Origin: Skermanella pratensis
Lineage (GTDB): Bacteria > Pseudomonadota > Alphaproteobacteria > Azospirillales > Azospirillaceae
Direction of reading: 5' to 3'
Assembly (NCBI RefSeq): GCF_008843145.1
Contig: NZ_CP030265.1
Span: forward strand, 2,218,001-2,282,000
DNA: 64,000 nucleotides
Part shown: positions 1 to 64,000 of the stretch, in pieces
Layout of the letters: every line of letters starts with the position of its first letter
Position numbering within the stretch: the stretch's first letter is position 1
The notes under the pieces: generated by a model
The model's input: only the letters and a program-made list of their open reading frames with translations
Told to the model about the DNA's origin: nothing
Databases searched by the model: none
Made by a program: the position numbers and the translations under genes

Positions 1-601
1 CCAACCCGCCCTCGCGGGAGCCCTTGCCGTTCTGGTTGTCCGACAGGATCTTGATGTCGGGAGACTTGGCCAGGGCCTCCTTGCAGCCGTTGACCCGGTC
101 GATCACGGCGGAGACCGGCGGGCCGTTCATGATCACCATGTTGCCCTTGCCGTTCAGCTTCTGCGCGATGTACTCGCAGGCCTTCACGCCGGCCTCGACG
201 TTGTCGGTGGTGACCGTGGCGGCGGCGCCCTTGGCGCTGACGTCCACCGCGACCGCGACGATGCCGGCCGCCTTCAGGCGGACCATGGCCGGCTCGATCG
301 CGACGGGGTCGGCGGCGTTGACCAGGACCATGTCGACGCCCGACGCGATGAAATTGTCGATCTGGGTCGACTGCTTGTTCAGGTCGTAGTCGGACGAGAC
401 GACCGTCACGTTGGTGTCCGGGCCGCCGATCTCCTTGGCTTTCGCCTCGGCGCCCTTGGCGATCTGCACGAAGAAGGGATTGCCCAGGCTGCCGACGGTG
501 ATGCCCACCGACTTCAGTTCCGCGGCCGAGGCCGGCGCCGCCGCGGCGGCGGTCAGGGCGAACAGGGCGGTGGCGGCGAGCAGGGCTGACTTCTTGATCA
601 T
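1..601 (-). CDS. Sugar ABC transporter substrate-binding protein (3' end outside the window)
   Basis: This is the periplasmic binding protein of a carbohydrate ABC importer of the RbsB type (Peripla_BP_4 fold). About 200 N-terminal residues are visible and the rest lies beyond base 1. It opens MIKKSALLAATALFAL, a Sec signal peptide with an A-S-A type cleavage region near residue 27. The mature part starts KSVGITVGSLGNPFF, the usual first strand of this family, and carries the later VNAADP segment. The ATG follows GGAGGAAACA, a good ribosome binding site. It is the last visible gene of a minus-strand run: ROK regulator, ATPase, permease, binding protein. The sugar cannot be read from the sequence; ribose, xylose or a related sugar are all possible. 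Confidence 0.93.
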   Translation of the reverse strand, partial: MIKKSALLAATALFALTAAAAAPASAAELKSVGITVGSLGNPFFVQIAKGAEAKAKEIGGPDTNVTVVSSDYDLNKQSTQIDNFIASGVDMVLVNAADPVAIEPAMVRLKAAGIVAVAVDVSAKGAAATVTTDNVEAGVKACEYIAQKLNGKGNMVIMNGPPVSAVIDRVNGCKEALAKSPDIKILSDNQNGKGSREGGL

Positions 602-665
602 GTTGTTTCCTCCGGTTCGGGATTGGTGTGGTTGCGATTGGGGGGAACTGGGGTTCGAGCGGGTG

Positions 666-1682
666 TCAGGTGCGGGCGCTCCCCTTGTTGCGGTACCGGT
701 CCAGCGCGACCGCGCCGACGATGACCAGTCCCTTGATGATGAGCTGCCAGACCTCGCTGACATTCATCAGGATCAGGCCGTTGGACAGCACCGCGATGAT
801 CAGCGCCCCCACCAGGGTGCCGAAGATCGAGCCGATGCCGCCGACGAAGCTCGTGCCGCCCAGGATCACCGCGGCGATGGCGTCCAGTTCGTAGCCCATG
901 CCGAGCTGCGCGCCGTTGGCCGACAGGGTGCGGGCGGCGGACATGACGCCGGCGAGGCCCGCCAGCATTCCCGACATGGCGTAGACGAACAGCAGCACCG
1001 CCCAGACCTTGATGCCCGACAGCCGGGCCGCGTCCGGGTTGCCGCCGACGCCGTAGATCCAGACGCCCAGCACGGTGCGGCGCAGGATGAACCAGCTGAT
1101 CGCGACCACCGCCAGGGCGATGACGACCATCCAGGGGATGCCGAACAGCTGGCTGTTGCCGATCCAGGCGAAGGGCAGGTTGGCGTTGAAGACTGTGGTG
1201 TCGTTGGCCGTCAGCCGCGACAGTCCGCGCACCGCGGTCATGGCGCCCAGCGTCACGATGAACGCCGGCAGGCGGAAGAAGGCGATCAGGCAGCCGTTGA
1301 CCGCGCCCAGCGACAGGCCGACCAGAAGCGCCAGCGGGATCGCCAGGTCGGGCATGCCGGTCAGCGTCATGGAGACGGCGGTGACGGCGGAAACCGCGAG
1401 CACCGCGCCGACCGCCAGGTCGATGCCGCCGGTCAGGATGACGAAGGTCAGGCCGGTCGCCAGCACGATGTTGATCGACGCCTGCTGCATCACGATCGAG
1501 ATGTTCCGGGCGTTCAGGAACTTGCCCGTGGCGAACTCGAACCCGATGCAGATCAGGATCAGCACCGGAAGCATGCCGACGACCTGGATGATGGTGTTCA
1601 GGTTCTGCTTGCGGGCTGCCGCCGCGGCCGACTTCTGCTCGGCGACCTGCGTATCGGCGCCCATCGTCTTCATCGAACACAT
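666..1682 (-). CDS. Sugar ABC transporter permease (RbsC/XylH type)
   Basis: Inner-membrane permease of a carbohydrate importer (BPD_transp_2 family), 338 aa. It has a short cytoplasmic N-terminus, then hydrophobic segments throughout, including one around residues 30-50. The family segment LTGGIDLAVGA and the EAA-like loop GGTSFVGGIGSIFGTLVGA are both present. The likely mechanism is ATP-driven import of a monosaccharide with the flanking ATPase and binding protein. The ATG at 1682 follows AGGAGGAAG; a second in-frame ATG nine bases on is also possible. It sits 52 bp after the ATPase gene and 64 bp before the binding-protein gene, consistent with one operon. Confidence 0.95.
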   Translation of the reverse strand: MCSMKTMGADTQVAEQKSAAAAARKQNLNTIIQVVGMLPVLILICIGFEFATGKFLNARNISIVMQQASINIVLATGLTFVILTGGIDLAVGAVLAVSAVTAVSMTLTGMPDLAIPLALLVGLSLGAVNGCLIAFFRLPAFIVTLGAMTAVRGLSRLTANDTTVFNANLPFAWIGNSQLFGIPWMVVIALAVVAISWFILRRTVLGVWIYGVGGNPDAARLSGIKVWAVLLFVYAMSGMLAGLAGVMSAARTLSANGAQLGMGYELDAIAAVILGGTSFVGGIGSIFGTLVGALIIAVLSNGLILMNVSEVWQLIIKGLVIVGAVALDRYRNKGSART

Positions 1683-1734
1683 GGGAAGACTTCCTCCTGG
1701 ATTTTCTCTCGGCCGGCGTTCGTTGCCCGAGCGC

Positions 1735-3309
1735 TCAGAGCTGGACGCCGGTGGCCAGCGCCATGATGGCTTCCTGGGTGACGGGAGGGCCGTCGGCGCC
1801 GCCGACCTGCCCCTCGATATGTCCTTCGCGCATCACCAGGATCCGGTCGCAGATGCCCATGATCTCCGGCAGTTCGCTGGAGATCACCAGGACCGCGACG
1901 CCACTCTGGGCGAGCTGGTCGATGATGCGGTAGATCTCGGCCTTGGCGCCGATGTCGACGCCGCGCGTGGGCTCGTCGAGGATCATCACGCGCGGCTTGG
2001 ATTCCAGCCAGCGCGACAGCAGGACCTTCTGCTGGTTGCCGCCGGACAGGGTGCCGACGCCGACCGCCGCGCTGGCGACGCGGATCTTCAGCTCGGCGAT
2101 CGAGCTTTTCGCCCGGTCCACCGCCTTGCGGCGGTTGAGCACGCCGCCGCCGAAGGCATCGCGGCCGATCACGCTGAAATTGATGTTGTCCTTGACCGAC
2201 ATGTCCAGGAACAGGCCCTGGTGCTTGCGGTCCTCGGTCAGGTAGGTCAGGCCGGCGTTGATGGCGTCCTTCGGCGTCCGGATGTCCACCTCCTTGCCGT
2301 CTATCCTGACGGTGCCGGCGGTCCTGGGGTCGGCGCCGTAGATCAGCCGGGCCAGCTCGGTCCGGCCGGACCCGACCAGCCCCGCCAGTCCCAGCACCTC
2401 CCCTGCATAGAGCGTGAAGCTGGCGGGGTGGACGCGCCTTCCGCCGTCGGTGATTCCTTCGACCGCCAGCATCGGCTGGCCCTTGGCGCGGCCGGCCTTG
2501 GCGACGTGGTCGTGCTTGTAGAAACTGCTGAGATCGCGGCCGACCATCATCTTCACCAGCTTTTCGGCGGAGATGTCGTCCTTGTCCAGCGTGCCGACAT
2601 AGGTCCCGTCGCGCAGCACCGACACCCGGTCGGACAGCTCGTAGACCTCGGCCATGCGGTGGCTGATATAGATGATCGCCAGCCCGTCGTCGCGAAGCTG
2701 GCGCATCAGGGCGAACAGCCGGTCGGTCTCGCGCGACGACAGGGTGGTGGTCGGCTCGTCCATCACCAGGATCTTGGACCTGGAATGGAGCGCCCGGGCG
2801 ATCTCGACCAGCTGGCGCTCGGCGATGGAAAGCTGCGCGACGATCGTCTCGGGGCCGAAGGTGGCGCCCAGCCGCTTCAGCACGTCCCGGCAGCTCTCCT
2901 TCATGCCGCGCCGGTCGATCAGGCCGCGCCTGGACGGCTCGCGGCCGAAGAAGATGTTCTCCGCGACGCTGAGGTTCGGCAGCAGGCTGAGTTCCTGGTA
3001 GATGATCGCGATGCCGTGCTCGCGCGCCACATGCGGGTTGCTGATGTCGATCACCTGGCCGTCGATCAGGATCTGCCCGCCGGGATCCGCCTGGTAGGCG
3101 CCGGACAGCACCTTCATCAGGGTGCTTTTGCCGGCGCCGTTCTCGCCCATCAGGGACAGGATCTCGCCGCCCCAGGCCTTGAGCGCCACGTTGTTGAGCG
3201 CCTTGGTGCCGGGAAAGGTCTTGGAGATGCCGCGCATCTCCAGGGTCGGCGGACTCGTATCCTGTGTCTGCGCACCCTGTGCATGCGGGCCAAGCGCGGT
3301 CGCACCCAT
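1735..3309 (-). CDS. Sugar ABC transporter ATP-binding protein, two ABC domains (RbsA type)
   Basis: Cytoplasmic ATPase of the sugar importer, 524 aa, with two tandem nucleotide-binding domains as in RbsA, XylG and MglA. Domain 1 has a perfect Walker A (GENGAGKST, residues 55-63), a signature-like SIAERQ and Walker [11 protein letters not shown]. Domain 2 has the degenerate P-loop typical of this family (GSGRTE), a canonical signature LSGGNQQK and [12 protein letters not shown]. The start follows CCGGAGGAAACC. Length and domain order are normal. Sugar specificity is unknown. It is the second gene of the run, 64 bp downstream of the ROK regulator. Confidence 0.96.
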
Positions 3310-3373
3310 GGTTTCCTCCGGTGAAGTCGACGGTAGCCGTTGCTCCGGTCCCCAAGCCGGGGACGGGACCGGC

Positions 3374-4630
3374 CTATTGGTTGACGAGGATTTCCCTGCT
3401 CGGGCTGAAGTTCAGGTGCAGCGGCAGGATCGCGGCACCCAGGGCGGATGCCTCCCGCCCGATCATCCCCAGCAGCAGCCGGGGCGGCTTGCGGGCTTCC
3501 GGCGTCGCCGCGTCGAGCAGCGGGGCCAGCCGTTCCAGCAGGTCCTCCTTGATCGACTTCGGCAGGTCGCCGTCCAGGACGATCGCCTCCACGTCGAGCA
3601 GCCGGGCCGCCGAGAGCAGCGGGACCACCAGGGCGTCGGCGCAGTCCTCCAGCCATTCCCCGACCAGGCGGGGGTGCCGGGTGAACGCCTCCTCGACCTC
3701 GCTCCGGCTGGAGATCGGGACGCCGTTGCCGCGCAGGTGGCGGATCAGCGAATTGATCGAGGCGCGGGTCAGCAGGATGTCGTGGCTGCGCGCCGGTTCC
3801 GGCGCTGTCGCCAGGCGGGAGCGCCCGACCGGCATCAGGCCGATGTCGCCGCCATATCCGGTGGACCCGCGGTAATAGTCGCCGTTCAGCACGATGCCGC
3901 CGCCGACCGCGGCGCCGATGAAGACATGGACGAAGCTGTCCAGCTCGCGCCCCCTGCCGCGGAACATCTCGGCGACCGCCGCGGCCGTGCCGTCGTTCTC
4001 CCGGAAGACCGGCAGGCCGGTCTCGGCGGCGACGCGGGCGGGGATGTCGACCTCGTTCCAGACCCGGTACGCCTCGGAGGCGATGTCCAGTTCGCGCCGC
4101 CAGCTTCCCATGTCGTAAGGGGTCGCGATGCCGATGCCGGCCATCCGGGCGTACGCCCCGTGGGGGACGGACTTGCGCAGCGCCGCGATGTCGTGCAGCG
4201 CCAAGCCGACCGCCTCGTCCGGCATGGGAAAATCCAGCTCGTGGTGCCGCCGGTCCAGGACGTGGCCGCGGAAATCCACCAGCAGCGTGTCGATCGACCG
4301 GCGGCCGAACTTGACGCCGATTGCATAGGCTCCGTCGGGGTCCAGGGAGAGCAGGGTGGCGGGCTGGCCCCGGCCGCCGGAACGCTTGCCCTCGCTGCGG
4401 ATCAGCTTGCGCTCCTCCAGTTCCTTGACGATCACGCCGGCGGTGTTGTTCGTGAGGCTGACATAGCGGGAAAGGTCCGCCTTGGACGCCTGGCCCAGGC
4501 GGCGCAGCGCGTTCAGGATCACGCGCTCGTTGAACAGGCGGATGTTGACGGAGTTGCTGCCCTGGCCCGTGGCCGGGTTGCCGTTCGACGTGACCCCCGG
4601 AAGGGCTGAATTCGACGCGCTGGTCACCAC
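3374..4630 (-). CDS. ROK-family transcriptional regulator lacking the ROK zinc motif
   Basis: Predicted sugar-responsive repressor with an N-terminal winged helix-turn-helix ([16 protein letters not shown], then a recognition region at [19 protein letters not shown]) and a C-terminal ROK sugar-kinase-like domain ([26 protein letters not shown]). I place the start at GTG 4630, or 4627, because GGGGAGGACGGTT lies directly upstream. A longer TTG start at 4705 overlaps a likely -35 box and has no ribosome binding site. The CxCGxxGCxE zinc motif of most ROK proteins is missing after GDIGLMPV, so it is probably a pure regulator with no kinase activity. Position at the head of the ABC operon suggests it controls that transporter and itself. 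Confidence 0.9.
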
Positions 4631-4662
4631 AACCGTCCTCCCCGAATACCGCGCTTGAGCGC

Positions 4663-4677
4663 TTAACCTTGAGTTAA
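4663..4677. promoter_or_regulatory. Candidate operator TTAAC-N5-GTTAA over the ROK-operon transcription start
   Basis: A perfect inverted repeat, TTAAC CTTGA GTTAA, lies directly downstream of the predicted -10 box of the ROK/ABC operon. A related GTTAA/TTAAC pair recurs near 4805-4820 in the same intergenic region. Binding by the ROK protein is inferred from position only. Confidence 0.4.
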
Positions 4678-4705
4678 CTTTTACATGGTCCCGAAGGCCT
4701 GTCAA
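4678..4705 (-). promoter_or_regulatory. Predicted sigma70-type promoter of the ROK/sugar ABC operon
   Basis: On the minus strand, a perfect -35 TTGACA (4700-4705) is followed after 16 bp by TAAAAG (4678-4683). Transcription would start near 4671, about 40 nt upstream of the GTG start of the regulator. The match is to consensus only. Confidence 0.5.
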
Positions 4706-4710
4706 TAAAT

Positions 4711-4725
4711 AATTCAGTCTGAATT
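4711..4725. promoter_or_regulatory. Candidate operator palindrome upstream of the ROK promoter
   Basis: AATTCAGTCTGAATT is a perfect palindrome around a central base (7-bp arms), and the symmetry extends imperfectly outward into AT-rich flanks. It lies 5 bp upstream of the -35 box. ROK repressors such as NagC and XylR bind AT-rich palindromes, so this is a plausible site for the neighbouring ROK protein. Confidence 0.42.
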
Positions 4726-4893
4726 AATCTTCGCAGGCCGGGACGGAACGCTCCTGGGCGGTTTCGCCACAGGGGGCATTCCTTGACTCCAGCGAAGCAA
4801 CAAGGTTAACAAGCTCTTAACGTTCCATCCTCCCTCAAAGTAGTTTCGGTCACCCGGCCCGTGGCCGGGGAGGCCACCGCCAGGAGCGAGCCG

Positions 4894-7065
4894 ATGACGA
4901 TCTCCACCGAGCTTTTCAAGGACTGGGCCGAATACGTGACCGACAGCGCGCAGCGCTCGGTCCTGTTCTGGGATGTCCTGCGCAAGCGCGGCAACATCGC
5001 GGTCGAGCATTTCGAGCAGGGCAAGCCGCCGCTGCTGGCTTTCGAGCACGAGATGGTGCTGGACGGCAGGACCCTGGACCGGCCGGCCAATTACGCCCTG
5101 CTCCGCATCCTGCCCAGGCCGGGGCAGCGGATCGACCCGGCGAAGCGTCCGTTCATCGTGGTCGATCCCAGGGCGGGGCACGGGCCGGGCATCGGCGGCT
5201 TCAAGGAGGACAGCGAAGTCGGCTTCGCGCTCCGCTTCGGCCATCCCTGCTACTTCGTGACCTTCTTCCCGGAACCGGAACCGGGCCAGACGCTGGAGGA
5301 CGTGGCGCGGGCCGAGGCCCTGTTCGTCGAGAAGGTCCGGGAACTGCACCCCGACAGCGACAAGCCCTGCATCTACGGCAATTGCCAGGCCGGCTGGGCC
5401 GTCGCCATCCTGAGCGCCGCCCGGCCGGAGATCATGGGGCCGATCATCCTGGCCGGAGCGCCGCTCTCCTACTGGGCGGGCGTCGAGGGATCGAACCCGA
5501 TGCGCTACACCGGCGGCCTGACCGGCGGTTCCTGGGCGGCGTTGCTCGCCAGCGACCTCGGCAACGGCCGGTTCGACGGCGCCAACCTGGTCCGGAACTT
5601 CGAGAACCTGAACCCGGCGAACACCTACTGGAGCAAGTACTACAACCTGTACTCCAGGATCGACACCGAGGAGGAGCGGTTCCTGGAGTTCGAGCGCTGG
5701 TGGGGCGGCATCTTCCTGATGAACGAGGAGGAGATCCTCGCCATCGTCAACGGCCTTTTCATCGGCAACAAGCTGGCGCGCGGCGAGATCGTCCCGTCGC
5801 AAGGCGGCAAGACGATCGACCTGCGCAACATCCGCTCCCCCATCGTGATCTTCGCGTCGTGGGGCGACAACATCACGCCGCCCCAGCAGGCCCTGAACTG
5901 GATCGCCGACGTCTACGACAGCGCGGAAGAGATCCGCATCAACGAGCAGGTGATCGTCTATACCCTGCACGAGGATGTCGGGCATCTCGGCATCTTCGTG
6001 TCGGCCAGGGTGGCTCAGAAGCACACGTCCGAGTTCATCGGCGGCCTGGACTTCATCGATATCCTGCCGCCGGGCCTGTACGAGCTGATAATCGACGACA
6101 AGCGGCCGGACCTGCCCAACGCCGACCTGATCCCGGACCGCTACGTCATGCGCTTCGAGGCGCGCGAGATCGCCGACATCCTAAAGCTGGACGACACACG
6201 GGAGGACGAGCTGCGGTTCGAGACCGTCGCCCGCGTCTCCCAGGTCAACGAGAGCCTTTACGAGACCTTCGCCCGCCCCTGGATCACCCCCTTCGTCACC
6301 GAGGCGTCGGCCCGCTGGCTGCGCCTGATGCACCCCGCGCGGCTCGAACGCCTGACGGCGTCGGACCATAACCCCTTCATGCGGCCGCTGGAGCCCCTGG
6401 CCGAGGCGGTCCGGCGGGACCGCCGGCCAGCATCTCCCGACAACCCCTTCGTCCAGGCGGAACGGCGGATGTCGGACGGCATCGTCGAGGCGCTGGAGGA
6501 GTACCGCAAGTCCCGGGATCTCGCCTATGAGCGGCTGTTCAAGGCCATCTACGGCGCTCCCCTGGTAGAGGCAGCCGTGGGACTGCGCGCCGAGGGCGCG
6601 CGGCATGTCCGCCGGCGGGGTGACGCCGCGCTGCGCGCCGAGCTTGCGAAGGCCAGGCTGGCGCTGCTGGCGACCCGGATCGAGGAGGGCGGGCGGCTGG
6701 AGGCGCTGATGCGCGCGCTGATCTACGTCTTCCGGGAAGACCGGCGCATGGTGGATGAGCGCACCTTCCGGATGATGGAGCGGATCCGCGACGAGCGGCC
6801 CGACGCGGAACGGGTGAGCGTCGCGCAAGTGAAGGACTGCGTCCGCGTCCAGGCCGCCATCCTCCAGATCGACGAGGAGCGTGCGATTCGCGCTCTTCCG
6901 AGCCTCGTCCCCGATCGCGAGGGCCGCGAACGCGTCCTGGACGCCGTCCGGCGCATCTCCCGGGCCCAGGGCGCGCTGTCCGCGAAAGCGGAGGCCCGGC
7001 TCGACCAAATCCAGGCGGTGCTTGGACTGGAGGAGCGGAAACCCGGACGGGCGGTCACCGCCTGA
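4894..7065 (+). CDS. DUF3141 protein, PHA-synthase-like alpha/beta hydrolase
   Basis: Large protein (723 aa) with an N-terminal alpha/beta-hydrolase domain related to poly(3-hydroxyalkanoate) synthases. The nucleophile elbow reads YGNCQAGW with Cys at about residue 164. A catalytic-type His lies in DVGHLGIF (about 364) and an Asp in ASWGDNITPP, which resembles a Cys-Asp-His triad. The C-terminal 300 residues are charged, helical and have no fold I recognise. ATG 4894 is chosen because AGGAG precedes it at good spacing; GTG 4861 in the same frame has none. No phaC, phaP or phaR is adjacent, so a direct role in PHA synthesis is not shown. The family is usually annotated only as DUF3141. Confidence 0.85.
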   Translation: MTISTELFKDWAEYVTDSAQRSVLFWDVLRKRGNIAVEHFEQGKPPLLAFEHEMVLDGRTLDRPANYALLRILPRPGQRIDPAKRPFIVVDPRAGHGPGIGGFKEDSEVGFALRFGHPCYFVTFFPEPEPGQTLEDVARAEALFVEKVRELHPDSDKPCIYGNCQAGWAVAILSAARPEIMGPIILAGAPLSYWAGVEGSNPMRYTGGLTGGSWAALLASDLGNGRFDGANLVRNFENLNPANTYWSKYYNLYSRIDTEEERFLEFERWWGGIFLMNEEEILAIVNGLFIGNKLARGEIVPSQGGKTIDLRNIRSPIVIFASWGDNITPPQQALNWIADVYDSAEEIRINEQVIVYTLHEDVGHLGIFVSARVAQKHTSEFIGGLDFIDILPPGLYELIIDDKRPDLPNADLIPDRYVMRFEAREIADILKLDDTREDELRFETVARVSQVNESLYETFARPWITPFVTEASARWLRLMHPARLERLTASDHNPFMRPLEPLAEAVRRDRRPASPDNPFVQAERRMSDGIVEALEEYRKSRDLAYERLFKAIYGAPLVEAAVGLRAEGARHVRRRGDAALRAELAKARLALLATRIEEGGRLEALMRALIYVFREDRRMVDERTFRMMERIRDERPDAERVSVAQVKDCVRVQAAILQIDEERAIRALPSLVPDREGRERVLDAVRRISRAQGALSAKAEARLDQIQAVLGLEERKPGRAVTA

Positions 7066-7157
7066 GCGGACCACCAAAGGCTTAACCCCTCTGGCGCGGG
7101 GTGGAGAGCCCGCGTTTCGCGTCTACTTCCCTGATCACCAGCGGAAGGAGAGTTGCG

Positions 7158-7673
7158 TTGAGCAGGATCAGTCAAAAACGAGGCATCGTCCGAAATGCCG
7201 TGATCTGCGTCGCTTCGGCAGGATGCCTTGTCGCCGCGATCGGCCAGGCCGCCGCCCAGTCCCAGCGGCCGGTGTCCGCCGACCCGGCCGCCGTGGTCAA
7301 GGAACGCGAAACGACCATGAAATCCATGGGCGACGCGATGAAGAAGATTTCCGCCTACGTCAAGAACGAGGGCGGCACGGTCGAAGGGGTGCGCGAGGGC
7401 GCCGCGGCGATCCGGCAGGCATCGCAGAAGATCGCGCCCAGCCTGTTCCCCGCCGACACCGGCATCGGCAGGATCGATGGCAGCGAGGCCAAGCCCGAGA
7501 TCTGGCAGCAGTGGCCGAAGTTCGAGCAGGCCGCCGCCCGGCTGGTTACGGCGAGCAACGAGCTGTCGTCCGCCGCCGACGGCGGCGACCGCGCAACGAT
7601 TGCCCGGCAGTTCGGCCAGGTCGGGCAGTCCTGCGGCGGCTGCCACGACGATTTCCGCCAGAAGAAAAACTGA
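7158..7673 (+). CDS. Cytochrome c-prime-like protein with C-terminal heme motif
   Basis: Periplasmic c-type cytochrome, about 171 aa. I prefer the TTG start at 7158, preceded by GAAGGAGAG, over an upstream GTG without a site. The N-terminus SRISQKRGIVRN followed by a hydrophobic stretch ending AAAQS is a clear Sec signal peptide. The mature part is helical (RETTMKSMGDAMKKIS, PEIWQQWPKFEQAAARL) and ends CGGCHDDFRQKKN. The single CxxCH at the extreme C-terminus is the hallmark of the four-helix cytochrome c-prime family (Cytochrom_C_2). It stops 2 bp before the next cytochrome gene, so both are probably co-translated and may share an electron-transfer role. Confidence 0.88.
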   Translation: MSRISQKRGIVRNAVICVASAGCLVAAIGQAAAQSQRPVSADPAAVVKERETTMKSMGDAMKKISAYVKNEGGTVEGVREGAAAIRQASQKIAPSLFPADTGIGRIDGSEAKPEIWQQWPKFEQAAARLVTASNELSSAADGGDRATIARQFGQVGQSCGGCHDDFRQKKN

Positions 7674-7675
7674 AC

Positions 7676-8548
7676 GTGGCTTCCTGGCTTCTACGCCTGG
7701 GCGTGCCGCTGGCCCTTGCGGCCGGCGGCGTAGCCCCCTCGATGGCCCAGACGGCCGGGGATGATCCGGTCAAGCGCGGCGAGTACATCTTCGACGCCGC
7801 CGGCTGCCTGGGGTGCCACACCGAATCCAAGGAAGCTCCCCGCCTGGCCGGCGGGCGGGCCCTGAAGACACCGTTCGGCACCTTCTACGGGCCGAACATA
7901 ACCCCCGACCCGGAGACCGGGATCGGCGGCTGGACCGACGAGGATTTCATCCGCGCACTGCGCGAGGGCCGCTCGCCGGACGGCACGGCCTATTTCCCGG
8001 TCTTTCCCTATACCTCGTTCAGGCATCTGACCGACCAGGACCTGCGCGACCTCAAGGCCTATCTGGACGCGCAGCCCGCCGTGTCGAAGCCGAACCGGCC
8101 CCACGACGTGTCGCCGCCCTTCGGCTGGCGCTTCCTGCTGCCGGCCTGGCAGGCCCTTTTCCTGGAGGACGGCGGCCTGTCGCCCGAGCCCGGCCGTGAT
8201 GCGCAATGGGAGCGCGGGCGCTATCTCGTCCAGGCGGCGGGCCACTGCGGCGAATGCCACAGCCCGCGCAACTTCCTCGGCGCCATGGATCACGGACGGA
8301 TGCTCGCCGGTTCGGCCGACGGTCCGGAAGGCAAGCCGGTGCCGAACATCACGTCCGATTCCGAGAAGGGCATCGGCAATTGGTCGCCGGGCGAAATCGC
8401 CTTCATGCTGGAGATCGGCATGATGCCCGACGGCGACTTCGTCGGCGGCGGCATGAACGAGGTGGTGGAGAACAGCACGTCCAGGCTCACCGCGGAGGAC
8501 CGCGAGGCGATTGCGGCCTATCTGCTGACCGTGCCGCCGGGCGGATGA
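7676..8548 (+). CDS. Diheme c-type cytochrome
   Basis: Periplasmic diheme cytochrome c of 290 aa starting at GTG 7676, directly after the preceding cytochrome. Residues 1-26 form a signal peptide (LGVPLALAAGG, cleavage near SMAQ). Heme motif 1 is CLGCH at residues 44-48 and heme motif 2 is CGECH in the second half. Each is followed by a family-typical FGTFYGPNITPD- or PNITSD-like segment. The layout resembles cytochrome subunits of alcohol, gluconate or sulfite dehydrogenases, but no dehydrogenase gene is adjacent and the partner is unknown. Confidence 0.9.
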   Translation: MASWLLRLGVPLALAAGGVAPSMAQTAGDDPVKRGEYIFDAAGCLGCHTESKEAPRLAGGRALKTPFGTFYGPNITPDPETGIGGWTDEDFIRALREGRSPDGTAYFPVFPYTSFRHLTDQDLRDLKAYLDAQPAVSKPNRPHDVSPPFGWRFLLPAWQALFLEDGGLSPEPGRDAQWERGRYLVQAAGHCGECHSPRNFLGAMDHGRMLAGSADGPEGKPVPNITSDSEKGIGNWSPGEIAFMLEIGMMPDGDFVGGGMNEVVENSTSRLTAEDREAIAAYLLTVPPGG

Positions 8549-8734
8549 GCGGACTCCGGGACTGCCCTCGGATCCGAATTGCCCACTTTTCGGGTTTCGT
8601 GAGAAAGCTGGGCACTTTACACTAATAACGAAGTTTTGGATGCGTCGAGGCGGTCTTTCCGGTCGCGGGACCGGAGCCTCCACCAGGGAGCAGGACCGGT
8701 CTCGGGCGCAGGCGCCCGTAAGGAGGAAGTTGAG

Positions 8735-8785
8735 ATGTGCGTGCCCGACCAGCGCCGACAGGCCGCTCGACGGGGCACGCCATGA
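8735..8785 (+). CDS. Possible 16-residue leader peptide coupled to the phosphoesterase gene
   Basis: An ATG at 8735 lies 8 nt after a perfect AGGAGG (8721-8726). It opens a 16-codon frame, MCVPDQRRQAARRGTP, whose TGA overlaps the next ATG as ATGA at 8782. The strong ribosome binding site serves this frame, while the downstream ATG has none of its own, so translational coupling is plausible. The alternative is that the phosphoesterase itself starts at GTG 8737 with a 15-residue extension. Confidence 0.35.
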   Translation: MCVPDQRRQAARRGTP

Positions 8786-9492
8786 CCATTCTATTCTGTG
8801 GCGATCCCCACGGCAGTTTCTCCCAGATCATCAGAGCTGTCGCCGCCAAGCGGCCGAAGGCGGTCGTGATCGTCGGCGACCACGACCTGGAGCAGCCGCT
8901 GGAGGAGGCGCTCGCCCCGGTCGTCTCGGCGGGTGTTCCGGTCTGGTGGATCCCCGGCAACCATGACGGCGACCGGGTCCACTGGTACAGCAACCTGTTC
9001 GACAGCGGCTTGGCCGACCGCAACCTGCATGGGCAGGTGGTCGAGATGTCACCGGGATTCCGCGTCGCCGGCCTGGGCGGCGTGTTCCGCGGACGGATCT
9101 GGCACCCGTCGGAAGGCGACGGGACGCCGCGCCACCCGAACCGGGCCTCCTACCTGGACTCCCTGCCGGCCGGCCATCGCTGGCGGGGCGGTCTGCCCCT
9201 GGCCCAGCGGGTGTCGATCTGGTGGGAGGACTACCAGAAGCTCAAGGAGCAGCACGCCGACGTGCTGGTGTGCCACGAAGCGCCCAGCAGCCACAGGCAC
9301 GGTTTCACCGTGCTGGACGATCTCGCCCGCTCCATGGGAGCCCGCCTGATCATCCATGGGCACCACCATATCGGCTATCAGGTCATGCTTCCCGCGGGCC
9401 TGCGGGTCGTCGGAATCGCGCGCGCCGGGTTGTGGAGGCTCGCCGTGCCGGCCAAGTCCGCACAGGTCCGACAGGACGCGACACAATATTAG
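8782..9492 (+). CDS. Calcineurin-like metallophosphoesterase
   Basis: Dinuclear-metal phosphoesterase, 236 aa, with the ordered Metallophos motifs: FCGDPHG (residues 5-11), VGDHD, PGNHD, a conserved CHE in the middle of the second half, and HGHHHIGY near the C-terminus. The DPHG variant in place of DxH keeps both metal ligands. Substrate is unknown; the family includes nucleotide and phosphodiester hydrolases. ATG 8782 gives the family-typical N-terminus MTILFCGD. The gene stands between the cytochromes and a signalling locus with no evident functional link. Confidence 0.85.
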   Translation: MTILFCGDPHGSFSQIIRAVAAKRPKAVVIVGDHDLEQPLEEALAPVVSAGVPVWWIPGNHDGDRVHWYSNLFDSGLADRNLHGQVVEMSPGFRVAGLGGVFRGRIWHPSEGDGTPRHPNRASYLDSLPAGHRWRGGLPLAQRVSIWWEDYQKLKEQHADVLVCHEAPSSHRHGFTVLDDLARSMGARLIIHGHHHIGYQVMLPAGLRVVGIARAGLWRLAVPAKSAQVRQDATQY

Positions 9493-9586
9493 AATACAAA
9501 GTTTCCGCGTGTTGATGTCGCAGCCTCGATCTGAAAACTTTTCATAATCGAATTTTCCTTATCGTCCGGCGAGCAAACGCCGCTTC

Positions 9587-11752
9587 GTGAACGATAATGA
9601 TAAATGCTTCGCTGCTGCTACTGGGCGCGGCCACCGCCTTCGGGGGGGATGGTTAGCCGGACGCCGCCACCGATCGGACCCGACCCAGCCGTCCGGCCTT
9701 TCTCCCGCCGACCTGATCGGTGGAACGCCGTCCCGTGCGCCGTCCGCTCGGGAAACCCCGGTCCTGCCGGAAGGGCTGTTCGCCCGGCATGGCGACGACG
9801 GCGGAACGGTGGATCCGACCCGGGCCGGCCAGCAACTCATCCTCGACGCCATACCGTTCCCGGTCGCCGTCCTGCGGCGCTGCGACGAGGTGGTCCTCTA
9901 CGTCAATACGCCGCTGGCCAGGATCGCCAACCAGGACGCCGCGTCCATGATGGGCCGCCGCTCCACGGTCAAGTACGCCACGCGCACCGACTACGAGGAC
10001 GTCCAGGCGGCGTTGGAGCAGACTGGCCGGATCGACGAGCGCGAGGTGCGGCTGCGCAATGCGGACGGCAGGATCTTCTGGGTCACCCTGTCGGCCGTGC
10101 TGATTCCCTATCACGGCGAGGACGCCTTCCTCGTGGGCTTCACCGACATCACGGCGCGCAAGCAGGCGGAGGTCGTCCAGCGCGAGCTGATCGACGCCGT
10201 GCCCGTGCCGCTGGTCCTCGCCAGGACATCGGATGCGAAGATCCTCCAGATCAACCGGCGGGCGTCGGAACTGTTCGGGATCGCCTCCGACCTCGCGGTG
10301 GGGCGCTATGCCACGGATTTCTACGTGGTCGAGGAGGAGCGGCGGCGCCTCGGCATCCTGTTGCGCCAGGACGGCCAGGTGGACGAGTTCGAGGTCCAGC
10401 TGGCCGACAGCATGAAGCGGCCGTTCTGGGCGCTGCTCTCGGCGCGGCTGTTCGACCACAAGGGCGAGCAGGCCAGCCTGACCGCGGTCAACGTGATCAA
10501 CGAGCGCAAGCGCATCGAGCAGGAGCTGGCGGTCGAGCGGGCCATGCTGAAGGCCACGCTGGAGAACATGGACCAGGCCATGCTGATCACCGACCGCGAC
10601 CTCCGGGTGATCGGGTGGAACAGGCGCTGCGTCGAGCTTCTGGGACTTCCCGCCGATTTCCTGGAGAGCGGCCCGACCAAGGACGAGATCGCCGGCTATC
10701 TCGCGGACCAGGGCGAATTCGATACCCTGCCCGAGTCGGAGGTCGGGCTGTTCCGGGGCGACCAGCGGGCGCTGCTCGAAAGCCGGCCGATCTACGAGCG
10801 GCGGCGTCCCAACGGGACCGTGGTGGAGGCGCGCAGCAACCGCCTGCCGGGCGGCGGATTCGTGTGCAGCTATACCGACATCACCAAGCGCAAGGCCGCC
10901 GAGGACGAGCTGCGCGCCTCGAAGGAGGCGGCGGAACTGGCCTATTCCGGCCTCCAGCAGGCAAAGAACAGCCTGATCCAGGCGGAGAAGATGGCGGCGC
11001 TCGGCTCCCTGGTGGCGGGCGTCGCGCACGAGATCAACACGCCCATCGGCACGGCGCTGACCGCGGCCTCCCACCTGGGCGAACGGACGGCGGAGTTCCG
11101 CGCCCAGTTCCAGGGCGGCAAGCTGAAGAAGTCGGAGGCCGAGCGCTACCTGGAGACCGCGGTCGAGACGTCGGCGATCATGGTCGCCACCATCGGCCGC
11201 GCGGCCGAGCTGATCCAGAGTTTCAAGCAGGTGGCGGTGGACCAGTCCACGGACATCCGGCGCCGCTTCAACCTGTCGACATACATCGCCGAGATCCTGC
11301 TCAGCCTGAAGCCGCGGCTGAAGCAGACCCAGCACGCGGTCGTGGTGGACTGTCCGCATGATCTTGAAATCGACAGCTATCCGGGTGCATTATCCCAAGT
11401 GCTGACCAACTTCGTGATGAACTCCATACTCCATGGCTTCTCCGATGGGCAGACCGGAACGATCTCGATCTCCGCGGAGTTGAGCGACAGCGATACCGTG
11501 GTGATACGCTATGCCGACACCGGGCGGGGCATCCCGGAAAAGAACCTGGCGCGAATCTTCGAGCCTTTCTTCACCACCAGGCGGGGAACGGGAGGCACCG
11601 GACTGGGGCTGCACATCGTTTACAACATCGTGACCCAGAGCCTGGGTGGCACCATCGAAGTGCGGAGCGCCGTGGGAGAGGGCGCCGCCTTCATCCTCGC
11701 CATTCCCAGGACCGCCCCGGGTCAAGTGGAGCTTTGGATCGACGAGCGATGA
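9587..11752 (+). CDS. PAS-domain sensor histidine kinase
   Basis: Apparently soluble sensor kinase, up to 721 aa; I see no membrane segment. After a variable N-terminus there are three PAS-like modules at roughly residues 80-195, 200-310 and 320-445, each ending in an FTDIT- or YTDIT-type strand. A coiled stretch leads to the dimerisation helix GSLVAGVAHEINTPIG, with the phospho-accepting His at about 481. The ATPase domain has NFVMNS (N box), DTGRGI (G1), FEPFFTT (F box) and GTGLGLHIV (G2). The start is uncertain: GTG 9587 has no clear ribosome binding site and a later start, for example GTG 9809, would leave all domains intact. Its stop overlaps the next start as ATGA, so it probably phosphorylates that response regulator. 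Confidence 0.9.
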   Translation: MNDNDKCFAAATGRGHRLRGGWLAGRRHRSDPTQPSGLSPADLIGGTPSRAPSARETPVLPEGLFARHGDDGGTVDPTRAGQQLILDAIPFPVAVLRRCDEVVLYVNTPLARIANQDAASMMGRRSTVKYATRTDYEDVQAALEQTGRIDEREVRLRNADGRIFWVTLSAVLIPYHGEDAFLVGFTDITARKQAEVVQRELIDAVPVPLVLARTSDAKILQINRRASELFGIASDLAVGRYATDFYVVEEERRRLGILLRQDGQVDEFEVQLADSMKRPFWALLSARLFDHKGEQASLTAVNVINERKRIEQELAVERAMLKATLENMDQAMLITDRDLRVIGWNRRCVELLGLPADFLESGPTKDEIAGYLADQGEFDTLPESEVGLFRGDQRALLESRPIYERRRPNGTVVEARSNRLPGGGFVCSYTDITKRKAAEDELRASKEAAELAYSGLQQAKNSLIQAEKMAALGSLVAGVAHEINTPIGTALTAASHLGERTAEFRAQFQGGKLKKSEAERYLETAVETSAIMVATIGRAAELIQSFKQVAVDQSTDIRRRFNLSTYIAEILLSLKPRLKQTQHAVVVDCPHDLEIDSYPGALSQVLTNFVMNSILHGFSDGQTGTISISAELSDSDTVVIRYADTGRGIPEKNLARIFEPFFTTRRGTGGTGLGLHIVYNIVTQSLGGTIEVRSAVGEGAAFILAIPRTAPGQVELWIDER

Positions 11753-13386
11753 CAGCCATCGACGGAGAAATCGGCGAGGACGACGACGACCTGCTGTTCG
11801 CCGACGAGGCGGACGGGGAGGGGGAAGAGGCCGATTCCCCGACCCTCGACAGCGCGACGGCGAACCGCCGCAGGATCAAGCCCTGGAAGGTGATGATCGT
11901 CGACGACGACCGGGAGGTCCACGCGATCACCAAGGTCGTCCTCAACGACTTCGTCTTCGACGACCGGCCGCTCGAATTCATCAGCGCCTTCAGCGCGTCG
12001 GAGGCCTGCCACCTGATCCTGGAGCATCCCGATACAGCCGTCGTGCTGCTCGACGTGGTGATGGAGACCGACGATGCCGGCCTGCGCTGCGTCGAATTCA
12101 TCCGGCGCACGGCGGGGAACGAGCAGGTCCGGGTCATCCTGCGCACGGGCCAGCCGGGACAGGCGCCCGAGCGCCAGGTGATCGTCAACTACGATATCAA
12201 CGACTACAAATCCAAGAGCGAGCTGACGTCCCAGAAGCTGTTCACGGCGGTGGTCGCCGCCCTGCGGTCGTACCAGCACATCATCAGCATCGACATGAGC
12301 CGCCGCGGGCTGGAAAAGATCATCGACGGATCGGCGTCCCTGTTCGAGCACCGCTCCATGAGCCAGTTCGTCGAAGGCGTGTTGCTCCAGCTTCGATCGC
12401 TGATCCACGGCGCGACCGGGTCGCTGCTCTGCACCGTCTGCCAGGACGGCGGCGCGGCGCCGGTCGGCGCGCTGCAGGTGCTCGCCAGCTCGGAGATGCT
12501 CGGCGTGGAACCCGGGCAGCCGCTCGATCGGATCCTTTCGGCCGATGCCGTCGCCGACATCCGGCGATCCCTCGACGAAGGCCGTAACATCTACTGCGCC
12601 GACCATAGCGTGATCGTGTTCCGCTCGCGCAACCATTCGACCAGCGTCGTCTACCTGGAGGGTCATCCGCCCCTGGGCGACCTGGACCGCAACCTGCTGG
12701 AAATCTTCTGCGGCAAGGTCGCGATCGCCTTCGACAACGTCTATCTCTACGAACAGGTGCTCAACGCCCAGAAGGCGACGGTCTATGCGCTGGGCAAGCT
12801 GGCCGAGTTCAAGGACGAGATCACCGGCCACCATGTCCGCCGGATCGAGCGGCTGACCGGCCTGATCGCGGCGGAGCTGAAGGCGCGCGGCGCCTTTCCA
12901 GACGAGATCGACGACCGATTCGTCGACCAGATCGGCCTCGCCAGCATCCTGCACGACGTCGGCAAGGTCGGCCTGCCCGACAGCATCCTGAACAAGCCGG
13001 CCCGCCTGACCGAGGAGGAGATGGCCGTGATCCGTCAGCATCCGACGATCGGCGGAAACGTCCTTCGCGAAGTCGCCAAGATGGTCCCGGGCCGCAGCTA
13101 CCTGAGCCTGGGCGCCGAAGTGGCGGAGTCCCACCACGAGAAATACGACGGAACCGGCTATCCCGCCGGCCTCAACGGCGACGCGATCCCGGTCAGCGGC
13201 AGGATCACCGCCGTCGCCGACGTCTATGACGCGCTGATGCACAAGCGCCCCTACAAGGAGGCTTGGACCCTCCAGGACACGATCGACCATTTGAAAACGC
13301 AGAGCGGCACCCATTTCGACCCTCTGGTGGTCGACGCCTTCCTGACGATCCTGGACCGCGGCCTGGACGAGGAGGGGCTCGGCTGA
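11749..13386 (+). CDS. Response regulator with DUF3369 and HD-GYP domains (c-di-GMP phosphodiesterase)
   Basis: 545 aa. An acidic N-terminus is followed by a receiver domain (VMIVDDDREVH, phospho-acceptor Asp about residue 102 in LLDVVMETD). Then comes a DUF3369 sensor module (about 195-345), and an HD-GYP domain with HDVGK at 402-406 and GTGYPAG near 468-474. HD-GYP proteins hydrolyse cyclic di-GMP to GMP or pGpG; all signature residues are kept, so activity is likely. It overlaps the kinase gene by 4 bp. The receiver-DUF3369-HD-GYP order is a known class of two-component phosphodiesterase. ATG 11749 is preferred to an in-frame ATG 15 nt upstream because of the overlap. Confidence 0.93.
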   Translation: MTAIDGEIGEDDDDLLFADEADGEGEEADSPTLDSATANRRRIKPWKVMIVDDDREVHAITKVVLNDFVFDDRPLEFISAFSASEACHLILEHPDTAVVLLDVVMETDDAGLRCVEFIRRTAGNEQVRVILRTGQPGQAPERQVIVNYDINDYKSKSELTSQKLFTAVVAALRSYQHIISIDMSRRGLEKIIDGSASLFEHRSMSQFVEGVLLQLRSLIHGATGSLLCTVCQDGGAAPVGALQVLASSEMLGVEPGQPLDRILSADAVADIRRSLDEGRNIYCADHSVIVFRSRNHSTSVVYLEGHPPLGDLDRNLLEIFCGKVAIAFDNVYLYEQVLNAQKATVYALGKLAEFKDEITGHHVRRIERLTGLIAAELKARGAFPDEIDDRFVDQIGLASILHDVGKVGLPDSILNKPARLTEEEMAVIRQHPTIGGNVLREVAKMVPGRSYLSLGAEVAESHHEKYDGTGYPAGLNGDAIPVSGRITAVADVYDALMHKRPYKEAWTLQDTIDHLKTQSGTHFDPLVVDAFLTILDRGLDEEGLG

Positions 13387-13443
13387 CGCAGAGGGTGGGC
13401 GGTGTCCTCCGGCAGCGTGCCGGGCCGCTGTCCCGCCGCCCCA

Positions 13444-14640
13444 TCAACGACGTTGATCGAGCATCCCGCCCATGACATCCGCCGGAACCGGCCGGCTGTA
13501 ATGATAACCCTGGCCGAACGTGCATCCCAGATCCCGAAGCGGCTGGATCAGATCGGCCGACTCGACGCCTTCCGCCACCACCTCCATGCCCATGCGGCGT
13601 GCCAGGGTGATGATGGTTTCGACGATGTGATGCGTACGCCCTTGCTTGCCCAGCGCACGGACGAACGACTGGTCGATCTTCAGCACGTCGAACGGGAACT
13701 TGTGCAGGTAGGAAAGGCTCGAGTAGCCGGTTCCGAAGTCGTCCAGCGCCAGGGTCGCGCCAAGGTCCTTGATCCTGCACATGACCTCGTAGGCCTGGTG
13801 GGGATCGTGGACCAGGGCGGTCTCGGTCAGTTCGACCTTCAGTCGTTCGGCCGGAAACCCGGTCATCTCCAGCCGCTCCGCCAGGGCGCCCACCACGTCC
13901 ATGTCCGTGAAATGCTGAGACGACAGGTTTACGCTCAGGAAGGGCAGGGGGCGGTCGCCGGCGGCCTGCCGCAGCAGGGCGCAGGCCTCGGCCATGATGG
14001 TCAGGTCCATGCGGCGGATCAGCCCGCTCTTCTCGCTCAGGTCGATGAACTCGCACGGCGGCACCAGGCCGCGGTCGGGATGGCGCCAGCGCGCCAATGC
14101 TTCGAACCCGGCGAGCTCGCCGCCCGCGATGGTCACGATCGGCTGGAAGAACGGCTCGAACTCCCCGGCCTCGAGGCCCCGTTCCAGGTCGTATTCGCGG
14201 CTTATCCAATTCAGCGCCGACTCGCCGCGCTCGGTGCCGCCGGTCGGCGCCGACACCACCAGGTGGCTCGCCGTTCCCCGGTCCCGGCTTGGCAAGTCGT
14301 TGAGAAGGCCGTTCTGCGCCTGCCTGAACCGGCTGATCAGGCTGCCGAGCAGTTGCCCGACGATCGGCTCCACTTCCTGGATACGCCGCTTCAGCTGATC
14401 CCGCCGGATGATCAGCACCTCCGTCTCTTCCGTCGCCCGGGCGGCGGCAGACCGGAGGCTGTCGTCCAGCACCGCCATCTCGCCGAAGATCTCGCCCCGG
14501 CCGAGCGTCGCCAGCGTGATGTGGGTCTGGTCCCGGGTGGCGCAGATCTCGACCTGTCCCCGCTCCACGATATAGGCGCAGTCGGCCGGCTGTCCCTCGA
14601 AGAAGATCGTTGCACCTGGTCGAAACGTCTTGCGGATCAA
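13444..14640 (-). CDS. cNMP-binding and EAL domain protein (c-di-GMP phosphodiesterase)
   Basis: 398 aa. Residues 1-115 form a cyclic-nucleotide-binding beta-roll (FFEGQPADCAYIVERG, GRGEIFGEMAVLDD). Residues about 150-398 form an EAL domain with the signature EAL in GFEALARWRHP, plus LTETALV, LDDFGTGYSSL, KIDQSFVR and AEGVE, so all metal and catalytic motifs look intact. The start is a TTG with GGAG upstream. It converges on the HD-GYP gene with 57 bp between them, so two different phosphodiesterase types are encoded tail to tail. The cNMP domain could let a second nucleotide or another ligand gate c-di-GMP breakdown. Confidence 0.92.
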   Translation of the reverse strand: MIRKTFRPGATIFFEGQPADCAYIVERGQVEICATRDQTHITLATLGRGEIFGEMAVLDDSLRSAAARATEETEVLIIRRDQLKRRIQEVEPIVGQLLGSLISRFRQAQNGLLNDLPSRDRGTASHLVVSAPTGGTERGESALNWISREYDLERGLEAGEFEPFFQPIVTIAGGELAGFEALARWRHPDRGLVPPCEFIDLSEKSGLIRRMDLTIMAEACALLRQAAGDRPLPFLSVNLSSQHFTDMDVVGALAERLEMTGFPAERLKVELTETALVHDPHQAYEVMCRIKDLGATLALDDFGTGYSSLSYLHKFPFDVLKIDQSFVRALGKQGRTHHIVETIITLARRMGMEVVAEGVESADLIQPLRDLGCTFGQGYHYSRPVPADVMGGMLDQRR

Positions 14641-14935
14641 GGGAGGATCTCCACGGAGGACTGCCGGCTACCGAACCGGAACAAACCATTTTCAGGAAAA
14701 TACGGCCTAATCCGATTATTGTAAAGGCAAGCCCTCCTGGTCAAATAATCCGCTCGATCGGATCCAGGCGTTTGCAAGCCAAGCGAAATGTTTCATTTTT
14801 GACGGGATGAGAAGGCTGGTCCATGCCTTGGATTTCTCTTGTGCAATATGCATATCAGCGCTTCTACCCAGAGAAAGCGTGCCTGCCTGTTGGTTAGAAT
14901 TGCTATGTTATGTAACCTCTATCAAGGAGCTGGCG

Positions 14936-15160
14936 ATGGCCGCAATCGAAAGTCTGAAAGCGATTCTTGACAAGACCTATGAAGGCATGACGTCGAAGCA
15001 ACTGATGGCCCAATCTCCCGCCGCCCTTGCGGGCGTCACCGAGGGCGATGCGCTTAAGCTCAAGGAAGCCTTCGGTATCGATACGATCGAAGAACTGGCG
15101 ACGTGCAAATACTTCCTGTGGGCCCAGGCGCTCCACGTTCTGGCAAAAACCGAGAAATAG
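14936..15160 (+). CDS. Small conserved-looking protein of unknown function
   Basis: 74 aa, starting at an ATG with AAGGAG 6 nt upstream. The product, MAAIESLKAILDKTYEGM onward, is mixed in charge and predicted helical. The middle part, ALKEAFGIDTIEELATCKYFLWA-like, reads like a helix-hairpin-helix pair (an AFGIDTIEELA turn). No signal peptide or membrane segment is visible. I do not recognise a named family. The good ribosome binding site and clean stop argue that it is expressed. Neighbours give no functional hint. Confidence 0.7.
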   Translation: MAAIESLKAILDKTYEGMTSKQLMAQSPAALAGVTEGDALKLKEAFGIDTIEELATCKYFLWAQALHVLAKTEK

Positions 15161-15358
15161 GGCCTTGCCCCGCCGCGGCCCGGAGAGACGCCGTGGCGGG
15201 GTCCGCTGCCGGACCCGCCCTCCATGGACATGGCCGTGATTTCGGCGGACAAAATGAAAGTTTCAGATTCGTAACATCAATGCGGAGGAAACTGGTAGCA
15301 TTTTGCCTATCGGCGGTTTTATATCCCTTGGCTACACATCCCCGTAGGAAGCCAGGAA

Positions 15359-16270
15359 ATGCCGACCACAGCCAAGAAGCCCGACACACCCACCCGACTG
15401 CCGACGGTGCCGCCGGGAGTGGCAATGCCTTTGCACTATTCTTCGCTGTCCAGCTGCATGGTCCACCACCTCGTCGATCCCGGCAGGATCATGGAGCTTT
15501 TTGAGGGGAGCGGCCTGCAGCCCGCGATTTTCGGCGGCAGGGCATCGGTCTGCTGCAGTTTCCAGGTCAATACCGCCTTCCGGTCGGCCGGGCTGAACCT
15601 GCCGCCCGACCAGTGGGCGTCGTCGGCGGCTGGAGTCGTCCAGGAACTGGAATTGAGCATCGTGGCCTGTCCGGAGGGCCGCGGGGGTGAGGTTCCCGAC
15701 ATCACCTTCGACCAATGGTTGATGGGCGACGAGCAGACCAAGCTGCTGGGAACCCACCGCCTGTTCGTGCCCTGCGATGACCCGGCCACCGTCGCGGTCG
15801 GCAAGGAGTTGTTCGGCGAACCGACGTTCAGGACCAGCTTCCTGGTCAACCTGCCATCGCCGAACCCGGTCCGCGACGGCATGGCCGCGGCCGCCGAGAT
15901 GGAGTGGATGCAGACCTGGGGGTTTCGGGTCAACGATCCCGACGACCCGGCCCAGTTCATCTTCACCGCCCTGGTCGACACCACCGGCCTGACCCCGATT
16001 CCCGGCACGATCTCTCCCGTGACCCGGTACGGCGTGTCCGCCGCCGGGCCGGTCCGCTCCCGCTGGAGCGTCGCACGGCCGTTCGACACCTTTTTCATCG
16101 CCGATGCCGGACCGGCGGATCGGGTGCAGCTGACATACGGCGCCAGCCCCCATCCGATGGGCATCGTCATGCGGGACCTGTTGGAGGGAACCCCGGCCTA
16201 CGCGATCCAGACCTTCCAGTCCGACCCGGTCGCGGTCCGGAACCGGCCCTGTTTCCTGAAGCCCCTCTGA
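15359..16270 (+). CDS. Hypothetical protein of unknown function
   Basis: 303 aa, starting at an ATG preceded by AGGAAGCCAGGAA. There is no signal peptide or membrane segment. It is rich in beta-type and aromatic residues (FEGSGLQPAIFGGRA, TFRTSFLVNLPSPNP, ALVDTTGLTPIPGTI). The order of short motifs weakly recalls the acetoacetate decarboxylase fold, but I see no convincing catalytic Lys pair and would not assign it. Three Cys in the first third (SCMVHH, VCCSF) could bind metal or form disulfides. It lies upstream of the TPP riboswitch with about 70 bp between, so it is not part of the thiC transcript. Confidence 0.75.
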   Translation: MPTTAKKPDTPTRLPTVPPGVAMPLHYSSLSSCMVHHLVDPGRIMELFEGSGLQPAIFGGRASVCCSFQVNTAFRSAGLNLPPDQWASSAAGVVQELELSIVACPEGRGGEVPDITFDQWLMGDEQTKLLGTHRLFVPCDDPATVAVGKELFGEPTFRTSFLVNLPSPNPVRDGMAAAAEMEWMQTWGFRVNDPDDPAQFIFTALVDTTGLTPIPGTISPVTRYGVSAAGPVRSRWSVARPFDTFFIADAGPADRVQLTYGASPHPMGIVMRDLLEGTPAYAIQTFQSDPVAVRNRPCFLKPL

Positions 16271-16340
16271 AGACGTCGGGCTCGGCCTCCCGACGACTGG
16301 CGGCTTGACAAGCGGCAGCGATGCCGTGAGGATCGGCGTA

Positions 16341-18342
<2,002 letters not shown>

Positions 18343-18414
18343 CGGGAATGTTGCGCGGGACGTGCAATCTGTATAAATTCCTTTGACCTGAACACCGTCC
18401 TAAGGAGTTGTGCC

Positions 18415-19176
18415 ATGCAGACCCCGTCCCGCGCAGCATCCATGTCCCCATCCCCGGCCGCAGTGCCGTCGCGGCCCGGTTCCGCTCCCGCGATCGTCCT
18501 GACCCTGCGCCAGGAGGCATTCTGCGCCGCCATGGCCCTTGGGGTCGGGGGCGCGGAGGCGGCGCGCCGGGCGGGCTACTCTCCCAACGGCGCCAAGCAG
18601 CGCGCCGCCCTGCTGATGCGCCAGCCGGAAATCCGCGTCCGCATCGACCAGATAAGGATAGCCGGCAGCGCCCATCGGCAACTCCACCTGGACGATGCCG
18701 TCGCCGTGGTCAGCGAGATCCTGGACGGAGCCCTGGAGGGGAAAAGCTTCGGCCTCGCCTTGAAAGCGGTGGAATTCCGCCTGAAGCTGGAGGGCATCAT
18801 TCAGGACAAGCGGATCGCCCACCATTATCACCTCGACGCCGCCCATCCCGACGCCGACCTGGAACGGCTCGACTGCGATCCGGAAGAGGAACTTGATCAT
18901 ATCCGATTCCCCGCCCCGGTATCCGCTCCGGCCGATGCCCCGGTATACGCCGACCCGGCACCCGTCATGTCCGACGTATCCGCGCCGGCGGCACCCGCTA
19001 TCGCCCCAGCTCCCGCTTCCCGCGTCGAGGCAGTGACCAAGGATGACCTTCGGGCCAAGCGGAGGATGACCCGGCGCTTCGGCGACGTCCCGTCGGCGAC
19101 CGCCCTGTCCACCATGCCCGACCTGATCCCCGGCCCGAGGTCCGGAAGCGTCGCGCCGGGGCTTGTCGCCGCCTGA
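18415..19176 (+). CDS. Terminase-small-subunit-like protein, orphan
   Basis: 253 aa with AAGGAG upstream of ATG 18415. After a Pro/Ser/Ala-rich start, residues 30-85 read LTLRQEAFCAAMALGVGGAEAARRAGYSP and so on, matching the N-terminal helix-turn-helix of phage terminase small subunits (Terminase_2: LTxKQxxF...AAxxAGYS). The C-terminal third is Pro/Ala-rich and low in complexity. No large terminase, portal or other phage gene is near. It may be a domesticated DNA-binding protein or a phage remnant. It lies between thiC and the first cobalamin riboswitch. Confidence 0.72.
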   Translation: MQTPSRAASMSPSPAAVPSRPGSAPAIVLTLRQEAFCAAMALGVGGAEAARRAGYSPNGAKQRAALLMRQPEIRVRIDQIRIAGSAHRQLHLDDAVAVVSEILDGALEGKSFGLALKAVEFRLKLEGIIQDKRIAHHYHLDAAHPDADLERLDCDPEEELDHIRFPAPVSAPADAPVYADPAPVMSDVSAPAAPAIAPAPASRVEAVTKDDLRAKRRMTRRFGDVPSATALSTMPDLIPGPRSGSVAPGLVAA

Positions 19177-19254
19177 GCGGCCGCAATCCCCCTTCCATCC
19201 TTCGCCCGAGAGGGAGCATTGACAGAGCCGGGGCGCGCCGCCGATAGTGCGCCC

Positions 19255-19498
19255 GCTCGATGGTGCCGGGCGGCTCGCCGCCGCAAGGCCGCCAAGAGGG
19301 AATCCGGTGGGGGTGCGTCAAGCCGCCCGAGTCCGGAGCTGCCCCCGCAACTGTAAGCGGCGAGCGGGTGTCGTCCACTTGAAGCCACTGGTGCCCCGCG
19401 GCATCCGGGAAGGCGATGACGCCCGCATGGACCCGCGAAGCCAGGAGACCTGCCGTCGAGCGCCGTCGATTCAATCACGGCCGGGCGGGGTGCACCGG
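19255..19498 (+). ncRNA. Cobalamin riboswitch 1, upstream of the cobU operon
   Basis: Landmarks in order are a 5' GGTGCCGGG region, GAGGGAATCCGGTG, the core GCTGCCCCCGCAACTGTAAGC, and the B12 box AGCCAGGAGACCTGCCG near 19440. A downstream hairpin, CCGGGCGGGGTGCACCGG (19481-19498), abuts the purine-rich GGAGGTGG ribosome binding site. The loop GCGGGG is complementary to CCCCGC in the L5 region (near 19395), a likely kissing-loop switch. Adenosylcobalamin-dependent repression of cobUWNOQ is expected. Confidence 0.95.
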
Positions 19499-19503
19499 CG
19501 GAG

Positions 19504-20057
19504 GTGGAGCATGATGTCGATTCCAGCAGACCCTTCGGGCCGCCGCCCGGCGTGACCCTCGTTCTCGGCGGCGCCCGGTCGGGCAAGAGCCGCTTCGCCG
19601 AGGCCATGGCCGAACAGGCGTCGCGCCCGATCTATCTCGCCACCGGCAGGGCGTGGATACCGAGATGGCAGACCGCATCGACGAGCACCGCGACAGGCGC
19701 GGTCCGCGCTGGACCACGGTAGAGGAACCCCTCGACCTCGCCGGAACGCTGCCGGGCCTCGCAGCGCCCGATGCGGTCGTGCTGGTGGACTGCCTCACCC
19801 TGTGGGTCACCAACCTGATGCTGGAGGAGCGCGACATCGCGCACGAGACCCGCGGCCTCGTCGAATGCCTGCCGACCCTGGCCGGCCCCGTGGTGTTCGT
19901 CTCCAACGAGGTCGGGCTGGGCATCGTGCCGGACAACGCCATGGCGCGGGCCTTCCGCGACCACGCCGGCCGGCTCCACCAGGAGGTGGCGGCGGTGGCC
20001 GACAGCGTCTATTTCCTGGTCGCGGGGCTGCCCGTGACCGTCAAAAGCAATCGTTAG
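19504..20057 (+). pseudogene. cobU: CobU/CobP adenosylcobinamide kinase/guanylyltransferase, frameshifted
   Basis: This bifunctional enzyme phosphorylates adenosylcobinamide and attaches GMP. Frame 1 holds the P-loop ([20 protein letters not shown]) up to YLATGRAW near 19650. The family sequence then continues one base back, as [12 protein letters not shown] through [25 protein letters not shown] and [11 protein letters not shown] to the stop at 20057. One missing base, most simply a G turning GTGGGATACC into GTGGATACC, joins both parts into about 184 aa, a normal length. It is either a sequence error or a real mutation. The start is uncertain (GTG 19504 or GTG 19552). It is first in the riboswitch-controlled operon. 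Confidence 0.85.
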
Positions 20058-20066
20058 GAACCTTCC

Positions 20067-21098
20067 TTGAGCACCAAGATCCCCGCGACGGTCATCACCG
20101 GCTTCCTCGGCGCCGGCAAGACCAGCCTGGTCCGCCACCTGATCGAGAACGCCCGCGGCCGCCGGCTGGCCCTGATCATCAACGAGTTCGGCGACCTCGG
20201 CGTCGATCGCGAGCTCCTGGCCGGCTGCGGCGTCGAGAACTGCCGGGAGGAGGACATCGTCGAGCTGACCAATGGCTGCATCTGCTGCACCGTCGCCGAC
20301 GATTTCCTGCCGACCATCGAGAAGCTGCTGAACCAGCCGCAGCCGCCCGATCATATCGTGATCGAAACATCCGGCCTGGCGCTTCCCAAGCCGCTGGTCA
20401 AGGCGTTCGCCTGGCCCGAGATCCGCACCCGCGTGACCGTCGACGGCGTGATCGCCGTGATCGATGCCGAGGCCGTCGCCGCCGGCCGATTCGCCAGCGA
20501 CCCCGAAGCCGTGCAGGCCGCGCGCGACGCCGACGAGTCCCTCGACCACGAGAGCCCCTTGGAGGAACTGTTCGAGGAGCAGGTCCAGTGCGCCGACATG
20601 GTCGTCCTCAACAAGGCCGATCGGGTCGATGCCGCCACGCTGGAGGCGGTCACGGCCACGGTCGCCAAGCACCTGCGCCCCGCGGTCAAGACGGTGGTGT
20701 CGGTCCAGGGCGGCATCGATCCGCTGGTCCTGCTGGGGCTGGGCGCCGCGGCGGAGGACGACCTGGACAGCCGCCCGTCGCACCACGAGCTGGAAGGCGA
20801 GGGCCACGACCACGACGATTTCGACAGTTTCGTGATCGGGCTCGGCACGGTGGAGACGCCGGAAGAGGTCGAGGCGCGCATCCTGGCCGCCGTCGCCGCC
20901 CATGACATCCTGCGGATCAAGGGCTTCCTGGACGTGGCGGGCAAGCCGATGCGCCACGTGGTGCAGGGCGTCGGCGACCGCATCCAGCGCTATTACGACC
21001 GGCGCTGGAAGCCGGAGGAGGAGCGCCGGAGCGAGCTGGTGGTGATCGGTCAGCGCGGGCTCGACCGGGCGGCGGTCGAATCCATCCTGCGCGGCTGA
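20067..21098 (+). CDS. cobW: CobW, cobalamin-biosynthesis G3E GTPase
   Basis: P-loop GTPase of the COG0523/G3E family, thought to deliver cobalt to the CobNST chelatase in the aerobic pathway. 343 aa, TTG start with AGGAAC upstream. Walker A is GFLGAGKT (residues 12-19), the metal-binding CxCC appears in TNGCICCTV, and the guanine-specificity motif is NKAD. A His/Asp-rich loop (HHELEGEGHDHDD) near residue 245 probably binds metal. The CobW C-terminal domain follows. It lies 9 bp after cobU and 6 bp before cobN, within one operon. Confidence 0.95.
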   Translation: MSTKIPATVITGFLGAGKTSLVRHLIENARGRRLALIINEFGDLGVDRELLAGCGVENCREEDIVELTNGCICCTVADDFLPTIEKLLNQPQPPDHIVIETSGLALPKPLVKAFAWPEIRTRVTVDGVIAVIDAEAVAAGRFASDPEAVQAARDADESLDHESPLEELFEEQVQCADMVVLNKADRVDAATLEAVTATVAKHLRPAVKTVVSVQGGIDPLVLLGLGAAAEDDLDSRPSHHELEGEGHDHDDFDSFVIGLGTVETPEEVEARILAAVAAHDILRIKGFLDVAGKPMRHVVQGVGDRIQRYYDRRWKPEEERRSELVVIGQRGLDRAAVESILRG

Positions 21099-21104
21099 GC
21101 CGCC

Positions 21105-24100
21105 ATGCATCTGCTGGCCGCCCAGCCCGGTACCGTCTCCGACGGCAGCGAGGCCGCCGATCTCGGCCAGACCGCGGGCGACATCGTCTTCCTGTCGGCC
21201 GCCGACACCGAACTCGCCTGCCTGGCATCGGCCCATGACAGGCTCGGGTCCGGCTTCCCCAGCCTGCGCCTCGCCAGCCTGCTCCAGCTCGGTCATAACC
21301 TGTCGGTCGATCTCCATGTGGAGCGGGTGGTGTCGCGGGCGAAACTGGTGGTGGTCCGGCTGCTGGGGGAGAGCGCTACTGGCCCTACGGGATCGAGCAG
21401 GTGGCGGACGCCTGCCGGCGCGGCGGCATCCCGCTGGCGGTGCTGCCGGGCGACGACCAGCCCGACCCGGAACTGGCGCGCTTCTCGACCCTTCCGGGCG
21501 ATGCGGTCCACCGGCTGTGGCAGTACTGCGTCCAGGGCGGCGTCGAGAACGCCGCCGGGCTGCTGCGCTACGCGGCATCGCTCATCGGCCGGGGCGGCGG
21601 CGATTGGCGGGAGCCGATGCCGCTGATGCGGGCCGGGATCTACTGGCCGGGCCGCGACCGGCCGGGGCTCGACGACCTGCGCCGGGCCTGGACGCCGGGC
21701 GCTCCCGTCGCCGCCATCCTGTTCTACCGCGCGCTGGAGCAGGCGGCCAACACCGCCGTCATCGACGCCCTGATCGATGCCCTGCGCCGGGCCGGGGTCA
21801 ACGCGCTGCCGATCGCGACGACCAGCTTGAAGGAGAAGGTCGCGGCCGGGATCGTCGCCGATCTGCTGGCGCGGGCCGAGCCCGACGTGATCCTCAACGC
21901 GACTTCCTTCGCGGTGTCCCAGCCGGGAGCGGCGCGGTCGGCGACGCCGTTCGACGGTTCGGACTGCCCTGTCTTCCAGGTCGTGTTCTCCGGCGGGTCG
22001 GAGGCGGCGTGGCGCGGCGGGACGACCGGCTTGTCCGCCCGCGACATCGCCATGAACGTGGCCCTGCCGGAGGTGGACGGCCGGCTGATCACCCGCGCCG
22101 TCAGCTTCAAGGCGGAGGCCCGGCGCCACGAGGCGACCCAGAGCTGGGTGCTGTCCTACCGGCCCGTCGCCGACCGCGTCGGTTTCGTCGCGGCCCTGGC
22201 GAAATCCTGGGCGCGGCTGCGCCGGACGCCGCCGGCCGAGCGGCGCGTCGCGGTCGTCATGGCGAACTATCCGAACCGCGACGGCCGCCTCGCCAATGGC
22301 GTCGGCCTTGATACGCCGGCCGGCGTGGCGCGGTCGCTCCGGGCCCTGGCCCAGGCGGGCTACGCGGTCACCGGGGCGCCACCGGATTCCGCCGCGCTGA
22401 TGGAGCGGATCGGCGCCGGCGTGACCAACGACCTGACGGCGCTGGACCGGCGCACGGTCTCCGAGACGCTGTCCCTGGATGGGTACCGTACGTTCTTCGC
22501 GACCTTGCCCGAAGCCGTCCGTGCCGCGGTCACCGGACGCTGGGGCGCCGCGGAGGAGGACCCGTACGTGCGGGACGGGTGGTTCCTACTGCCAGCGGTC
22601 CGGTTCGGCAACGTCGCCGTCGCGATCCAGCCGGCGCGGGGATACCAGATCGATCCGTCCAAGACCTACCACGACCCCGACCTGGTGCCGCCGCACGCCT
22701 ACCTGGCCTTCTACGCCTGGGTGCGCCGGGAGTTCGACGCCCACGCCGTCGTCCATTTCGGCAAGCACGGCAATCTGGAATGGCTGCCGGGCAAGTCGCT
22801 GGCCCTGTCGGAGGAGTGCTTCCCGGAGGTGGCGCTGGGACCCGTCCCGCACCTCTACCCCTTCATCGTCAACGATCCCGGCGAGGGGACCCAGGCCAAG
22901 CGCCGCGCCGCCGCCGTCATCATCGACCACCTGACCCCGCCGCTGACCCGGGCGGAGAGCTACGGCCCGCTCCGCGAGCTGGAAATGCTGGTGGACGAGT
23001 ATTACGAGGCGGCCGGCATCGATCCGCGCCGCATCGCCCTCCTGCGCGAGCGCATCCTGGAACTCAGCGCCGCGACCGGCCTGGACGTGGATTGCGGCGT
23101 CAGCCGGGACGACGAACCGCAGGAGGCCCTGGCGAAGCTCGACAGCCATCTGTGCGAGCTGAAGGAACTCCAGATCCGCGACGGCCTCCATGTCTTCGGG
23201 GAAGCTCCCGAGGGCGGGCTGCTGACCGACCTTCTGGTGGCGCTGACCCGGTTGCCGCGCGGCAAGGGGGAGGAGCGGGACGCCTCGCTGATCCGGGCGC
23301 TGGCGGCGGACCTGGGGCTCGGGGGGCTCGGCTTCGACCCGCTGGACTGCGCCATGGCCGAGCCCTGGCATGGGCCGCGGCCCGACGCCCTCGATACGGG
23401 GGGAGTCTGGCGCAGCCACGGCGACACCGTGGAAAGGCTGGAGGAACTCGCCCGGCGGCTGGTCGCCGGCGATGCCGTTTCGGAGCCGGAATGGACCCGC
23501 GCCGGCGTCGTCCTGGATTATATCCTGTCGGACCTTAGGCCGACCGTCGCCGCCTGCGGCGCCGCGGAACTGGAAGGACTGCTGCGCGGTCTCGACGGCC
23601 GCTTCGTCGAGCCCGGCCCCTCCGGCGCCCCGACCCGGGGCCGGCCGGAGGTTCTGCCGACCGGGCGCAACTTCTATTCCGTCGATACCCGTGCCGTGCC
23701 CACGCCTGCCGCCTGGCACCTGGGTTGGAAATCCGCCTCCCGCGTGGTCGATCGCTACCTCCAGGAGAACGGCGACTATCCCCGCACCATGGCGCTGTCA
23801 GCCTGGGGGACCGCCAACATGCGGACCGGCGGCGACGATATCGCCCAGGCGCTGGCCCTGATGGGAGCCCGGCCGACCTGGGACACCGGCACGGGCCGGG
23901 TGACCGGGTTCGAGATCTTGCCGGCCGGCGTGCTGGACCGGCCGCGGGTGGACGTGACGCTCCGGGTTTCAGGCTTCTTCCGCGACGCCTTCCCCGCCCA
24001 GATGGACTTGGTGGACAGCGCCGCCCGGGCCATCGCCGACCTGGACGAGCCCGACGACGTGAACCCCCTGGCCGCCCGCGTCCGGGCCGACGCCGCAGCG

Positions 24101-24853
24101 CTGGTGGAGGCCGGCGTCGATCCCGCCGCAGCCCGGCGGCGGGCCGGCCACCGGGTTTTCGGCTCCAAGCCGGGCGCCTATGGCGCCGGCCTCCAGGCCC
24201 TGATAGACGAGCGCGGCTGGGAGACCGAGAAGGACCTCGCCGAAGCCTATCTCGCCTGGGGCGGGTACGCCTATGGCGGCGGGGTGGACGGGGCGCCTGA
24301 ACGGGCCTTGTTCGAAACCCGTCTGGGCTCCGTCCAGGCCGTCCTGCACAACCAGGACAACCGCGAGCACGATTTGCTGGACAGCGACGACTATTACCAG
24401 TTCGAGGGCGGAATGAGCGTCGCCGTGCGGACCCTGTCGGGCCGGGCGCCGACCGTCTACCACAACGACCACTCTCGCCCGGAAAGTCCCCGCGTCCGGA
24501 CCCTGGAGGAGGAGATCGCCCGCGTCGTCCGCGGCCGTGTGGTCAATCCGAAATGGATCGCCGGGGTCATGCGCCACGGCTACAAGGGCGCCTTCGAGCT
24601 GGCCGCCACCGTCGATTACCTCTTCGCCTTTGCCGCGACGGCGCGGTGCGTCCGGGACCACCATTTCGACGCGGTGTTCGACGCCTATGTGGCCGACGTC
24701 CATGTCCGCGACTTCATGGCCGGGGCCAACCCCGCCGCACTCCGGGAAATGGCGGAGCGGCTGGCCGAGGCCCAGGATCGCGGGTTGTGGCGACCGAAGT
24801 CCAATGCCGCCTACGATACGCTGAAGAATCTGAGCCGGGGAGAGACGCCATGA
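21105..24853 (+). pseudogene. cobN: Cobaltochelatase subunit CobN, frameshifted near 21370
   Basis: Large subunit of the ATP-dependent cobaltochelatase that inserts Co(II) into hydrogenobyrinate a,c-diamide. The N-terminus begins at ATG 21105 (MHLLAAQPGTVSDG) and runs to VVVRLLG. The family sequence then resumes in another frame as YWPYGIEQVADACRRGG and continues unbroken to the stop, including HFGKHGNLEWLPGK, NDPGEGTQAKRR, TGRNFYSVD and HNQDNREHD. Restoring one G in the run GGGGG at about 21367-21371 would give LLGGERYWPYG and a protein of about 1249 aa, the normal size. CobS and CobT are not in the window. The stop overlaps cobO as ATGA. Confidence 0.9.
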
Positions 24854-25473
24854 AGACCGAAGGCATGACCGAGGAAGAGATCAACGCGCGGCACGCCGAG
24901 AAGATGGCCAAGAAGAAGGCCGCCCGCGACCGCATGATCGCGACCAAAACCCTCGAGAAGGGGCTTCTGATCGTCCACACCGGCAAGGGCAAGGGCAAGT
25001 CCACCGCGGCGCTCGGCATGGTGATGCGGGGGATCGGCCACGGCTTCAAGGTCGGCATCGTGCAGTTCGTCAAGGGCAAGTGGGAGACCGGCGAGCGGGT
25101 CGTGCTGGAGCGATTCTCCGACCAGGTCACCATCAACACCATGGGCGAAGGCTTCACCTGGGAGACCCAGGATCGCCAGCGCGACATCGCCGCCGCCCGC
25201 GCCGCGTGGGACCAGGCGGTCAGCCTGATCCGCAACCCCGACTACAAGATGGTGCTTCTCGACGAACTCAACATCGTGCTGCGCTACGACTACCTGCCGC
25301 TGGACGAGGTGATCGAGGTCCTCCGCTCCAAGCCGGAGGACACCCACGTCATCGTGACCGGCCGCAACGCCAAGGACGAGTTGCTGGAGATCGCCGACCT
25401 CGTGACCGAGATGACCATGGTCAAGCACCCGTTCCGCGACGGCGTGAAGGCCCAGGCGGGCATCGAGTTTTGA
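24850..25473 (+). CDS. cobO: Cob(I)yrinic acid a,c-diamide adenosyltransferase (CobO/BtuR family)
   Basis: Transfers the adenosyl group of ATP to Co(I) corrinoid. 207 aa. A charged N-terminal helix ([18 protein letters not shown]) precedes the P-loop [14 protein letters not shown], and there is a conserved VQFVKGKW. The Walker-B-like [25 protein letters not shown] and the closing [16 protein letters not shown] are typical. ATG overlaps the cobN stop as ATGA, and its own stop overlaps the cobQ start, which indicates tight translational coupling. Confidence 0.97.
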
Positions 25474-26924
25474 CCAAGGCCATCATGTTCATGGGCACCG
25501 GCTCGGACGTCGGCAAGTCCATGATCGTCGCCGGGCTGTGCCGCGCCTTCACGAACCGGGGCCTCCGGGTCCGCCCGTTCAAGCCGCAGAACATGTCCAA
25601 CAACGCGGCCGTCACGGCGGACGGCGGCGAGATCGGCCGCGCCCAGGCGCTCCAGGCGCGGGCCTGCCGGATGGCGCCGGTCACCGACATGAACCCGGTG
25701 CTGCTCAAGCCCCAGACCGAGATCGGCGCCCAGGTGGTGGTCCAGGGCCGCGTCGTCGGCGCCATGAAGGCGCGCGAGTACCAGACCCGCAAGGGCGAGC
25801 TGATGCCGGCCGTGCTTGAGAGCTTCCATCGCCTGGGCCGGGACGCCGACCTGATCCTGGTGGAGGGCGCGGGGAGCGCTTCGGAAGTCAACCTGCGGGC
25901 CGGCGACATCGCCAACATGGGCTTCGCCGAAGCCGCCGACCTGCCCGTCGTCCTGATCGGCGACATCGAGCGCGGCGGCGTGATCGCCGGCATCGTCGGC
26001 ACCTGCGCAGTCCTGCCGCCGGCCGAGCGCGCCCGGCTCAAGGCTTTCCTGATCAACAAGTTCCGGGGCGATACCAGCCTGTTCGACGACGGCCTCCGAA
26101 TCATCAAGGAGCATACCGGCCTGTCCAGCCTGGGCGTGGTCCCCTGGTTCGCGCAGGCGGATCGGCTGCCGCCCGAGGACGCGCTGGCTCTGGCCTCGCA
26201 GCGAACGGCCGTGGGCCGGGCGATCCGGATCGCCGTGCCCCAGCTTTCGCGGATCGCCAATTTCGACGATCTAGACCCCCTGCGCGCGGAGCCCGACGTC
26301 ACGGTCGAGATGATCCCGCCGGGCCGGCCGCTGCCGGGCGACGCCGACCTCGTCATCCTGCCCGGCACCAAGGCGACCATCCCCGACCTGGAGTTCTTCC
26401 GCGCCCAGGGCTGGGACATCGACCTCGCCGCCCATGTCCGCCGGGGCGGCCACGTGCTCGGGATCTGCGGCGGCTTCCAGATGCTGGGCCGTCGCCTCGA
26501 CGACCCGGCGGGCACCGAGGGCGCTCCCGGCGCCGTGGACGGCCTCGATCTTCTCGATATCGAGACGGTCCTGGACGGCCCCAAGACCCTGGTCGAGGTC
26601 ACCGGCCGCCACCTCGCCAGCGGCGCGGAACTGCGCGGCTACGAGATGCATATCGGGCGCACCGCAGGCCCCGCGCTGGACCGGCCGCTTCTCGACCTGT
26701 CCGGCCGTCCCGAGGGTGCCGTGTCCCCGAACGGCCGGATCGGCGGTTGTTACGTCCACGGAATGTTTTCTGCGGACGGGTTCCGCCACGCCTTCCTCTC
26801 CGCCATCCGCCATCGCGCCGAGAGCGGGCTGAACTACGAGGACACCGTCGAGACCACCCTCGACGCGCTGGCCCGCCATCTGGAAACCCACCTGGACCTG
26901 GACGGGTTGTTCGCAATTTCGTAG
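25470..26924 (+). CDS. cobQ: Cobyric acid synthase CobQ
   Basis: Glutamine-dependent amidation of adenosylcobyrinic a,c-diamide at positions b, d, e and g. 484 aa. The N-terminal dethiobiotin-synthetase-like ATPase domain has [12 protein letters not shown] and [11 protein letters not shown]. The C-terminal type-1 glutaminase domain has the nucleophile in [10 protein letters not shown] and the His in YVHGMF. The start is a TTG overlapping the cobO stop as TTGA; an in-frame ATG six codons in would cut into the first beta strand. The stop codon lies inside the left arm of the inverted repeat that follows. Confidence 0.97.
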
Positions 26925-27015
26925 GTCGGCCTTCGCCCGAAGGGCGAACGCCGACGGCATGCCAAAACATTGGCGCGCGGTGTCGGCGTTCGCCTGACGG
27001 CGAAGGCCGACCTAC
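26921..27015. repeat. 95-bp interrupted inverted repeat between convergent cobQ and cobD
   Basis: A 17-bp terminal arm, GTAGGTCGGCCTTCGCC (26921-26937), is matched exactly by its reverse complement at 26999-27015. A second 13-bp pair, GGCGAACGCCGAC (26943-26955) with 26982-26994, lies inside it. The 26-base centre is unpaired. The cobQ stop codon lies in the left arm, and cobD ends 10 bp beyond the right arm. It could be a bidirectional terminator or a dispersed REP/MITE-like element. Confidence 0.9.
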
Positions 27016-27025
27016 AAAACCTGCC

Positions 27026-28000
27026 CTAGAAAAGGAACGCCAGCGACGCGATCAGCCCGGCCTGGATGCCGCACGCCGAGGCCATGATGCGGAGCGCCCA
27101 TCGGATATCGTCGGACGTCGCCTCCCGCCGCCCGCCTTCGCCCATCCAGGCATCCTCCACCACGACCGTTCCGTAGCGGCGGGGTCCCGCCAGCGCCAGC
27201 CCCAGCGCGCCGGCCATGGCGGCTTCCTGCCAGCCGGCGTTGGGCGACTTGTGCTTGCCGGCATCGCGCAGCATGGTCTTCCAGGCCGCATGGGCGCGCC
27301 GCAGCCGCTTGCCCCGCAGGGCGACGGCGCTGCCAAGGATGATGAACAGGCCGGCCAGCCGGGCGGGCATCAGGTTCACCAGATCGTCCAGCCGCGCCGC
27401 CGCCCAGCCGAAGGCCCGGTGGCGCGGGGTCCGGTGGCCGATCATGCTGTCCGCCGTGTTGATTGCCTTGTAGGCGACCAGACCGGGAAACCCCAGAACC
27501 GCGAACCAGAAGACCGGCGCCACGATGCCGTCGGAGAAGTTCTCCGAGCAGGACTCGATGGCGGCACGGCAGACGCCGTGCTCGTCCAGGCTTTCCGGGT
27601 CGCGCCCGACGATCATGGACACCGCCCGGCGCCCTCCCGCCAGCCCCCCGCTCTCCAGCGCGGATGCCACCGCCGCCACATGGGTGTAGAGGCTCCGTTG
27701 GGCGATCAAAGTGCTGGCGAGGATGGCTTCCAGCACCCAGCCGAGCGGCATGGCTTCGAAAGCCAGGCTGGCGAGCCAGGCCGGGCCGGCGGTCACCGCC
27801 AGCAGCAGCAGGACGGCCGCGATCCCCGCCAGCCGCCGCGCCGCCGGCCTCCAGCCATCGCGGTTGAGCGTCCGGTCCAGCAGGCTGACAAGCCGGCCGA
27901 ACAGGACCACGGGATGGGGCAGGCGTGCATAGATCCAGGCCGGTTCCCCGAACGCCGCGTCTATCGCCAGGGCCAGCAGGAGAACGGCATCCTGGTTCAT
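27026..28000 (-). CDS. cobD: Adenosylcobinamide-phosphate synthase CobD/CbiB
   Basis: Membrane protein attaching (R)-1-amino-2-propanol phosphate to adenosylcobyric acid. 324 aa. It contains LAIDAAFGEPAW and HPVVLFGRLVS at the N-terminus, several hydrophobic helices (RLAGIAAVLLLLAV), the conserved SMIVGRDPESLDEHGVCRAAIES with ENFSDGIVAPVFW, and SPNAGWQEAAMAGALG. It converges on cobQ and overlaps cobB by 4 bp (ATGA). The order on the minus strand is cobA, cobB, cobD. Confidence 0.96.
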   Translation of the reverse strand: MNQDAVLLLALAIDAAFGEPAWIYARLPHPVVLFGRLVSLLDRTLNRDGWRPAARRLAGIAAVLLLLAVTAGPAWLASLAFEAMPLGWVLEAILASTLIAQRSLYTHVAAVASALESGGLAGGRRAVSMIVGRDPESLDEHGVCRAAIESCSENFSDGIVAPVFWFAVLGFPGLVAYKAINTADSMIGHRTPRHRAFGWAAARLDDLVNLMPARLAGLFIILGSAVALRGKRLRRAHAAWKTMLRDAGKHKSPNAGWQEAAMAGALGLALAGPRRYGTVVVEDAWMGEGGRREATSDDIRWALRIMASACGIQAGLIASLAFLF

Positions 28001-29298
28001 GTTCCGCTGTCCACCACATGAAGGAACGATCCCATCACCGTGCCGCGCCGGGCCCCCATGCCGCCCAGGTCGTCGCCGCGCGCGTCTCGGACCCGGAACA
28101 GCGGCGGGTCGGCCTCTTCCGCCGTGATGCTGGCATAGTGGAACTCGTGCCCGCGCAGCACCGTGCCGCTGGGGCCGAACGGCGTCGCCGCGGCCGCCAC
28201 CGCCTCACGGTAGCCCAGATGCAGCCGGCGTCTGGCGAAGGACGTGTCCAGCGGCAACAGTCCCGCCATGGCGTGCCGGACGCCGTCGCCGTCCTCCAGC
28301 GTCCTGCCCAGCACCATGTAGCCGCCGCACTCGCCATAGACCACGGCTCCGCGATCGGCGGCGGCCCTGATGCCGCCCAGGAACCGCGTGGCGCCGGCAA
28401 GGCGCCCGGCATGCAGTTCCGGATAGCCTCCGGGCAGGAAGACCGCGTCGGCGCGGGTGTCCGGCGCCTCGTCCGCCAGGGGAGAGAATGGCACCAGCTC
28501 GGCGCCCTGCCTTGCCCAGGACGCCAGCAGATGCGGATAGGCGAAGACGAAGGCGTCGTCGCGGGCAATGGCGGTGCGCTGGCCGAGCGGCGGCAGCGCC
28601 GCGCCCCCTGCCTCCGCCGGAAACGCCGCCGGGCAGGCCAGCCGGCGCAGGGCCGCGGTATCCACATGCCGGGCCACGGCATCCGCCGCCCGGTCCAGGA
28701 AGGCGTCCAGCGCCCCGATCTCCCCGGCGGGCACCAGTCCCAGGTGGCGGTCCGGCAGTTCCAGGGCCTCCAGCCTCGGCAGCGCGCCCAGCACCGGGAC
28801 GCCGAGCGGTTCCAGGGCGGCCCGCAGCAGCGCCTCGTGCCTGGGACTGCCGACCCGGTTCAGGATCACACCCGAAACCGTCACGTCCCGGCGGAAGCTG
28901 TTGAAGCCATGGACCAGCGCCGCGACCGACTGGGCCTGGGATTTGGCGTCCACCACCAGCAAGACCGGCCATCCCGCCAGTACCGCCAGATCGGCGGTCG
29001 AGCCGGTGCCGTCCGCCGCCCCGTCGAACAGGCCCATGACTCCCTCGACCACCAGCAGATCCGCGTCGGCTTCCGCCAGCCGGGCCAGCGTGGCCGGGCG
29101 CATCGCCCAGGGGTCCAGGTTGAGGCAAGGCTGCCCGCTGGCTGCGGCGTGGAACAGGGGGTCGATATAGTCGGGCCCGACCTTGCGCGACTCCACCGCC
29201 ACGCCCGACCGGCTGAAATGCCTCAGCAGCGCCAGGACCGTGACGGTCTTGCCGCTGCCCGAGGCGGGAGCCGCCAGCACGAGCCCCGGTGCCGCCAC
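27997..29298 (-). CDS. cobB: Cobyrinate (hydrogenobyrinate) a,c-diamide synthase CobB
   Basis: Glutamine-dependent amidotransferase acting on the a and c carboxylates. 433 aa. The N-terminal ATPase domain has APASGSGKTVTVLALL and KVGPDYIDP, with EGVMGLFDG further on. The C-terminal glutaminase has FLPGGYPELHA, the nucleophile Cys in GECGGYMVLG, and HEFHYA. It starts 4 bp after the cobA stop. Whether the in vivo substrate carries cobalt is open, given the mixed pathway in this cluster. Confidence 0.96.
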   Translation of the reverse strand: MAAPGLVLAAPASGSGKTVTVLALLRHFSRSGVAVESRKVGPDYIDPLFHAAASGQPCLNLDPWAMRPATLARLAEADADLLVVEGVMGLFDGAADGTGSTADLAVLAGWPVLLVVDAKSQAQSVAALVHGFNSFRRDVTVSGVILNRVGSPRHEALLRAALEPLGVPVLGALPRLEALELPDRHLGLVPAGEIGALDAFLDRAADAVARHVDTAALRRLACPAAFPAEAGGAALPPLGQRTAIARDDAFVFAYPHLLASWARQGAELVPFSPLADEAPDTRADAVFLPGGYPELHAGRLAGATRFLGGIRAAADRGAVVYGECGGYMVLGRTLEDGDGVRHAMAGLLPLDTSFARRRLHLGYREAVAAAATPFGPSGTVLRGHEFHYASITAEEADPPLFRVRDARGDDLGGMGARRGTVMGSFLHVVDSGT

Positions 29299-29302
29299 GG
29301 CC

Positions 29303-30127
29303 TCAGCCAGCCATGCCGCCGGTGGTCAGCACGCGGCCGGACAGGGCGCCCAGCCAGTCCAGCGCCGGCCGGAGCAGCACCACATCTCCGACCACCACCA
29401 TGGCCGGGGGCTCGATGCCGTGCTCCGCCACGTCGGACGCCGCCCGCTCCAGCGTCGTCTCCAGCACGTGCTGGTTCGGCAGGGTCGCGTTGGTCACGAT
29501 CGCGACCGCCTGGTCGCGCGGGCGGCCGGCCTCCATGAAGCGGTCGGCGATGAGGGCAAGGTGCTTCAGCGCCATGTACATGATGATCACCGGCGAGCCG
29601 CGCGCCACGGCGGCCCAGTCGATCGTGTCCGGCACCAGCCCGGAGGCGCTGTGCCCGGTCATGAAGGTCACGGCGTGGTTCCGGTCGCGGTGGGTCACGG
29701 GGATGCCGGCATAGGCCAGGCCGCCGATTCCGGCGGTGATGCCGGGGATCACGCGGAACGGCACCTTGTGCTCGACCAGCATCAGCGCTTCCTCGCCGCC
29801 GCGCCCGAACACGAAGGGATCGCCGCCCTTCAGCCGCAGCACGCGCAGGCCCTGCCGGGCCAGTTCCACCAGCCGCCTGGAGATGTCGGGCTGCTTGGGC
29901 GACGGCCGGCCGCCGCGCTTGCCAGCGAACTCCAGCCGGCTTTCGGGCCGGGCCATGCCGAGGATGTCCGGCCCGACCAGCGCGTCATAGACGATCACGT
30001 CCGCATGGCGCAGCGCGTGCCAGGCGTGGAGGGTGAGCAGCCCGGGATCTCCCGGACCGGCGCCCGCGAGCCAGACCCAGCCGGGCTCGAACTCGGGGAA
30101 GGGGAGGGGTGAGGATGAGGGGATCAT
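29303..30127 (-). CDS. cobA: Uroporphyrinogen-III C-methyltransferase CobA (SUMT)
   Basis: SAM-dependent methylation of uroporphyrinogen III at C2 and C7 to precorrin-2, the first committed step. 274 aa from ATG 30127; GTG 30136 is possible but would crowd the divergent gene further. Typical segments are VWLAGAGPGDPGLLTLHAW, VIVYDALVG, LRLKGGDPFVFGRGGEE, VIPGITAG and GIPVTHRD. It is a stand-alone SUMT, not fused to the CysG oxidase/chelatase. It is divergent from the cbiD/cobK gene with only 35 bp between start codons. Confidence 0.96.
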   Translation of the reverse strand: MIPSSSPLPFPEFEPGWVWLAGAGPGDPGLLTLHAWHALRHADVIVYDALVGPDILGMARPESRLEFAGKRGGRPSPKQPDISRRLVELARQGLRVLRLKGGDPFVFGRGGEEALMLVEHKVPFRVIPGITAGIGGLAYAGIPVTHRDRNHAVTFMTGHSASGLVPDTIDWAAVARGSPVIIMYMALKHLALIADRFMEAGRPRDQAVAIVTNATLPNQHVLETTLERAASDVAEHGIEPPAMVVVGDVVLLRPALDWLGALSGRVLTTGGMAG

Positions 30128-30155
30128 TGCCGCCACTTTACACCGCGTCTATAAG
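30127..30155 (+). promoter_or_regulatory. Candidate promoter of cbiD/cobK giving a near-leaderless mRNA
   Basis: TTGCCG (30127-30132), a 17-bp spacer, then TATAAG (30150-30155). A start 6-7 nt after the -10 box would fall at about 30161-30163, the ATG itself. The adjacent sequence has no Shine-Dalgarno motif, which fits a leaderless transcript. The -35 box overlaps the start codon of divergent cobA. Confidence 0.35.
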
Positions 30156-30162
30156 CCACGCC

Positions 30163-32025
30163 ATGACCGACAAACCGGAAGACGTCCCCGATCGTCCCCT
30201 GCGCCGTGGCTGGACGACCGGAGCCTGCGCCACCGCCGCCACCCGCGCGGCCTACGCGGCGCTGCTCACCGGCGAGTTCCCGGACCCCGTGACGATCCGG
30301 CTGCCCGGCGGGCAGGCACCCGCCTTCGCCCTGGCCTGGGAGGCGCGCGGACCGGACATCTACGCCGCCGGCGTGGTCAAGGACGCCGGCGACGATCCCG
30401 ACGTGACCCACGGCGCCCTGGTGATCGCGACCGTCAGCCGCGGCGCTCCCGGGTCCGGCGTCACGTTCCGGGCCGGCGAGGGCGTCGGGACCGTCACCAA
30501 GGAGGGATTGCCGATCCCGCCCGGTGAGCCGGCGATCAACCCCGTTCCCCGCCGCATGATGTCGGAGGCGGTGGCCGAGCTGGCGGCGGCCCATGGCGAC
30601 GCCGGGGACGTGGTGATCGAGGTCTCGATTCCGGGCGGTGCCGGGATCGCGCTCAAGACGTGGAATCCGCGCCTGGGCATCGTCGGCGGGCTGTCGATCC
30701 TGGGGACCACCGGCATCGTGGTGCCGTTTTCCTGCTCGGCCTGGATCCACTCCATCCACCGGGGCATCGACGTGGCGCGGGCCAACGGGATCGGCCACGT
30801 CGCGGGTTCTACCGGCTCCACCTCCGAGCAGGCGGTCCAGCGGCTCCACGGGCTGTCCGACCTGGCATTGCTCGACATGGGGGATTTCGCAGGGGGAATG
30901 CTGAAGTATCTGCGGCGGCATCCCGTGCCGCGCTTGACAATCGCGGGCGGTTTCGGCAAATTGTCTAAAATGGCCCAGGGTTTCCTGGACCTTCATTCGG
31001 GCCGCAGTCAGGTCGATTTCAACTGGCTTGCCGACCGCATGGCGGAACTGGGCGCTTCGCCCGACGAAATAGACCGCACCAGACATTCCAACACCGCCAA
31101 TCAGGTCCTGACCCGCGCGATCGCCGCCGGCCTTCCGCTTGCCGACCTTGTCGCGGCCCGCGCGCGAGCGGTTGCGCTGGACACGCTGGGCGGCTGCGGG
31201 ACCGACGTGGAAGTGCTCGTGTTCGATCGCAGGGGCGGCCTGGAAGGACGCGCCGGCTTCGCCGTTCCCGGCAAGGTCCTGATCCTCGGCGGCACGACGG
31301 AGGCGGCGGAGCTGGCCTGCAGCATTGACGGCATGTCGGTGGTCACCTCGCTGGCCGGCCGCACCCGCGCGCCGGCCGTCCTGCCGGGAGAGGTCCGCAT
31401 CGGCGGCTTTGGCGGCGCCGAGGGGCTGGCGGCTTATCTCAGGGACAATGCGGTCACCGCCGTCATCGACGCCACGCATCCCTTCGCCGCCACGATCTCC
31501 CGCCATGCGGAGGAGGCCTGCCGGCAGGCCGGCGTGCCCCGGCTGGCGCTGGTGAGGCCGGAATGGGTGGCCGGACCCGGCGACCGCTGGATCGGGGTGG
31601 ACGACATGGAAGCCGCCGCGGCGGCGGTGCCGGGCGGCGCCCGCGCGTTCCTGACGGTCGGCCGTCAGGAACTCGGCCCCTTCGCATCCCGCGCCGATGC
31701 CTGGTTCCTGGCTCGTGTGATCGATCCGCAGGAACCGCCGAGCCCCAACATCGCCCTGGTGACGGGGCGCGGTCCCTTCGACCTCGATGCCGAACGAGCC
31801 TTGCTGGCGGACCACGGCATCACCGTCGTGGTCTCCAAGAACAGCGGCGGCGGTGCCAGCCAGCCGAAGCTCGCCGCCGCACGGGAACTGGGTATCCCGG
31901 TCATCATGGTGCGCCGCCCCGCGCCGCCGGCCGGACCCTGCGCCGGCACCGTGGACGAGGCGCTGGAATGGCTTCACCGGACCTTGCGCTCGGGCCGCAG
32001 CACATGGACGTGCTCCGGGTCGTAG
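30163..32025 (+). CDS. cbiD/cobK: CbiD-CobK fusion: cobalt-precorrin-5B C1-methyltransferase and precorrin-6A reductase
   Basis: 620 aa holding two enzymes in one frame. Residues 1-365 are Cbi[45 protein letters not shown] split by the family pattern, [12 protein letters not shown], and [12 protein letters not shown]. Residues 367-615 are CobK/Cbi[16 protein letters not shown], the conserved [17 protein letters not shown] and VVSKNSGG. CbiD methylates C1 in the early-cobalt route and CobK/CbiJ reduces the next intermediate, so the fusion joins consecutive steps. The 3' end overlaps convergent cobM by 52 bp. Confidence 0.95.
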
Positions 32026-32741
32026 AGCGCGCTGTCGCGGAAATCCTCCGCCGCCAGCACGCGGCCGACGATCACCAGCGCGGTGCGGGTGATCTTCGCC
32101 TCGCGCACCTTCTCCCGAATGTCGGCGAGCGTGCCGCGGATCACCTGTTCGTCCGGCCAAGTCGCCCGGTAGACCACGGCGACCGGGCAGTCTGCCCCGT
32201 AATGGGGCGACAGCTCCTCGACGATCCTGGTCATGTTGCGGATCGACAGGTGGATCGCCAGGGTTCCGCCCGACCGGCCCAGGATATCGAGCGTCTCCGC
32301 GTTCGGCATCGGCGAGGACTTCATGGCCGTGCGGGTCAGGATGACGGTCTGGGAAACCTCCGGCAGCGTCAGCTCGGTCCGCAGCAGGGCAGCGGCGGCC
32401 GCATAGGCGGGCACGCCCGGCGTGATGTCGTACGGGATGCCCAGCGCGTCCAGGCGGCGGATCTGCTCGCCGATGGCCCCGTAGAGGGAGGGATCGCCGG
32501 AATGGACCCGCGCCACGTCCTTGCCCGCCGCGTGGGCGGCCTCGATCTCGGCCAGGATATCGTCCAGCGTCAGCGGGGCTGTGTCCACCACCCGGGCGCC
32601 CTCCGGCGCATAGGCCACCACCTCGGGCGGCACCAGCGACCCGGCATAGAGGCAGACCGGGCAGCGGGCGATCAGGTCGCGCCCGCGGATCGTGATCAGG
32701 TCGGGAGCGCCGGGACCCGCGCCGATGAAGTGAACCGTCAT
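31974..32741 (-). CDS. cobM: Precorrin-4 C11-methyltransferase CobM (CbiF)
   Basis: SAM-dependent tetrapyrrole methylase, 255 aa, normal length. Family segments are [69 protein letters not shown] and [10 protein letters not shown]. It is the last gene of the cbiX operon, and its start overlaps the cbiG/cobJ stop as ATGA. Its 3' end overlaps the end of cobK on the other strand. Confidence 0.97.
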
Positions 32742-34540
32742 TGGGATTTTTCGTCCGGATGCTTCGCGGCATAGCCGCGGGGGGTGTAGACCCAGGTGCC
32801 GCCGTCGCCGCGCGGCAGCGCGCGGGTCTCGCTAGAGCCGATCAGGACCAGGGTCAGCATGTCGACGTCGGCCACGTCCAGATCCGCCAGGGTCGTCACC
32901 GTGATGGCTTCTCCCGGACGGCCCAGGTTTCGGGCGAGGACGACCGGCGTGCCGGCCGGCCGGTGTTCCAGTAGGACCGCCTTCATGGCAGGAAGCTGCT
33001 CCGTGCGCCGGCGCGAAACCGGGTTGTAGACGGCGATTACGAAATCGCCCTCGGCCGCGGCGCGGATGCGCCGCTCGATCACCGGCCAGGGGGTCAGGAG
33101 GTCGGACAGGGAGATCGTGCAGAAATCATGGCCCAGCGGGGCACCGGTCCGCGCCGCTGCCGCCTGGAGCGCCGAGATGCCGGGCGTGACCGCGATGTCG
33201 AGCCGCGCCCAGTCGGTCCGTCCCTCGCGCTCCACCAGTTCGAACACCAGGGTCGCCATGGCATAGATGCCGGCGTCCCCGCTGGAGACCAGCGCCACGT
33301 CGCGGCCTTCCGCCGCGAGGTCGAGGGCGACGCGCACCCGCATCTCCTCGGCCCCCAGTTCGTAGCCATGCCGCCGCTTGCCGGCCGCCAGTTCGCCGAG
33401 GAGGTCCAGATAGAGATGATACCCCACCAGGTCGGTGGCCCTCGCCAGCCAGCGGTCCGCCTCCGGCGTGCGCCAGCCGTCGCTGCCTGGACCGATCCCG
33501 ACGACCGAAAGGCGTCCCCGGCGCTTGCCGATGCCGTCGGCTTGGAGCGGCGCCGGAGCCAGCCCGACGGCGCAGGTCGCGCGCGCGGACTTCCGCTTGG
33601 GCACCGCCAGCGTGCCGCCCGACGCCGCCAGCGCCGCCCCTTCGGCGACCCCGTGGCAGCCGACCTCTCGGAACACCAGGTCGGACGGGTTGGCGAGGTG
33701 CTGCGCCTCCTCCTCCAGCCGGGCGGCATCGAAGAAGCGGGCCGGAACGCCCAGGTCGGCGGCGGCGGCGTGGATCGCCGGCTCGTCCATCTTGACGTCG
33801 ATCGAGCACAGCGCCGCCACGGCCTTCTCGGCCAGGCCGGCGGAGGCCAGGGTCTCGCGCACCAGCGCCCTCACTTCCTCGGCAGAAGCGCCGCGCTCGC
33901 ACCCGACGCCCACCGCCAGCACCGGGGGATGATAGACGAGGCGGGTTTCGGAGCCGGCCTCGGCCCGTTCCGTGACCCGCAGCGTCAACCTGCCATCGGC
34001 CGAGAACGGCAGGCGGGTGCCCGCCAGCCAGGGAGCGCTGCCCTCCAGCCTGACCCTTGCCCCCGCCATCAGCGCGGCGGTGAAAGGCTTGGCGTCCTCC
34101 GGGTTGGCGAGATGCCAGCCGGCCGGCGGCTCGTCCAGGGCCACGCCGAAGTTGAGGTCGCCGGCCGTCGTGATGGCCGGTTCGATGCCCAGCGCCTCAG
34201 CCAGCCTGCGCGCCATCTCGTTGGCGCCGTGGTGCCCGCCCAGCAGCGGAACGACAGCGCTGCCGTCCTCCGCCAGGGCCAGTACGGGAGGTTCGGCGCG
34301 CTTGTCCGACAGGACGGGACCCAGCGCGCGGATCAGGATGCCGGCGGCGAACACGCCGATGATCGGCGTGTTGGCCGTGAACAGCGCCCGCAGATGATCG
34401 AGCGTGGCGGAGAAATCCCTGTCCGCTCCGGCGACCCGGTGGGCGAGTCCGTGGATCTCGGCTCCCGGCAGCATGGTCCGGGCGCCCGACGCGACCTCGA
34501 ACCCGGATTGCGACAGGACGACGAAGACGGGTGCGCTCAT
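32738..34540 (-). CDS. cbiG/cobJ: CbiG-CobJ fusion: cobalt-precorrin-5A hydrolase and precorrin-3B C17-methyltransferase
   Basis: 600 aa. Residues 1 to about 340 are Cbi[33 protein letters not shown], the C-terminal subdomain beginning [15 protein letters not shown], and [13 protein letters not shown]. From about residue 345 it is CobJ/Cbi[60 protein letters not shown] and [13 protein letters not shown]. CbiH/CobJ contracts the ring and methylates C17; CbiG opens the resulting lactone. CbiG belongs to the early-cobalt pathway, so its fusion to the contraction enzyme is functionally sensible. Both gene junctions are 4-bp ATGA overlaps. Confidence 0.95.
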
Positions 34541-35241
34541 GCCCAGGCCTCACCCCGGCGGTGGACCAGCACCATCGAGAAATAGGGGACGGAATCGGCG
34601 TCCACTTCGTCCAGCGGTAGCAGCCGCTGGTTCGCCATGGTGGCACGCTCCACATAACGCGACCGGCCGGCAAGGCCCAGTTCTTCCAGCACGTCCCTCA
34701 CCTTGGCGAAATGACGCCCCAGCTTCATGATCGCGGCGGCGTCGGTCTGGGTCAGGCGCTCGCGCAGCAGGTCGGCCGGAAGCGGGGCCGGAAGCACGGT
34801 CAGCACGTCGTTCCGGGCTGCGAGCGCCGCCCCCAGGGCGGCGGCGCAGGCGGTCAGCGAGGAGACGCCGGGCACCACCTGCACCGGGAAACGCTCCGCC
34901 ATGCGACCGAACAGGTACATGAACGAGCCGTAGAAGAAAGGATCGCCCTCGCATAGTACCGCGACGTCCCGCCCGGCCGCCAGATGGGCGCCCAACTCCA
35001 CCGCCGCGCGGTCATAGACCTCCTGTGCGGGAAAGCGCTCGACCAGCATGGGCATGCGGATCGCCACTTCGATCTGCCCGCCGGGCAGGTGGCCGGCCAC
35101 GATGGCGCGTGCCAGGCTGTCGCCATTCTCCGGCGCCGGATATGCGACGACGGGGGACGACCGCAGCAGGCGAAGCGCCTTCAGGGTGATCAGTTCCGGG
35201 TCGCCCGGCCCGACACCCAGGCCGTAGAGGATTCCGCTCAT
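34537..35241 (-). CDS. cobI: Precorrin-2 C20-methyltransferase CobI (CbiL)
   Basis: 234 aa. ATG 35241 gives the exact family N-terminus MSGILYGLGVGPGDPELITLK; the frame extends far upstream but that part only overlaps cobL. Other segments are VLCEGDPFFYGSFMYLFGR, VPGVSSLTACAAALG and AAIMKLGRHFAKV. It methylates C20 of precorrin-2 or of the cobalt form if CbiX acts first. Overlaps by 4 bp on both sides show tight coupling in the cbiX operon. Confidence 0.97.
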   Translation of the reverse strand: MSGILYGLGVGPGDPELITLKALRLLRSSPVVAYPAPENGDSLARAIVAGHLPGGQIEVAIRMPMLVERFPAQEVYDRAAVELGAHLAAGRDVAVLCEGDPFFYGSFMYLFGRMAERFPVQVVPGVSSLTACAAALGAALAARNDVLTVLPAPLPADLLRERLTQTDAAAIMKLGRHFAKVRDVLEELGLAGRSRYVERATMANQRLLPLDEVDADSVPYFSMVLVHRRGEAWA

Positions 35242-36443
35242 GTCTTGTTCAGCGCCAGTTGGGTGACCGGCATCAGGGGACGCCAGCCGGAAAACGGGCC
35301 GACCGGTTCGGCCCGGGAAATCGCGATGCGGGTCAGGCTGCCGCCCAGCCGGGCGTAAGCCCCGGCCAGCACCTGCTCGCCCTCGATGGTGACGGCATTC
35401 GCGACCAGCCGGCCGCCGCTCGGCAGCGCGTCCCAGCAGGTCTCGAACAACCCTGGCGCCGTGATGCCGCCGCCGATGAAAACCGCGTCGGGGGCTGGCA
35501 GGCCGGCCAGGGCCGCCGGCGCCTTGCCCTCGACGATGGAGAGCCGGGGACAGCCCAGCGCTTCGGCATTGGCCGCAATCAGGGCCAGGCGGTCGCCGCG
35601 CGGCTCGATCGCGACGGCGCGGCAGGCGGGGTGGTGGCGCATCCATTCCAGGGCGATGGAGCCGCAGCCGGCCCCCACGTCCCACAGAAGCTGCCCGGGA
35701 ACCGGGGCCAATGCCGCCAACGTCGCAGCCCTGACCTCCCGCTTGGTCAATTGCCCGTCGTGGTGGAAGGCTTCGTCCGGCAATCCCGGCGTACGCGGCA
35801 GCAGCGGGGCTCCGGGCTCGGCTACGCATTCGACCGCGATCGTGTTGAGATCGGCGTAGTCGTCCGCTCCGGCCCATTCCCGCCGCCGCTCCCGGGGGCC
35901 GCCCAGATGCTCCAGCACGGTTATCCGGCTGTACCCGTAACCGCGCCGCCTCAGCAGGCCGGCGACATTCCCGGGCGTGCCGCCGTTCTCGGAAAGGATC
36001 AGCAGGCGCGCGCCGGGCTGGACATGGGCGTGGAGCAAGGCGGCCGGACGGCCATGGAGCGACAGCGTCTCGACCTCCGCCCGCGCCCAGCCCATCCGGG
36101 CGCAGGCCAGGGCGAAGGCTCCCGGTGCCGGCATGACGATCATTTCACCGGTGGCAACCCGGCGCGACAGGGTGGCACCGATGCCGTGGTCCATGGGGTC
36201 GCCGCTCGCCAGCACGCAGACCCTGCGCCCGCGCAGGCCCAACAGCCGCTCGATCCCCGCGCTGAACGGGGAAGGCCAAGCCAGCCGCTCGCGCCCGTCG
36301 TCGGGGATCATGGCGAGATGGCGCTCGCCGCCGACCAACACCTCGGCGCTATCGATCAGGCGTCGTCCGGCCGGCGACACGCCGCCCAATCCGTCCTCGC
36401 CGATGCCGACGACGGACAGCCACGCTCCGGCGGAGCCCGTCAT
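35238..36443 (-). CDS. cobL: Precorrin-6Y C5,15-methyltransferase (decarboxylating) CobL
   Basis: 401 aa with both halves. The N-terminal CbiE-like methylase (WLSVVGIGEDGLGG, VLASGDPMDHGIGATLSRR) runs to about residue 205. The C-terminal CbiT-like domain carries a SAM-binding LLWDVGAGCGSIALEWM and PDAVFIGGGI. It methylates C5 and C15 and removes the C12 acetate carboxylate. It starts as ATGA over the cobH stop. Length is normal for the fused CobL of aerobic organisms. Confidence 0.96.
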   Translation of the reverse strand: MTGSAGAWLSVVGIGEDGLGGVSPAGRRLIDSAEVLVGGERHLAMIPDDGRERLAWPSPFSAGIERLLGLRGRRVCVLASGDPMDHGIGATLSRRVATGEMIVMPAPGAFALACARMGWARAEVETLSLHGRPAALLHAHVQPGARLLILSENGGTPGNVAGLLRRRGYGYSRITVLEHLGGPRERRREWAGADDYADLNTIAVECVAEPGAPLLPRTPGLPDEAFHHDGQLTKREVRAATLAALAPVPGQLLWDVGAGCGSIALEWMRHHPACRAVAIEPRGDRLALIAANAEALGCPRLSIVEGKAPAALAGLPAPDAVFIGGGITAPGLFETCWDALPSGGRLVANAVTIEGEQVLAGAYARLGGSLTRIAISRAEPVGPFSGWRPLMPVTQLALNKT

Positions 36444-37066
36444 GCCGAAGCCCCGATCGCGAGCGCATTGACCGCGGCCGACGCCATGGCGCTGCCGCCG
36501 CGCCGCCCGCGGACGGTGATGAAGGGGATGCCGCGGGGGTCGGCCGCCAGCTCGGCCTTGGATTCGGCTGCGCCGACGAAACCCACGGGGAAACCCAGGA
36601 TCACCGCCGGGCGCGGCGCTCCGGCGTCCAGAAGTTCCAGCAGGCGGAATAGGGCGGTCGGCGCGTTGCCGATCGCGACGATCGATCCTTCAAGGTGCGG
36701 CAACCAGAGATCAAGGGCCGCGGCCGAACGGGTGGTGCCCAGGCCGGCGGCCAGGGTCGGCACCGAAGGCTCGGTCAGGGTACACAACACCTGATTTGCC
36801 GCTGGCAGGCGCGATGCCATGATGCCGGACGCGACCATGCGGGCATCGGTCAGGATGGCGGCTCCCGCGTCCAGCGCGGCCCGGCCGGCCGACACGGCAT
36901 CGGCGCTCCAGGCGAGGTCGCGGACCAGATCCACCATGCCGCAGGCGTGGATCAGGCGCGTCGCTATCTCCGCCATGTCGGGCGGGAGGCCGGCCAGATC
37001 GGCCTCCTCCGCGATCGTCGCGAAGGAGCGGCGGTAGATCTCCGCCGGGTCACGCAGGTATTCCAT
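36440..37066 (-). CDS. cobH: Precorrin-8X methylmutase CobH
   Basis: 208 aa. It moves the methyl group from C11 to C12 to give hydrogenobyrinate or cobyrinate. Seen are YLRDPAEIYRRSFATI, the catalytic-type His in RLIHACGMVDLV, TDARMVASGI, IGNAPTALFRLLELL, and PVGFVGAAESKAEL with a RGRRGGSAMA segment. All are family hallmarks. It lies 7 bp downstream of cbiX. Confidence 0.97.
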   Translation of the reverse strand: MEYLRDPAEIYRRSFATIAEEADLAGLPPDMAEIATRLIHACGMVDLVRDLAWSADAVSAGRAALDAGAAILTDARMVASGIMASRLPAANQVLCTLTEPSVPTLAAGLGTTRSAAALDLWLPHLEGSIVAIGNAPTALFRLLELLDAGAPRPAVILGFPVGFVGAAESKAELAADPRGIPFITVRGRRGGSAMASAAVNALAIGASA

Positions 37067-37073
37067 CGCCCGA

Positions 37074-38219
37074 TCAGTCGCGAGCCTGTTTCGTCATACT
37101 CCTCGGCCCCAGCGGATGATCGGCGTGGGGGTAGGGGTGGTGATGGTGCCCGGCGGCGCCGCGATCGTGGGAGTGGCCATGATCGTGGGAATGTCCGTGA
37201 TCATGGGCATGGCGATGATCCGCATGGTCATGATGGTCATGATGGTCATGATCGTGCCCATGCCCATGCCCATGCCCGTGGTCATGACCGTGCGCCTGGC
37301 CGGTGCCGATGCCTTCCACGTGGTGGTGGTGGCTTTCCTGGCGCAATCCGACTTCCGCCTCGAAGCCCAGGACCTGCTCCCGGTACTTGCACATCTGGCA
37401 GTTCATGTTGCCGGTGCCCTGGAGGATCTCGGTGACACGGTCCGAGAAGGTCTCCAGCACCATCGGATGGTCGTTGAGGTAGCCGGCCTTGATGAACTCG
37501 ATGTTCGGGTAGCGCGCCGCGACGGCGTCGGCGTAGTCGTAGATCCGCCGGACCAGGATGCCGGTGAACAGGAAGTACGGGAACACGACGATGCGCCGGT
37601 AGCCCAGCTTCGCCGCATGCTCCAGCCCCGGCTCGACCAGCGGGAAGGTGACGCCGGAATAGGACGTCTCGGCCCAGCCGAAGCCCATCCCCTCCCACAG
37701 CATGCGGGTCACCTTCGCCACGTTGGAGTTGGCGTCCGGGTCGGACGAGCCCCGGCCGACCACCATCAGCAGCGTCTCGTGGCGCGGCACGTCGCCGCCG
37801 GCCAGGGCCAGGGCCTCGGCCACCCGGTCGCCGGCCGCGCGCAGCATCTTCAGGTCGATGCCCAGCTCGCGGCCGTAATGGATGGTCATGCCCTCGTTCT
37901 GCGCCTGGTAGGCGTTCAGCACCGAGGGAATGTCGTTTTTCGCGTGGCCGGCGGCGAAGAGCATGCCGGGGATCGCCAGCACCTTGGTGACACCCTTGGC
38001 GCGCAGCTTGTCCAGGCCGTCGCGGATGATCGGCTTGGCGAACTCCAGGTAGCCGTACTCCACCGCGTCGAACGGCAGCTTGGCGCGGAGCTGCCCGGCC
38101 ACGACGGCGAATTCCTGAACGGCGCCGGTGTCCCGGCTGCCGTGGCCGCACAGCATGACGCCGAGCTTTTCGGAAGAAGCCTGTGCCGGCCCCTGGGAGG
38201 GTTTGGCGATCGCGTTCAT
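37074..38219 (-). CDS. cbiX: Sirohydrochlorin cobaltochelatase CbiX, long form with Cys motif and His-rich tail
   Basis: 381 aa starting at ATG 38219 after GAGAGGAACG. Residues 15-280 hold two class-II chelatase repeats: GVMLCGHGSRDTGAVQEF, AIPGMLFAAGHAKNDIP, VVGRGSSDPDANSNVAKV and VFPYFLFTGILVRRI. MNCQMCKYR near residue 285 matches the MxCxxC iron-sulfur motif of long CbiX forms. The last 80 residues are an extreme His/Asp/Gly tail with more than 30 His, a likely cobalt-storage or chaperone segment. CbiX inserts Co(II) early, in contrast to CobN, which acts late. It is first in its operon, behind cobalamin riboswitch 2. Confidence 0.96.
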   Translation of the reverse strand: MNAIAKPSQGPAQASSEKLGVMLCGHGSRDTGAVQEFAVVAGQLRAKLPFDAVEYGYLEFAKPIIRDGLDKLRAKGVTKVLAIPGMLFAAGHAKNDIPSVLNAYQAQNEGMTIHYGRELGIDLKMLRAAGDRVAEALALAGGDVPRHETLLMVVGRGSSDPDANSNVAKVTRMLWEGMGFGWAETSYSGVTFPLVEPGLEHAAKLGYRRIVVFPYFLFTGILVRRIYDYADAVAARYPNIEFIKAGYLNDHPMVLETFSDRVTEILQGTGNMNCQMCKYREQVLGFEAEVGLRQESHHHHVEGIGTGQAHGHDHGHGHGHGHDHDHHDHHDHADHRHAHDHGHSHDHGHSHDRGAAGHHHHPYPHADHPLGPRSMTKQARD

Positions 38220-38232
38220 CGTTCCTCTCTCA

Positions 38233-38460
38233 CCGGTGCACCCCGCCCGGTCCCTTGTTGTTGCGAGTGACACCGGCAGGTCTCCTGGCTCGCAGGTCGC
38301 CGTCGGGGCCGTTGCCTTCCCGGCCCGCGATCTGGGCCAGTGGCGTGAAATCGGAACCGACTCACTGCTCACAGTTGCGGGGGCAGCCACGGATTTGGCA
38401 TACGGCTTTACAGCCCGGCCGCACCGTGTTCCCTTTTCACCTCGCGCCCGAACGGGGACG
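38233..38460 (-). ncRNA. Cobalamin riboswitch 2, upstream of cbiX
   Basis: Read on the minus strand: GGGAACACGGTGCGG, ATCCGTGGCTGCCCCCGCAACTG, CCACTGGCCC...GGGCCGGGAAGG, and the B12 box GCGAGCCAGGAGACCTGCCGG near 38275-38295. The downstream hairpin CCGGGCGGGGTGCACCGG (38233-38250) lies directly before the AGAGAGGAAC ribosome binding site of cbiX. Control of the whole cbiX-cobM operon is expected. Confidence 0.95.
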
Positions 38461-38471
38461 CAAAGGAACCA

Positions 38472-39587
38472 ATGTCCATGGGTCAGCAGTCTTACGGCCC
38501 CCCCGCATCAGCGTCAATCGAGAATGCGCCGTTCGCGGCGCCCGAGAATGCGCCGGTTGCGGCGTCCGAGAATGCGCCGGTTGCGGCGCGGGTCCGCGAC
38601 CATGGCGGCGGCCTTGCCCGGGCCGAGGCCCGATTCGGCCACCCGGCTGAGGGGTGGGTGGACCTGTCCACCGGCATCAATCCCTGGCCCATCCGGGTCC
38701 CCGCGCCGAGTCCCGACGCTTGGACCCGCCTGCCGGACCGGGACGCGCTCGACCGGCTCCTCGCCGCCGCCGGGCGCTATTTCGGCGCGAACCCCGCCGC
38801 CATCGTGGCTGCGCCCGGGTCCCAGGCGCTGATCCAGGCGGTGCCCCGGCTTGTGCCGCGGGGCAGGGCGGCGATCCTGGGCTTCACCTATGCCGAGCAC
38901 GCCCGCTGCTGGAGCCTCGCCGGCCACGAGGTCGCGATAAGCGAAACGCTCGACGAGGCATCGGACGCCGCCTGCGTCATAGTGACCAACCCCAACAATC
39001 CGGACGGCCGGCAGGTCGACCCGGACCGGCTCCTGGCGCTCGCCGGGCGGCAGGCCGCGCGGGGCGGGTTGCTCCTGGTGGACGAGGCTTTCGCCGACAT
39101 GGCCCCGGCGATCAGCGTCGCCTCTGCCGCCGGCCGGCCCGGCCTCTGCGTGCTGCGCTCCTTCGGCAAGTTCTTCGGGCTCGCCGGGCTCCGCCTCGGC
39201 TTCGCGCTCGGACCCTCCGGCCTGGTGTTGGCGCTGGAGGATCACCTGGGACCCTGGGCGGTTGGAGGGCCGGCGCTGGAGGTGGGCGCCGCGGCGATGG
39301 CCGACCGGGACTGGATCGAGGAAACCCGCGGCAGCCTCGCCTCGGCCGCGCGCGACCTCGACGGATTGCTGCGGGCGCATGGGCTGGAAGTCGTCGGGGG
39401 GACCGATCTCTACCGCCTGACCCGCACCGCCCATGCCGCCGCCCTGTTCGAGCATCTTGGCCGGTCCGGCATCCTGGTCCGCCCGTTCGAGGCGCGGCCG
39501 GACTGGCTGAGGTTCGGCCTGCCGCCCGATGCCGCGGCAGCGGCGCGCTTGCGCGACGCCCTCGGCTCGTTCATCTTCCCGGCATGA
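38472..39587 (+). CDS. cobC: CobC, threonine-phosphate decarboxylase-like aminotransferase with repeat-built N-terminus
   Basis: PLP enzyme of aminotransferase fold I that makes (R)-1-amino-2-propanol phosphate for the CobD step. 371 aa. Conserved parts are DHGGGLARAEARFG, WVDLSTGINPWP, GSQALIQAVPRL, VTNPNNPDGR, VDEAFADM, and the PLP Lys in SFGKFFGLAGLRLGF. ATG 38472 follows AAAGGAACC. About 38 residues precede the usual start of the family and include three 8-residue repeats of the type ENAPVAAx. The gene lies on the opposite strand to riboswitch 2, only about 12 bp from its 5' end. Confidence 0.95.
   Translation: MSMGQQSYGPPASASIENAPFAAPENAPVAASENAPVAARVRDHGGGLARAEARFGHPAEGWVDLSTGINPWPIRVPAPSPDAWTRLPDRDALDRLLAAAGRYFGANPAAIVAAPGSQALIQAVPRLVPRGRAAILGFTYAEHARCWSLAGHEVAISETLDEASDAACVIVTNPNNPDGRQVDPDRLLALAGRQAARGGLLLVDEAFADMAPAISVASAAGRPGLCVLRSFGKFFGLAGLRLGFALGPSGLVLALEDHLGPWAVGGPALEVGAAAMADRDWIEETRGSLASAARDLDGLLRAHGLEVVGGTDLYRLTRTAHAAALFEHLGRSGILVRPFEARPDWLRFGLPPDAAAAARLRDALGSFIFPA
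38520..38588 (+). repeat. Three tandem 24-bp repeats inside the cobC 5' end
   Basis: The unit GAGAATGCGCCGGTTGCGGC plus four bases occurs at 38520-38543, 38544-38567 and 38568-38588 (last copy 21 bp). Copies differ at only a few bases and each adds eight residues to CobC. The position is also where the promoter of the divergent riboswitch 2/cbiX transcript would be expected. Confidence 0.95.
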
Positions 39588-40225
39588 AGAAAGTCCCGAC
39601 TTTCGATGTGGGTTTTCAGGAGCGGCTGGAAGATCTGTTCCGCTGGCGCCGCGACGTGCGCCGCTTCCGGACCGACCCGGTCGACGACGAACTGATCGAG
39701 CGGCTGGTCCAGGTCGCGGCCTTGGCGCCGTCGGTCGGCTACAGCAGGCCGTGGCGATTCGTCCGGGTCGACGATCCCGGGCGCCGTGCCGCCGTCCGTG
39801 GGGTTTTCGAACGCTGCAACGCCGAGGCGCTGTGCGGCTACACGGGCGAACGCGCCCGGCTCTATGCCACGCTCAAGCTGGCCGGGCTGAACGACGCGCC
39901 GGTGCAGATCGCCGTCTTCAACGACGACGAGACCGCGCGCGGCCACGGCCTCGGCCGGCGCACCATGCCGGAAATGCTCCGCTACTCCACCGTCACCGCC
40001 GTCTATACCTTCTGGCTGGCGGCGCGGGCTCATGGGATCGGCGCGGGCTGGGTATCCATCCTCCATCCGGAAACCGTCCGGCACGCGCTCGATGTGCCGC
40101 CTGCCTGGTCGCTCGTGGCCTATCTGTGCGTCGGCCTGCCGGTCGAGGAGCACATCGATCCCGAACTGGAGCGTGCAGGGTGGGAGGCCCCCGAAGAGGC
40201 GGCATCGGTCCTGCTGCGCCGCTGA
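39584..40225 (+). CDS. bluB: 5,6-dimethylbenzimidazole synthase BluB
   Basis: Flavin-destroying nitroreductase-fold enzyme that turns reduced FMN and oxygen into the lower ligand of B12. 213 aa. Seen are RWRRDVRRFRTDPVDD, LAPSVGYSRPWRFV, AVFNDDETARGHGLGRRTMPEML and GIGAGWVSILHP, all specific to BluB. The start overlaps the cobC stop as ATGA. Because it requires oxygen, it shows that B12 is completed aerobically in this organism. Confidence 0.96.
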   Translation: MKKVPTFDVGFQERLEDLFRWRRDVRRFRTDPVDDELIERLVQVAALAPSVGYSRPWRFVRVDDPGRRAAVRGVFERCNAEALCGYTGERARLYATLKLAGLNDAPVQIAVFNDDETARGHGLGRRTMPEMLRYSTVTAVYTFWLAARAHGIGAGWVSILHPETVRHALDVPPAWSLVAYLCVGLPVEEHIDPELERAGWEAPEEAASVLLRR

Positions 40226-40297
40226 CACTGGCGGACGGTGATCGGCGCGTGAAACACGGAAGCTTGACGGACAAACGCTTTGCCCTCTAGCTTCATC

Positions 40298-40535
40298 CCC
40301 GGTGACAGGTTCCCCCGAGCGAGAGTCGAGGGGGATTAATAGGGAACACGGTGCGGCGGACCCCCCAGGGGACCTAATCCGTGGCTGCCCCCGCAACTGT
40401 AAGCAGCGAGTCTGCGCCGGCATCAAGCCACTGGCCCCGCAATGGGCCGGGAAGGCATCGGCGTCCGACCGGGACCTGCGAGCCAGGAGACCTGCCGTCA
40501 CCGGAAGAGCCGTATGTCCGGGCGGGGTGCACCGG
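40298..40535 (+). ncRNA. Cobalamin riboswitch 3, upstream of cbiMNQO
   Basis: GGTTCCCCC at the 5' end, GGGAACACGGTGCGG, CCGTGGCTGCCCCCGCAACTG, CCACTGGCCCCGC...GGGAAGG and the B12 box GCGAGCCAGGAGACCTGCCG near 40480-40498. The following hairpin CCGGGCGGGGTGCACCGG (40518-40535) is the same as in the other two riboswitches, and its loop GCGGGG is complementary to CCCCGC at about 40435-40441. Repression of cobalt uptake by B12 is expected. Confidence 0.95.
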
Positions 40536-40599
40536 GAGGAAGGCCAGCCAAGTCGGCGGCATCCTTGTCGCCGTGCTCAGTGGGCGCTTCATCCATGCA

Positions 40600-40622
40600 C
40601 CTCCTTTTGTCGAAAAAGGGGG
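40600..40622 (+). promoter_or_regulatory. Hairpin masking the cbiM ribosome binding site
   Basis: CCTCCTTTT (40600-40608) can pair with AAAAGGGGG (40614-40622) over 9 bp with one G-U pair, around a 5-base loop GTCGA. The right arm contains the AAGGGGG that serves as ribosome binding site for ATG 40634. It lies about 65 nt after the riboswitch hairpin. Confidence 0.6.
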
Positions 40623-40633
40623 TTATCTGTTCA

Positions 40634-41305
40634 ATGCATATCATGGAAGGCTACTTGCCGCCTCTCCATGCCGCGGCCTGGATGGTGGCCGCGGCGCCTT
40701 TCGTCGTCGCCGGCGTCCGCCGGATCAGGCGCGTGGTCGATGACCATCCCGAAACGAAGCTTCTGCTCGCCGCATCCGGCGCCTTCGCCTTCGTGCTGTC
40801 GGCGCTGAAGATCCCGTCGGTGACGGGAAGCTGCTCGCACCCGACCGGCGTCGGCCTGGGCGCCGTCCTGTTCGGGCCGAACGCCATGGCGGTGCTGGGC
40901 ACCATCGTCCTGATGTTCCAGGCCCTGCTGCTGGCCCATGGCGGGCTGACCACGCTGGGCGCCAACGTCTTCTCCATGGCCGTCGTCGGTCCCTGGGTCG
41001 CCTATGGCGTCTGGCGTCTGGCCGCCGGCCTGGGCAGGAGCTTCGCGGTCTTCCTGGCCGCGGCGCTCGGCAACCTGGCGACCTATTGCACGACCTCGGT
41101 CCAGCTGGCCCTGGCCTTTCCCGACCCGCTGACCGGCTTCGGGGGGGCGCTGGTCAAGTTCCTGTCGATATTCGCGATCACCCAGGTGCCGCTCGCGGTG
41201 GTGGAGGGGATCCTGACGGTCGTAGTCGTCAATCTGCTGGTGCAGTATAGCCGCGACGAGCTGTCGGCGCTGGCGTTCGGAACCAAGGTGATGGGGGCGA
41301 AATGA
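40634..41305 (+). CDS. cbiM: Cobalt ECF transporter substrate-capture subunit CbiM
   Basis: 223-aa membrane protein, the metal-binding component of the CbiMNQO cobalt importer. [14 protein letters not shown] at the N-terminus includes the conserved His2 whose backbone and side chain ligate the metal. Further on are [20 protein letters not shown] and [18 protein letters not shown], then five or six hydrophobic helices. In-frame ATG 40595 is possible but would move the essential MH terminus inward, so 40634 is preferred. The frame is downstream of riboswitch 3 and a masking hairpin. Confidence 0.96.
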
Positions 41306-41607
41306 GGGGGCGCAACGCAATTCTTCTCCTGGTGGCCGCCGCCATCGTGGTCCTGCCGCTGCTGGTCGTCGGCAATGCCGAGTTCTCCGGCGCCGATGGG
41401 CAGGCGCAGGACCTGATCGACCGGGCCGGATACCAGCCCTGGTTCGAGCCCCTGTGGGAACCGCCCAGCGGCGAAATCGAGAGCCTGCTGTTCTCGCTGC
41501 AGGCGGCACTCGGCGCCGGGCTGCTCGGTTACTATGTCGGCCTCCGGCGAGGACGGCGGGAAGGCGGACCGGACGATCGGCGGACGGAGCTTCATGCTGG
41601 CGATTGA
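41302..41607 (+). CDS. cbiN: Cobalt ECF transporter accessory subunit CbiN
   Basis: 101 aa with two membrane segments ([17 protein letters not shown] at the start; [19 protein letters not shown] near residue 75) separated by a periplasmic loop. The loop contains the CbiN signature [14 protein letters not shown] and [22 protein letters not shown]. CbiN is needed for metal loading of CbiM. It starts as ATGA over the cbiM stop and overlaps cbiQ by 14 bp. Confidence 0.95.
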
Positions 41608-42343
41608 CCGCCACGCCTGGACCAACCGCTGGCACGACCTCCATCCGCTGGAAAAGCTGCTGCCCGCGCTCGGCATGCTGCTGGTGACCCTGGTCCTGCC
41701 GCCCTGGCCCACGGCACCGCTGTCGATCGCCGCCATGCTGGCACTGACCATCCTGGGAGCGGGCGTGCCGGTCGGGGCCGTGCTCGGCACGCTCGCGATC
41801 CCGCTCGGATTCCTGCTGACCGGCGCGCCGGTGCTGGCGCTGGCGGTCGATGTTTCCGACGGCCTGCATGTCGGGCTGGCGCCCGGCGGGCTGGAGGCGG
41901 CGGCTGCCGTGACCTTGCGGTCGCTTGCCGCGACTTCCTGCCTCGTCTTCCTGATCCTGACCACGCCCGTCGCCGACCTGATGCCGCTGCTGGGGCGGCT
42001 TGGCGTGCCGCGGCTGGTGCGTGACCTGATCCTGCTGACATACCGGCTGATCTTCGTCTTCCTGGACTGTGCCGCCACCGGCCGGCAGGCCCAGGTCGGC
42101 CGCCTCGGCTACGATGGTCCCCGGCGCAGCCTGCGCTCGGCCGGCTGGCTGGCGGGGAGCCTGTTCCAGCGCTCCCTCGCCCGCGGCCGGCGGCTGGAGA
42201 TCGGGATGGCGGCGCGCGGTCTTGGCGGCGACCTGCCGCAGCCGGCCGACGACCGTGCGCTCTCGGCTTGGCGCCTGCTGGCGGGAGCGGCGCTGCCGCT
42301 CGGCATCGCGTCGGCGGCGCTCCTGGTGCGGCGGGGCGGATGA
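41594..42343 (+). CDS. cbiQ: Cobalt ECF transporter transmembrane subunit CbiQ
   Basis: 249-aa membrane coupling protein. ATG 41594 follows GGAG and gives [21 protein letters not shown], a typical CbiQ start. Hydrophobic helices follow (LPALGMLLVTLVLP, AVLGTLAIPLGFLL). The ATPase-coupling Ala-Arg-Gly motifs are seen in RSLARGRRLEIGMAARGLGG. An upstream in-frame start lies deep inside cbiN and is less likely. Confidence 0.95.
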   Translation: MLAIDRHAWTNRWHDLHPLEKLLPALGMLLVTLVLPPWPTAPLSIAAMLALTILGAGVPVGAVLGTLAIPLGFLLTGAPVLALAVDVSDGLHVGLAPGGLEAAAAVTLRSLAATSCLVFLILTTPVADLMPLLGRLGVPRLVRDLILLTYRLIFVFLDCAATGRQAQVGRLGYDGPRRSLRSAGWLAGSLFQRSLARGRRLEIGMAARGLGGDLPQPADDRALSAWRLLAGAALPLGIASAALLVRRGG

Positions 42344-43149
42344 TGCTGGAGGCGCAGGCGCTCCGCTACGACTATGCCGGCGGCATCGAGGCGCTGCGCG
42401 GCCTCGACCTCGCCGTCGGGCGGGGGCGCAGGCTGGCCCTGCTCGGGCCGAACGGCTGCGGCAAGACGACCCTGTTCCTGCACCTGAACGGCACCCTGAA
42501 GCCGCGCGGCGGGCGCGTGATGCGCGACGGATCGCCGGCGGGATACGACCGCCGTGCCCTCCGCGACTGGCGCAACCGGGTGGCCCTGGTGCTCCAGGAT
42601 CCGGACGACCAGATCTTCGCCGCGACGGTCGCCCGCGACGTCGCTTTCGGGCCGCTCAACCTGGACCTTCCCGAAGCCGAGGTGCGCCGGCGGGTCACCG
42701 CCGCCCTGGCCGATCTCGGCATCGGGGATCTGGCCGACCGCCCGACCCATATGCTCAGCTTCGGCCAGAAGCGGCGCGTCGCCATCGCGGGCGCCCTGGC
42801 GATGCGGCCGGAGGTGCTTCTGCTGGACGAACCCACCGCCGGGCTGGACGCCGATGGCGTCATTCGCCTCATGGCGGTCCTGGACGGCCTTGCCGCGCAG
42901 GGAATGACGCTGGTCTTATCCACCCACGACGTCGACCTCGCCTATGCCTGGGCGGACGACATCGCGATCCTGTTCGAGGGCAGGACGCTGATCCAGGGAA
43001 CGGCGCCCGACGTGCTGGGAGACGCCGAGGCGCTCGCCCGGGCGCGGCTGCGGCCACCCCTGCTGCTGGAACTGGCGAGGGCGATGAAGCTGCCCCGGCC
43101 ATGGCCCCGGACACGGGAGGCCATGCTTGGATCCTGTGCCGGCGGGTGA
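42340..43149 (+). CDS. cbiO: Cobalt ECF transporter ATPase CbiO
   Basis: 269-aa ABC ATPase. Walker A is GPNGCGKTT, the Q-loop is VLQDPDDQIF, and the signature is LSFGQKRRVAIA, the normal CbiO variant of LSGGQ. Walker B is LLLDEPTAGLD and the switch His is in STHDVD. It powers the CbiMNQ complex. Its start overlaps the cbiQ stop as ATGA. Length is typical. Confidence 0.96.
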   Translation: MMLEAQALRYDYAGGIEALRGLDLAVGRGRRLALLGPNGCGKTTLFLHLNGTLKPRGGRVMRDGSPAGYDRRALRDWRNRVALVLQDPDDQIFAATVARDVAFGPLNLDLPEAEVRRRVTAALADLGIGDLADRPTHMLSFGQKRRVAIAGALAMRPEVLLLDEPTAGLDADGVIRLMAVLDGLAAQGMTLVLSTHDVDLAYAWADDIAILFEGRTLIQGTAPDVLGDAEALARARLRPPLLLELARAMKLPRPWPRTREAMLGSCAGG

Positions 43150-43176
43150 GCCGCCCGCCTTGAATCTCGTCCGGGC

Positions 43177-43404
43177 ATGACAACTTCTCACCCCATGAGC
43201 GATATTTCCCAGAAGTCCCGCCGGTTGCCGGCCTGCCCGATCTGCGGGCGGCCAGCCGATCCACAGTATAAGCCGTTCTGCACGTCCCGGTGCGCCGACG
43301 TGGACCTGAACCGTTGGTTGGGCGGGGTCTATCGCGTCGAGGCCAACGACCCGGAAGCGGAGATCGAGACCGACTTCGACGCCGATCCGGAAAGGCTCCA
43401 CTGA
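43177..43404 (+). CDS. yacG: DNA gyrase inhibitor YacG, zinc protein
   Basis: 75 aa. Zinc-binding Cys pairs CPICGRP and FCTSRCADVD match the YacG C-x2-C-x15-C-x3-C pattern, followed by the typical LNRWLGGVYRVE. The start may be ATG 43177 or ATG 43195; neither has a strong ribosome binding site. In many alphaproteobacteria yacG follows rng in an infA-maf-rng-yacG string. Here it is about 7 kb from rng and on the opposite strand, 27 bp after cbiO. Confidence 0.92.
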   Translation: MTTSHPMSDISQKSRRLPACPICGRPADPQYKPFCTSRCADVDLNRWLGGVYRVEANDPEAEIETDFDADPERLH

Positions 43405-43484
43405 CGGGTTCGGCCGCGGCTTCGCCGGCGCCGGGCCGGAGTTCCTGGAGACGGCGCCCGGTGCTCCCGCTGTGACGACGGGCG

Positions 43485-44660
43485 TCAGCCGCGTGCGATC
43501 GAAATGCGGGGAGGCGCCAGGAAGCCGTCGAGCGCCAGGGCGATGCCGCCCATCGGGACGGCGTCCTCGCCCAGCGGCGAGATGCGCACGCTGACGCCGG
43601 CCGCCGCCGGACCGAGCGCGTGCTCGGAGATCGCTCGCTCCAGGCTGGGCACGATATGGGCGCCGACGACCGCCAGGTTGCCGCCGAGCACGATCAGCCC
43701 CGGATTGAGGATGTTCACGATGTTGGACAGAGCGAAGCCCAGGAGGTGGCCGGCTTCTTCCAGCAATGCCCGGACTTCCTCCCGTCCGGCCGCCGCCAGG
43801 TCGGCGACGGCGCGGATGTCGGCGGCGTCGATGCCCCGTTCCGCCAGGGTGCGCAGGATCGCGGCTTCCGACACATAGGTCTCCAGGCAACCACGCCGGC
43901 CGCAGCCGCATGGCCGGCCCTCCGGCGAAACCTTGGTATGTCCGATTTCTCCGGCGAAGCCGCCCGAACCGCGGTAGACGCGGCCGCCCAGCACCAGCGC
44001 GCCGCCGACGCCGGAATCACCGGTGAGGTAAACGTAATCGTCCGTCTTGCGGCAAAGGCCGAACAGCCGTTCGGCGATGGCCGCGGCCTTGGTGTCGTTA
44101 TCGACCTCGACCGGGCAGTGGAAGATCTCCTCCAGCATGGCGCGGATCGGCACGTCCCGCCAGCCGAGGTTGGGCGCCAGCACCAGGTTTCCGTCCCGGT
44201 CCATCAGCCCGGGTATGCCGGCGCCCAGTGCCCGGACCGATGACCAGGTTTCGCCGATCTCCGCGATTTCCCGGTCCACCGCCTCGCGCAGGGTGACCAG
44301 CGCCGCCTTCATGTCCAGGCTGCCCGGAAGCTGGCAGTGGCCGAGCACCTCGCCGGCGAGGGTGGTGGTGACGACCCGGATCGTGGCCGGCTCCAGCCGG
44401 ACGCCGACCAGTACGCCGGCGCTACGGGGGATCGACAGCGCGGTCTCCGGCCGGCCGACCCGGCGCGCCTTGCTTTGTTCCGAGCGCTCGACGAGCCGCA
44501 GGTCCTGCAACTGGGCGACGACGGTCGATACCGTCGCCTTGTCCAGGCCGGTGAGCTTTCCGAGATCCCGCTGCGAGCTTTCCGGATGCTCCCGCAGGGC
44601 GTGAAAGACGCGCGCCAGATTGATCTGGCGAATCAGTGCCGAGTTCACCCGGGCTGACAC
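43485..44660 (-). CDS. ROK-family repressor of the adjacent sugar operon (XylR-like)
   Basis: 391 aa from GTG 44660, with GCGAGGAG upstream. The N-terminal winged helix is QINLARVFHALREHPESSQRDLGKLTGLDKATVSTVV. The ROK domain has GAGIPGLMDRDGNL, LTGDSGVGGALVLGG, GFAGEIGHTKV, and a complete zinc motif CGCGRRGCLETY. Divergent arrangement with an operon containing xylose isomerase suggests it represses that operon until a sugar ligand binds. It is quite different from the zinc-less ROK protein at 3.4-4.6 kb. Confidence 0.93.
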   Translation of the reverse strand: MSARVNSALIRQINLARVFHALREHPESSQRDLGKLTGLDKATVSTVVAQLQDLRLVERSEQSKARRVGRPETALSIPRSAGVLVGVRLEPATIRVVTTTLAGEVLGHCQLPGSLDMKAALVTLREAVDREIAEIGETWSSVRALGAGIPGLMDRDGNLVLAPNLGWRDVPIRAMLEEIFHCPVEVDNDTKAAAIAERLFGLCRKTDDYVYLTGDSGVGGALVLGGRVYRGSGGFAGEIGHTKVSPEGRPCGCGRRGCLETYVSEAAILRTLAERGIDAADIRAVADLAAAGREEVRALLEEAGHLLGFALSNIVNILNPGLIVLGGNLAVVGAHIVPSLERAISEHALGPAAAGVSVRISPLGEDAVPMGGIALALDGFLAPPRISIARG

Positions 44661-44689
44661 GGCGATGTTCTCCTCGCCTGCTTGACCAT

Positions 44690-44704
44690 GCCTAAACTCT
44701 AGGC
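44690..44704. promoter_or_regulatory. Candidate operator GCCTA-N5-TAGGC between the ROK repressor and sugar operon
   Basis: A perfect inverted repeat, GCCTA AACTC TAGGC, lies 29 bp upstream of the ROK start in the 268-bp divergent region. The rest of that region is AT-richer around 44705-44745 and probably holds both promoters. The role as repressor site is inferred from position. Confidence 0.4.
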
Positions 44705-44928
44705 TACGCTTATTTTTGTTCGATGGTCTATCTAATTTGAGACCGAGCGCAAACAAGACGCCGCCCCATCGAACGGGAGGGAGGAACGTCAGTGCCGCGC
44801 ATAGAGCCGCGCCAGCAGAGCCATTCCCGCACCATTCCCTCCCCGCGTCCGTTTCTGATATGGCGGCACGGCGCCAAGCGGTCACGCTTCGCGGACAGTC
44901 CGCTCCATCCCCGGGAGGACCCGACCAG

Positions 44929-46002
44929 ATGAAGACGATCAAGGGACCGGCAATCTTTCTCGCCCAGTTCGCGGGAGACTCCGAACCGTTCAATACCCTC
45001 GAGGGCATGGCCGGCTGGGCGGCGCAGCATGGTTTCAAGGGCGTGCAGATCCCGTCCTGGGACGTTCGCCTGTTCGACCTCGCCAAGGCGGCGGAGAGCA
45101 AAGCCTATTGCGACGAGGTCAAGGGCATCCTGAACGAGGCGGGCGTCGAGCTGACCGAGCTGTCGACCCACCTCCAGGGCCAGCTGGTCGCCGTCCATCC
45201 CGCCTACGATCTGGCGTTCGACGGCTTCGCGGCCCCGGAAGTTCGCGGCAATCCCGCGGCGCGCCAGCAGTGGGCGGTCGAGCAGCTCCAGCTTGCGGCG
45301 AAAGCATCGCAAAATCTGGGGTTGACGGCACACGCCACGTTCTCCGGCGCGCTCGCCTGGCCCTATCTCTACCCCTGGCCGCAAAGGCCGGCGGGACTGG
45401 TCGAGACCGCGTTCGACGAACTGGCGAAGCGCTGGCTGCCGATCCTCAACGAGTTCGACCGGGCGGGCGTCGATCTCTGCTACGAGATCCATCCGGGCGA
45501 GGATCTGCACGACGGCGTGACGTTCGAGATGTTCCTGGAGAGGGTCGGCGGCCATCCCCGGTGCAACATCCTGTACGACCCCAGCCACTTCGTGCTCCAG
45601 CAGCTCGATTATCTCGGCTACATCGACGTCTACCACGAGCGTATCCGGATGTTCCACGCCAAGGACGCCGAGTTCAACCCGTCGCCGCGCCAGGGTGTCT
45701 ATGGCGGCTTCCAGGCCTGGATCGACCGCGCCGGGCGGTTCCGCTCGCTGGGGGATGGGCAGGTCGATTTCACCGGCATCTTCTCCAAGCTGACCCAGTA
45801 CGGGTTCGACGGCTGGGCCGTGCTGGAGTGGGAATGCTGCATGAAGCATCCGGAGCAGGGAGCCGCCGAGGGGGCGGCCTTCATCGAGGCGCATATCATC
45901 GAGGTGACCGAGCGCGCCTTCGACGACTTCGCCGAGGCCGGCACCGATGATGCCGCCAACCGCAGCATGCTCGGCCTCGACCGCGCGGGAGGACAGCCAT
46001 GA
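44929..46002 (+). CDS. Sugar phosphate isomerase/epimerase (xylose-isomerase-like TIM barrel)
   Basis: 357 aa, AP_endonuc_2/IolE-like fold. ATG 44929 follows GGGAGGACCC. Metal-ligand-type residues appear at HAKDAEF, CYEIHPGEDLHD and YDPSHF, with a closing VLEWECCMKHPEQGAAEG. The enzyme probably isomerises or epimerises a sugar or keto-inositol derivative in the cytoplasm; the substrate is not evident. It is the first gene of the operon and overlaps the next start by 4 bp. Confidence 0.9.
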   Translation: MKTIKGPAIFLAQFAGDSEPFNTLEGMAGWAAQHGFKGVQIPSWDVRLFDLAKAAESKAYCDEVKGILNEAGVELTELSTHLQGQLVAVHPAYDLAFDGFAAPEVRGNPAARQQWAVEQLQLAAKASQNLGLTAHATFSGALAWPYLYPWPQRPAGLVETAFDELAKRWLPILNEFDRAGVDLCYEIHPGEDLHDGVTFEMFLERVGGHPRCNILYDPSHFVLQQLDYLGYIDVYHERIRMFHAKDAEFNPSPRQGVYGGFQAWIDRAGRFRSLGDGQVDFTGIFSKLTQYGFDGWAVLEWECCMKHPEQGAAEGAAFIEAHIIEVTERAFDDFAEAGTDDAANRSMLGLDRAGGQP

Positions 46003-47198
46003 CCATAAAAGGCAGCCAGGGAGAAGGCGACCAGGGCGGGGCGCTCAAGCGGCGCCTCCGGCTCGGCATGGTCGGCGGCGGGCACGGCGCCTTCATCGGC
46101 GCGGTCCACCGCATCGCCGCGCGCCTGGACGACCGGTGGGAACTGGTCGCGGGCGCCCTCTCCAGCGATCCGCAGCGGGCGCGGGACAGCGCCGCCGATC
46201 TCCACATCGCGGGTGACCGCGCTTATTCCGACTTCGCCGAGATGGCGCGGGCCGAGGCGGGGCGCCATGATGGCATCGACGCGGTCGCGATCGTGACGCC
46301 CAACCATCTGCATCACCCCGCCGCCCGGGCGTTCCTGGACGCCGGCATCCACGTCATCTGCGACAAGCCGATGACCGCGACGGTGGCGCAGGCCGAGGAT
46401 CTGGCTGCGGCCGTGGAGGCGAGCGGCAGGCTGTTCGCCCTGACCCACAACTACACCGGATACCCCATGGTCAGGCATGCCCGCGAGTTGGTGGCGGGCG
46501 GCGGCCTCGGCACCGTCCGGGTCGTGCAGGTGGAATATCCGCAGGATTGGCTGACCGTCTCGCTGGAGGAGACGGGCCAGAAGCAGGCGTCCTGGCGGAC
46601 CGACCCGGCGCAGACCGGCGGGGGAGGGTGTATCGGCGATATCGGCACCCATGCCTTCAACCTGGCGGAATTCGTCTCCGGCCTCCATTGCACCCAGATC
46701 GCCGCCGATCTTTCCAGTTTCGTGGAGGGACGGCGGGTGGACGACAACGTCAACATGCTGCTGCGCTTCAGCACCGGGGCGCGGGGCATGCTGTGGTCGA
46801 GCCAGGTGGCGCCCGGCCACGAAAACGGGTTGCGCCTCCGGATCTTCGGCGACAAGGCCGGGCTGGAATGGCACCAGGAGCAGCCGAACCATCTGCGCGT
46901 GACCCGGTTCGGGGAACCGCCGCAGCTCTTAACCCGCAATGGCCCGGGCTCCGGCCCCGCGGCGGCGCACGCCAGCCGGATTCCCGCCGGCCATCCCGAG
47001 GGCTACCTGGAAGGCTTCGCGCAGATCTACAGCGACATCGCCGAGCAGATCGCGGCGCGGATCGAGGGGCGGGATCCAGGCCCGGCGTCGCTGCTGGTGC
47101 CGACCGTCGCCGACGGCGTGCGCGGGGTCCGCTTCATCTCCGCCGCCGTGGACTCGAGCCGCAACAACGCGGCCTGGACAGCCCTTACGACCCATTGA
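45999..47198 (+). CDS. Gfo/Idh/MocA-family NAD(P)-dependent sugar oxidoreductase
   Basis: 399 aa. The Rossmann fold is LGMVGGGHGAFIGAVHR (residues 23-39). The conserved CDKPMTATVAQAEDL holds the catalytic Lys, followed by the GCIGDIGTHAFNLAEFVSG motif with the catalytic-type Asp and His. It probably oxidises or reduces a sugar or cyclitol hydroxyl. Neighbours (a TIM-barrel isomerase upstream, xylose isomerase downstream) suggest sugar interconversion, but the substrate is unknown. The ATGA overlap with the preceding gene suggests coupling. Confidence 0.93.
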   Translation: MTIKGSQGEGDQGGALKRRLRLGMVGGGHGAFIGAVHRIAARLDDRWELVAGALSSDPQRARDSAADLHIAGDRAYSDFAEMARAEAGRHDGIDAVAIVTPNHLHHPAARAFLDAGIHVICDKPMTATVAQAEDLAAAVEASGRLFALTHNYTGYPMVRHARELVAGGGLGTVRVVQVEYPQDWLTVSLEETGQKQASWRTDPAQTGGGGCIGDIGTHAFNLAEFVSGLHCTQIAADLSSFVEGRRVDDNVNMLLRFSTGARGMLWSSQVAPGHENGLRLRIFGDKAGLEWHQEQPNHLRVTRFGEPPQLLTRNGPGSGPAAAHASRIPAGHPEGYLEGFAQIYSDIAEQIAARIEGRDPGPASLLVPTVADGVRGVRFISAAVDSSRNNAAWTALTTH

Positions 47199-47216
47199 TC
47201 CGCCGGAGCTTCCGCC

Positions 47217-48527
47217 ATGACCGCCCCCTGTTTCAAGAACATCGGCCGCATCCCCTTCAAGGGACCCGACTCCGACGATCCCCTGGCGTTCCGCCACTAC
47301 GAACCCGACCGCATGGTGCTGGGCAAGCGGATGGCGGACCATCTGAGGGTCGCTGTCTGCTGGTGGCACACCTTCTGCTGGCCCGGCGTGGACATGTTCG
47401 GAGCCGGCACCTTCGACCGCCCATGGCAGGCGGCGGACACCATGGAGAACGCCGAACTGAAGCTCCATGCAGCGTTCGAGTTCTTCGAGAAGCTGGGCGT
47501 GCCGTTCTTCTGCTTCCACGACGCCGACGTGGCTCCGCTGGGGGAGACCATCGGGGACGGCGACGCCAACCTCGCCCGGATCGAGGAGTTGATGCGCGAC
47601 GGCATCGACCGCACAGGCGTCAGGCTGCTGTGGGGGACCGCCAACCTGTTCTCGCACCGGCGCTACATGGCCGGCGGCGCGACCAACCCCGATCCGGAAG
47701 TGTTCGCCTTCGCCGCGGCGCAGGTCGCGCGCGTGCTGGAGATGACGCACCGCCTGGGCGGCGAGAACTACGTGCTTTGGGGCGGCCGCGAGGGCTACGA
47801 CACCCTGCTCAACACCGACATGAAGCGGGAGCTGGACCAGCTCGGCCGGTTCATGTCCATGGTGGTCGAGCACAAGCACCGCATCGGCTTCAAGGGGACG
47901 ATCCTGATCGAGCCGAAGCCCATGGAACCGACCAAGCACCAGTACGACCACGACGCCGCGACGGTCCACGCCTTCCTGCGGAAATACGGGCTGGAGAACG
48001 AGATAAAGCTGAACCTGGAGGTCAACCACGCCACGCTCGCAGGCCACTCCTTCGAGCACGAGGTCGTGTACGCCATTACCAACGGCCTGATGGGCAGCTT
48101 CGACATCAACCGCGGCGACCCGCAGAACGGCTGGGACACCGACCAGTTCCCCAACGACGACCGGGAGGCGGCGCTGGCGCTGTACCATGTCCTGTCGGCC
48201 GGCGGGCTGACGACCGGAGGCTTCAACTTCGACGCCAAGGTGCGGCGTCAGTCGATCGACGCGGAGGATCTGTTCATCGCCCATATCGGCGGCATGGACA
48301 CGCTGGCTCGCGGCCTGCTGATGGCGGAGCGGATGATCGCGGATGGCAAGCTGGCCTCCCACGTGGCCGACCGCTATGCCGGCTGGGACCAGGGGCTGGG
48401 CGCCGATATCCTGGGCGGCCGGGTCGGGTTGGGCGAGCTCGCCAAGCTGGCCCGCGATCGGAAGCTGAAGCCGGAACCCCGCTCCGGCCGGCAGGAGTAT
48501 CTGGAGAACCTGGTTAACAGGTATTAG
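47217..48527 (+). CDS. xylA: Xylose isomerase XylA
   Basis: Interconverts D-xylose and D-xylulose. 436 aa, the longer class II type. Seen are the catalytic-His segment [47 protein letters not shown] [14 protein letters not shown], the metal-site [33 protein letters not shown], and [18 protein letters not shown]. No xylulokinase is present in the window. It starts 18 bp after the oxidoreductase, in one operon. Confidence 0.97.
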
Positions 48528-48566
48528 GGTGGCGTCCACGCCTACGGTAAACGAGGAGCCGAAACC

Positions 48567-50063
48567 ATGAACCTGCGGGATATCTCCACCGCCCTGAACC
48601 TGGATCCGGAGCTGCTTCGGGGCGGCACCCGCATCGTCCGCAGCCCGATCGACGGCACGGAGATCGGCCGGCTGAAGGACGACACGCCAGAGACGGCGGA
48701 CGCCAAGATCGCCGCGGCGGCGGAAGCCTTCAAGACCTGGCGGCTGGTGCCTGCTCCCCGCCGAGGCGAGCTGATCCGCCTGCTGGGCGAGGAGCTGCGC
48801 GCCCACAAGGAGGCGCTGGGGAGCCTCGTGACCCTGGAGTGCGGCAAGTCGATCCAGGAAGGCTATGGCGAAGTGCAGGAGATGATCGACATCTGCGACT
48901 TCGCGGTCGGCCTGTCCCGCCAGCTCTACGGCCTGACCATCGCGTCGGAGCGTCCAGGCCACCGCATGAGCGAGACTTGGCACCCGCTGGGCGCGGTCGG
49001 CGTGATCTCGGCCTTCAACTTTCCGGTCGCGGTCTGGTCGTGGAACTTCGCCCTGGCGATCGTCTGCGGCGATCCCGTGGTCTGGAAACCGTCGGAGAAG
49101 ACCCCGGTCACGGCGCTCGCCTGCCAAGCCCTGTTCGAGCGCGCGGCGGCCCGGTTCGGCGACGCCCCCGCCCGGCTGTCCTCCGTGCTGGTGGGCGGCC
49201 GGGAGATCGGCGAGCGTCTGGTGGACGACCCCCGCATCGCGCTGGTCAGCGCCACCGGCAGCACGCGGATGGGCCGCGAGGTCGGACCCCGTCTCGCCCA
49301 GCGCTTCGCCCGCTCGATCCTGGAACTCGGCGGCAACAACGCCATGATCGTGACGCCGTCGGCCGACCTGGAACTGGCGGTGCGCGCCATCCTGTTCGCC
49401 GCCGTCGGCACGGCGGGGCAGCGCTGCACCAGCTTGCGCCGGCTGATCGTCCATTCCGACGTCTACGACACGCTGGTCCCGCGGCTCCGGCAGGCCTATG
49501 CCGGCATCCCCATCGGCAATCCGCTGGACACGTCGAAGCTGGTCGGGCCGCTGATCGACCGCGACTCGTTCGACGGCATGGCCCGCGCGCTGGAGAGCGC
49601 CGCTGCCGAAGGCGGCAACGTGACCGGCGGCCGGCGCGTGCTGGCCGACGAGTATCCGGACGCCTTCTATGTCGAGCCAGCGCTGGTCGAGATGCCGGGG
49701 CAGACCGACACGGTGCGGCACGAGACTTTCGCCCCGATCCTCTACATCCTGCGCTATGACGGCCTGGACGAGGCGATCGCGTTGCAGAACGACGTGCCGC
49801 AGGGGCTGTCGTCCTGCATCTTCACGACCGACCTGCGCGAGGCCGAGCGGTTCCTGTCCGCCGCCGGCAGCGACTGTGGCATCGCCAACGTCAATATCGG
49901 CCCGAGCGGTGCCGAGATCGGCGGCGCCTTCGGCGGGGAGAAGGAAACCGGGGGCGGGCGCGAGTCGGGTTCGGACGCCTGGAAAGCCTATATGCGCCGG
50001 CAGACCGCGACAGTGAACTATTCCGACGCGTTGCCGCTGGCGCAGGGCATCGTGTTCGGGTGA
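48567..50063 (+). CDS. Aldehyde dehydrogenase, ALDH7/AmaB type
   Basis: NAD(P)-dependent aldehyde dehydrogenase of 498 aa. Seen are GVISAFNFPVAVWSWN, KPSEKTPVTALA, SATGSTRMG, ELGGNNAMIV and the catalytic Cys in GTAGQRCTSLRR. The C-terminal GGEKETGGGRESGSDAWKAYM resembles antiquitin/AmaB, which oxidises L-2-aminoadipate semialdehyde in lysine breakdown. Its place at the end of a sugar operon leaves a sugar-aldehyde substrate equally possible, so no symbol is given. The gene begins with ATG after GAGGAGCCG. Confidence 0.92.
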   Translation: MNLRDISTALNLDPELLRGGTRIVRSPIDGTEIGRLKDDTPETADAKIAAAAEAFKTWRLVPAPRRGELIRLLGEELRAHKEALGSLVTLECGKSIQEGYGEVQEMIDICDFAVGLSRQLYGLTIASERPGHRMSETWHPLGAVGVISAFNFPVAVWSWNFALAIVCGDPVVWKPSEKTPVTALACQALFERAAARFGDAPARLSSVLVGGREIGERLVDDPRIALVSATGSTRMGREVGPRLAQRFARSILELGGNNAMIVTPSADLELAVRAILFAAVGTAGQRCTSLRRLIVHSDVYDTLVPRLRQAYAGIPIGNPLDTSKLVGPLIDRDSFDGMARALESAAAEGGNVTGGRRVLADEYPDAFYVEPALVEMPGQTDTVRHETFAPILYILRYDGLDEAIALQNDVPQGLSSCIFTTDLREAERFLSAAGSDCGIANVNIGPSGAEIGGAFGGEKETGGGRESGSDAWKAYMRRQTATVNYSDALPLAQGIVFG

Positions 50064-50083
50064 CGGGCTGGCCGGGGACCCGC

Positions 50084-51247
50084 TTACCGGCCGGTCAGGT
50101 CGGCGAGCGGCGGTCCCCGGCGGGAGCGGGTGAGTTCGACCAGCCCCAGCTTCGACATGCCGTAGACGTTGACGCCGGCGGGGTCGTCGGCGGTGGCTCG
50201 GGTAAGGCCGTCGAGGACCCGTTCCGCATCGGCCCGCGACGCCATGTTGATGAAATCCACGATCACGATGCCGCCGACATTGCGCAGCCGGAGTTGCCGG
50301 GCGATCTCCGTGACGGCGTCGAGGTTGGTGGCGAGGGCGTTGGGGCGCTCGCCGCCATTGACGTCGATCACGGTCAGCGCCTCGGTCCGGTCGATCACCA
50401 GGCTGCCGCCGCCGGGCAGCGGGACCTCCCGTTCGGTCAGGCGGAGGAACTCGCCTTCCAGGTCGTAGCGGTCGAACAGGGCGCCGGATTCGATACGGAT
50501 CAGCGGCGCCAGGTCGGGCGCGCAGGCGGCCAATTCGTCGCGCAGGGACGGGTCTGCGACGGTTATCCCCGCGATCGGCCGCCCGCCGTTCTCGATCACC
50601 GCACGCACCGTTGCCGTTGGGCCGGGCCGGAGCGTGACCGGGGGCGTGGCCGTCGTCTGGCGTTCGATGCCGCGCCATGCCACGGCTAGGCTTTCGGCCT
50701 CGGCGGCCAGGGTGCCAGGTTCCACGCCGAGGGCACTGCCTCGGACGATCCAGCCGCCGCCCAGGCCGCCGGTGATCTCGGAAATCATCTGGGAAAGCCG
50801 GCCCCGCGCATCGCCCTGCGCCAGGCGGCGGGAGATCGAGATGCCCGGCTTGAACGGAGTCATCACCAGGAAGCGGCCGGGTAGGGTCACGTCCATGGTC
50901 AGCGAGGGACCCTTGCCGCCGCCGGGTTCCGCCTTGACCTGGACCAGCACCGGCTGGCCGGCCCGCAGGGCGGTACCGGCGCGTGCCGCCTTGCGGCTGG
51001 CGGGAGCCGCGGTGCGCAGGTCGGCGTTGTTCAGCAGGCCGGCAGCGCCGCCGATGTCCACGAAGGCGCCGTTCAGGGCGGTGACGATCCGGTCGACCCG
51101 ACCCAGCACCACCTCGCCCAGCCGGCTCTGCCTGTCGGTGGTGTCGATATGGAGATCGGTCAGCCGCCCGTCCTCGACCACCGCGGCGCGCAGGAGCGGC
51201 CCGGAACGGTCGATCAGGATCTCGATGCCCCTGGACGGGTCGGTCAC
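50084..51247 (-). CDS. rng: Ribonuclease E/G family protein (short Rng)
   Basis: 387 aa from GTG 51247, which overlaps the maf stop as GTGA. An S1-like region (GEVVLGRVDRIVTALNGAFVDIG) precedes the catalytic core with DVNGGE and IVDFINM, whose Asp residues match the two magnesium ligands of RNase E/G. It ends soon after MSKLGLVELTRSR and lacks the Zn-link Cys pair and the C-terminal extension of full RNase E/G. Short forms of this kind occur next to maf in alphaproteobacteria. Expected role: endonucleolytic RNA processing, possibly rRNA. Confidence 0.92.
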   Translation of the reverse strand: MTDPSRGIEILIDRSGPLLRAAVVEDGRLTDLHIDTTDRQSRLGEVVLGRVDRIVTALNGAFVDIGGAAGLLNNADLRTAAPASRKAARAGTALRAGQPVLVQVKAEPGGGKGPSLTMDVTLPGRFLVMTPFKPGISISRRLAQGDARGRLSQMISEITGGLGGGWIVRGSALGVEPGTLAAEAESLAVAWRGIERQTTATPPVTLRPGPTATVRAVIENGGRPIAGITVADPSLRDELAACAPDLAPLIRIESGALFDRYDLEGEFLRLTEREVPLPGGGSLVIDRTEALTVIDVNGGERPNALATNLDAVTEIARQLRLRNVGGIVIVDFINMASRADAERVLDGLTRATADDPAGVNVYGMSKLGLVELTRSRRGPPLADLTGR

Positions 51248-51858
51248 GTGTGAACGAGAGACGGGGAGGCGGGTACGAAGCCCGCGCCGCGCAGCATGTT
51301 GGCAACCTCGAACAGAGGCAGTCCCACGACATTGCTGTAGGAACCGCCGATCCAGCGGACCAGCGCCGCGGCGCGTCCCTGGATGGCGTAGCCACCGGCC
51401 TTGCCATGCCACTCGTTCGAAGCGATGTAGTCTTCCGTCTCCTCAAGGCTCAGCACCTTGAAGGTGACGGCGGTCTGGACGACCCTGTCGATGCTTCGCC
51501 CGTCGGGCAGTACCAGCGTGACGCCACCGTAAACCCGGTGCCGTCGGCCGGAAAGCAGCTTCAGGCAGGCTCGGGCCTGCTGCTCGTTCTCGGCCTTGGG
51601 GAGGATGCGGCGACCGCAGGCCACCACAGTATCCGCCGCGAGCACGAAAGCGCCTGCATGGCGCGACGCCACCGCGGCAGCCTTCTCGGCAGCGAGCCTT
51701 GCGGCATGCTGGGCGGGAAGCTCGTCGCGGATCGGGGTTTCGTCGATGTCTGCCGGGTCGATGCTGGCCGGGTCGATTCCGATCTGGCGCAGCAGGTCTA
51801 GACGCCGGGGCGAGGCAGAGGCGAGCACCAGCGTGTCGGATGCCGGCGGAACTGTCAT
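51244..51858 (-). CDS. maf: Maf-family nucleoside triphosphate pyrophosphatase
   Basis: 204 aa. Typical LVLASASPRRLDLLRQIG at residues 10-27, AADTVVACGRRILPKAEN, LLSGRRHRVYGGV, and EWHGKAGGYAIQGRAAALV with GSYSNVVGLPLFE. It hydrolyses non-canonical or excess (d)NTPs to monophosphates. It sits between infA (34 bp upstream) and rng (4-bp overlap), a common alphaproteobacterial order. Confidence 0.96.
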   Translation of the reverse strand: MTVPPASDTLVLASASPRRLDLLRQIGIDPASIDPADIDETPIRDELPAQHAARLAAEKAAAVASRHAGAFVLAADTVVACGRRILPKAENEQQARACLKLLSGRRHRVYGGVTLVLPDGRSIDRVVQTAVTFKVLSLEETEDYIASNEWHGKAGGYAIQGRAAALVRWIGGSYSNVVGLPLFEVANMLRGAGFVPASPSLVHT

Positions 51859-51892
51859 GACGTGATGGTCACGGTCTGTCCAACGCGGCAGA

Positions 51893-52111
51893 TTACTTGA
51901 AGCGGAATGTGATGCGGCCCTTGCTGAGGTCGTACGGGGTCATCTCCACATTCACCCTGTCGCCCGCGAGCACGCGAATGCGGTTCTTGCGCATCTTGCC
52001 CGAGGTGTGCGCCAGCACTTCGTGGTCGTTGTCCAGCTTGACCCGGAACATGGCGTTCGGGAGCAGTTCCATGACGGTGCCGGAGAATTCGATCAGATCT
52101 TCTTTTGCCAT
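51893..52111 (-). CDS. infA: Translation initiation factor IF-1
   Basis: 72 aa, full length and highly conserved: [37 protein letters not shown], and [10 protein letters not shown] at the end. It is an S1/OB-fold protein binding the A site of the 30S subunit. The start follows ACTAAAGGACTT. Upstream on the minus strand TTGACC lies at a promoter-like distance, but the -10 element is weak. Confidence 0.98.
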
Positions 52112-52305
52112 AAGTCCTTTAGTCCGTTCAGGAGATTCCGCGGAGATAAGTGATCGCCGGAACCACGCGGGTCAAGCGGTTTCCCGGCGCGGGCGCACAA
52201 TAGGCCGATGCGCGGGAAAACGATACTGCCCATTCGACAAAAACCCGCCACAAAGTGCTTCCCCGCCAAAGGCCCCCCGGAAGGAGGATCCCCGTAAAGA
52301 TGACA

Positions 52306-52349
52306 GCGCCAGCGCCGTCTCCGCCCCTATGCGGAGAAAGCGCTGGCGC
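52306..52349 (-). terminator. Stem-loop downstream of sdhB
   Basis: GCGCCAGCGCCGTCTCCGC (52306-52324) pairs with GCGGAGAAAGCGCTGGCGC (52331-52349) around a 6-base loop, with a three-base internal mismatch. It lies 35 bp after the sdhB stop. On the minus strand the following run is only weakly T-rich (CATCTTTA), so it may stabilise the mRNA 3' end rather than be a classic terminator. The remaining 52112-52305 region holds the infA leader. Confidence 0.5.
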
Positions 52350-52383
52350 CGCGGGACACCCGTGCCGGGGTGAGAGACCGGCC

Positions 52384-53163
52384 TTACTGCCGCTCGACCA
52401 TCAGCTTCTTGATTTCCGCAATCGCCTTGGCGGGGTTGAGACCCTTGGGGCAGGTGCGGGTGCAATTCATGATGGTGTGGCAGCGGTACAGGCGGAACGG
52501 ATCTTCGAGCTGGTCGAGCCGCTCGCCCGTCATCTCGTCCCGGCTGTCAGCGATCCAGCGATAGGCCTGGAGCAGGACGGCCGGGCCGAGATAACGGTCG
52601 CCGTTCCACCAGTAGCTGGGGCAGCTCGTGGTGCAGCAGAAGCACAGGATGCATTCGTAGAGGCCGTTCAGCTTCTCGCGCTCTTCCGGGCTCTGCAGCC
52701 GCTCACGGTCCGGCGGGGTGGCCGACTGGGTCTGGAGCCATGGCTTGATCGAGGTGTACTGGGCATACACCTGGCTCAGGTCGGGGACCAGATCCTTGAC
52801 CACCTTCATGTGCGGCAGCGGGTAGATCGCGACGTCGCCCTTCACTTCCTCGATCGGCTTCAGGCACGCGAGCGTGTTGACGCCGTCGATGTTCATGGAG
52901 CACGAGCCGCAGATGCCCTCGCGGCAGGACCGCCGGAAGGCGACCGTTCCGTCGATGTCGTTCTTGATGTGGATCAGGGCGTCCAGCACCATCGGGCCGC
53001 ACTTGTCGAGATCGATCTCGAACTCGTCCAGATGAGGATTCTGGCCGTCCTCGGGGTTCCACCGGTAGATCTTGAAGTTCTTGGCGCGCTTGGCGCCCTT
53101 AGCGTTCGAGACCCTCTTGCCCGGTGTGATCCGCGAATTGCGGGGTAGCGCGAACTCAACCAT
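52384..53163 (-). CDS. sdhB: Succinate dehydrogenase iron-sulfur subunit SdhB
   Basis: 259 aa. The 2Fe-2S ligands are in [15 protein letters not shown]...LAC, the 4Fe-4S in [17 protein letters not shown], and the 3Fe-4S in [17 protein letters not shown]. It passes electrons from FAD in SdhA to ubiquinone at the membrane anchor (complex II of the TCA cycle and respiratory chain). It is the last gene of sdhC-D-A-B, 92 bp after sdhA. Confidence 0.98.
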
Positions 53164-53255
53164 CGTATCAAATCCTCGAATACCTTGCCCGCCGCCAGCC
53201 GCGGCCCGGAGCCGGAACGGCCGATGCCGCCCCGGCCTTGTTGTGGCCTGTCAGG

Positions 53256-55046
53256 TCAATACACGCGCGCTTTCGGCGGGAACACCTGGACTTCGTTGGT
53301 CAGCGTGTAGAGATGGACCGGACGGAACTCGAAAGTCGTCTTGCCGCTCTCGTCGATACTGACGACCGTGTGCTTCATCCAGTTTTCGTCGTCGCGATCC
53401 GGGTAGTCTTCCCGGGCGTGGGCCCCACGGCTTTCCGTGCGGTTCGCGGCCGAGTTCATGGTCACGACCGCTTGGTACATAAGATTGTCAAGCTCCAGGG
53501 CTTCGACAAGGTCCGAGTTCCACACCATCGTACGGTCGGTGATGCTGACGTGCGGACGCTTCGCCCAGGCCGCCTGCATCAACTGAACGCCTTCCTCCAG
53601 CACCTCGCCGGTGCGGAAGACGGCGCAGTTGTTCTGCATGTTGCGCTGCATCTCGGCGCGCAGGTCGGCCGTCCGGACCTCGCCCTTGGCATTGCGCAGA
53701 CGGTCGAAACGCTCCAGTGCCAGGTCGGCGCCATCCTTCGGGATCGCCCGGTGGGACGAGCCCTTCTCGATGATCTCCGACGCGCGTATGGCGGCGGCCC
53801 GGCCGAACACGACCAGGTCGAGCAGCGAATTGGAACCGAGACGGTTGGCGCCGTGAACCGACACGCAGGCGGCTTCGCCGATCGCCATCAGGCCGGGGAC
53901 GACCTGGTCGGGGTTCTCCGGCGTCGGCCGGACCACTTCGCAGCGGTAGTTGGTCGGGATGCCGCCCATGTTGTAGTGGACGGTCGGCAGCACCGGGATC
54001 GGCTCCTTGGCCACGTCGACGTCGGCGAAGATCTTAGCGGTCTCGGCGATGCCGGGCAGGCGCTCGTGGATCACCGCTGGGTCCAGGTGCTCCAGGTGCA
54101 GGTGGATATGGTCCTTGTTGGCGCCGACGCCGCGGCCCTCGCGGATCTCGATCGTCATCGAGCGGCTGACCACGTCGCGGGACGCCAGGTCCTTTGCCGA
54201 CGGGGCATAGCGCTCCATGAAGCGCTCGCCCGACGAGTTGGTCAGGTAGCCGCCCTCGCCGCGCACGCCCTCGGTGATCAGGCAGCCCGCGCCGTAGATG
54301 CCGGTCGGGTGGAACTGCACGAACTCCATGTCCTGGAGCGGGAGCCCGGCCCGCAGGATCATGGCGTTGCCGTCGCCGGTGGACGTATGGGCCGAGGTGC
54401 AGGAGAAGTAGGCCCGGCCGTAGCCGCCGGTCGCCAGCACCACCATGTGAGCGCGGAAACGGTGGATCGTGCCGTCGTCCAGGTTCCAGGCCATGACGCC
54501 GCGGCAGATACCGTCCTCGTCCATGATCAGGTCGAGCGCGAAATACTCGATGAAGAACTCGGCCTCGTGCTTCAGCGACTGCTGGTACAAGGTGTGCAGG
54601 ATCGCGTGGCCGGTCCGGTCGGCGGCGGCGCAGGTGCGGTAGGCGCGGCCCTCGCCGAACTTGGTGGTCATGCCGCCGAAGGCGCGCTGGTAGATCTTGC
54701 CTTCGGCCGTGCGCGAGAACGGCACGCCGTAGTGTTCCAGCTCGATGATCGCGGGGATCGCCTCGCGGCACATGTACTCGATCGCGTCCTGGTCGCCCAG
54801 CCAGTCCGACCCCTTGACGGTGTCGTACATGTGCCAGCGCCAGTCGTCCTCACCCATGTTGCCCAGCGCCGCGCTGATGCCGCCCTGCGCCGCGACCGTA
54901 TGGCTGCGCGTCGGGAACACCTTGGTGATGCAGGCGGTCTTCAGGCCCTTTTCAGCCATGCCGAAGGTGGCCCGCAGGCCGGCCCCGCCGGCTCCCACGA
55001 CGACGACGTCGTAGGTGTGGTCGATAATCTGATAGGCGCTCGCCAT
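53256..55046 (-). CDS. sdhA: Succinate dehydrogenase flavoprotein subunit SdhA
   Basis: 596 aa from ATG 55046 ([20 protein letters not shown]). Dinucleotide fold [14 protein letters not shown], the FAD-linked His in [62 protein letters not shown], and the C-terminal [16 protein letters not shown] with the active-site Arg/His. Normal length. It starts 7 bp after sdhD. Confidence 0.98.
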
Positions 55047-55053
55047 CGCTGCC

Positions 55054-55455
55054 TCAGCCTCCGAATGCAATCTTGAGAACGGCGAAGATGCCGGCCACCG
55101 CCAGGACGAAGCACAGGAACTTCGCCGCAATGATCGCTACGACCTTCACCCACTCGTTATGAACATAGTCTTCCAGGACGACCTGGATACCGGAGGCTGT
55201 GTGGTGAAACGTCACACCGACGAACAGGATCATCATGATCGCCGAGAAGGGCGACCGCAGCCACTGGACGGCGGCGGCATGGCCGTCGCCGATGATGCTA
55301 AGGACCCCGAACACGAACCACAGGGTCAGCGGGATCAGGGCGATGGATGTCAGCCTGGACAACATCCAGTGGTGCGAGCCGGCCTTCGCCGAACCGAGGC
55401 CGCGGACGCGGCCGAGCTGGGTGCGCAGTCCGGGATTGGAGCTTGTGTTAGCCAT
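55054..55455 (-). CDS. sdhD: Succinate dehydrogenase membrane anchor SdhD
   Basis: 133 aa with three membrane helices ([58 protein letters not shown]). The segment [17 protein letters not shown] is the conserved quinone/heme region of alphaproteobacterial SdhD. It anchors SdhAB to the inner membrane with SdhC. It lies 9 bp after sdhC. Confidence 0.95.
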
Positions 55456-55464
55456 CTGTCTTCC

Positions 55465-55860
55465 TCACCAGGCGATCAGGGCGGCGATCCAGGTCAGGAT
55501 CGTGAGGCCGGCGGCGGCCCCGATCACGATCCAGCCGCCGATATACACCTGGGGAAGCTCCAGGCCGTAGCCCGTGTCCCAGACCAGGTGCCGGATGCCG
55601 GCGCAGAAATGGAACCACATAGCGAAGGTCCAGGCGAACAGCAGCAGCAGCCCGAAGAACGATCCCATGAACCCGGCTGCGCGCGCGTAGCTTTCCGGTC
55701 CCGCGGCGGCGGCGAGCAGCCACCAGACCATCAGTATCGTGCCCACCGTGAGCCCGATGCCGGTCACACGGTGCGAAATGGAAAGGACGGACGTGATCTG
55801 TGGTCGGTAAATTTGCAGATGGGGTGATAGCGGCCGACTGCCGTTCGACATATCTGACAT
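55465..55860 (-). CDS. sdhC: Succinate dehydrogenase cytochrome b556 subunit SdhC
   Basis: 131 aa, three membrane helices. Residues 10-35 (RPLSPHLQIYRPQITSVLSI, SHRVTGIGL) are the family signature (PS01000-like), and the heme-ligand His lies in WFHFCAGIRHLVWDTG. Start: ATG 55860, or ATG 55851, which has the better placed GAGG. It is the first gene of the sdh operon. Confidence 0.96.
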   Translation of the reverse strand: MSDMSNGSRPLSPHLQIYRPQITSVLSISHRVTGIGLTVGTILMVWWLLAAAAGPESYARAAGFMGSFFGLLLLFAWTFAMWFHFCAGIRHLVWDTGYGLELPQVYIGGWIVIGAAAGLTILTWIAALIAW

Positions 55861-55929
55861 CCTCGCTTGGGCTGCCGCAACTCGACGCGCGCGGCTGTGC
55901 GAAAACCCGGATTTTTATTTTGCGTGCTT

Positions 55930-55958
55930 GATTTACGCCGCCGGTCCCACCGAGTCAA
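55930..55958 (-). promoter_or_regulatory. Predicted sdh operon promoter
   Basis: On the minus strand, TTGACT (55953-55958), a 17-bp spacer, and TAAATC (55930-55935). Transcription would begin near 55923, leaving a leader of about 60 nt before sdhC. Confidence 0.5.
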
Positions 55959-56456
55959 CGGCACCCGGCCGCATCGACCGCACTGCGGCACCGCGGTGCA
56001 GCATGATCCGTGCTTCCAATGGTTGCCCAGCCGGACGTCGTAGGGACGGAGGTCAAACGGCCGGTATGTGCGCGGTCGCGGCCGTAAAGTATCCGATTGC
56101 GGCGGACACAGTCCAGTGCAGCCGCCGGTCCGCTAACGGGTGTCAGTTTCTTTCCACGATGCGGGAAGAAATCGACGTTCTTGCGGCGTGATCGCCGGGA
56201 TATGTCAGTTTCATTGAACTGGACTGACGCACCACTAACGATATCGCAAGTTATTATATCAGTGTGGCGGAATTATGGGCATCGTTGCCGTTGAAACCGG
56301 ATCTGCCCGGAAGGAGCCGCGACCATTTGCGCCAGCGTCCATTTTTTTGCGATCGCAATGCGGAACATTCGGCTGCATCGCGTTAGGCCCGGCATCTGGC
56401 GCCGCGGGCCCGACGGGGCAGGGTGGCCCCGCAGCCGGGGACGGTGCGGGATTTGG
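55959..56456. other. Intergenic region without a convincing gene
   Basis: About 500 bp upstream of the sdh promoter and downstream of the small gene at 56457. It is less GC-rich than its surroundings around 56200-56280 (AT-rich stretch near ACGATATCGCAAGTTATTATATC). I see no credible coding frame, RNA gene or repeat in it. It may be a decayed gene or hold distant regulatory sites. Confidence 0.6.
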
Positions 56457-56648
56457 TCACGAGCCGGCGCGGAACCGCTTGCCGTTGGTCAGGATATCGT
56501 TGTTGAAGCCTTCGGCGACGCGATCATCGCCGTCGGAGGCAAGACAGAGCGTGATGTTGATCGAGGCAAGGATTGCCTGGTCGATCTGGTCGGGATCCCG
56601 GACATAGCGTTTGATAGCCTGGAGCGCGCGGGTCACGGACTGTGCCAT
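56457..56648 (-). CDS. Small hypothetical protein
   Basis: 63 aa starting at ATG 56648, with GGAG about 10 nt upstream. The product begins MAQSVTRALQAIKRYVRD and is helical and hydrophilic. It reads like a natural protein rather than a shadow, because no gene lies opposite it. No family recognised. The following 56649-56936 stretch upstream holds no further gene that I can support and contains some AT-rich promoter-like sequence near 56815-56850. Confidence 0.5.
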   Translation of the reverse strand: MAQSVTRALQAIKRYVRDPDQIDQAILASINITLCLASDGDDRVAEGFNNDILTNGKRFRAGS

Positions 56649-56936
56649 AACACTTAATCTCCGAAAGAATGCCGGCGTCCGCTGGTGTGTCCATTGGACC
56701 GTTACCGATATCCTGGCCTTGAACAGGCCGTTTGCCTGTGAAGCAGACCACGGCGGACCGTGAATAATCGCACGGCTTACCTGCGGTTCTGCTTCGGTGA
56801 ATATCGGCTGGTTGCCGCTGACTTATAGCGTTAAAGAAATTAACTATAAGTGAACGGCGTGTGTGGCCGGCATACTACCACTTTCGCGTGGTTTGTCTTG
56901 CGGCGGAATGAAGCATGGAGCGACTCGAACGCGGCC

Positions 56937-58496
56937 TCAGTGCCCGCCCTCGACTTCGGCGCGCGGCTTGCGGACCAGCGGCATGAACAGGAACGCGGCG
57001 GCGAAGACGCACGCCATCAGCAGCAGGCAGTCGCTGAAGGTCAGGACCATGGCCTCCCGCTCGACCAAGCCGTGGACGATCTTCAGCGCGGCCTGGTCGG
57101 CGTCGCCAGGGATCACGCCGGACAGGCTGCCAGACAGGCCTTCCAGTAAGTCCTGGACGCCGGGCCGGGCGGTGGTTATGTTGTCGGACAACCGCGACAT
57201 GTGGAGGGCGAAGCGGTCGATCAGCACCGTGTTGATCGCGGCCAGGCCGATGGCTCCGCCCAGGTTCCTCATCAGGTTGTAGAGGCCGCTGGCGTTCTTG
57301 AGCTGGTCGGGCGGCAGGGTGCCGAGCGCCAGCGTGTTGATCGGGATGAAGCACAGCATCAGGGAGAAGCCGCGGATCGCCTGCGGCACGAACAGCTCCC
57401 AGAAATCCGACTCGGCGGTGAGGATCGAGTTGAGATACACGCCGAAGCCGAACATCGCGAGGCCCAGCGCGAGCATCAGGCGCAGGTCCATCTTCCGGGA
57501 CAGGATGCCCGCGACCGGCGCCGACACGAACTGGAACATGCCGGTCACGAACATCACCATGCCGATCTGAAGGCTGTTGAGGCCGCGGATGCGGTCGAGG
57601 AACAGCGGCATGATGTAGACGGCGCCGTAGAGCCCGACGCCGATGACGAAGCTGAACAGGCAGCCGATCGCGAAATTGCGGTCCCTGAAGGCGCGCAGGC
57701 CGACGATCGGGTTGTGATAGGTCAGGACGCGGCGGAAGAACAGCACGGCGCTGACGGCGCACACGGCCGCCGCCGTCGCGATGGCGTGATCCTCGAACCA
57801 GTCGTTGCGCGGCCCTTCCTCCACGACGAACTCCAGCGTGCCCAGGAAAAGCGCCATGAACAGCAGGCCCGGGAGGTCGAAACCCTTGAGCACGCCCAAG
57901 TCCGGCTTGTCGACGTCGACGAAGCTCCAGACCAGGGCGGACACGGCCAAGCCGGGGCCGACATTGATCAGGAACAGCCAGTGCCACGACAGGCTTTGCG
58001 TCAGATAACCGCCCAGGGTCGGCCCCAGGGTCGGCGCCATGGTCGCGACCAGGCCGATCATGACCGACACGCCGGCGCGCCGGTCCGCCGGGAACAGGGA
58101 AAAGCTGGTGGCGAACACGGTCGGGATCATGGCGCCGCCCAGGAAGCCCTGCAAAGCGCGGAAGGCGATCAGCGACTCGATGTTCCAGGCGAAGGCGCAG
58201 GCAATGCTCATGGTGGTGAAGCCGATCGCCGAGACGACGAACAGCCAGCGGGTCGACATGACGCGCGCCAGGATGCCGGACAGCGGGATCATGATGACCT
58301 CCGCGATCAGGTAGGAGGTCTGGACCCAGCTGATCTCGTCGGCGCTTGCCGAAACTCCGGCCTGGATTTCCGCCAGGCTGCTCGACACGATCTGGATGTC
58401 GAGGATCGCCATGAACATGCCTACGACCATGGCGAAGAAGCCGATCCAGTCCTTCGCCGTGACGCGCCGGGCCGCCGCGCCTCCAGCCGCCATCAC
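56937..58496 (-). CDS. emrB: DHA2-family multidrug efflux permease (EmrB type)
   Basis: 519-aa, 14-helix MFS transporter. Motifs include FMAILDIQIVSSSLAEIQAG (helix 1, family motif D1), WVQTSYLIAEVIMIPLSG, RALQGFLGGAMIPTVFA, and GPTLGGYLTQSLSWHWLFLINVGPG (motif C). It works with a membrane-fusion protein to export hydrophobic drugs driven by protons. It overlaps emrA by 4 bp. The operon is divergent from a TetR regulator. Confidence 0.95.
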   Translation of the reverse strand: MMAAGGAAARRVTAKDWIGFFAMVVGMFMAILDIQIVSSSLAEIQAGVSASADEISWVQTSYLIAEVIMIPLSGILARVMSTRWLFVVSAIGFTTMSIACAFAWNIESLIAFRALQGFLGGAMIPTVFATSFSLFPADRRAGVSVMIGLVATMAPTLGPTLGGYLTQSLSWHWLFLINVGPGLAVSALVWSFVDVDKPDLGVLKGFDLPGLLFMALFLGTLEFVVEEGPRNDWFEDHAIATAAAVCAVSAVLFFRRVLTYHNPIVGLRAFRDRNFAIGCLFSFVIGVGLYGAVYIMPLFLDRIRGLNSLQIGMVMFVTGMFQFVSAPVAGILSRKMDLRLMLALGLAMFGFGVYLNSILTAESDFWELFVPQAIRGFSLMLCFIPINTLALGTLPPDQLKNASGLYNLMRNLGGAIGLAAINTVLIDRFALHMSRLSDNITTARPGVQDLLEGLSGSLSGVIPGDADQAALKIVHGLVEREAMVLTFSDCLLLMACVFAAAFLFMPLVRKPRAEVEGGH

Positions 58497-59587
58497 TTGC
58501 GTCCCGGCTCGGCCGCTGCGGCGGTTCCGAAGATTCCGCCCGCCGCCAGCGGCCCGATCCCCTCGTCCCGGGTATCGACCGAAACCTCGACCGAAAGCCC
58601 CGGCCGGAGCAGGCCGGCCAGGGGGTTGTCGGACGGCACGGCGATGCGGACGGGAATGCGCTGGACGACCTTGGTGAAGTTGCCTGTCGCGTTCTCCGGC
58701 GGCAGCAGGCTGAACTGCGCGCCGCTGGCGGGCGCGAAGCTTTCAACCGCGCCGCGCAGCACCTGTCCGGGGAAGGCGTCGACCGACAGGTCGACCGACT
58801 GGCCGCGCCGCATGCCGACGAGTTGGGTTTCCTTGAAGTTCGCGACGACGTACACGTCGGGGAGGGGAACGACGGCGAGAAGTGCCGAGCCCGCCTTGAC
58901 ATACTGGCCCAGCTGGACGCCCTTGTTGCCGATCACGCCGCCGACGGGCGCGCGGATCACCGCATGGTCCAGGTTGTTCCGCGCCAGGTCGAGGTTGGCC
59001 TTGGCCTGCCGAAGCTTAGCCTCCGCCTCCTTGCGCGACGCTTGGAGGACGCCGAGCTGGTCATGCTCCGCCGCCAGGCCGGCAATCGCCTTGTTCAGCG
59101 CCGCCTCGGCCTTGCGGAGGTCGGCCTCCGCGGTGTCGTACCGCTGGCGGCTTACCGTATCGCCGCTGACCAGGCTTCTCACCCTGTCGTAATCCTGCCG
59201 GGCGCGATGCAGGTCGGCCTCGGCGCCCGCGACCGTCGCTTGGCTCTGCACGATCATCGAGTGCTCGAGGGTGATCCGGCTGTCGATGCTGCCGATGGCG
59301 GCCTGCGCAGCCTCCATCGCAGCGTCGGCCTGTGCTTCCTGCGCCCGGTACTCGGCGTCGTCGATCACCACGAGGACGTCGCCGGCCGCGACTTCCTGGT
59401 TCTCGATGACACGGATATCGGCGACGTATCCGGCGATCTTCGGGCTGACGACCGAGATGTCGCTGTGCACATAGGCATTGTCGGTCGATTCCAGGAAGCG
59501 CCCGACGGTCCACCAGTGCCAGCCGAAGTAGCCGCCGACCGTCAGCACCAGGACAGCCGCCACGACCGGGATCGACTTGCGCATCAT
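58493..59587 (-). CDS. emrA: HlyD-family membrane-fusion protein (EmrA type)
   Basis: 364 aa from ATG 59587, preceded by GGGGAGTTATGG; a second ATG follows directly. One N-terminal membrane helix (IPVVAAVLVLTVGGYFGW), then the lipoyl half-motif STDNAYVHSDISVVSPKIAGYV. A long coiled-coil hairpin (about residues 90-195) precedes APVGGVIGNKGVQLGQYV and the beta-barrel domain with GLLRPGLSVEVSVDT. It links EmrB to an outer-membrane channel, which is not encoded here. Confidence 0.95.
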   Translation of the reverse strand: MMRKSIPVVAAVLVLTVGGYFGWHWWTVGRFLESTDNAYVHSDISVVSPKIAGYVADIRVIENQEVAAGDVLVVIDDAEYRAQEAQADAAMEAAQAAIGSIDSRITLEHSMIVQSQATVAGAEADLHRARQDYDRVRSLVSGDTVSRQRYDTAEADLRKAEAALNKAIAGLAAEHDQLGVLQASRKEAEAKLRQAKANLDLARNNLDHAVIRAPVGGVIGNKGVQLGQYVKAGSALLAVVPLPDVYVVANFKETQLVGMRRGQSVDLSVDAFPGQVLRGAVESFAPASGAQFSLLPPENATGNFTKVVQRIPVRIAVPSDNPLAGLLRPGLSVEVSVDTRDEGIGPLAAGGIFGTAAAAEPGRK

Positions 59588-59645
59588 CCATAACTCCCCA
59601 AAGAGCGCCGTCCCCCGGGATTGCGCGAACTGACTCGGCTCGGTC

Positions 59646-59664
59646 GAACTGAACGGTTCAGTTC
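59646..59664. promoter_or_regulatory. TetR operator 1 in the emrA leader
   Basis: GAACTGAACGGTTCAGTTC is a palindrome with perfect 9-bp arms around one central base. It lies 59 bp upstream of emrA and downstream of a TTGACA (59703-59708, minus strand). A second copy occurs 68 bp away. The repetition of AACTGAACGGTT makes it a strong candidate site for the divergent TetR protein. Confidence 0.7.
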
Positions 59665-59713
59665 GCTCCGCTCCTCCGCAAAGTGAGCAGGCCAATAAGT
59701 CTTGTCAATGTGA

Positions 59714-59730
59714 AACTGAACGGTTTAGTT
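59714..59730. promoter_or_regulatory. TetR operator 2 in the tetR promoter
   Basis: AACTGAACGGTTTAGTT repeats the core of operator 1 with one changed base in the right arm. It lies within the likely tetR promoter (TTGTCA at 59702-59707, AT-rich region to 59740), so binding would block the regulator's own transcription. Confidence 0.65.
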
Positions 59731-59764
59731 TAGTATACGAACCTTGCTTTCCGGAGATGACGAG

Positions 59765-60418
59765 ATGCCCAGGACGGCCGTTCAGGACCAGCACCCCGGA
59801 ATCCGCCAGGGGCAGAAACCCGCCCAGATCATGGCGGCCGCGAAGACGCTGTTCACCAGCCAGGGATTCGGCGCGACCAGCATGGATGCCATCGCCCGCA
59901 TGGCGAATGTTTCCAAGGCGACCCTCTATGCGCATTTCTCCGGAAAGGAGGAGCTTTTCGCCGCGATTGTCAGTCACGAGTGCCGAACCCAGCAGAGCCT
60001 GCTGTGGGCACCCGGTGTGGAGGAGAAAGAGGTCGAGGACGCGCTCCGCGAGATCGGCCGCAACTTCCTGGGACTGATCCTGTCGGCGCCGGCCGTCGCC
60101 ATCCTCCGTGTCGTCGTGGCGGAGTCCGCCAGGTTCCCGGATCTCGGCCGGATCTTCTTCAATTCCGGTCCAAACCAGATGAGGCAGAGCCTCGGTTCCT
60201 ATCTCGCCACGGCGGCGGCGCACGGCCGGATCGACACCGACGACCCCGGGCGCGCGGCCGAACACTTCATCGGAATGCTGCAGACCCCGGTCCACTTCAG
60301 CGTGCTGTTCGGCGTGAAGGATCATTTCTCTCGGGATGAACTCGACAGGGTCGTGACGGATGCCGTGGGGGCGTTTCTCCGTGCTTATCTGCCACGCGAT
60401 CGGATGGAGAAGTCGTGA
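59765..60418 (+). CDS. TetR/AcrR-family regulator of the emrAB pump
   Basis: 217 aa from ATG 59765 with GGAG 8 nt upstream. The N-terminal helix-turn-helix is IMAAAKTLFTSQGFGATSMDAIARMANVSKATLYAHFSGKEELF, split over residues 20-65. The C-terminal ligand domain resembles the TetR_C_7/AefR type (VVVAESARFPDLGR). Divergent position and twin palindromes predict repression of emrAB and itself, relieved by a pump substrate. Confidence 0.93.
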   Translation: MPRTAVQDQHPGIRQGQKPAQIMAAAKTLFTSQGFGATSMDAIARMANVSKATLYAHFSGKEELFAAIVSHECRTQQSLLWAPGVEEKEVEDALREIGRNFLGLILSAPAVAILRVVVAESARFPDLGRIFFNSGPNQMRQSLGSYLATAAAHGRIDTDDPGRAAEHFIGMLQTPVHFSVLFGVKDHFSRDELDRVVTDAVGAFLRAYLPRDRMEKS

Positions 60419-60614
60419 CATAAGTGGTACATTCTTCGAGGGAACGCTGACTTCAAAGCGCTTCGTTCGTTATTGAGCAGTCATTCAGCCTACTACTCCT
60501 GTCAGCAACATCGGTTTCCCGGAAAATCCTGATGAATCAGGCGGACCTGAAAACATCAATTCTGCTGACGGTTGCTTGAGTATTTAGCTTAAATTGAGAG
60601 ATGCGAAACCGTTC

Positions 60615-61793
60615 ATGACTCAGGAACTCGCCGTCGCGGACCACTCCCGACCGGCAAAGGCCCGTATCGCGGTCGCCGTGATCTTCTTCGTCAACGGCGC
60701 CGCCCTGTCGAGCTGGATTCCCCATATCCCGACGGTGCAGCAGAAGCTTGGCTTGAGCACCGGCACGCTGGGGCTCGCGCTGCTGGGAATTGCAGGCGGA
60801 TCGCTTGTATCCATGCCCATAGCCGGATGGCTTATCGCGCGGCATGGTAGCCGCGTCGTCACGCTGACAGCGGCATTCCTGTACTGCCTCGCGGCGCCGC
60901 CGTTGCTTCTGGCCTCGAGCCTGCCGACGCTGATCATGGCCTTGATCCTGTTCGGGGCGTTCAACGGCGCGATGGACGTCGCGATGAACGCTCACGGCGT
61001 GGCGGTCGAGCGCGCCATCGGACGGCCGGTGATGTCGTCGCTCCACGCGCTGTTCAGCATCGGCGGGCTGGTAGGGGCGGGGAGTGCGGTGGTCCTGCTG
61101 CCGTTCGGGATGACGCCGGCGGCCCATGTGACCGCGGCGGCGGCCGGGGGGTTTCTCCTGGTGCTCGGCTCCGCGCGTTTCCTGCTGCCCCCGGGAGTCG
61201 ATATCAGCACCGGCGGCGGCCCCCGTTTCGTTCTGCCGCGCGGGCGGTTGCTGGTGCTGGGGGTCATGGGCTTCTTCATCCTGATGATGGAGGGCGCCAT
61301 GTCGGACTGGACCGCGGTTTACCTGAAAATCGACCTGGGGACCGGCGCAGCGTTTGCGGGGGCCGGTTATGCCGTCTTCTCCGCAACCATGGCGATCGGG
61401 AGGCTGACCGGGGACCGCATGGTCGCCAGCTTCGGTCCTGTTGCGATGGTCCGGTGGGGATCGCTGCTGGCGGCGGCCGGCTTGGGCGGAGCATTGCTGC
61501 TGCACGATCCGGTGGCCGCGGTCGTGGGCTTCGGCCTTGTCGGGCTGGGCCTCGCCAATGTCGTCCCGATCCTGTTCAGCGCGGCCGGAAGGACCCCGGG
61601 CATGGCTCCGGGATCGGCGATCGCCGCCGTGACGACGGCTGGGTATTTCGGCTTCCTCGCAGGGCCACCGCTGGTCGGCTTCGTCGCCGAAGGGATTGGG
61701 CTGCCTAGCTCCCTTGGCATCCTTGCCGCTGCGGTCGGATTGGTGGCATTCCGGTCAGGGGTGCTGGCACCGCGAGCCGGGACGGCGCGATAG
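60615..61793 (+). CDS. MFS transporter (YbjJ-like)
   Basis: 392 aa from ATG 60615; a TTG at 60594 in frame is possible. Twelve membrane segments, with FFVNGAALSSWIPHIPTVQ in helix 1, GWLIARHGSRVVTL (MFS motif A), and AFNGAMDVAMNAHGVAVER, which is characteristic of the YbjJ/fucose-permease-like branch. Substrate unknown. It stands alone, 196 bp after the TetR gene. The gap holds AT-rich sequence but no other gene. Confidence 0.9.
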   Translation: MTQELAVADHSRPAKARIAVAVIFFVNGAALSSWIPHIPTVQQKLGLSTGTLGLALLGIAGGSLVSMPIAGWLIARHGSRVVTLTAAFLYCLAAPPLLLASSLPTLIMALILFGAFNGAMDVAMNAHGVAVERAIGRPVMSSLHALFSIGGLVGAGSAVVLLPFGMTPAAHVTAAAAGGFLLVLGSARFLLPPGVDISTGGGPRFVLPRGRLLVLGVMGFFILMMEGAMSDWTAVYLKIDLGTGAAFAGAGYAVFSATMAIGRLTGDRMVASFGPVAMVRWGSLLAAAGLGGALLLHDPVAAVVGFGLVGLGLANVVPILFSAAGRTPGMAPGSAIAAVTTAGYFGFLAGPPLVGFVAEGIGLPSSLGILAAAVGLVAFRSGVLAPRAGTAR

Positions 61794-61859
61794 TAAGGAG
61801 TTTTTTAGCGTCGGGGAGATGATGCGGTGAAGAACGGGGCGGCAGGTTCACGGTAAGAC

Positions 61860-61928
61860 GCCCTGCGGCGGACCGGCGCCTAGCGTTCGCCGGGCGACCG
61901 CAGGGCAGAAGAAAAGCCTGTGCTTTTC
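61860..61928. terminator. Stem-loops between the convergent MFS and DUF465 genes
   Basis: GCCCTGCGG (61860-61868) pairs with CCGCAGGGC (61898-61906), enclosing an inner CCGGCG/CGCCGG stem. Directly after it GAAAAGC CTGT GCTTTTC (61911-61928) forms a second hairpin. The position between converging genes fits a bidirectional terminator. Confidence 0.5.
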
Positions 61929-61929
61929 C

Positions 61930-62099
61930 TCAGTGGCGGGAGAGCCGCGCCAGTTCGTCCTTTACCCTGAGTTTATCAAACTTAAGTTTCTTGATGTCGA
62001 TATCTTCCGAACCCGGCTGCTTCTGCAGGGCTTCTATCTGTCTGTCGAGCGAGGCATGGCGGTCGCGTAGAGCCTGAATGTGATTCTCGTTCACCATGT
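61930..62099 (-). pseudogene. DUF465 (YdcH-like) small protein, frameshifted
   Basis: ATG 62099 follows GGAGCACGTCAC and reads MVNENHIQALRDRHASLDR. A family-like continuation, IEALQKQPGSEDIDIKKLKF and KLRVKDELARLSRH, ends at the stop 61930-61932 but in another frame. The two parts join if one CA of the CACA at about 62039-62042 is removed, giving 55 aa, a normal DUF465 length. As written, translation stops after about 21 residues. The small coiled-coil family has no settled function. It is a real two-base insertion or a sequence error. Confidence 0.6.
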
Positions 62100-62409
62100 G
62101 ACGTGCTCCATGTCTTTCAGACTATAACATGAGAAGCATACACACTCTCGAAGGGATTGCTAGCCTCTTCGTGTATGAAATTGAAAGAATCCCGGCGTTC
62201 TACGCAACAATGGGCCAGTTTAGATGCATACCAGAATAATTTTTCTTAAGATTGCAAACGAAAGTCGAGTTAACCAATGTTTCCCGGACTTTGAGGTCGA
62301 GCCGTAGGGAATGAGGGTTTCGGCAACGGCCACATGGCGGCACGCATGGCTTGACCACGCGGGTATTCCGCATGGGGCTCGAAGCATCGCCGATCCGATA
62401 AAGGAAAAA

Positions 62410-62485
62410 TGGTGCCCAGGGACGGATTTGAACCGCCGACACGGGGATTTTCAGTCCCCTGCTCTACCAACTGAGCTACCTGGGC
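62410..62485 (-). tRNA. tRNA-Phe (GAA), copy 1
   Basis: 76 nt on the minus strand with encoded CCA. Acceptor stem GCCCAGG/CCTGGGC, D-arm AGCTCAGTTGGTAGAGC, anticodon stem-loop GGGGACTGAAAATCCCC with anticodon GAA, and T-arm GGCGGTTCAAATCCGTC are all intact. It is identical to the copy at 62868. Confidence 0.98.
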
Positions 62486-62541
62486 GCCGCCGTCATCCCG
62501 CATCGGCCGAAGTTGCCGTGCTGCGGTGGGGCAGGGACGTG

Positions 62542-62570
62542 CTTATAGAAAAGATCGCCGAGGCTGTCCA
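62542..62570 (-). promoter_or_regulatory. Promoter of tRNA-Phe copy 1
   Basis: Minus strand: TGGACA (62565-62570), 17 bp, TATAAG (62542-62547), followed by GCACG. The same architecture recurs before copy 2. Confidence 0.65.
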
Positions 62571-62619
62571 GGGGAGAAGTTGCCGGAAGTGCTTGTCAGC
62601 GTAATCCGGTTACACGACA

Positions 62620-62862
62620 TTGGGGGAAGAATTCCCCTTGCGGAGGCTGGCTGCCGTGGTGGAGCGGCATCCGGATGAGTTTCGCGCCGGCCTCGTCGAG
62701 ATCGAGGATCGATTGGCAAGACTGGTGGACCGCATTGATCGTTTGCGTCCGGTTTATGAGACGCCCGCCGTCAACGACGTGAATCCAACTCGATCCGGGC
62801 TCAGATATATGACGAGCGCGGCGATTGACAGCGTATTCGAATTTCTGCGGGGCAGTCGGTAG
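62620..62862 (+). CDS. Hypothetical 80-residue frame between the two tRNA-Phe genes
   Basis: A frame from TTG 62620 (or GTG 62656/62659) encodes a helical, charged product with the stretch FRAGLVEIEDRLARLVDRID. It lies antisense to the tRNA transcription direction and ends 5 bp before copy 2. No family recognised and no good ribosome binding site seen; it may not be expressed. Confidence 0.35.
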   Translation: MGEEFPLRRLAAVVERHPDEFRAGLVEIEDRLARLVDRIDRLRPVYETPAVNDVNPTRSGLRYMTSAAIDSVFEFLRGSR

Positions 62863-62867
62863 GGAGG

Positions 62868-62943
62868 TGGTGCCCAGGGACGGATTTGAACCGCCGACAC
62901 GGGGATTTTCAGTCCCCTGCTCTACCAACTGAGCTACCTGGGC
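62868..62943 (-). tRNA. tRNA-Phe (GAA), copy 2
   Basis: 76 nt, minus strand, base-for-base identical to the copy at 62410-62485, including the encoded CCA and anticodon GAA. It is the upstream copy in the direction of transcription and has its own promoter. Confidence 0.98.
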
Positions 62944-62984
62944 ATCCTGTCCGGCGTAGCCTGGAGCGTCGCCGTCGGGGCGTG

Positions 62985-63013
62985 CTTGTAGGAAATATTA
63001 CGGGACCTGTCCA
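62985..63013 (-). promoter_or_regulatory. Promoter of tRNA-Phe copy 2
   Basis: Minus strand: TGGACA (63008-63013), 17 bp, TACAAG (62985-62990), followed by GCACG. Spacer and flanks resemble those of copy 1. Confidence 0.6.
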
Positions 63014-63226
63014 GCACCGGATTTCATTTTCGCGCAGATTTCGTGAACCGGCCGCCTGGCCTTCCGGCTGCCATGAAGGGAGTAGCCGTCCGCGTCCCGC
63101 ATTCCCGGTTCGCGCCGTCGATGACGCGGCGCAACATGGTATCCTGTGAGATCATGTCGCAAGGTGCCGAAAGCCCATGACGGTATGATGACAGCAGCAA
63201 GCATCCAGCCCGAAGGGGGTGACGTC

Positions 63227-63409
63227 ATGAAGATCGTCGCGCGCGAACAAAACAGTTTCCGGATCACCTGCCCGAACGGCCATGACTTCACCGCTCCGCG
63301 CCACAGCATCTCGGTGGAGTGCCCGGCCTGCGGCGCTACCGGAAGCACCCGGGAACTGGTGGACAGGATGATCAAGACCGCGGAGCGGCAGCAGGCGACA
63401 GCCGCCTAA
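63227..63409 (+). CDS. Small zinc-ribbon-like protein
   Basis: 60 aa from ATG 63227 with GAAGGGGGTGACGTC upstream. Two metal-ligand-like pairs, ITCPNGHDF and VECPACGATG, are separated by about 16 residues and suggest a zinc ribbon with one His or a partial site. A helical tail follows (LVDRMIKTAERQQ). No named family recognised. A longer frame from 63146 exists but lacks a ribosome binding site. The region 63014-63226 upstream holds nothing else that I can support. Confidence 0.65.
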   Translation: MKIVAREQNSFRITCPNGHDFTAPRHSISVECPACGATGSTRELVDRMIKTAERQQATAA

Positions 63410-63491
63410 GGGTTTGAGGCTCCTGGGTCAGCCGCACCACGGCCCGCGTGGGCGCGATACGGCTGACGCAGTCGTCGGATCAGGCGGCGGA

Positions 63492-64000
63492 TCAGGCGGC
63501 GGCGGTGCCGCCAACGGTCAGGCCGTCGATCCGCAGGGTCGGCTGGCCGACGCCGACCGGCACGCCCTGGCCTTCCTTGCCGCAAGTGCCGATACCCGGG
63601 TCGAGCGCCATGTCGTTGCCGATCATGCTGACCTTGGTCAGCGCGTCGGCACCGTTGCCGATCAGGGTGGCGCCCTTCACGGCGGGACCGATCCTGCCGT
63701 CCTCGATCAGGTACGCTTCCGAGGCGGAGAAGACGAACTTGCCCGAGGTGATATCCACCTGCCCACCGCCGAAGTTAACGGCGTAGAGGCCCTTCTTGAC
63801 CGAGCGGATGATTTCCTCCGGCGTCTTGTCGCCGGAGCGCATCACCGTGTTGGTCATCCGCGGCATCGGGTGATGGCCGAAGCTCTGGCGGCGGCCGTTC
63901 CCAGTCGGCTTGGCGCCCATCAGGCGGGCGTTCATGCGGTCCTGCATGAATCCTACCAGGATGCCGTCCTCGATCAGGGTGGTGGACTGGCTCGGCGTGC
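63492..64000 (-). CDS. tldD: TldD/PmbA-family metalloprotease, C-terminal part (5' end outside the window)
   Basis: The frame is open from the window end to the stop at 63492, about 169 residues. Family segments are [82 protein letters not shown] and [24 protein letters not shown]. These match TldD, which with TldE degrades or matures peptides. The metal-binding HExxxH lies beyond the window. Confidence 0.95.

Follow-up and report, generated by a model that had tools for sequence, protein, structure and literature searches.

The window, a stretch of 64,000 nucleotides from the Skermanella pratensis contig NZ_CP030265.1, was taken from a host genome comprising a single 5.87-Mb contig (99.83% complete). 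CbiX, a CbiG-CobJ fusion, a CbiD-CbiJ fusion, CobW, CobN and BluB were identified by profile searches, in agreement with a preliminary description of the window, which had named CbiX, CbiD, CbiG, CobW, CobN and BluB. The features of the locus are collected in Table 1. Overlapping frames at approximately 51.2 kb were considered as another broken gene and rejected, the two genes being Maf and RNase E/G.

Table 1 Cobalamin and cobalt-transport features of the locus, in positions of the window
Feature	Position	Strand	Basis of assignment
Cobalamin riboswitch, before the cobU-cobW-cobN-cobO-cobQ run	19244..19471	+	RF00174, 87.5 bits
cobU/cobP, frame broken	19511..20057	+	PRK05800 match only from profile position 39; split frames
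cobW, cobalt metallochaperone GTPase	20067..21098	+	TIGR02475, 537 bits, cut-off 332
cobN, class I cobaltochelatase large subunit, broken frame	21105..24853	+	TIGR02257, 1528 bits, from profile position 109
cobO, corrinoid adenosyltransferase	24850..25473	+	TIGR00708, 242 bits
cobQ, cobyric acid synthase	25476..26924	+	TIGR00313, 451 bits
cbiB/cobD, adenosylcobinamide-phosphate synthase	27026..28000	-	TIGR00380, 224 bits
cobB/cbiA, a,c-diamide synthase	27997..29298	-	NF002204, 498 bits
cobA, uroporphyrinogen-III C-methyltransferase	29303..30136	-	TIGR01469, 275 bits
cbiD-cbiJ (CobK) fusion, single open frame	30163..32025	+	PF01888, 294 bits; PF02571, 239 bits
cobM/cbiF, C11-methyltransferase	31974..32741	-	TIGR01465, 327 bits
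cbiG-cobJ (CbiH) fusion	32738..34540	-	CbiG_N and CbiG_C; TIGR01466, 295 bits
cobI/cbiL, C20-methyltransferase	34537..35241	-	NF004647, 283 bits, cut-off 271
cobL (CbiE-CbiT fusion)	35238..36443	-	TIGR02467 and TIGR02469, both above cut-off
cobH/cbiC, precorrin-8X methylmutase	36440..37066	-	NF006136, 329 bits, cut-off 276
cbiX, two-domain class II chelatase, CbiX-L type	37074..38219	-	Two PF01903 stretches; MXCXXC, His-rich tail
Cobalamin riboswitch, before the cbiX operon	38258..38488	-	RF00174, 118.9 bits
cobC/cobD-type aminotransferase	38472..39587	+	PF00155, 121 bits; cobC assigned from context
bluB, 5,6-dimethylbenzimidazole synthase	39602..40225	+	TIGR02476, 272.6 bits, cut-off 150
Cobalamin riboswitch, before cbiMNQO	40289..40513	+	RF00174, 112.2 bits
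cbiM, cbiN, cbiQ, cbiO, cobalt transporter	40634..43149	+	TIGR00123, PF02553, TIGR02454 and TIGR01166, above cut-off

As read from its sequence, the window CbiX consists of two CbiX domains, of which the N-domain has kept the catalytic histidines and the C-domain has lost them, and its C-terminal part carries an MXCXXC motif and a His-rich stretch. Histidines in the N-domain only, MXCXXC and a His-rich tail form the CbiX-L pattern as described (PMC7689651). By simple pattern matching, MXCXXC was found in 68 and a His tail after MXCXXC in 66 of 71 CbiX proteins of relatives, with the individual CbiX-L elements present in 66 to 70 of them. The window protein bears the marks of the Bacillus megaterium-type cobaltochelatase CbiX-L, and insertion of cobalt into sirohydrochlorin is predicted. 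The CbiX of Paracoccus, likewise a two-domain class II chelatase from an alphaproteobacterium, is a siroheme ferrochelatase (PMC4063343), and this function was considered for the window protein. It was rejected because the histidines of the Paracoccus type lie in the C-domain, whereas here the C-domain positions are not His, and because of the MXCXXC motif and His-rich tail. cbiX is the first gene of a riboswitch-led corrin operon and is under purifying selection (dN/dS 0.010–0.115 in five genome pairs).

The preliminary description had reported CobG and CobF as absent from the window and had proposed a genome-wide search for cobG, cobZ, cobF, cobS and cobT. In this search neither CobG nor CobF reached its cut-off anywhere in the genome, the top CobG match reaching 84.6 bits against a curated cut-off of 234.8 and the best CobF match 34.3 bits against 195.8, the latter falling within cobI. 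CobZ, represented by TIGR02485 (a model of the CobZ N-terminus, described as TcuA), was likewise below its cut-off genome-wide (lowest E value 5.7e-5). CobS and CobT are encoded intact and next to each other, approximately 2.7 Mb from the cluster. The genome holds the early-cobalt set of CbiX, CbiG (N and C domains), CbiD and CbiJ; of the late-cobalt set it holds CobN (frame-broken here, intact in congeners), CobS, CobT and CobW, with CobG, CobZ and CobF not exceeding their cut-offs.

In the 76 genomes sampled from the host's order, TIGR02485 exceeded the cut-off in 22, of which 19 had CobG above cut-off, one (G019) had a split CobG and two, the congener G072 and G053, were CbiG-type. In these two the protein scored higher as TcuA (705.7 and 660.8 bits, respectively) and TcuB was the next gene, so that CobZ was rejected in favour of tricarballylate genes; judged by sequence, a CobZ-like role of the TcuA-type protein may exist. 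CobT was matched in all 76 genomes (74 above cut-off), including those without CobN, and also in the control Caulobacter vibrioides; CobST is therefore not specific for cobalt chelation, and CobT was dropped as a marker of late insertion.

CbiG_N and strong CbiX occurred in the identical 13 of the 76 order genomes, with zero overlap with the 48 in which CobG exceeded the cut-off. CbiD had been taken as an indicator of the early-cobalt route, a use that was given up, since it is present in each of the order's 48 CobG genomes, 47 of which lack CobF above cut-off. CbiG, taken in the same sense, proved not strict alone: in 5 of 77 CbiG neighbourhoods from a class sample of 290 genomes, cbiG lay beside cobG and no cbiX was found. 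The combination of CbiX-L with CbiG is informative; cbiX was present in 64 of the 77 neighbourhoods, and the 13 missing it include two truncated by a contig end and the five with cobG instead. Across the class sample CbiG_N was found in 78 genomes, 77 of which encode CobN, so the mosaic is a recurrent gene set across the class and not peculiar to one genome. CobN was missing from G171 of the class sample and from four of the 13 CbiG/CbiX order genomes (G045-G048, the four genomes of a single related genus, g4), all of which keep CbiX, CbiG and CbiD; CobN is thus dispensable in some genomes. Cobalamin riboswitches before the cobU-cobW-cobN run and before cbiX were also found in the congeners G072, G073 and G075. 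An Rfam search of seven CbiG loci outside Skermanella, which excluded the stretch before cobW, returned none, and among the loci examined a riboswitch ahead of cbiX was seen only in Skermanella.

In the CobI (99) and CobJ (99) trees, CbiG-type rows formed one side of a branch, as they did in the CobM tree (96), in which the five genomes with both CobG and CbiG were not represented. In a 76-row CobN tree, the CobN of two CobG-type genomes and of the five CobG-plus-CbiG genomes nested inside the CbiX-associated CobN clade; a smaller tree of 56 rows was less decisive, being compatible with just one switch between the CbiG and CobG types. CobI, CobJ and CobM divide by pathway type and CobN, in one of its two trees, does not; on the fuller tree CobN was exchanged between the two pathway types, and CobI and CobJ were not.

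These results bear on the reading that cobalt enters late throughout, with CbiG and CbiD acting on metal-free intermediates, an unknown ring-contraction oxygenase replacing CobG, CobN as the true cobaltochelatase, and CbiX serving siroheme or another metal. The occurrence of CbiD in all CobG genomes, the cbiG genes beside cobG, the near-constant partnership of CbiG with CobN and CobW, the Paracoccus ferrochelatase, and CobI and CobH passing the cut-offs of models whose names refer to metal-free substrates are in its favour, but it is considered improbable, given the CbiX-L layout without Paracoccus-type C-terminal histidines, the lead of cbiX in a riboswitch-led corrin operon, its frequency in CbiG neighbourhoods, and the grouping of CobI, CobJ and CobM apart from the CobG type, as would be expected if their substrate differed. 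The cluster yielded no candidate oxygenase either, since every assigned gene belongs to a known B12 or cobalt-transport family.

The window CobN exceeds the TIGR02257 cut-off of 822 bits, and its open piece gave a long match of 1495.7 bits to the solved CobN 9uk9. The genome has no second CobN: the one further PF02514 protein, considered for this role, was rejected, being BchH with BchN nearby. A change of function, in which the CobN of this clade no longer inserts cobalt into corrin and acts, for instance, as a dechelatase of corrin or haem or in cobalt handling, is very improbable: the CobN/ChlH superfamily does include the haem dechelatase HmuS (9d26), but the match to it (347.8 bits) is far below the one to CobN, the clade nests with the CobN of CobG-type genomes, and cobW adjoins cobN in 27 of 32 CobN loci examined.

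In cobN the reading frame breaks near position 21365, where one base is lost in a G run relative to the two closest congeners, and roughly the first 90–110 residues are put into another frame. cobU, which is required in nucleotide-loop assembly, is also broken, at one or two places, by one-base differences from congeners. The preliminary description had taken the cobN frameshift to fit redundancy; the break was confirmed, and the fit with redundancy failed, as four congeners and G001 have an intact cobN, nearly all CbiG_N genomes of the class retain the gene, and it is under purifying selection without relaxation (dN/dS 0.077–0.135 in five genome pairs; 0.081 and 0.095 in comparisons with the broken copy, 0.077 between intact copies). 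A decaying CobN, left over from a late-cobalt ancestor while CbiX inserts all cobalt, would agree with the broken frame and with the CobN-less genomes of g4 and G171, but is unlikely for the clade on these grounds, on the fuller CobN tree not splitting by pathway type, and because the damage, reaching cobU, extends beyond a redundant gene.

The break in cobN probably arose recently and in this genome alone, or else is a sequencing error, and has little bearing on the clade, given the unbroken congeners, the broken cobU and the unrelaxed selection. The odds are about even that both breaks are assembly errors and that the gene set of the organism is intact, which concerns the breaks only and is compatible with two cobalt entries. 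One-base losses at G runs within approximately 2 kb, the unrelaxed selection and the restriction to cobN and cobU, the other cob genes showing no uncompensated one-base difference from the two closest congeners (G073, G074), speak for such errors; the single, nearly complete contig, the lack of a further broken gene among those compared and the shortness of the G run in cobU speak against them.

The preliminary description had left the choice between two insertion points and a redundant CobN; redundancy was not upheld. Both entry points are encoded, by genes for two unrelated cobalt-inserting enzymes, and their use as alternatives is the reading favoured. We assign a probability of roughly 0.55 to a hybrid B12 pathway with early insertion by CbiX and a retained late entry through CobW-CobNST, the late chelatase being likely a second cobalt entry kept by selection and not a leftover. 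CbiX would insert cobalt ahead of ring contraction, which the predicted products of the cbiG-cobJ and cbiD-cbiJ fusion genes would then perform; the late step, in which metal-free corrin diamide receives cobalt, would fall to the conserved pair of CobW and CobN, acting with the CobS and CobT from another part of the genome. Metal-free corrin would have to form in, or be imported by, the cells, and the metals and substrates of both chelatases in the host are those we infer. CobW serves late and not early insertion (PMC10206600). The CbiX-L signature, the riboswitches before both chelatase runs, the joint occurrence of CbiG_N and strong CbiX apart from CobG, the CbiG_N-CobN pairing, purifying selection on cobN and cbiX, the nesting of CobN against the separate grouping of CobI, CobJ and CobM, the cobW-cobN adjacency and the match to 9uk9 were counted for this hybrid pathway. 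Counted against it were the missing known metal-free ring contraction, without CobG or CobZ, the CobN-less genomes, the nonspecific CobT, the 56-row CobN tree, the frame-broken cobN and cobU, and the confinement of cbiX-leading riboswitches to Skermanella. It is conceivable, if rather doubtful, that most alphaproteobacterial cobalt-early B12 makers are obligate users of both entries, with CbiX-L loading the cobalt that drives ring contraction and CobW-CobNST needed to metallate corrin that arises in parallel without cobalt. The module for ring contraction (CbiX, CbiG and CobI/CobJ/CobM, or else CobG and the set that goes with it) would then be exchanged as one unit, and CobN would remain in place for either module.

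The locus shares CbiX-L (or CbiK there), CbiG, CbiD and CbiJ with the early-cobalt (anaerobic) pathways of Bacillus megaterium and Salmonella, with CobG, CobF and CobZ not over cut-off here, and differs from them in the fused CobL, CbiG-CobJ and CbiD-CbiJ and in the additional CobW, CobN, CobS, CobT and BluB. CobW, CobN, CobS, CobT, CobO, CobQ and BluB are common to the late-cobalt (aerobic) pathways of Pseudomonas denitrificans and Rhodobacter capsulatus, in contrast to which CbiX and full-length CbiG are found here instead of CobG, CobZ or CobF above cut-off. The steps of CbiD and CbiJ are presumably, mapped by EC number, those that are gaps in haloarchaea. In the haloarchaeal report (PMC8305020), two consecutive steps are such gaps, and Haloferax volcanii likewise combines an early-cobalt set with a CobN homologue, for which the authors offer salvage as a speculative role; its neighbour there is ChlID-like, whereas here it is CobW, with CobS and CobT elsewhere. 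Coexistence of the chelatases is known in general, neither being exclusive to its own pathway (PMC6461909). A literature search, mostly without subscription papers, did not find the CbiX/CbiG-CobN pairing described across Alphaproteobacteria.

In teaching, B12 synthesis is divided into two mutually exclusive routes that are told apart by the timing of cobalt entry. Rodionov et al. 2003 reportedly may touch on the pairing. Its near-constancy within one bacterial class, joining the ring genes of one route to the chelatase gene of the other, makes the reason for keeping both chelatases testable, and CobN, CobT, CbiD or CbiG singly are unsafe for calling a pathway aerobic or anaerobic. The family to which the host belongs offers a natural comparison, since its genera differ in their genes for ring contraction: CobG-type clusters of genus g3, which we take to be Azospirillum, share cobW-cobN-...-cobH-cobI-cobJ-cbiJ-cobL-cobM-cbiD-cobA-cobB in one cluster, with cobG replacing cbiX and full-length cbiG.

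The whole genome of Skermanella pratensis G000 (Alphaproteobacteria, family Azospirillaceae; 5,869,433 bases in a single contig, 99.83% complete) was searched for cobG, cobZ, cobF, cobS and cobT. CobG (best match 84.6 bits, cut-off 234.8), CobF (34.3 bits, cut-off 195.8, the match falling within cobI) and the CobZ N-terminal family (best E 5.7e-5) stayed below cut-off genome-wide, and CobS (614.7 bits) and CobT (884.8 bits), both intact, lie side by side near 4.98 Mb; the mixture of early- and late-cobalt genes without CobG and CobF, claimed in the preliminary description for the window, thus held at the scale of the genome. The only PF02514 protein besides CobN was considered as another CobN and rejected, being BchH (2199.8 bits) with BchN nearby; these bacteriochlorophyll synthesis genes are located at G000:C1:1885000-1904000 (L116). 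Within the window, three cobalamin riboswitches were annotated, and cobA, cobB and cbiB follow further along, beyond the cbiX-to-cobM run. Both domains of the CbiD-CbiJ fusion were matched in 41 of 80 loci retained from the search, spread over many alphaproteobacteria.

Features of the cobalamin region and its upstream flank (window positions)
Feature	Position	Strand	Remark
TPP riboswitch, then thiC	16336-18342		directly upstream of B12 cluster
open frame	18415-19176		PF03592 (terminase small subunit) matched weakly, at 32 bits
cobalamin riboswitch	19244-19471	+	ahead of cobU-cobW-cobN-cobO-cobQ
cobU	19511-20057		broken frame
cbiD-cbiJ fusion	30163-32025	opposite to cbiX run	one open frame
cobalamin riboswitch	38258-38488	-	ahead of cbiX-cobH-cobL-cobI-(cbiG-cobJ)-cobM
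bluB	about 39602-40225
cobalamin riboswitch	40289-40513	+	ahead of cbiMNQO

Reading frames were compared with those of the closest congeners, G073 and G074, whose DNA is about 92% identical to that of G000. Uncompensated one-base losses were located in cobN (near 21365, within a run of G) and in cobU (near 19655, with another near the gene start); no uncompensated one-base change was found in any other cob gene in these comparisons. cobN is intact in the congeners G072-G075 and in the sampled genome G001, and dN/dS of its long open piece was 0.081 (G000 vs G073) and 0.095 (G000 vs G074) against 0.077 between G073 and G074, and therefore gave no sign of relaxed selection. For five pairs among G000 and G072-G075, dN/dS amounted to 0.077-0.135 for cobN, 0.010-0.115 for cbiX and 0.022-0.107 for cobW, all inside the range of the 18 genes compared (0.010-0.325). 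The frame breaks in G000 may be either recent mutations or sequencing errors; if the cobU break is real, nucleotide-loop assembly would be affected, barring another kinase.

According to PMC7689651, the catalytic histidines of CbiX-L lie in its N-domain, and the protein also has a histidine-rich region and, towards the C-terminus, a 4Fe-4S site (MXCXXC, according to the title of a reference cited there), whereas CbiX of Paracoccus and Rhodobacter carries its histidines in the C-domain and serves as siroheme ferrochelatase in Paracoccus. The CbiX of the window has the CbiX-L layout, with N-domain histidines kept, C-domain positions replaced, and MXCXXC followed by a long His-rich tail, and so differs from the Paracoccus/Rhodobacter form. 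Neighbouring loci of relatives supplied 71 CbiX proteins (64 from the class, 7 from the order), in which, by simple pattern match, the first and second N-domain motifs were present in 70 and 67, MXCXXC in 68 and a His tail behind it in 66. CbiX of L248 (G045) and L253 (G048), from two of the four CbiG genomes of the order without CobN, lacks MXCXXC and retains the His-rich tail.

Among 76 genomes of the order (completeness at least 95%, window genome included), CobG was over cut-off in 48 and CbiG_N in 13, with no genome carrying both (0/76). CbiX matches of at least 90 bits occurred in the same 13 genomes; the remaining matches, all below 50 bits, were distributed over those 13 and other order genomes. 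CobN was over cut-off in 59 genomes, comprising 46/48 CobG genomes (split across two contigs in the other two) and 9/13 CbiG genomes, the four exceptions forming a single genus. CobT was matched in all 76 genomes and over cut-off in 74. It was also matched in CobN-less order genomes and in Caulobacter vibrioides, so that CobS and CobT may also act outside B12 synthesis. CbiD was found in 64 genomes (48/48 CobG and 12/13 CbiG genomes), the sole CbiG genome without it being G053, where CobF, over cut-off in 2/76 genomes, scored 303.6 bits. This assembly (97% complete, 2% contaminated, 430 contigs) combines an early-type set with CbiX and CbiG and the late-type C1-methyltransferase CobF (L012, L244). 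TIGR02485 proteins (CobZ N-terminal/TcuA), the family to which R. capsulatus CobZ belongs, were over cut-off beside TcuB in two CbiG-type genomes, G072 (L280) and G053 (L281), where a B12 role is conceivable.

Across 290 genomes of the class, CbiG_N was over cut-off in 78 and CobN in 111, with both in 77 (Fisher p 6.6e-42, relatedness ignored); G171 (1.4 Mb) was the sole CbiG_N genome without CobN, and 34 genomes had CobN without CbiG_N. cbiX and cobG were counted here in gene neighbourhoods, up to 9.8 kb either side of CbiG_N in the 77 other CbiG_N genomes. cobI and cobJ were present in 77/77, cobH in 73, cobL in 72, cobM in 68 and cbiX in 64. Five of the 13 neighbourhoods lacking cbiX carry cobG (G274, G197, G325, G100, G266); of the others, the space before the contig end was too small in G347 and G303, barely sufficient in G129 and G329, and enough in G240, G162, G119 and G324. 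At the five cobG-bearing loci (L212, L223-L226), CbiG including its N domain stands beside cobG, the roughly 9.6 kb upstream contain no cbiX, and CbiG looks like part of a late-cobalt cluster. For 21 of these 34 genomes lacking CbiG_N, the locus was examined for cobG, which adjoins cobN in 16 of 20, is absent there in four, and adjoins it in G012 too. cobW adjoins cobN in 27 of 32 CobN loci.

Trees were calculated with IQ-TREE (quick, LG+G4, SH-aLRT only; rows filtered by length and score limits). For CobI (111 rows), the 84 CbiG-type rows formed one side of a branch with support 99, the five genomes with CobG and CbiG lying on the CobG side; CobJ gave the same split (support 99), as did CobM (support 96, the five not included). 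Two changes between types were required for each of CobH, CobL and CobB, and three for CbiD. A smaller CobN tree (56 rows; seven CobG type, one of the five) needed just one change; the fuller tree (76 rows of at least 750 residues; 24 CobG type, all five included) needed two, or four with the five scored as CobG type. Its 99-support clade held all 43 CbiG-type rows together with CobN of CobG-type G334 and G275 and of all five, some forks inside being weakly supported. Thus CobI, CobJ and CobM track ring-contraction chemistry, and exchange has occurred for the later enzymes and CobN. This pattern suggests that CobN performs a single task, late insertion, whichever pathway type surrounds it. PMC8305020 mentions haloarchaea that are cobalt-early and also encode a homologue of CobN, and speculates on salvage; coexistence is therefore known in general; in the literature searched on pairing, no account was found of the near-constant CbiG/CobN pairing in Alphaproteobacteria or of a block swap of ring-contraction genes.

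Judging from its class, CbiX would load cobalt into sirohydrochlorin, and CobI, CbiG-CobJ, CobM, CbiD-CbiJ, CobL, CobH and CobB would, from their families, yield cobyrinic acid a,c-diamide, while CobW-CobNST would metallate any metal-free a,c-diamide present. This mechanism is weakest on where metal-free corrin would come from when CobG and CobZ are lacking; leakage, uptake from neighbours or some other reaction may supply it. According to PMC10206600, CbiK receives cobalt down a favourable gradient, whereas charging of CobNST needs CobW and GTP; this difference in cobalt supply is a possible reason for two gates.

Ahead of the cluster, a TPP riboswitch is present in three congeners too, and the PF03592-matching frame has thiC on one side and the first B12 riboswitch on the other.
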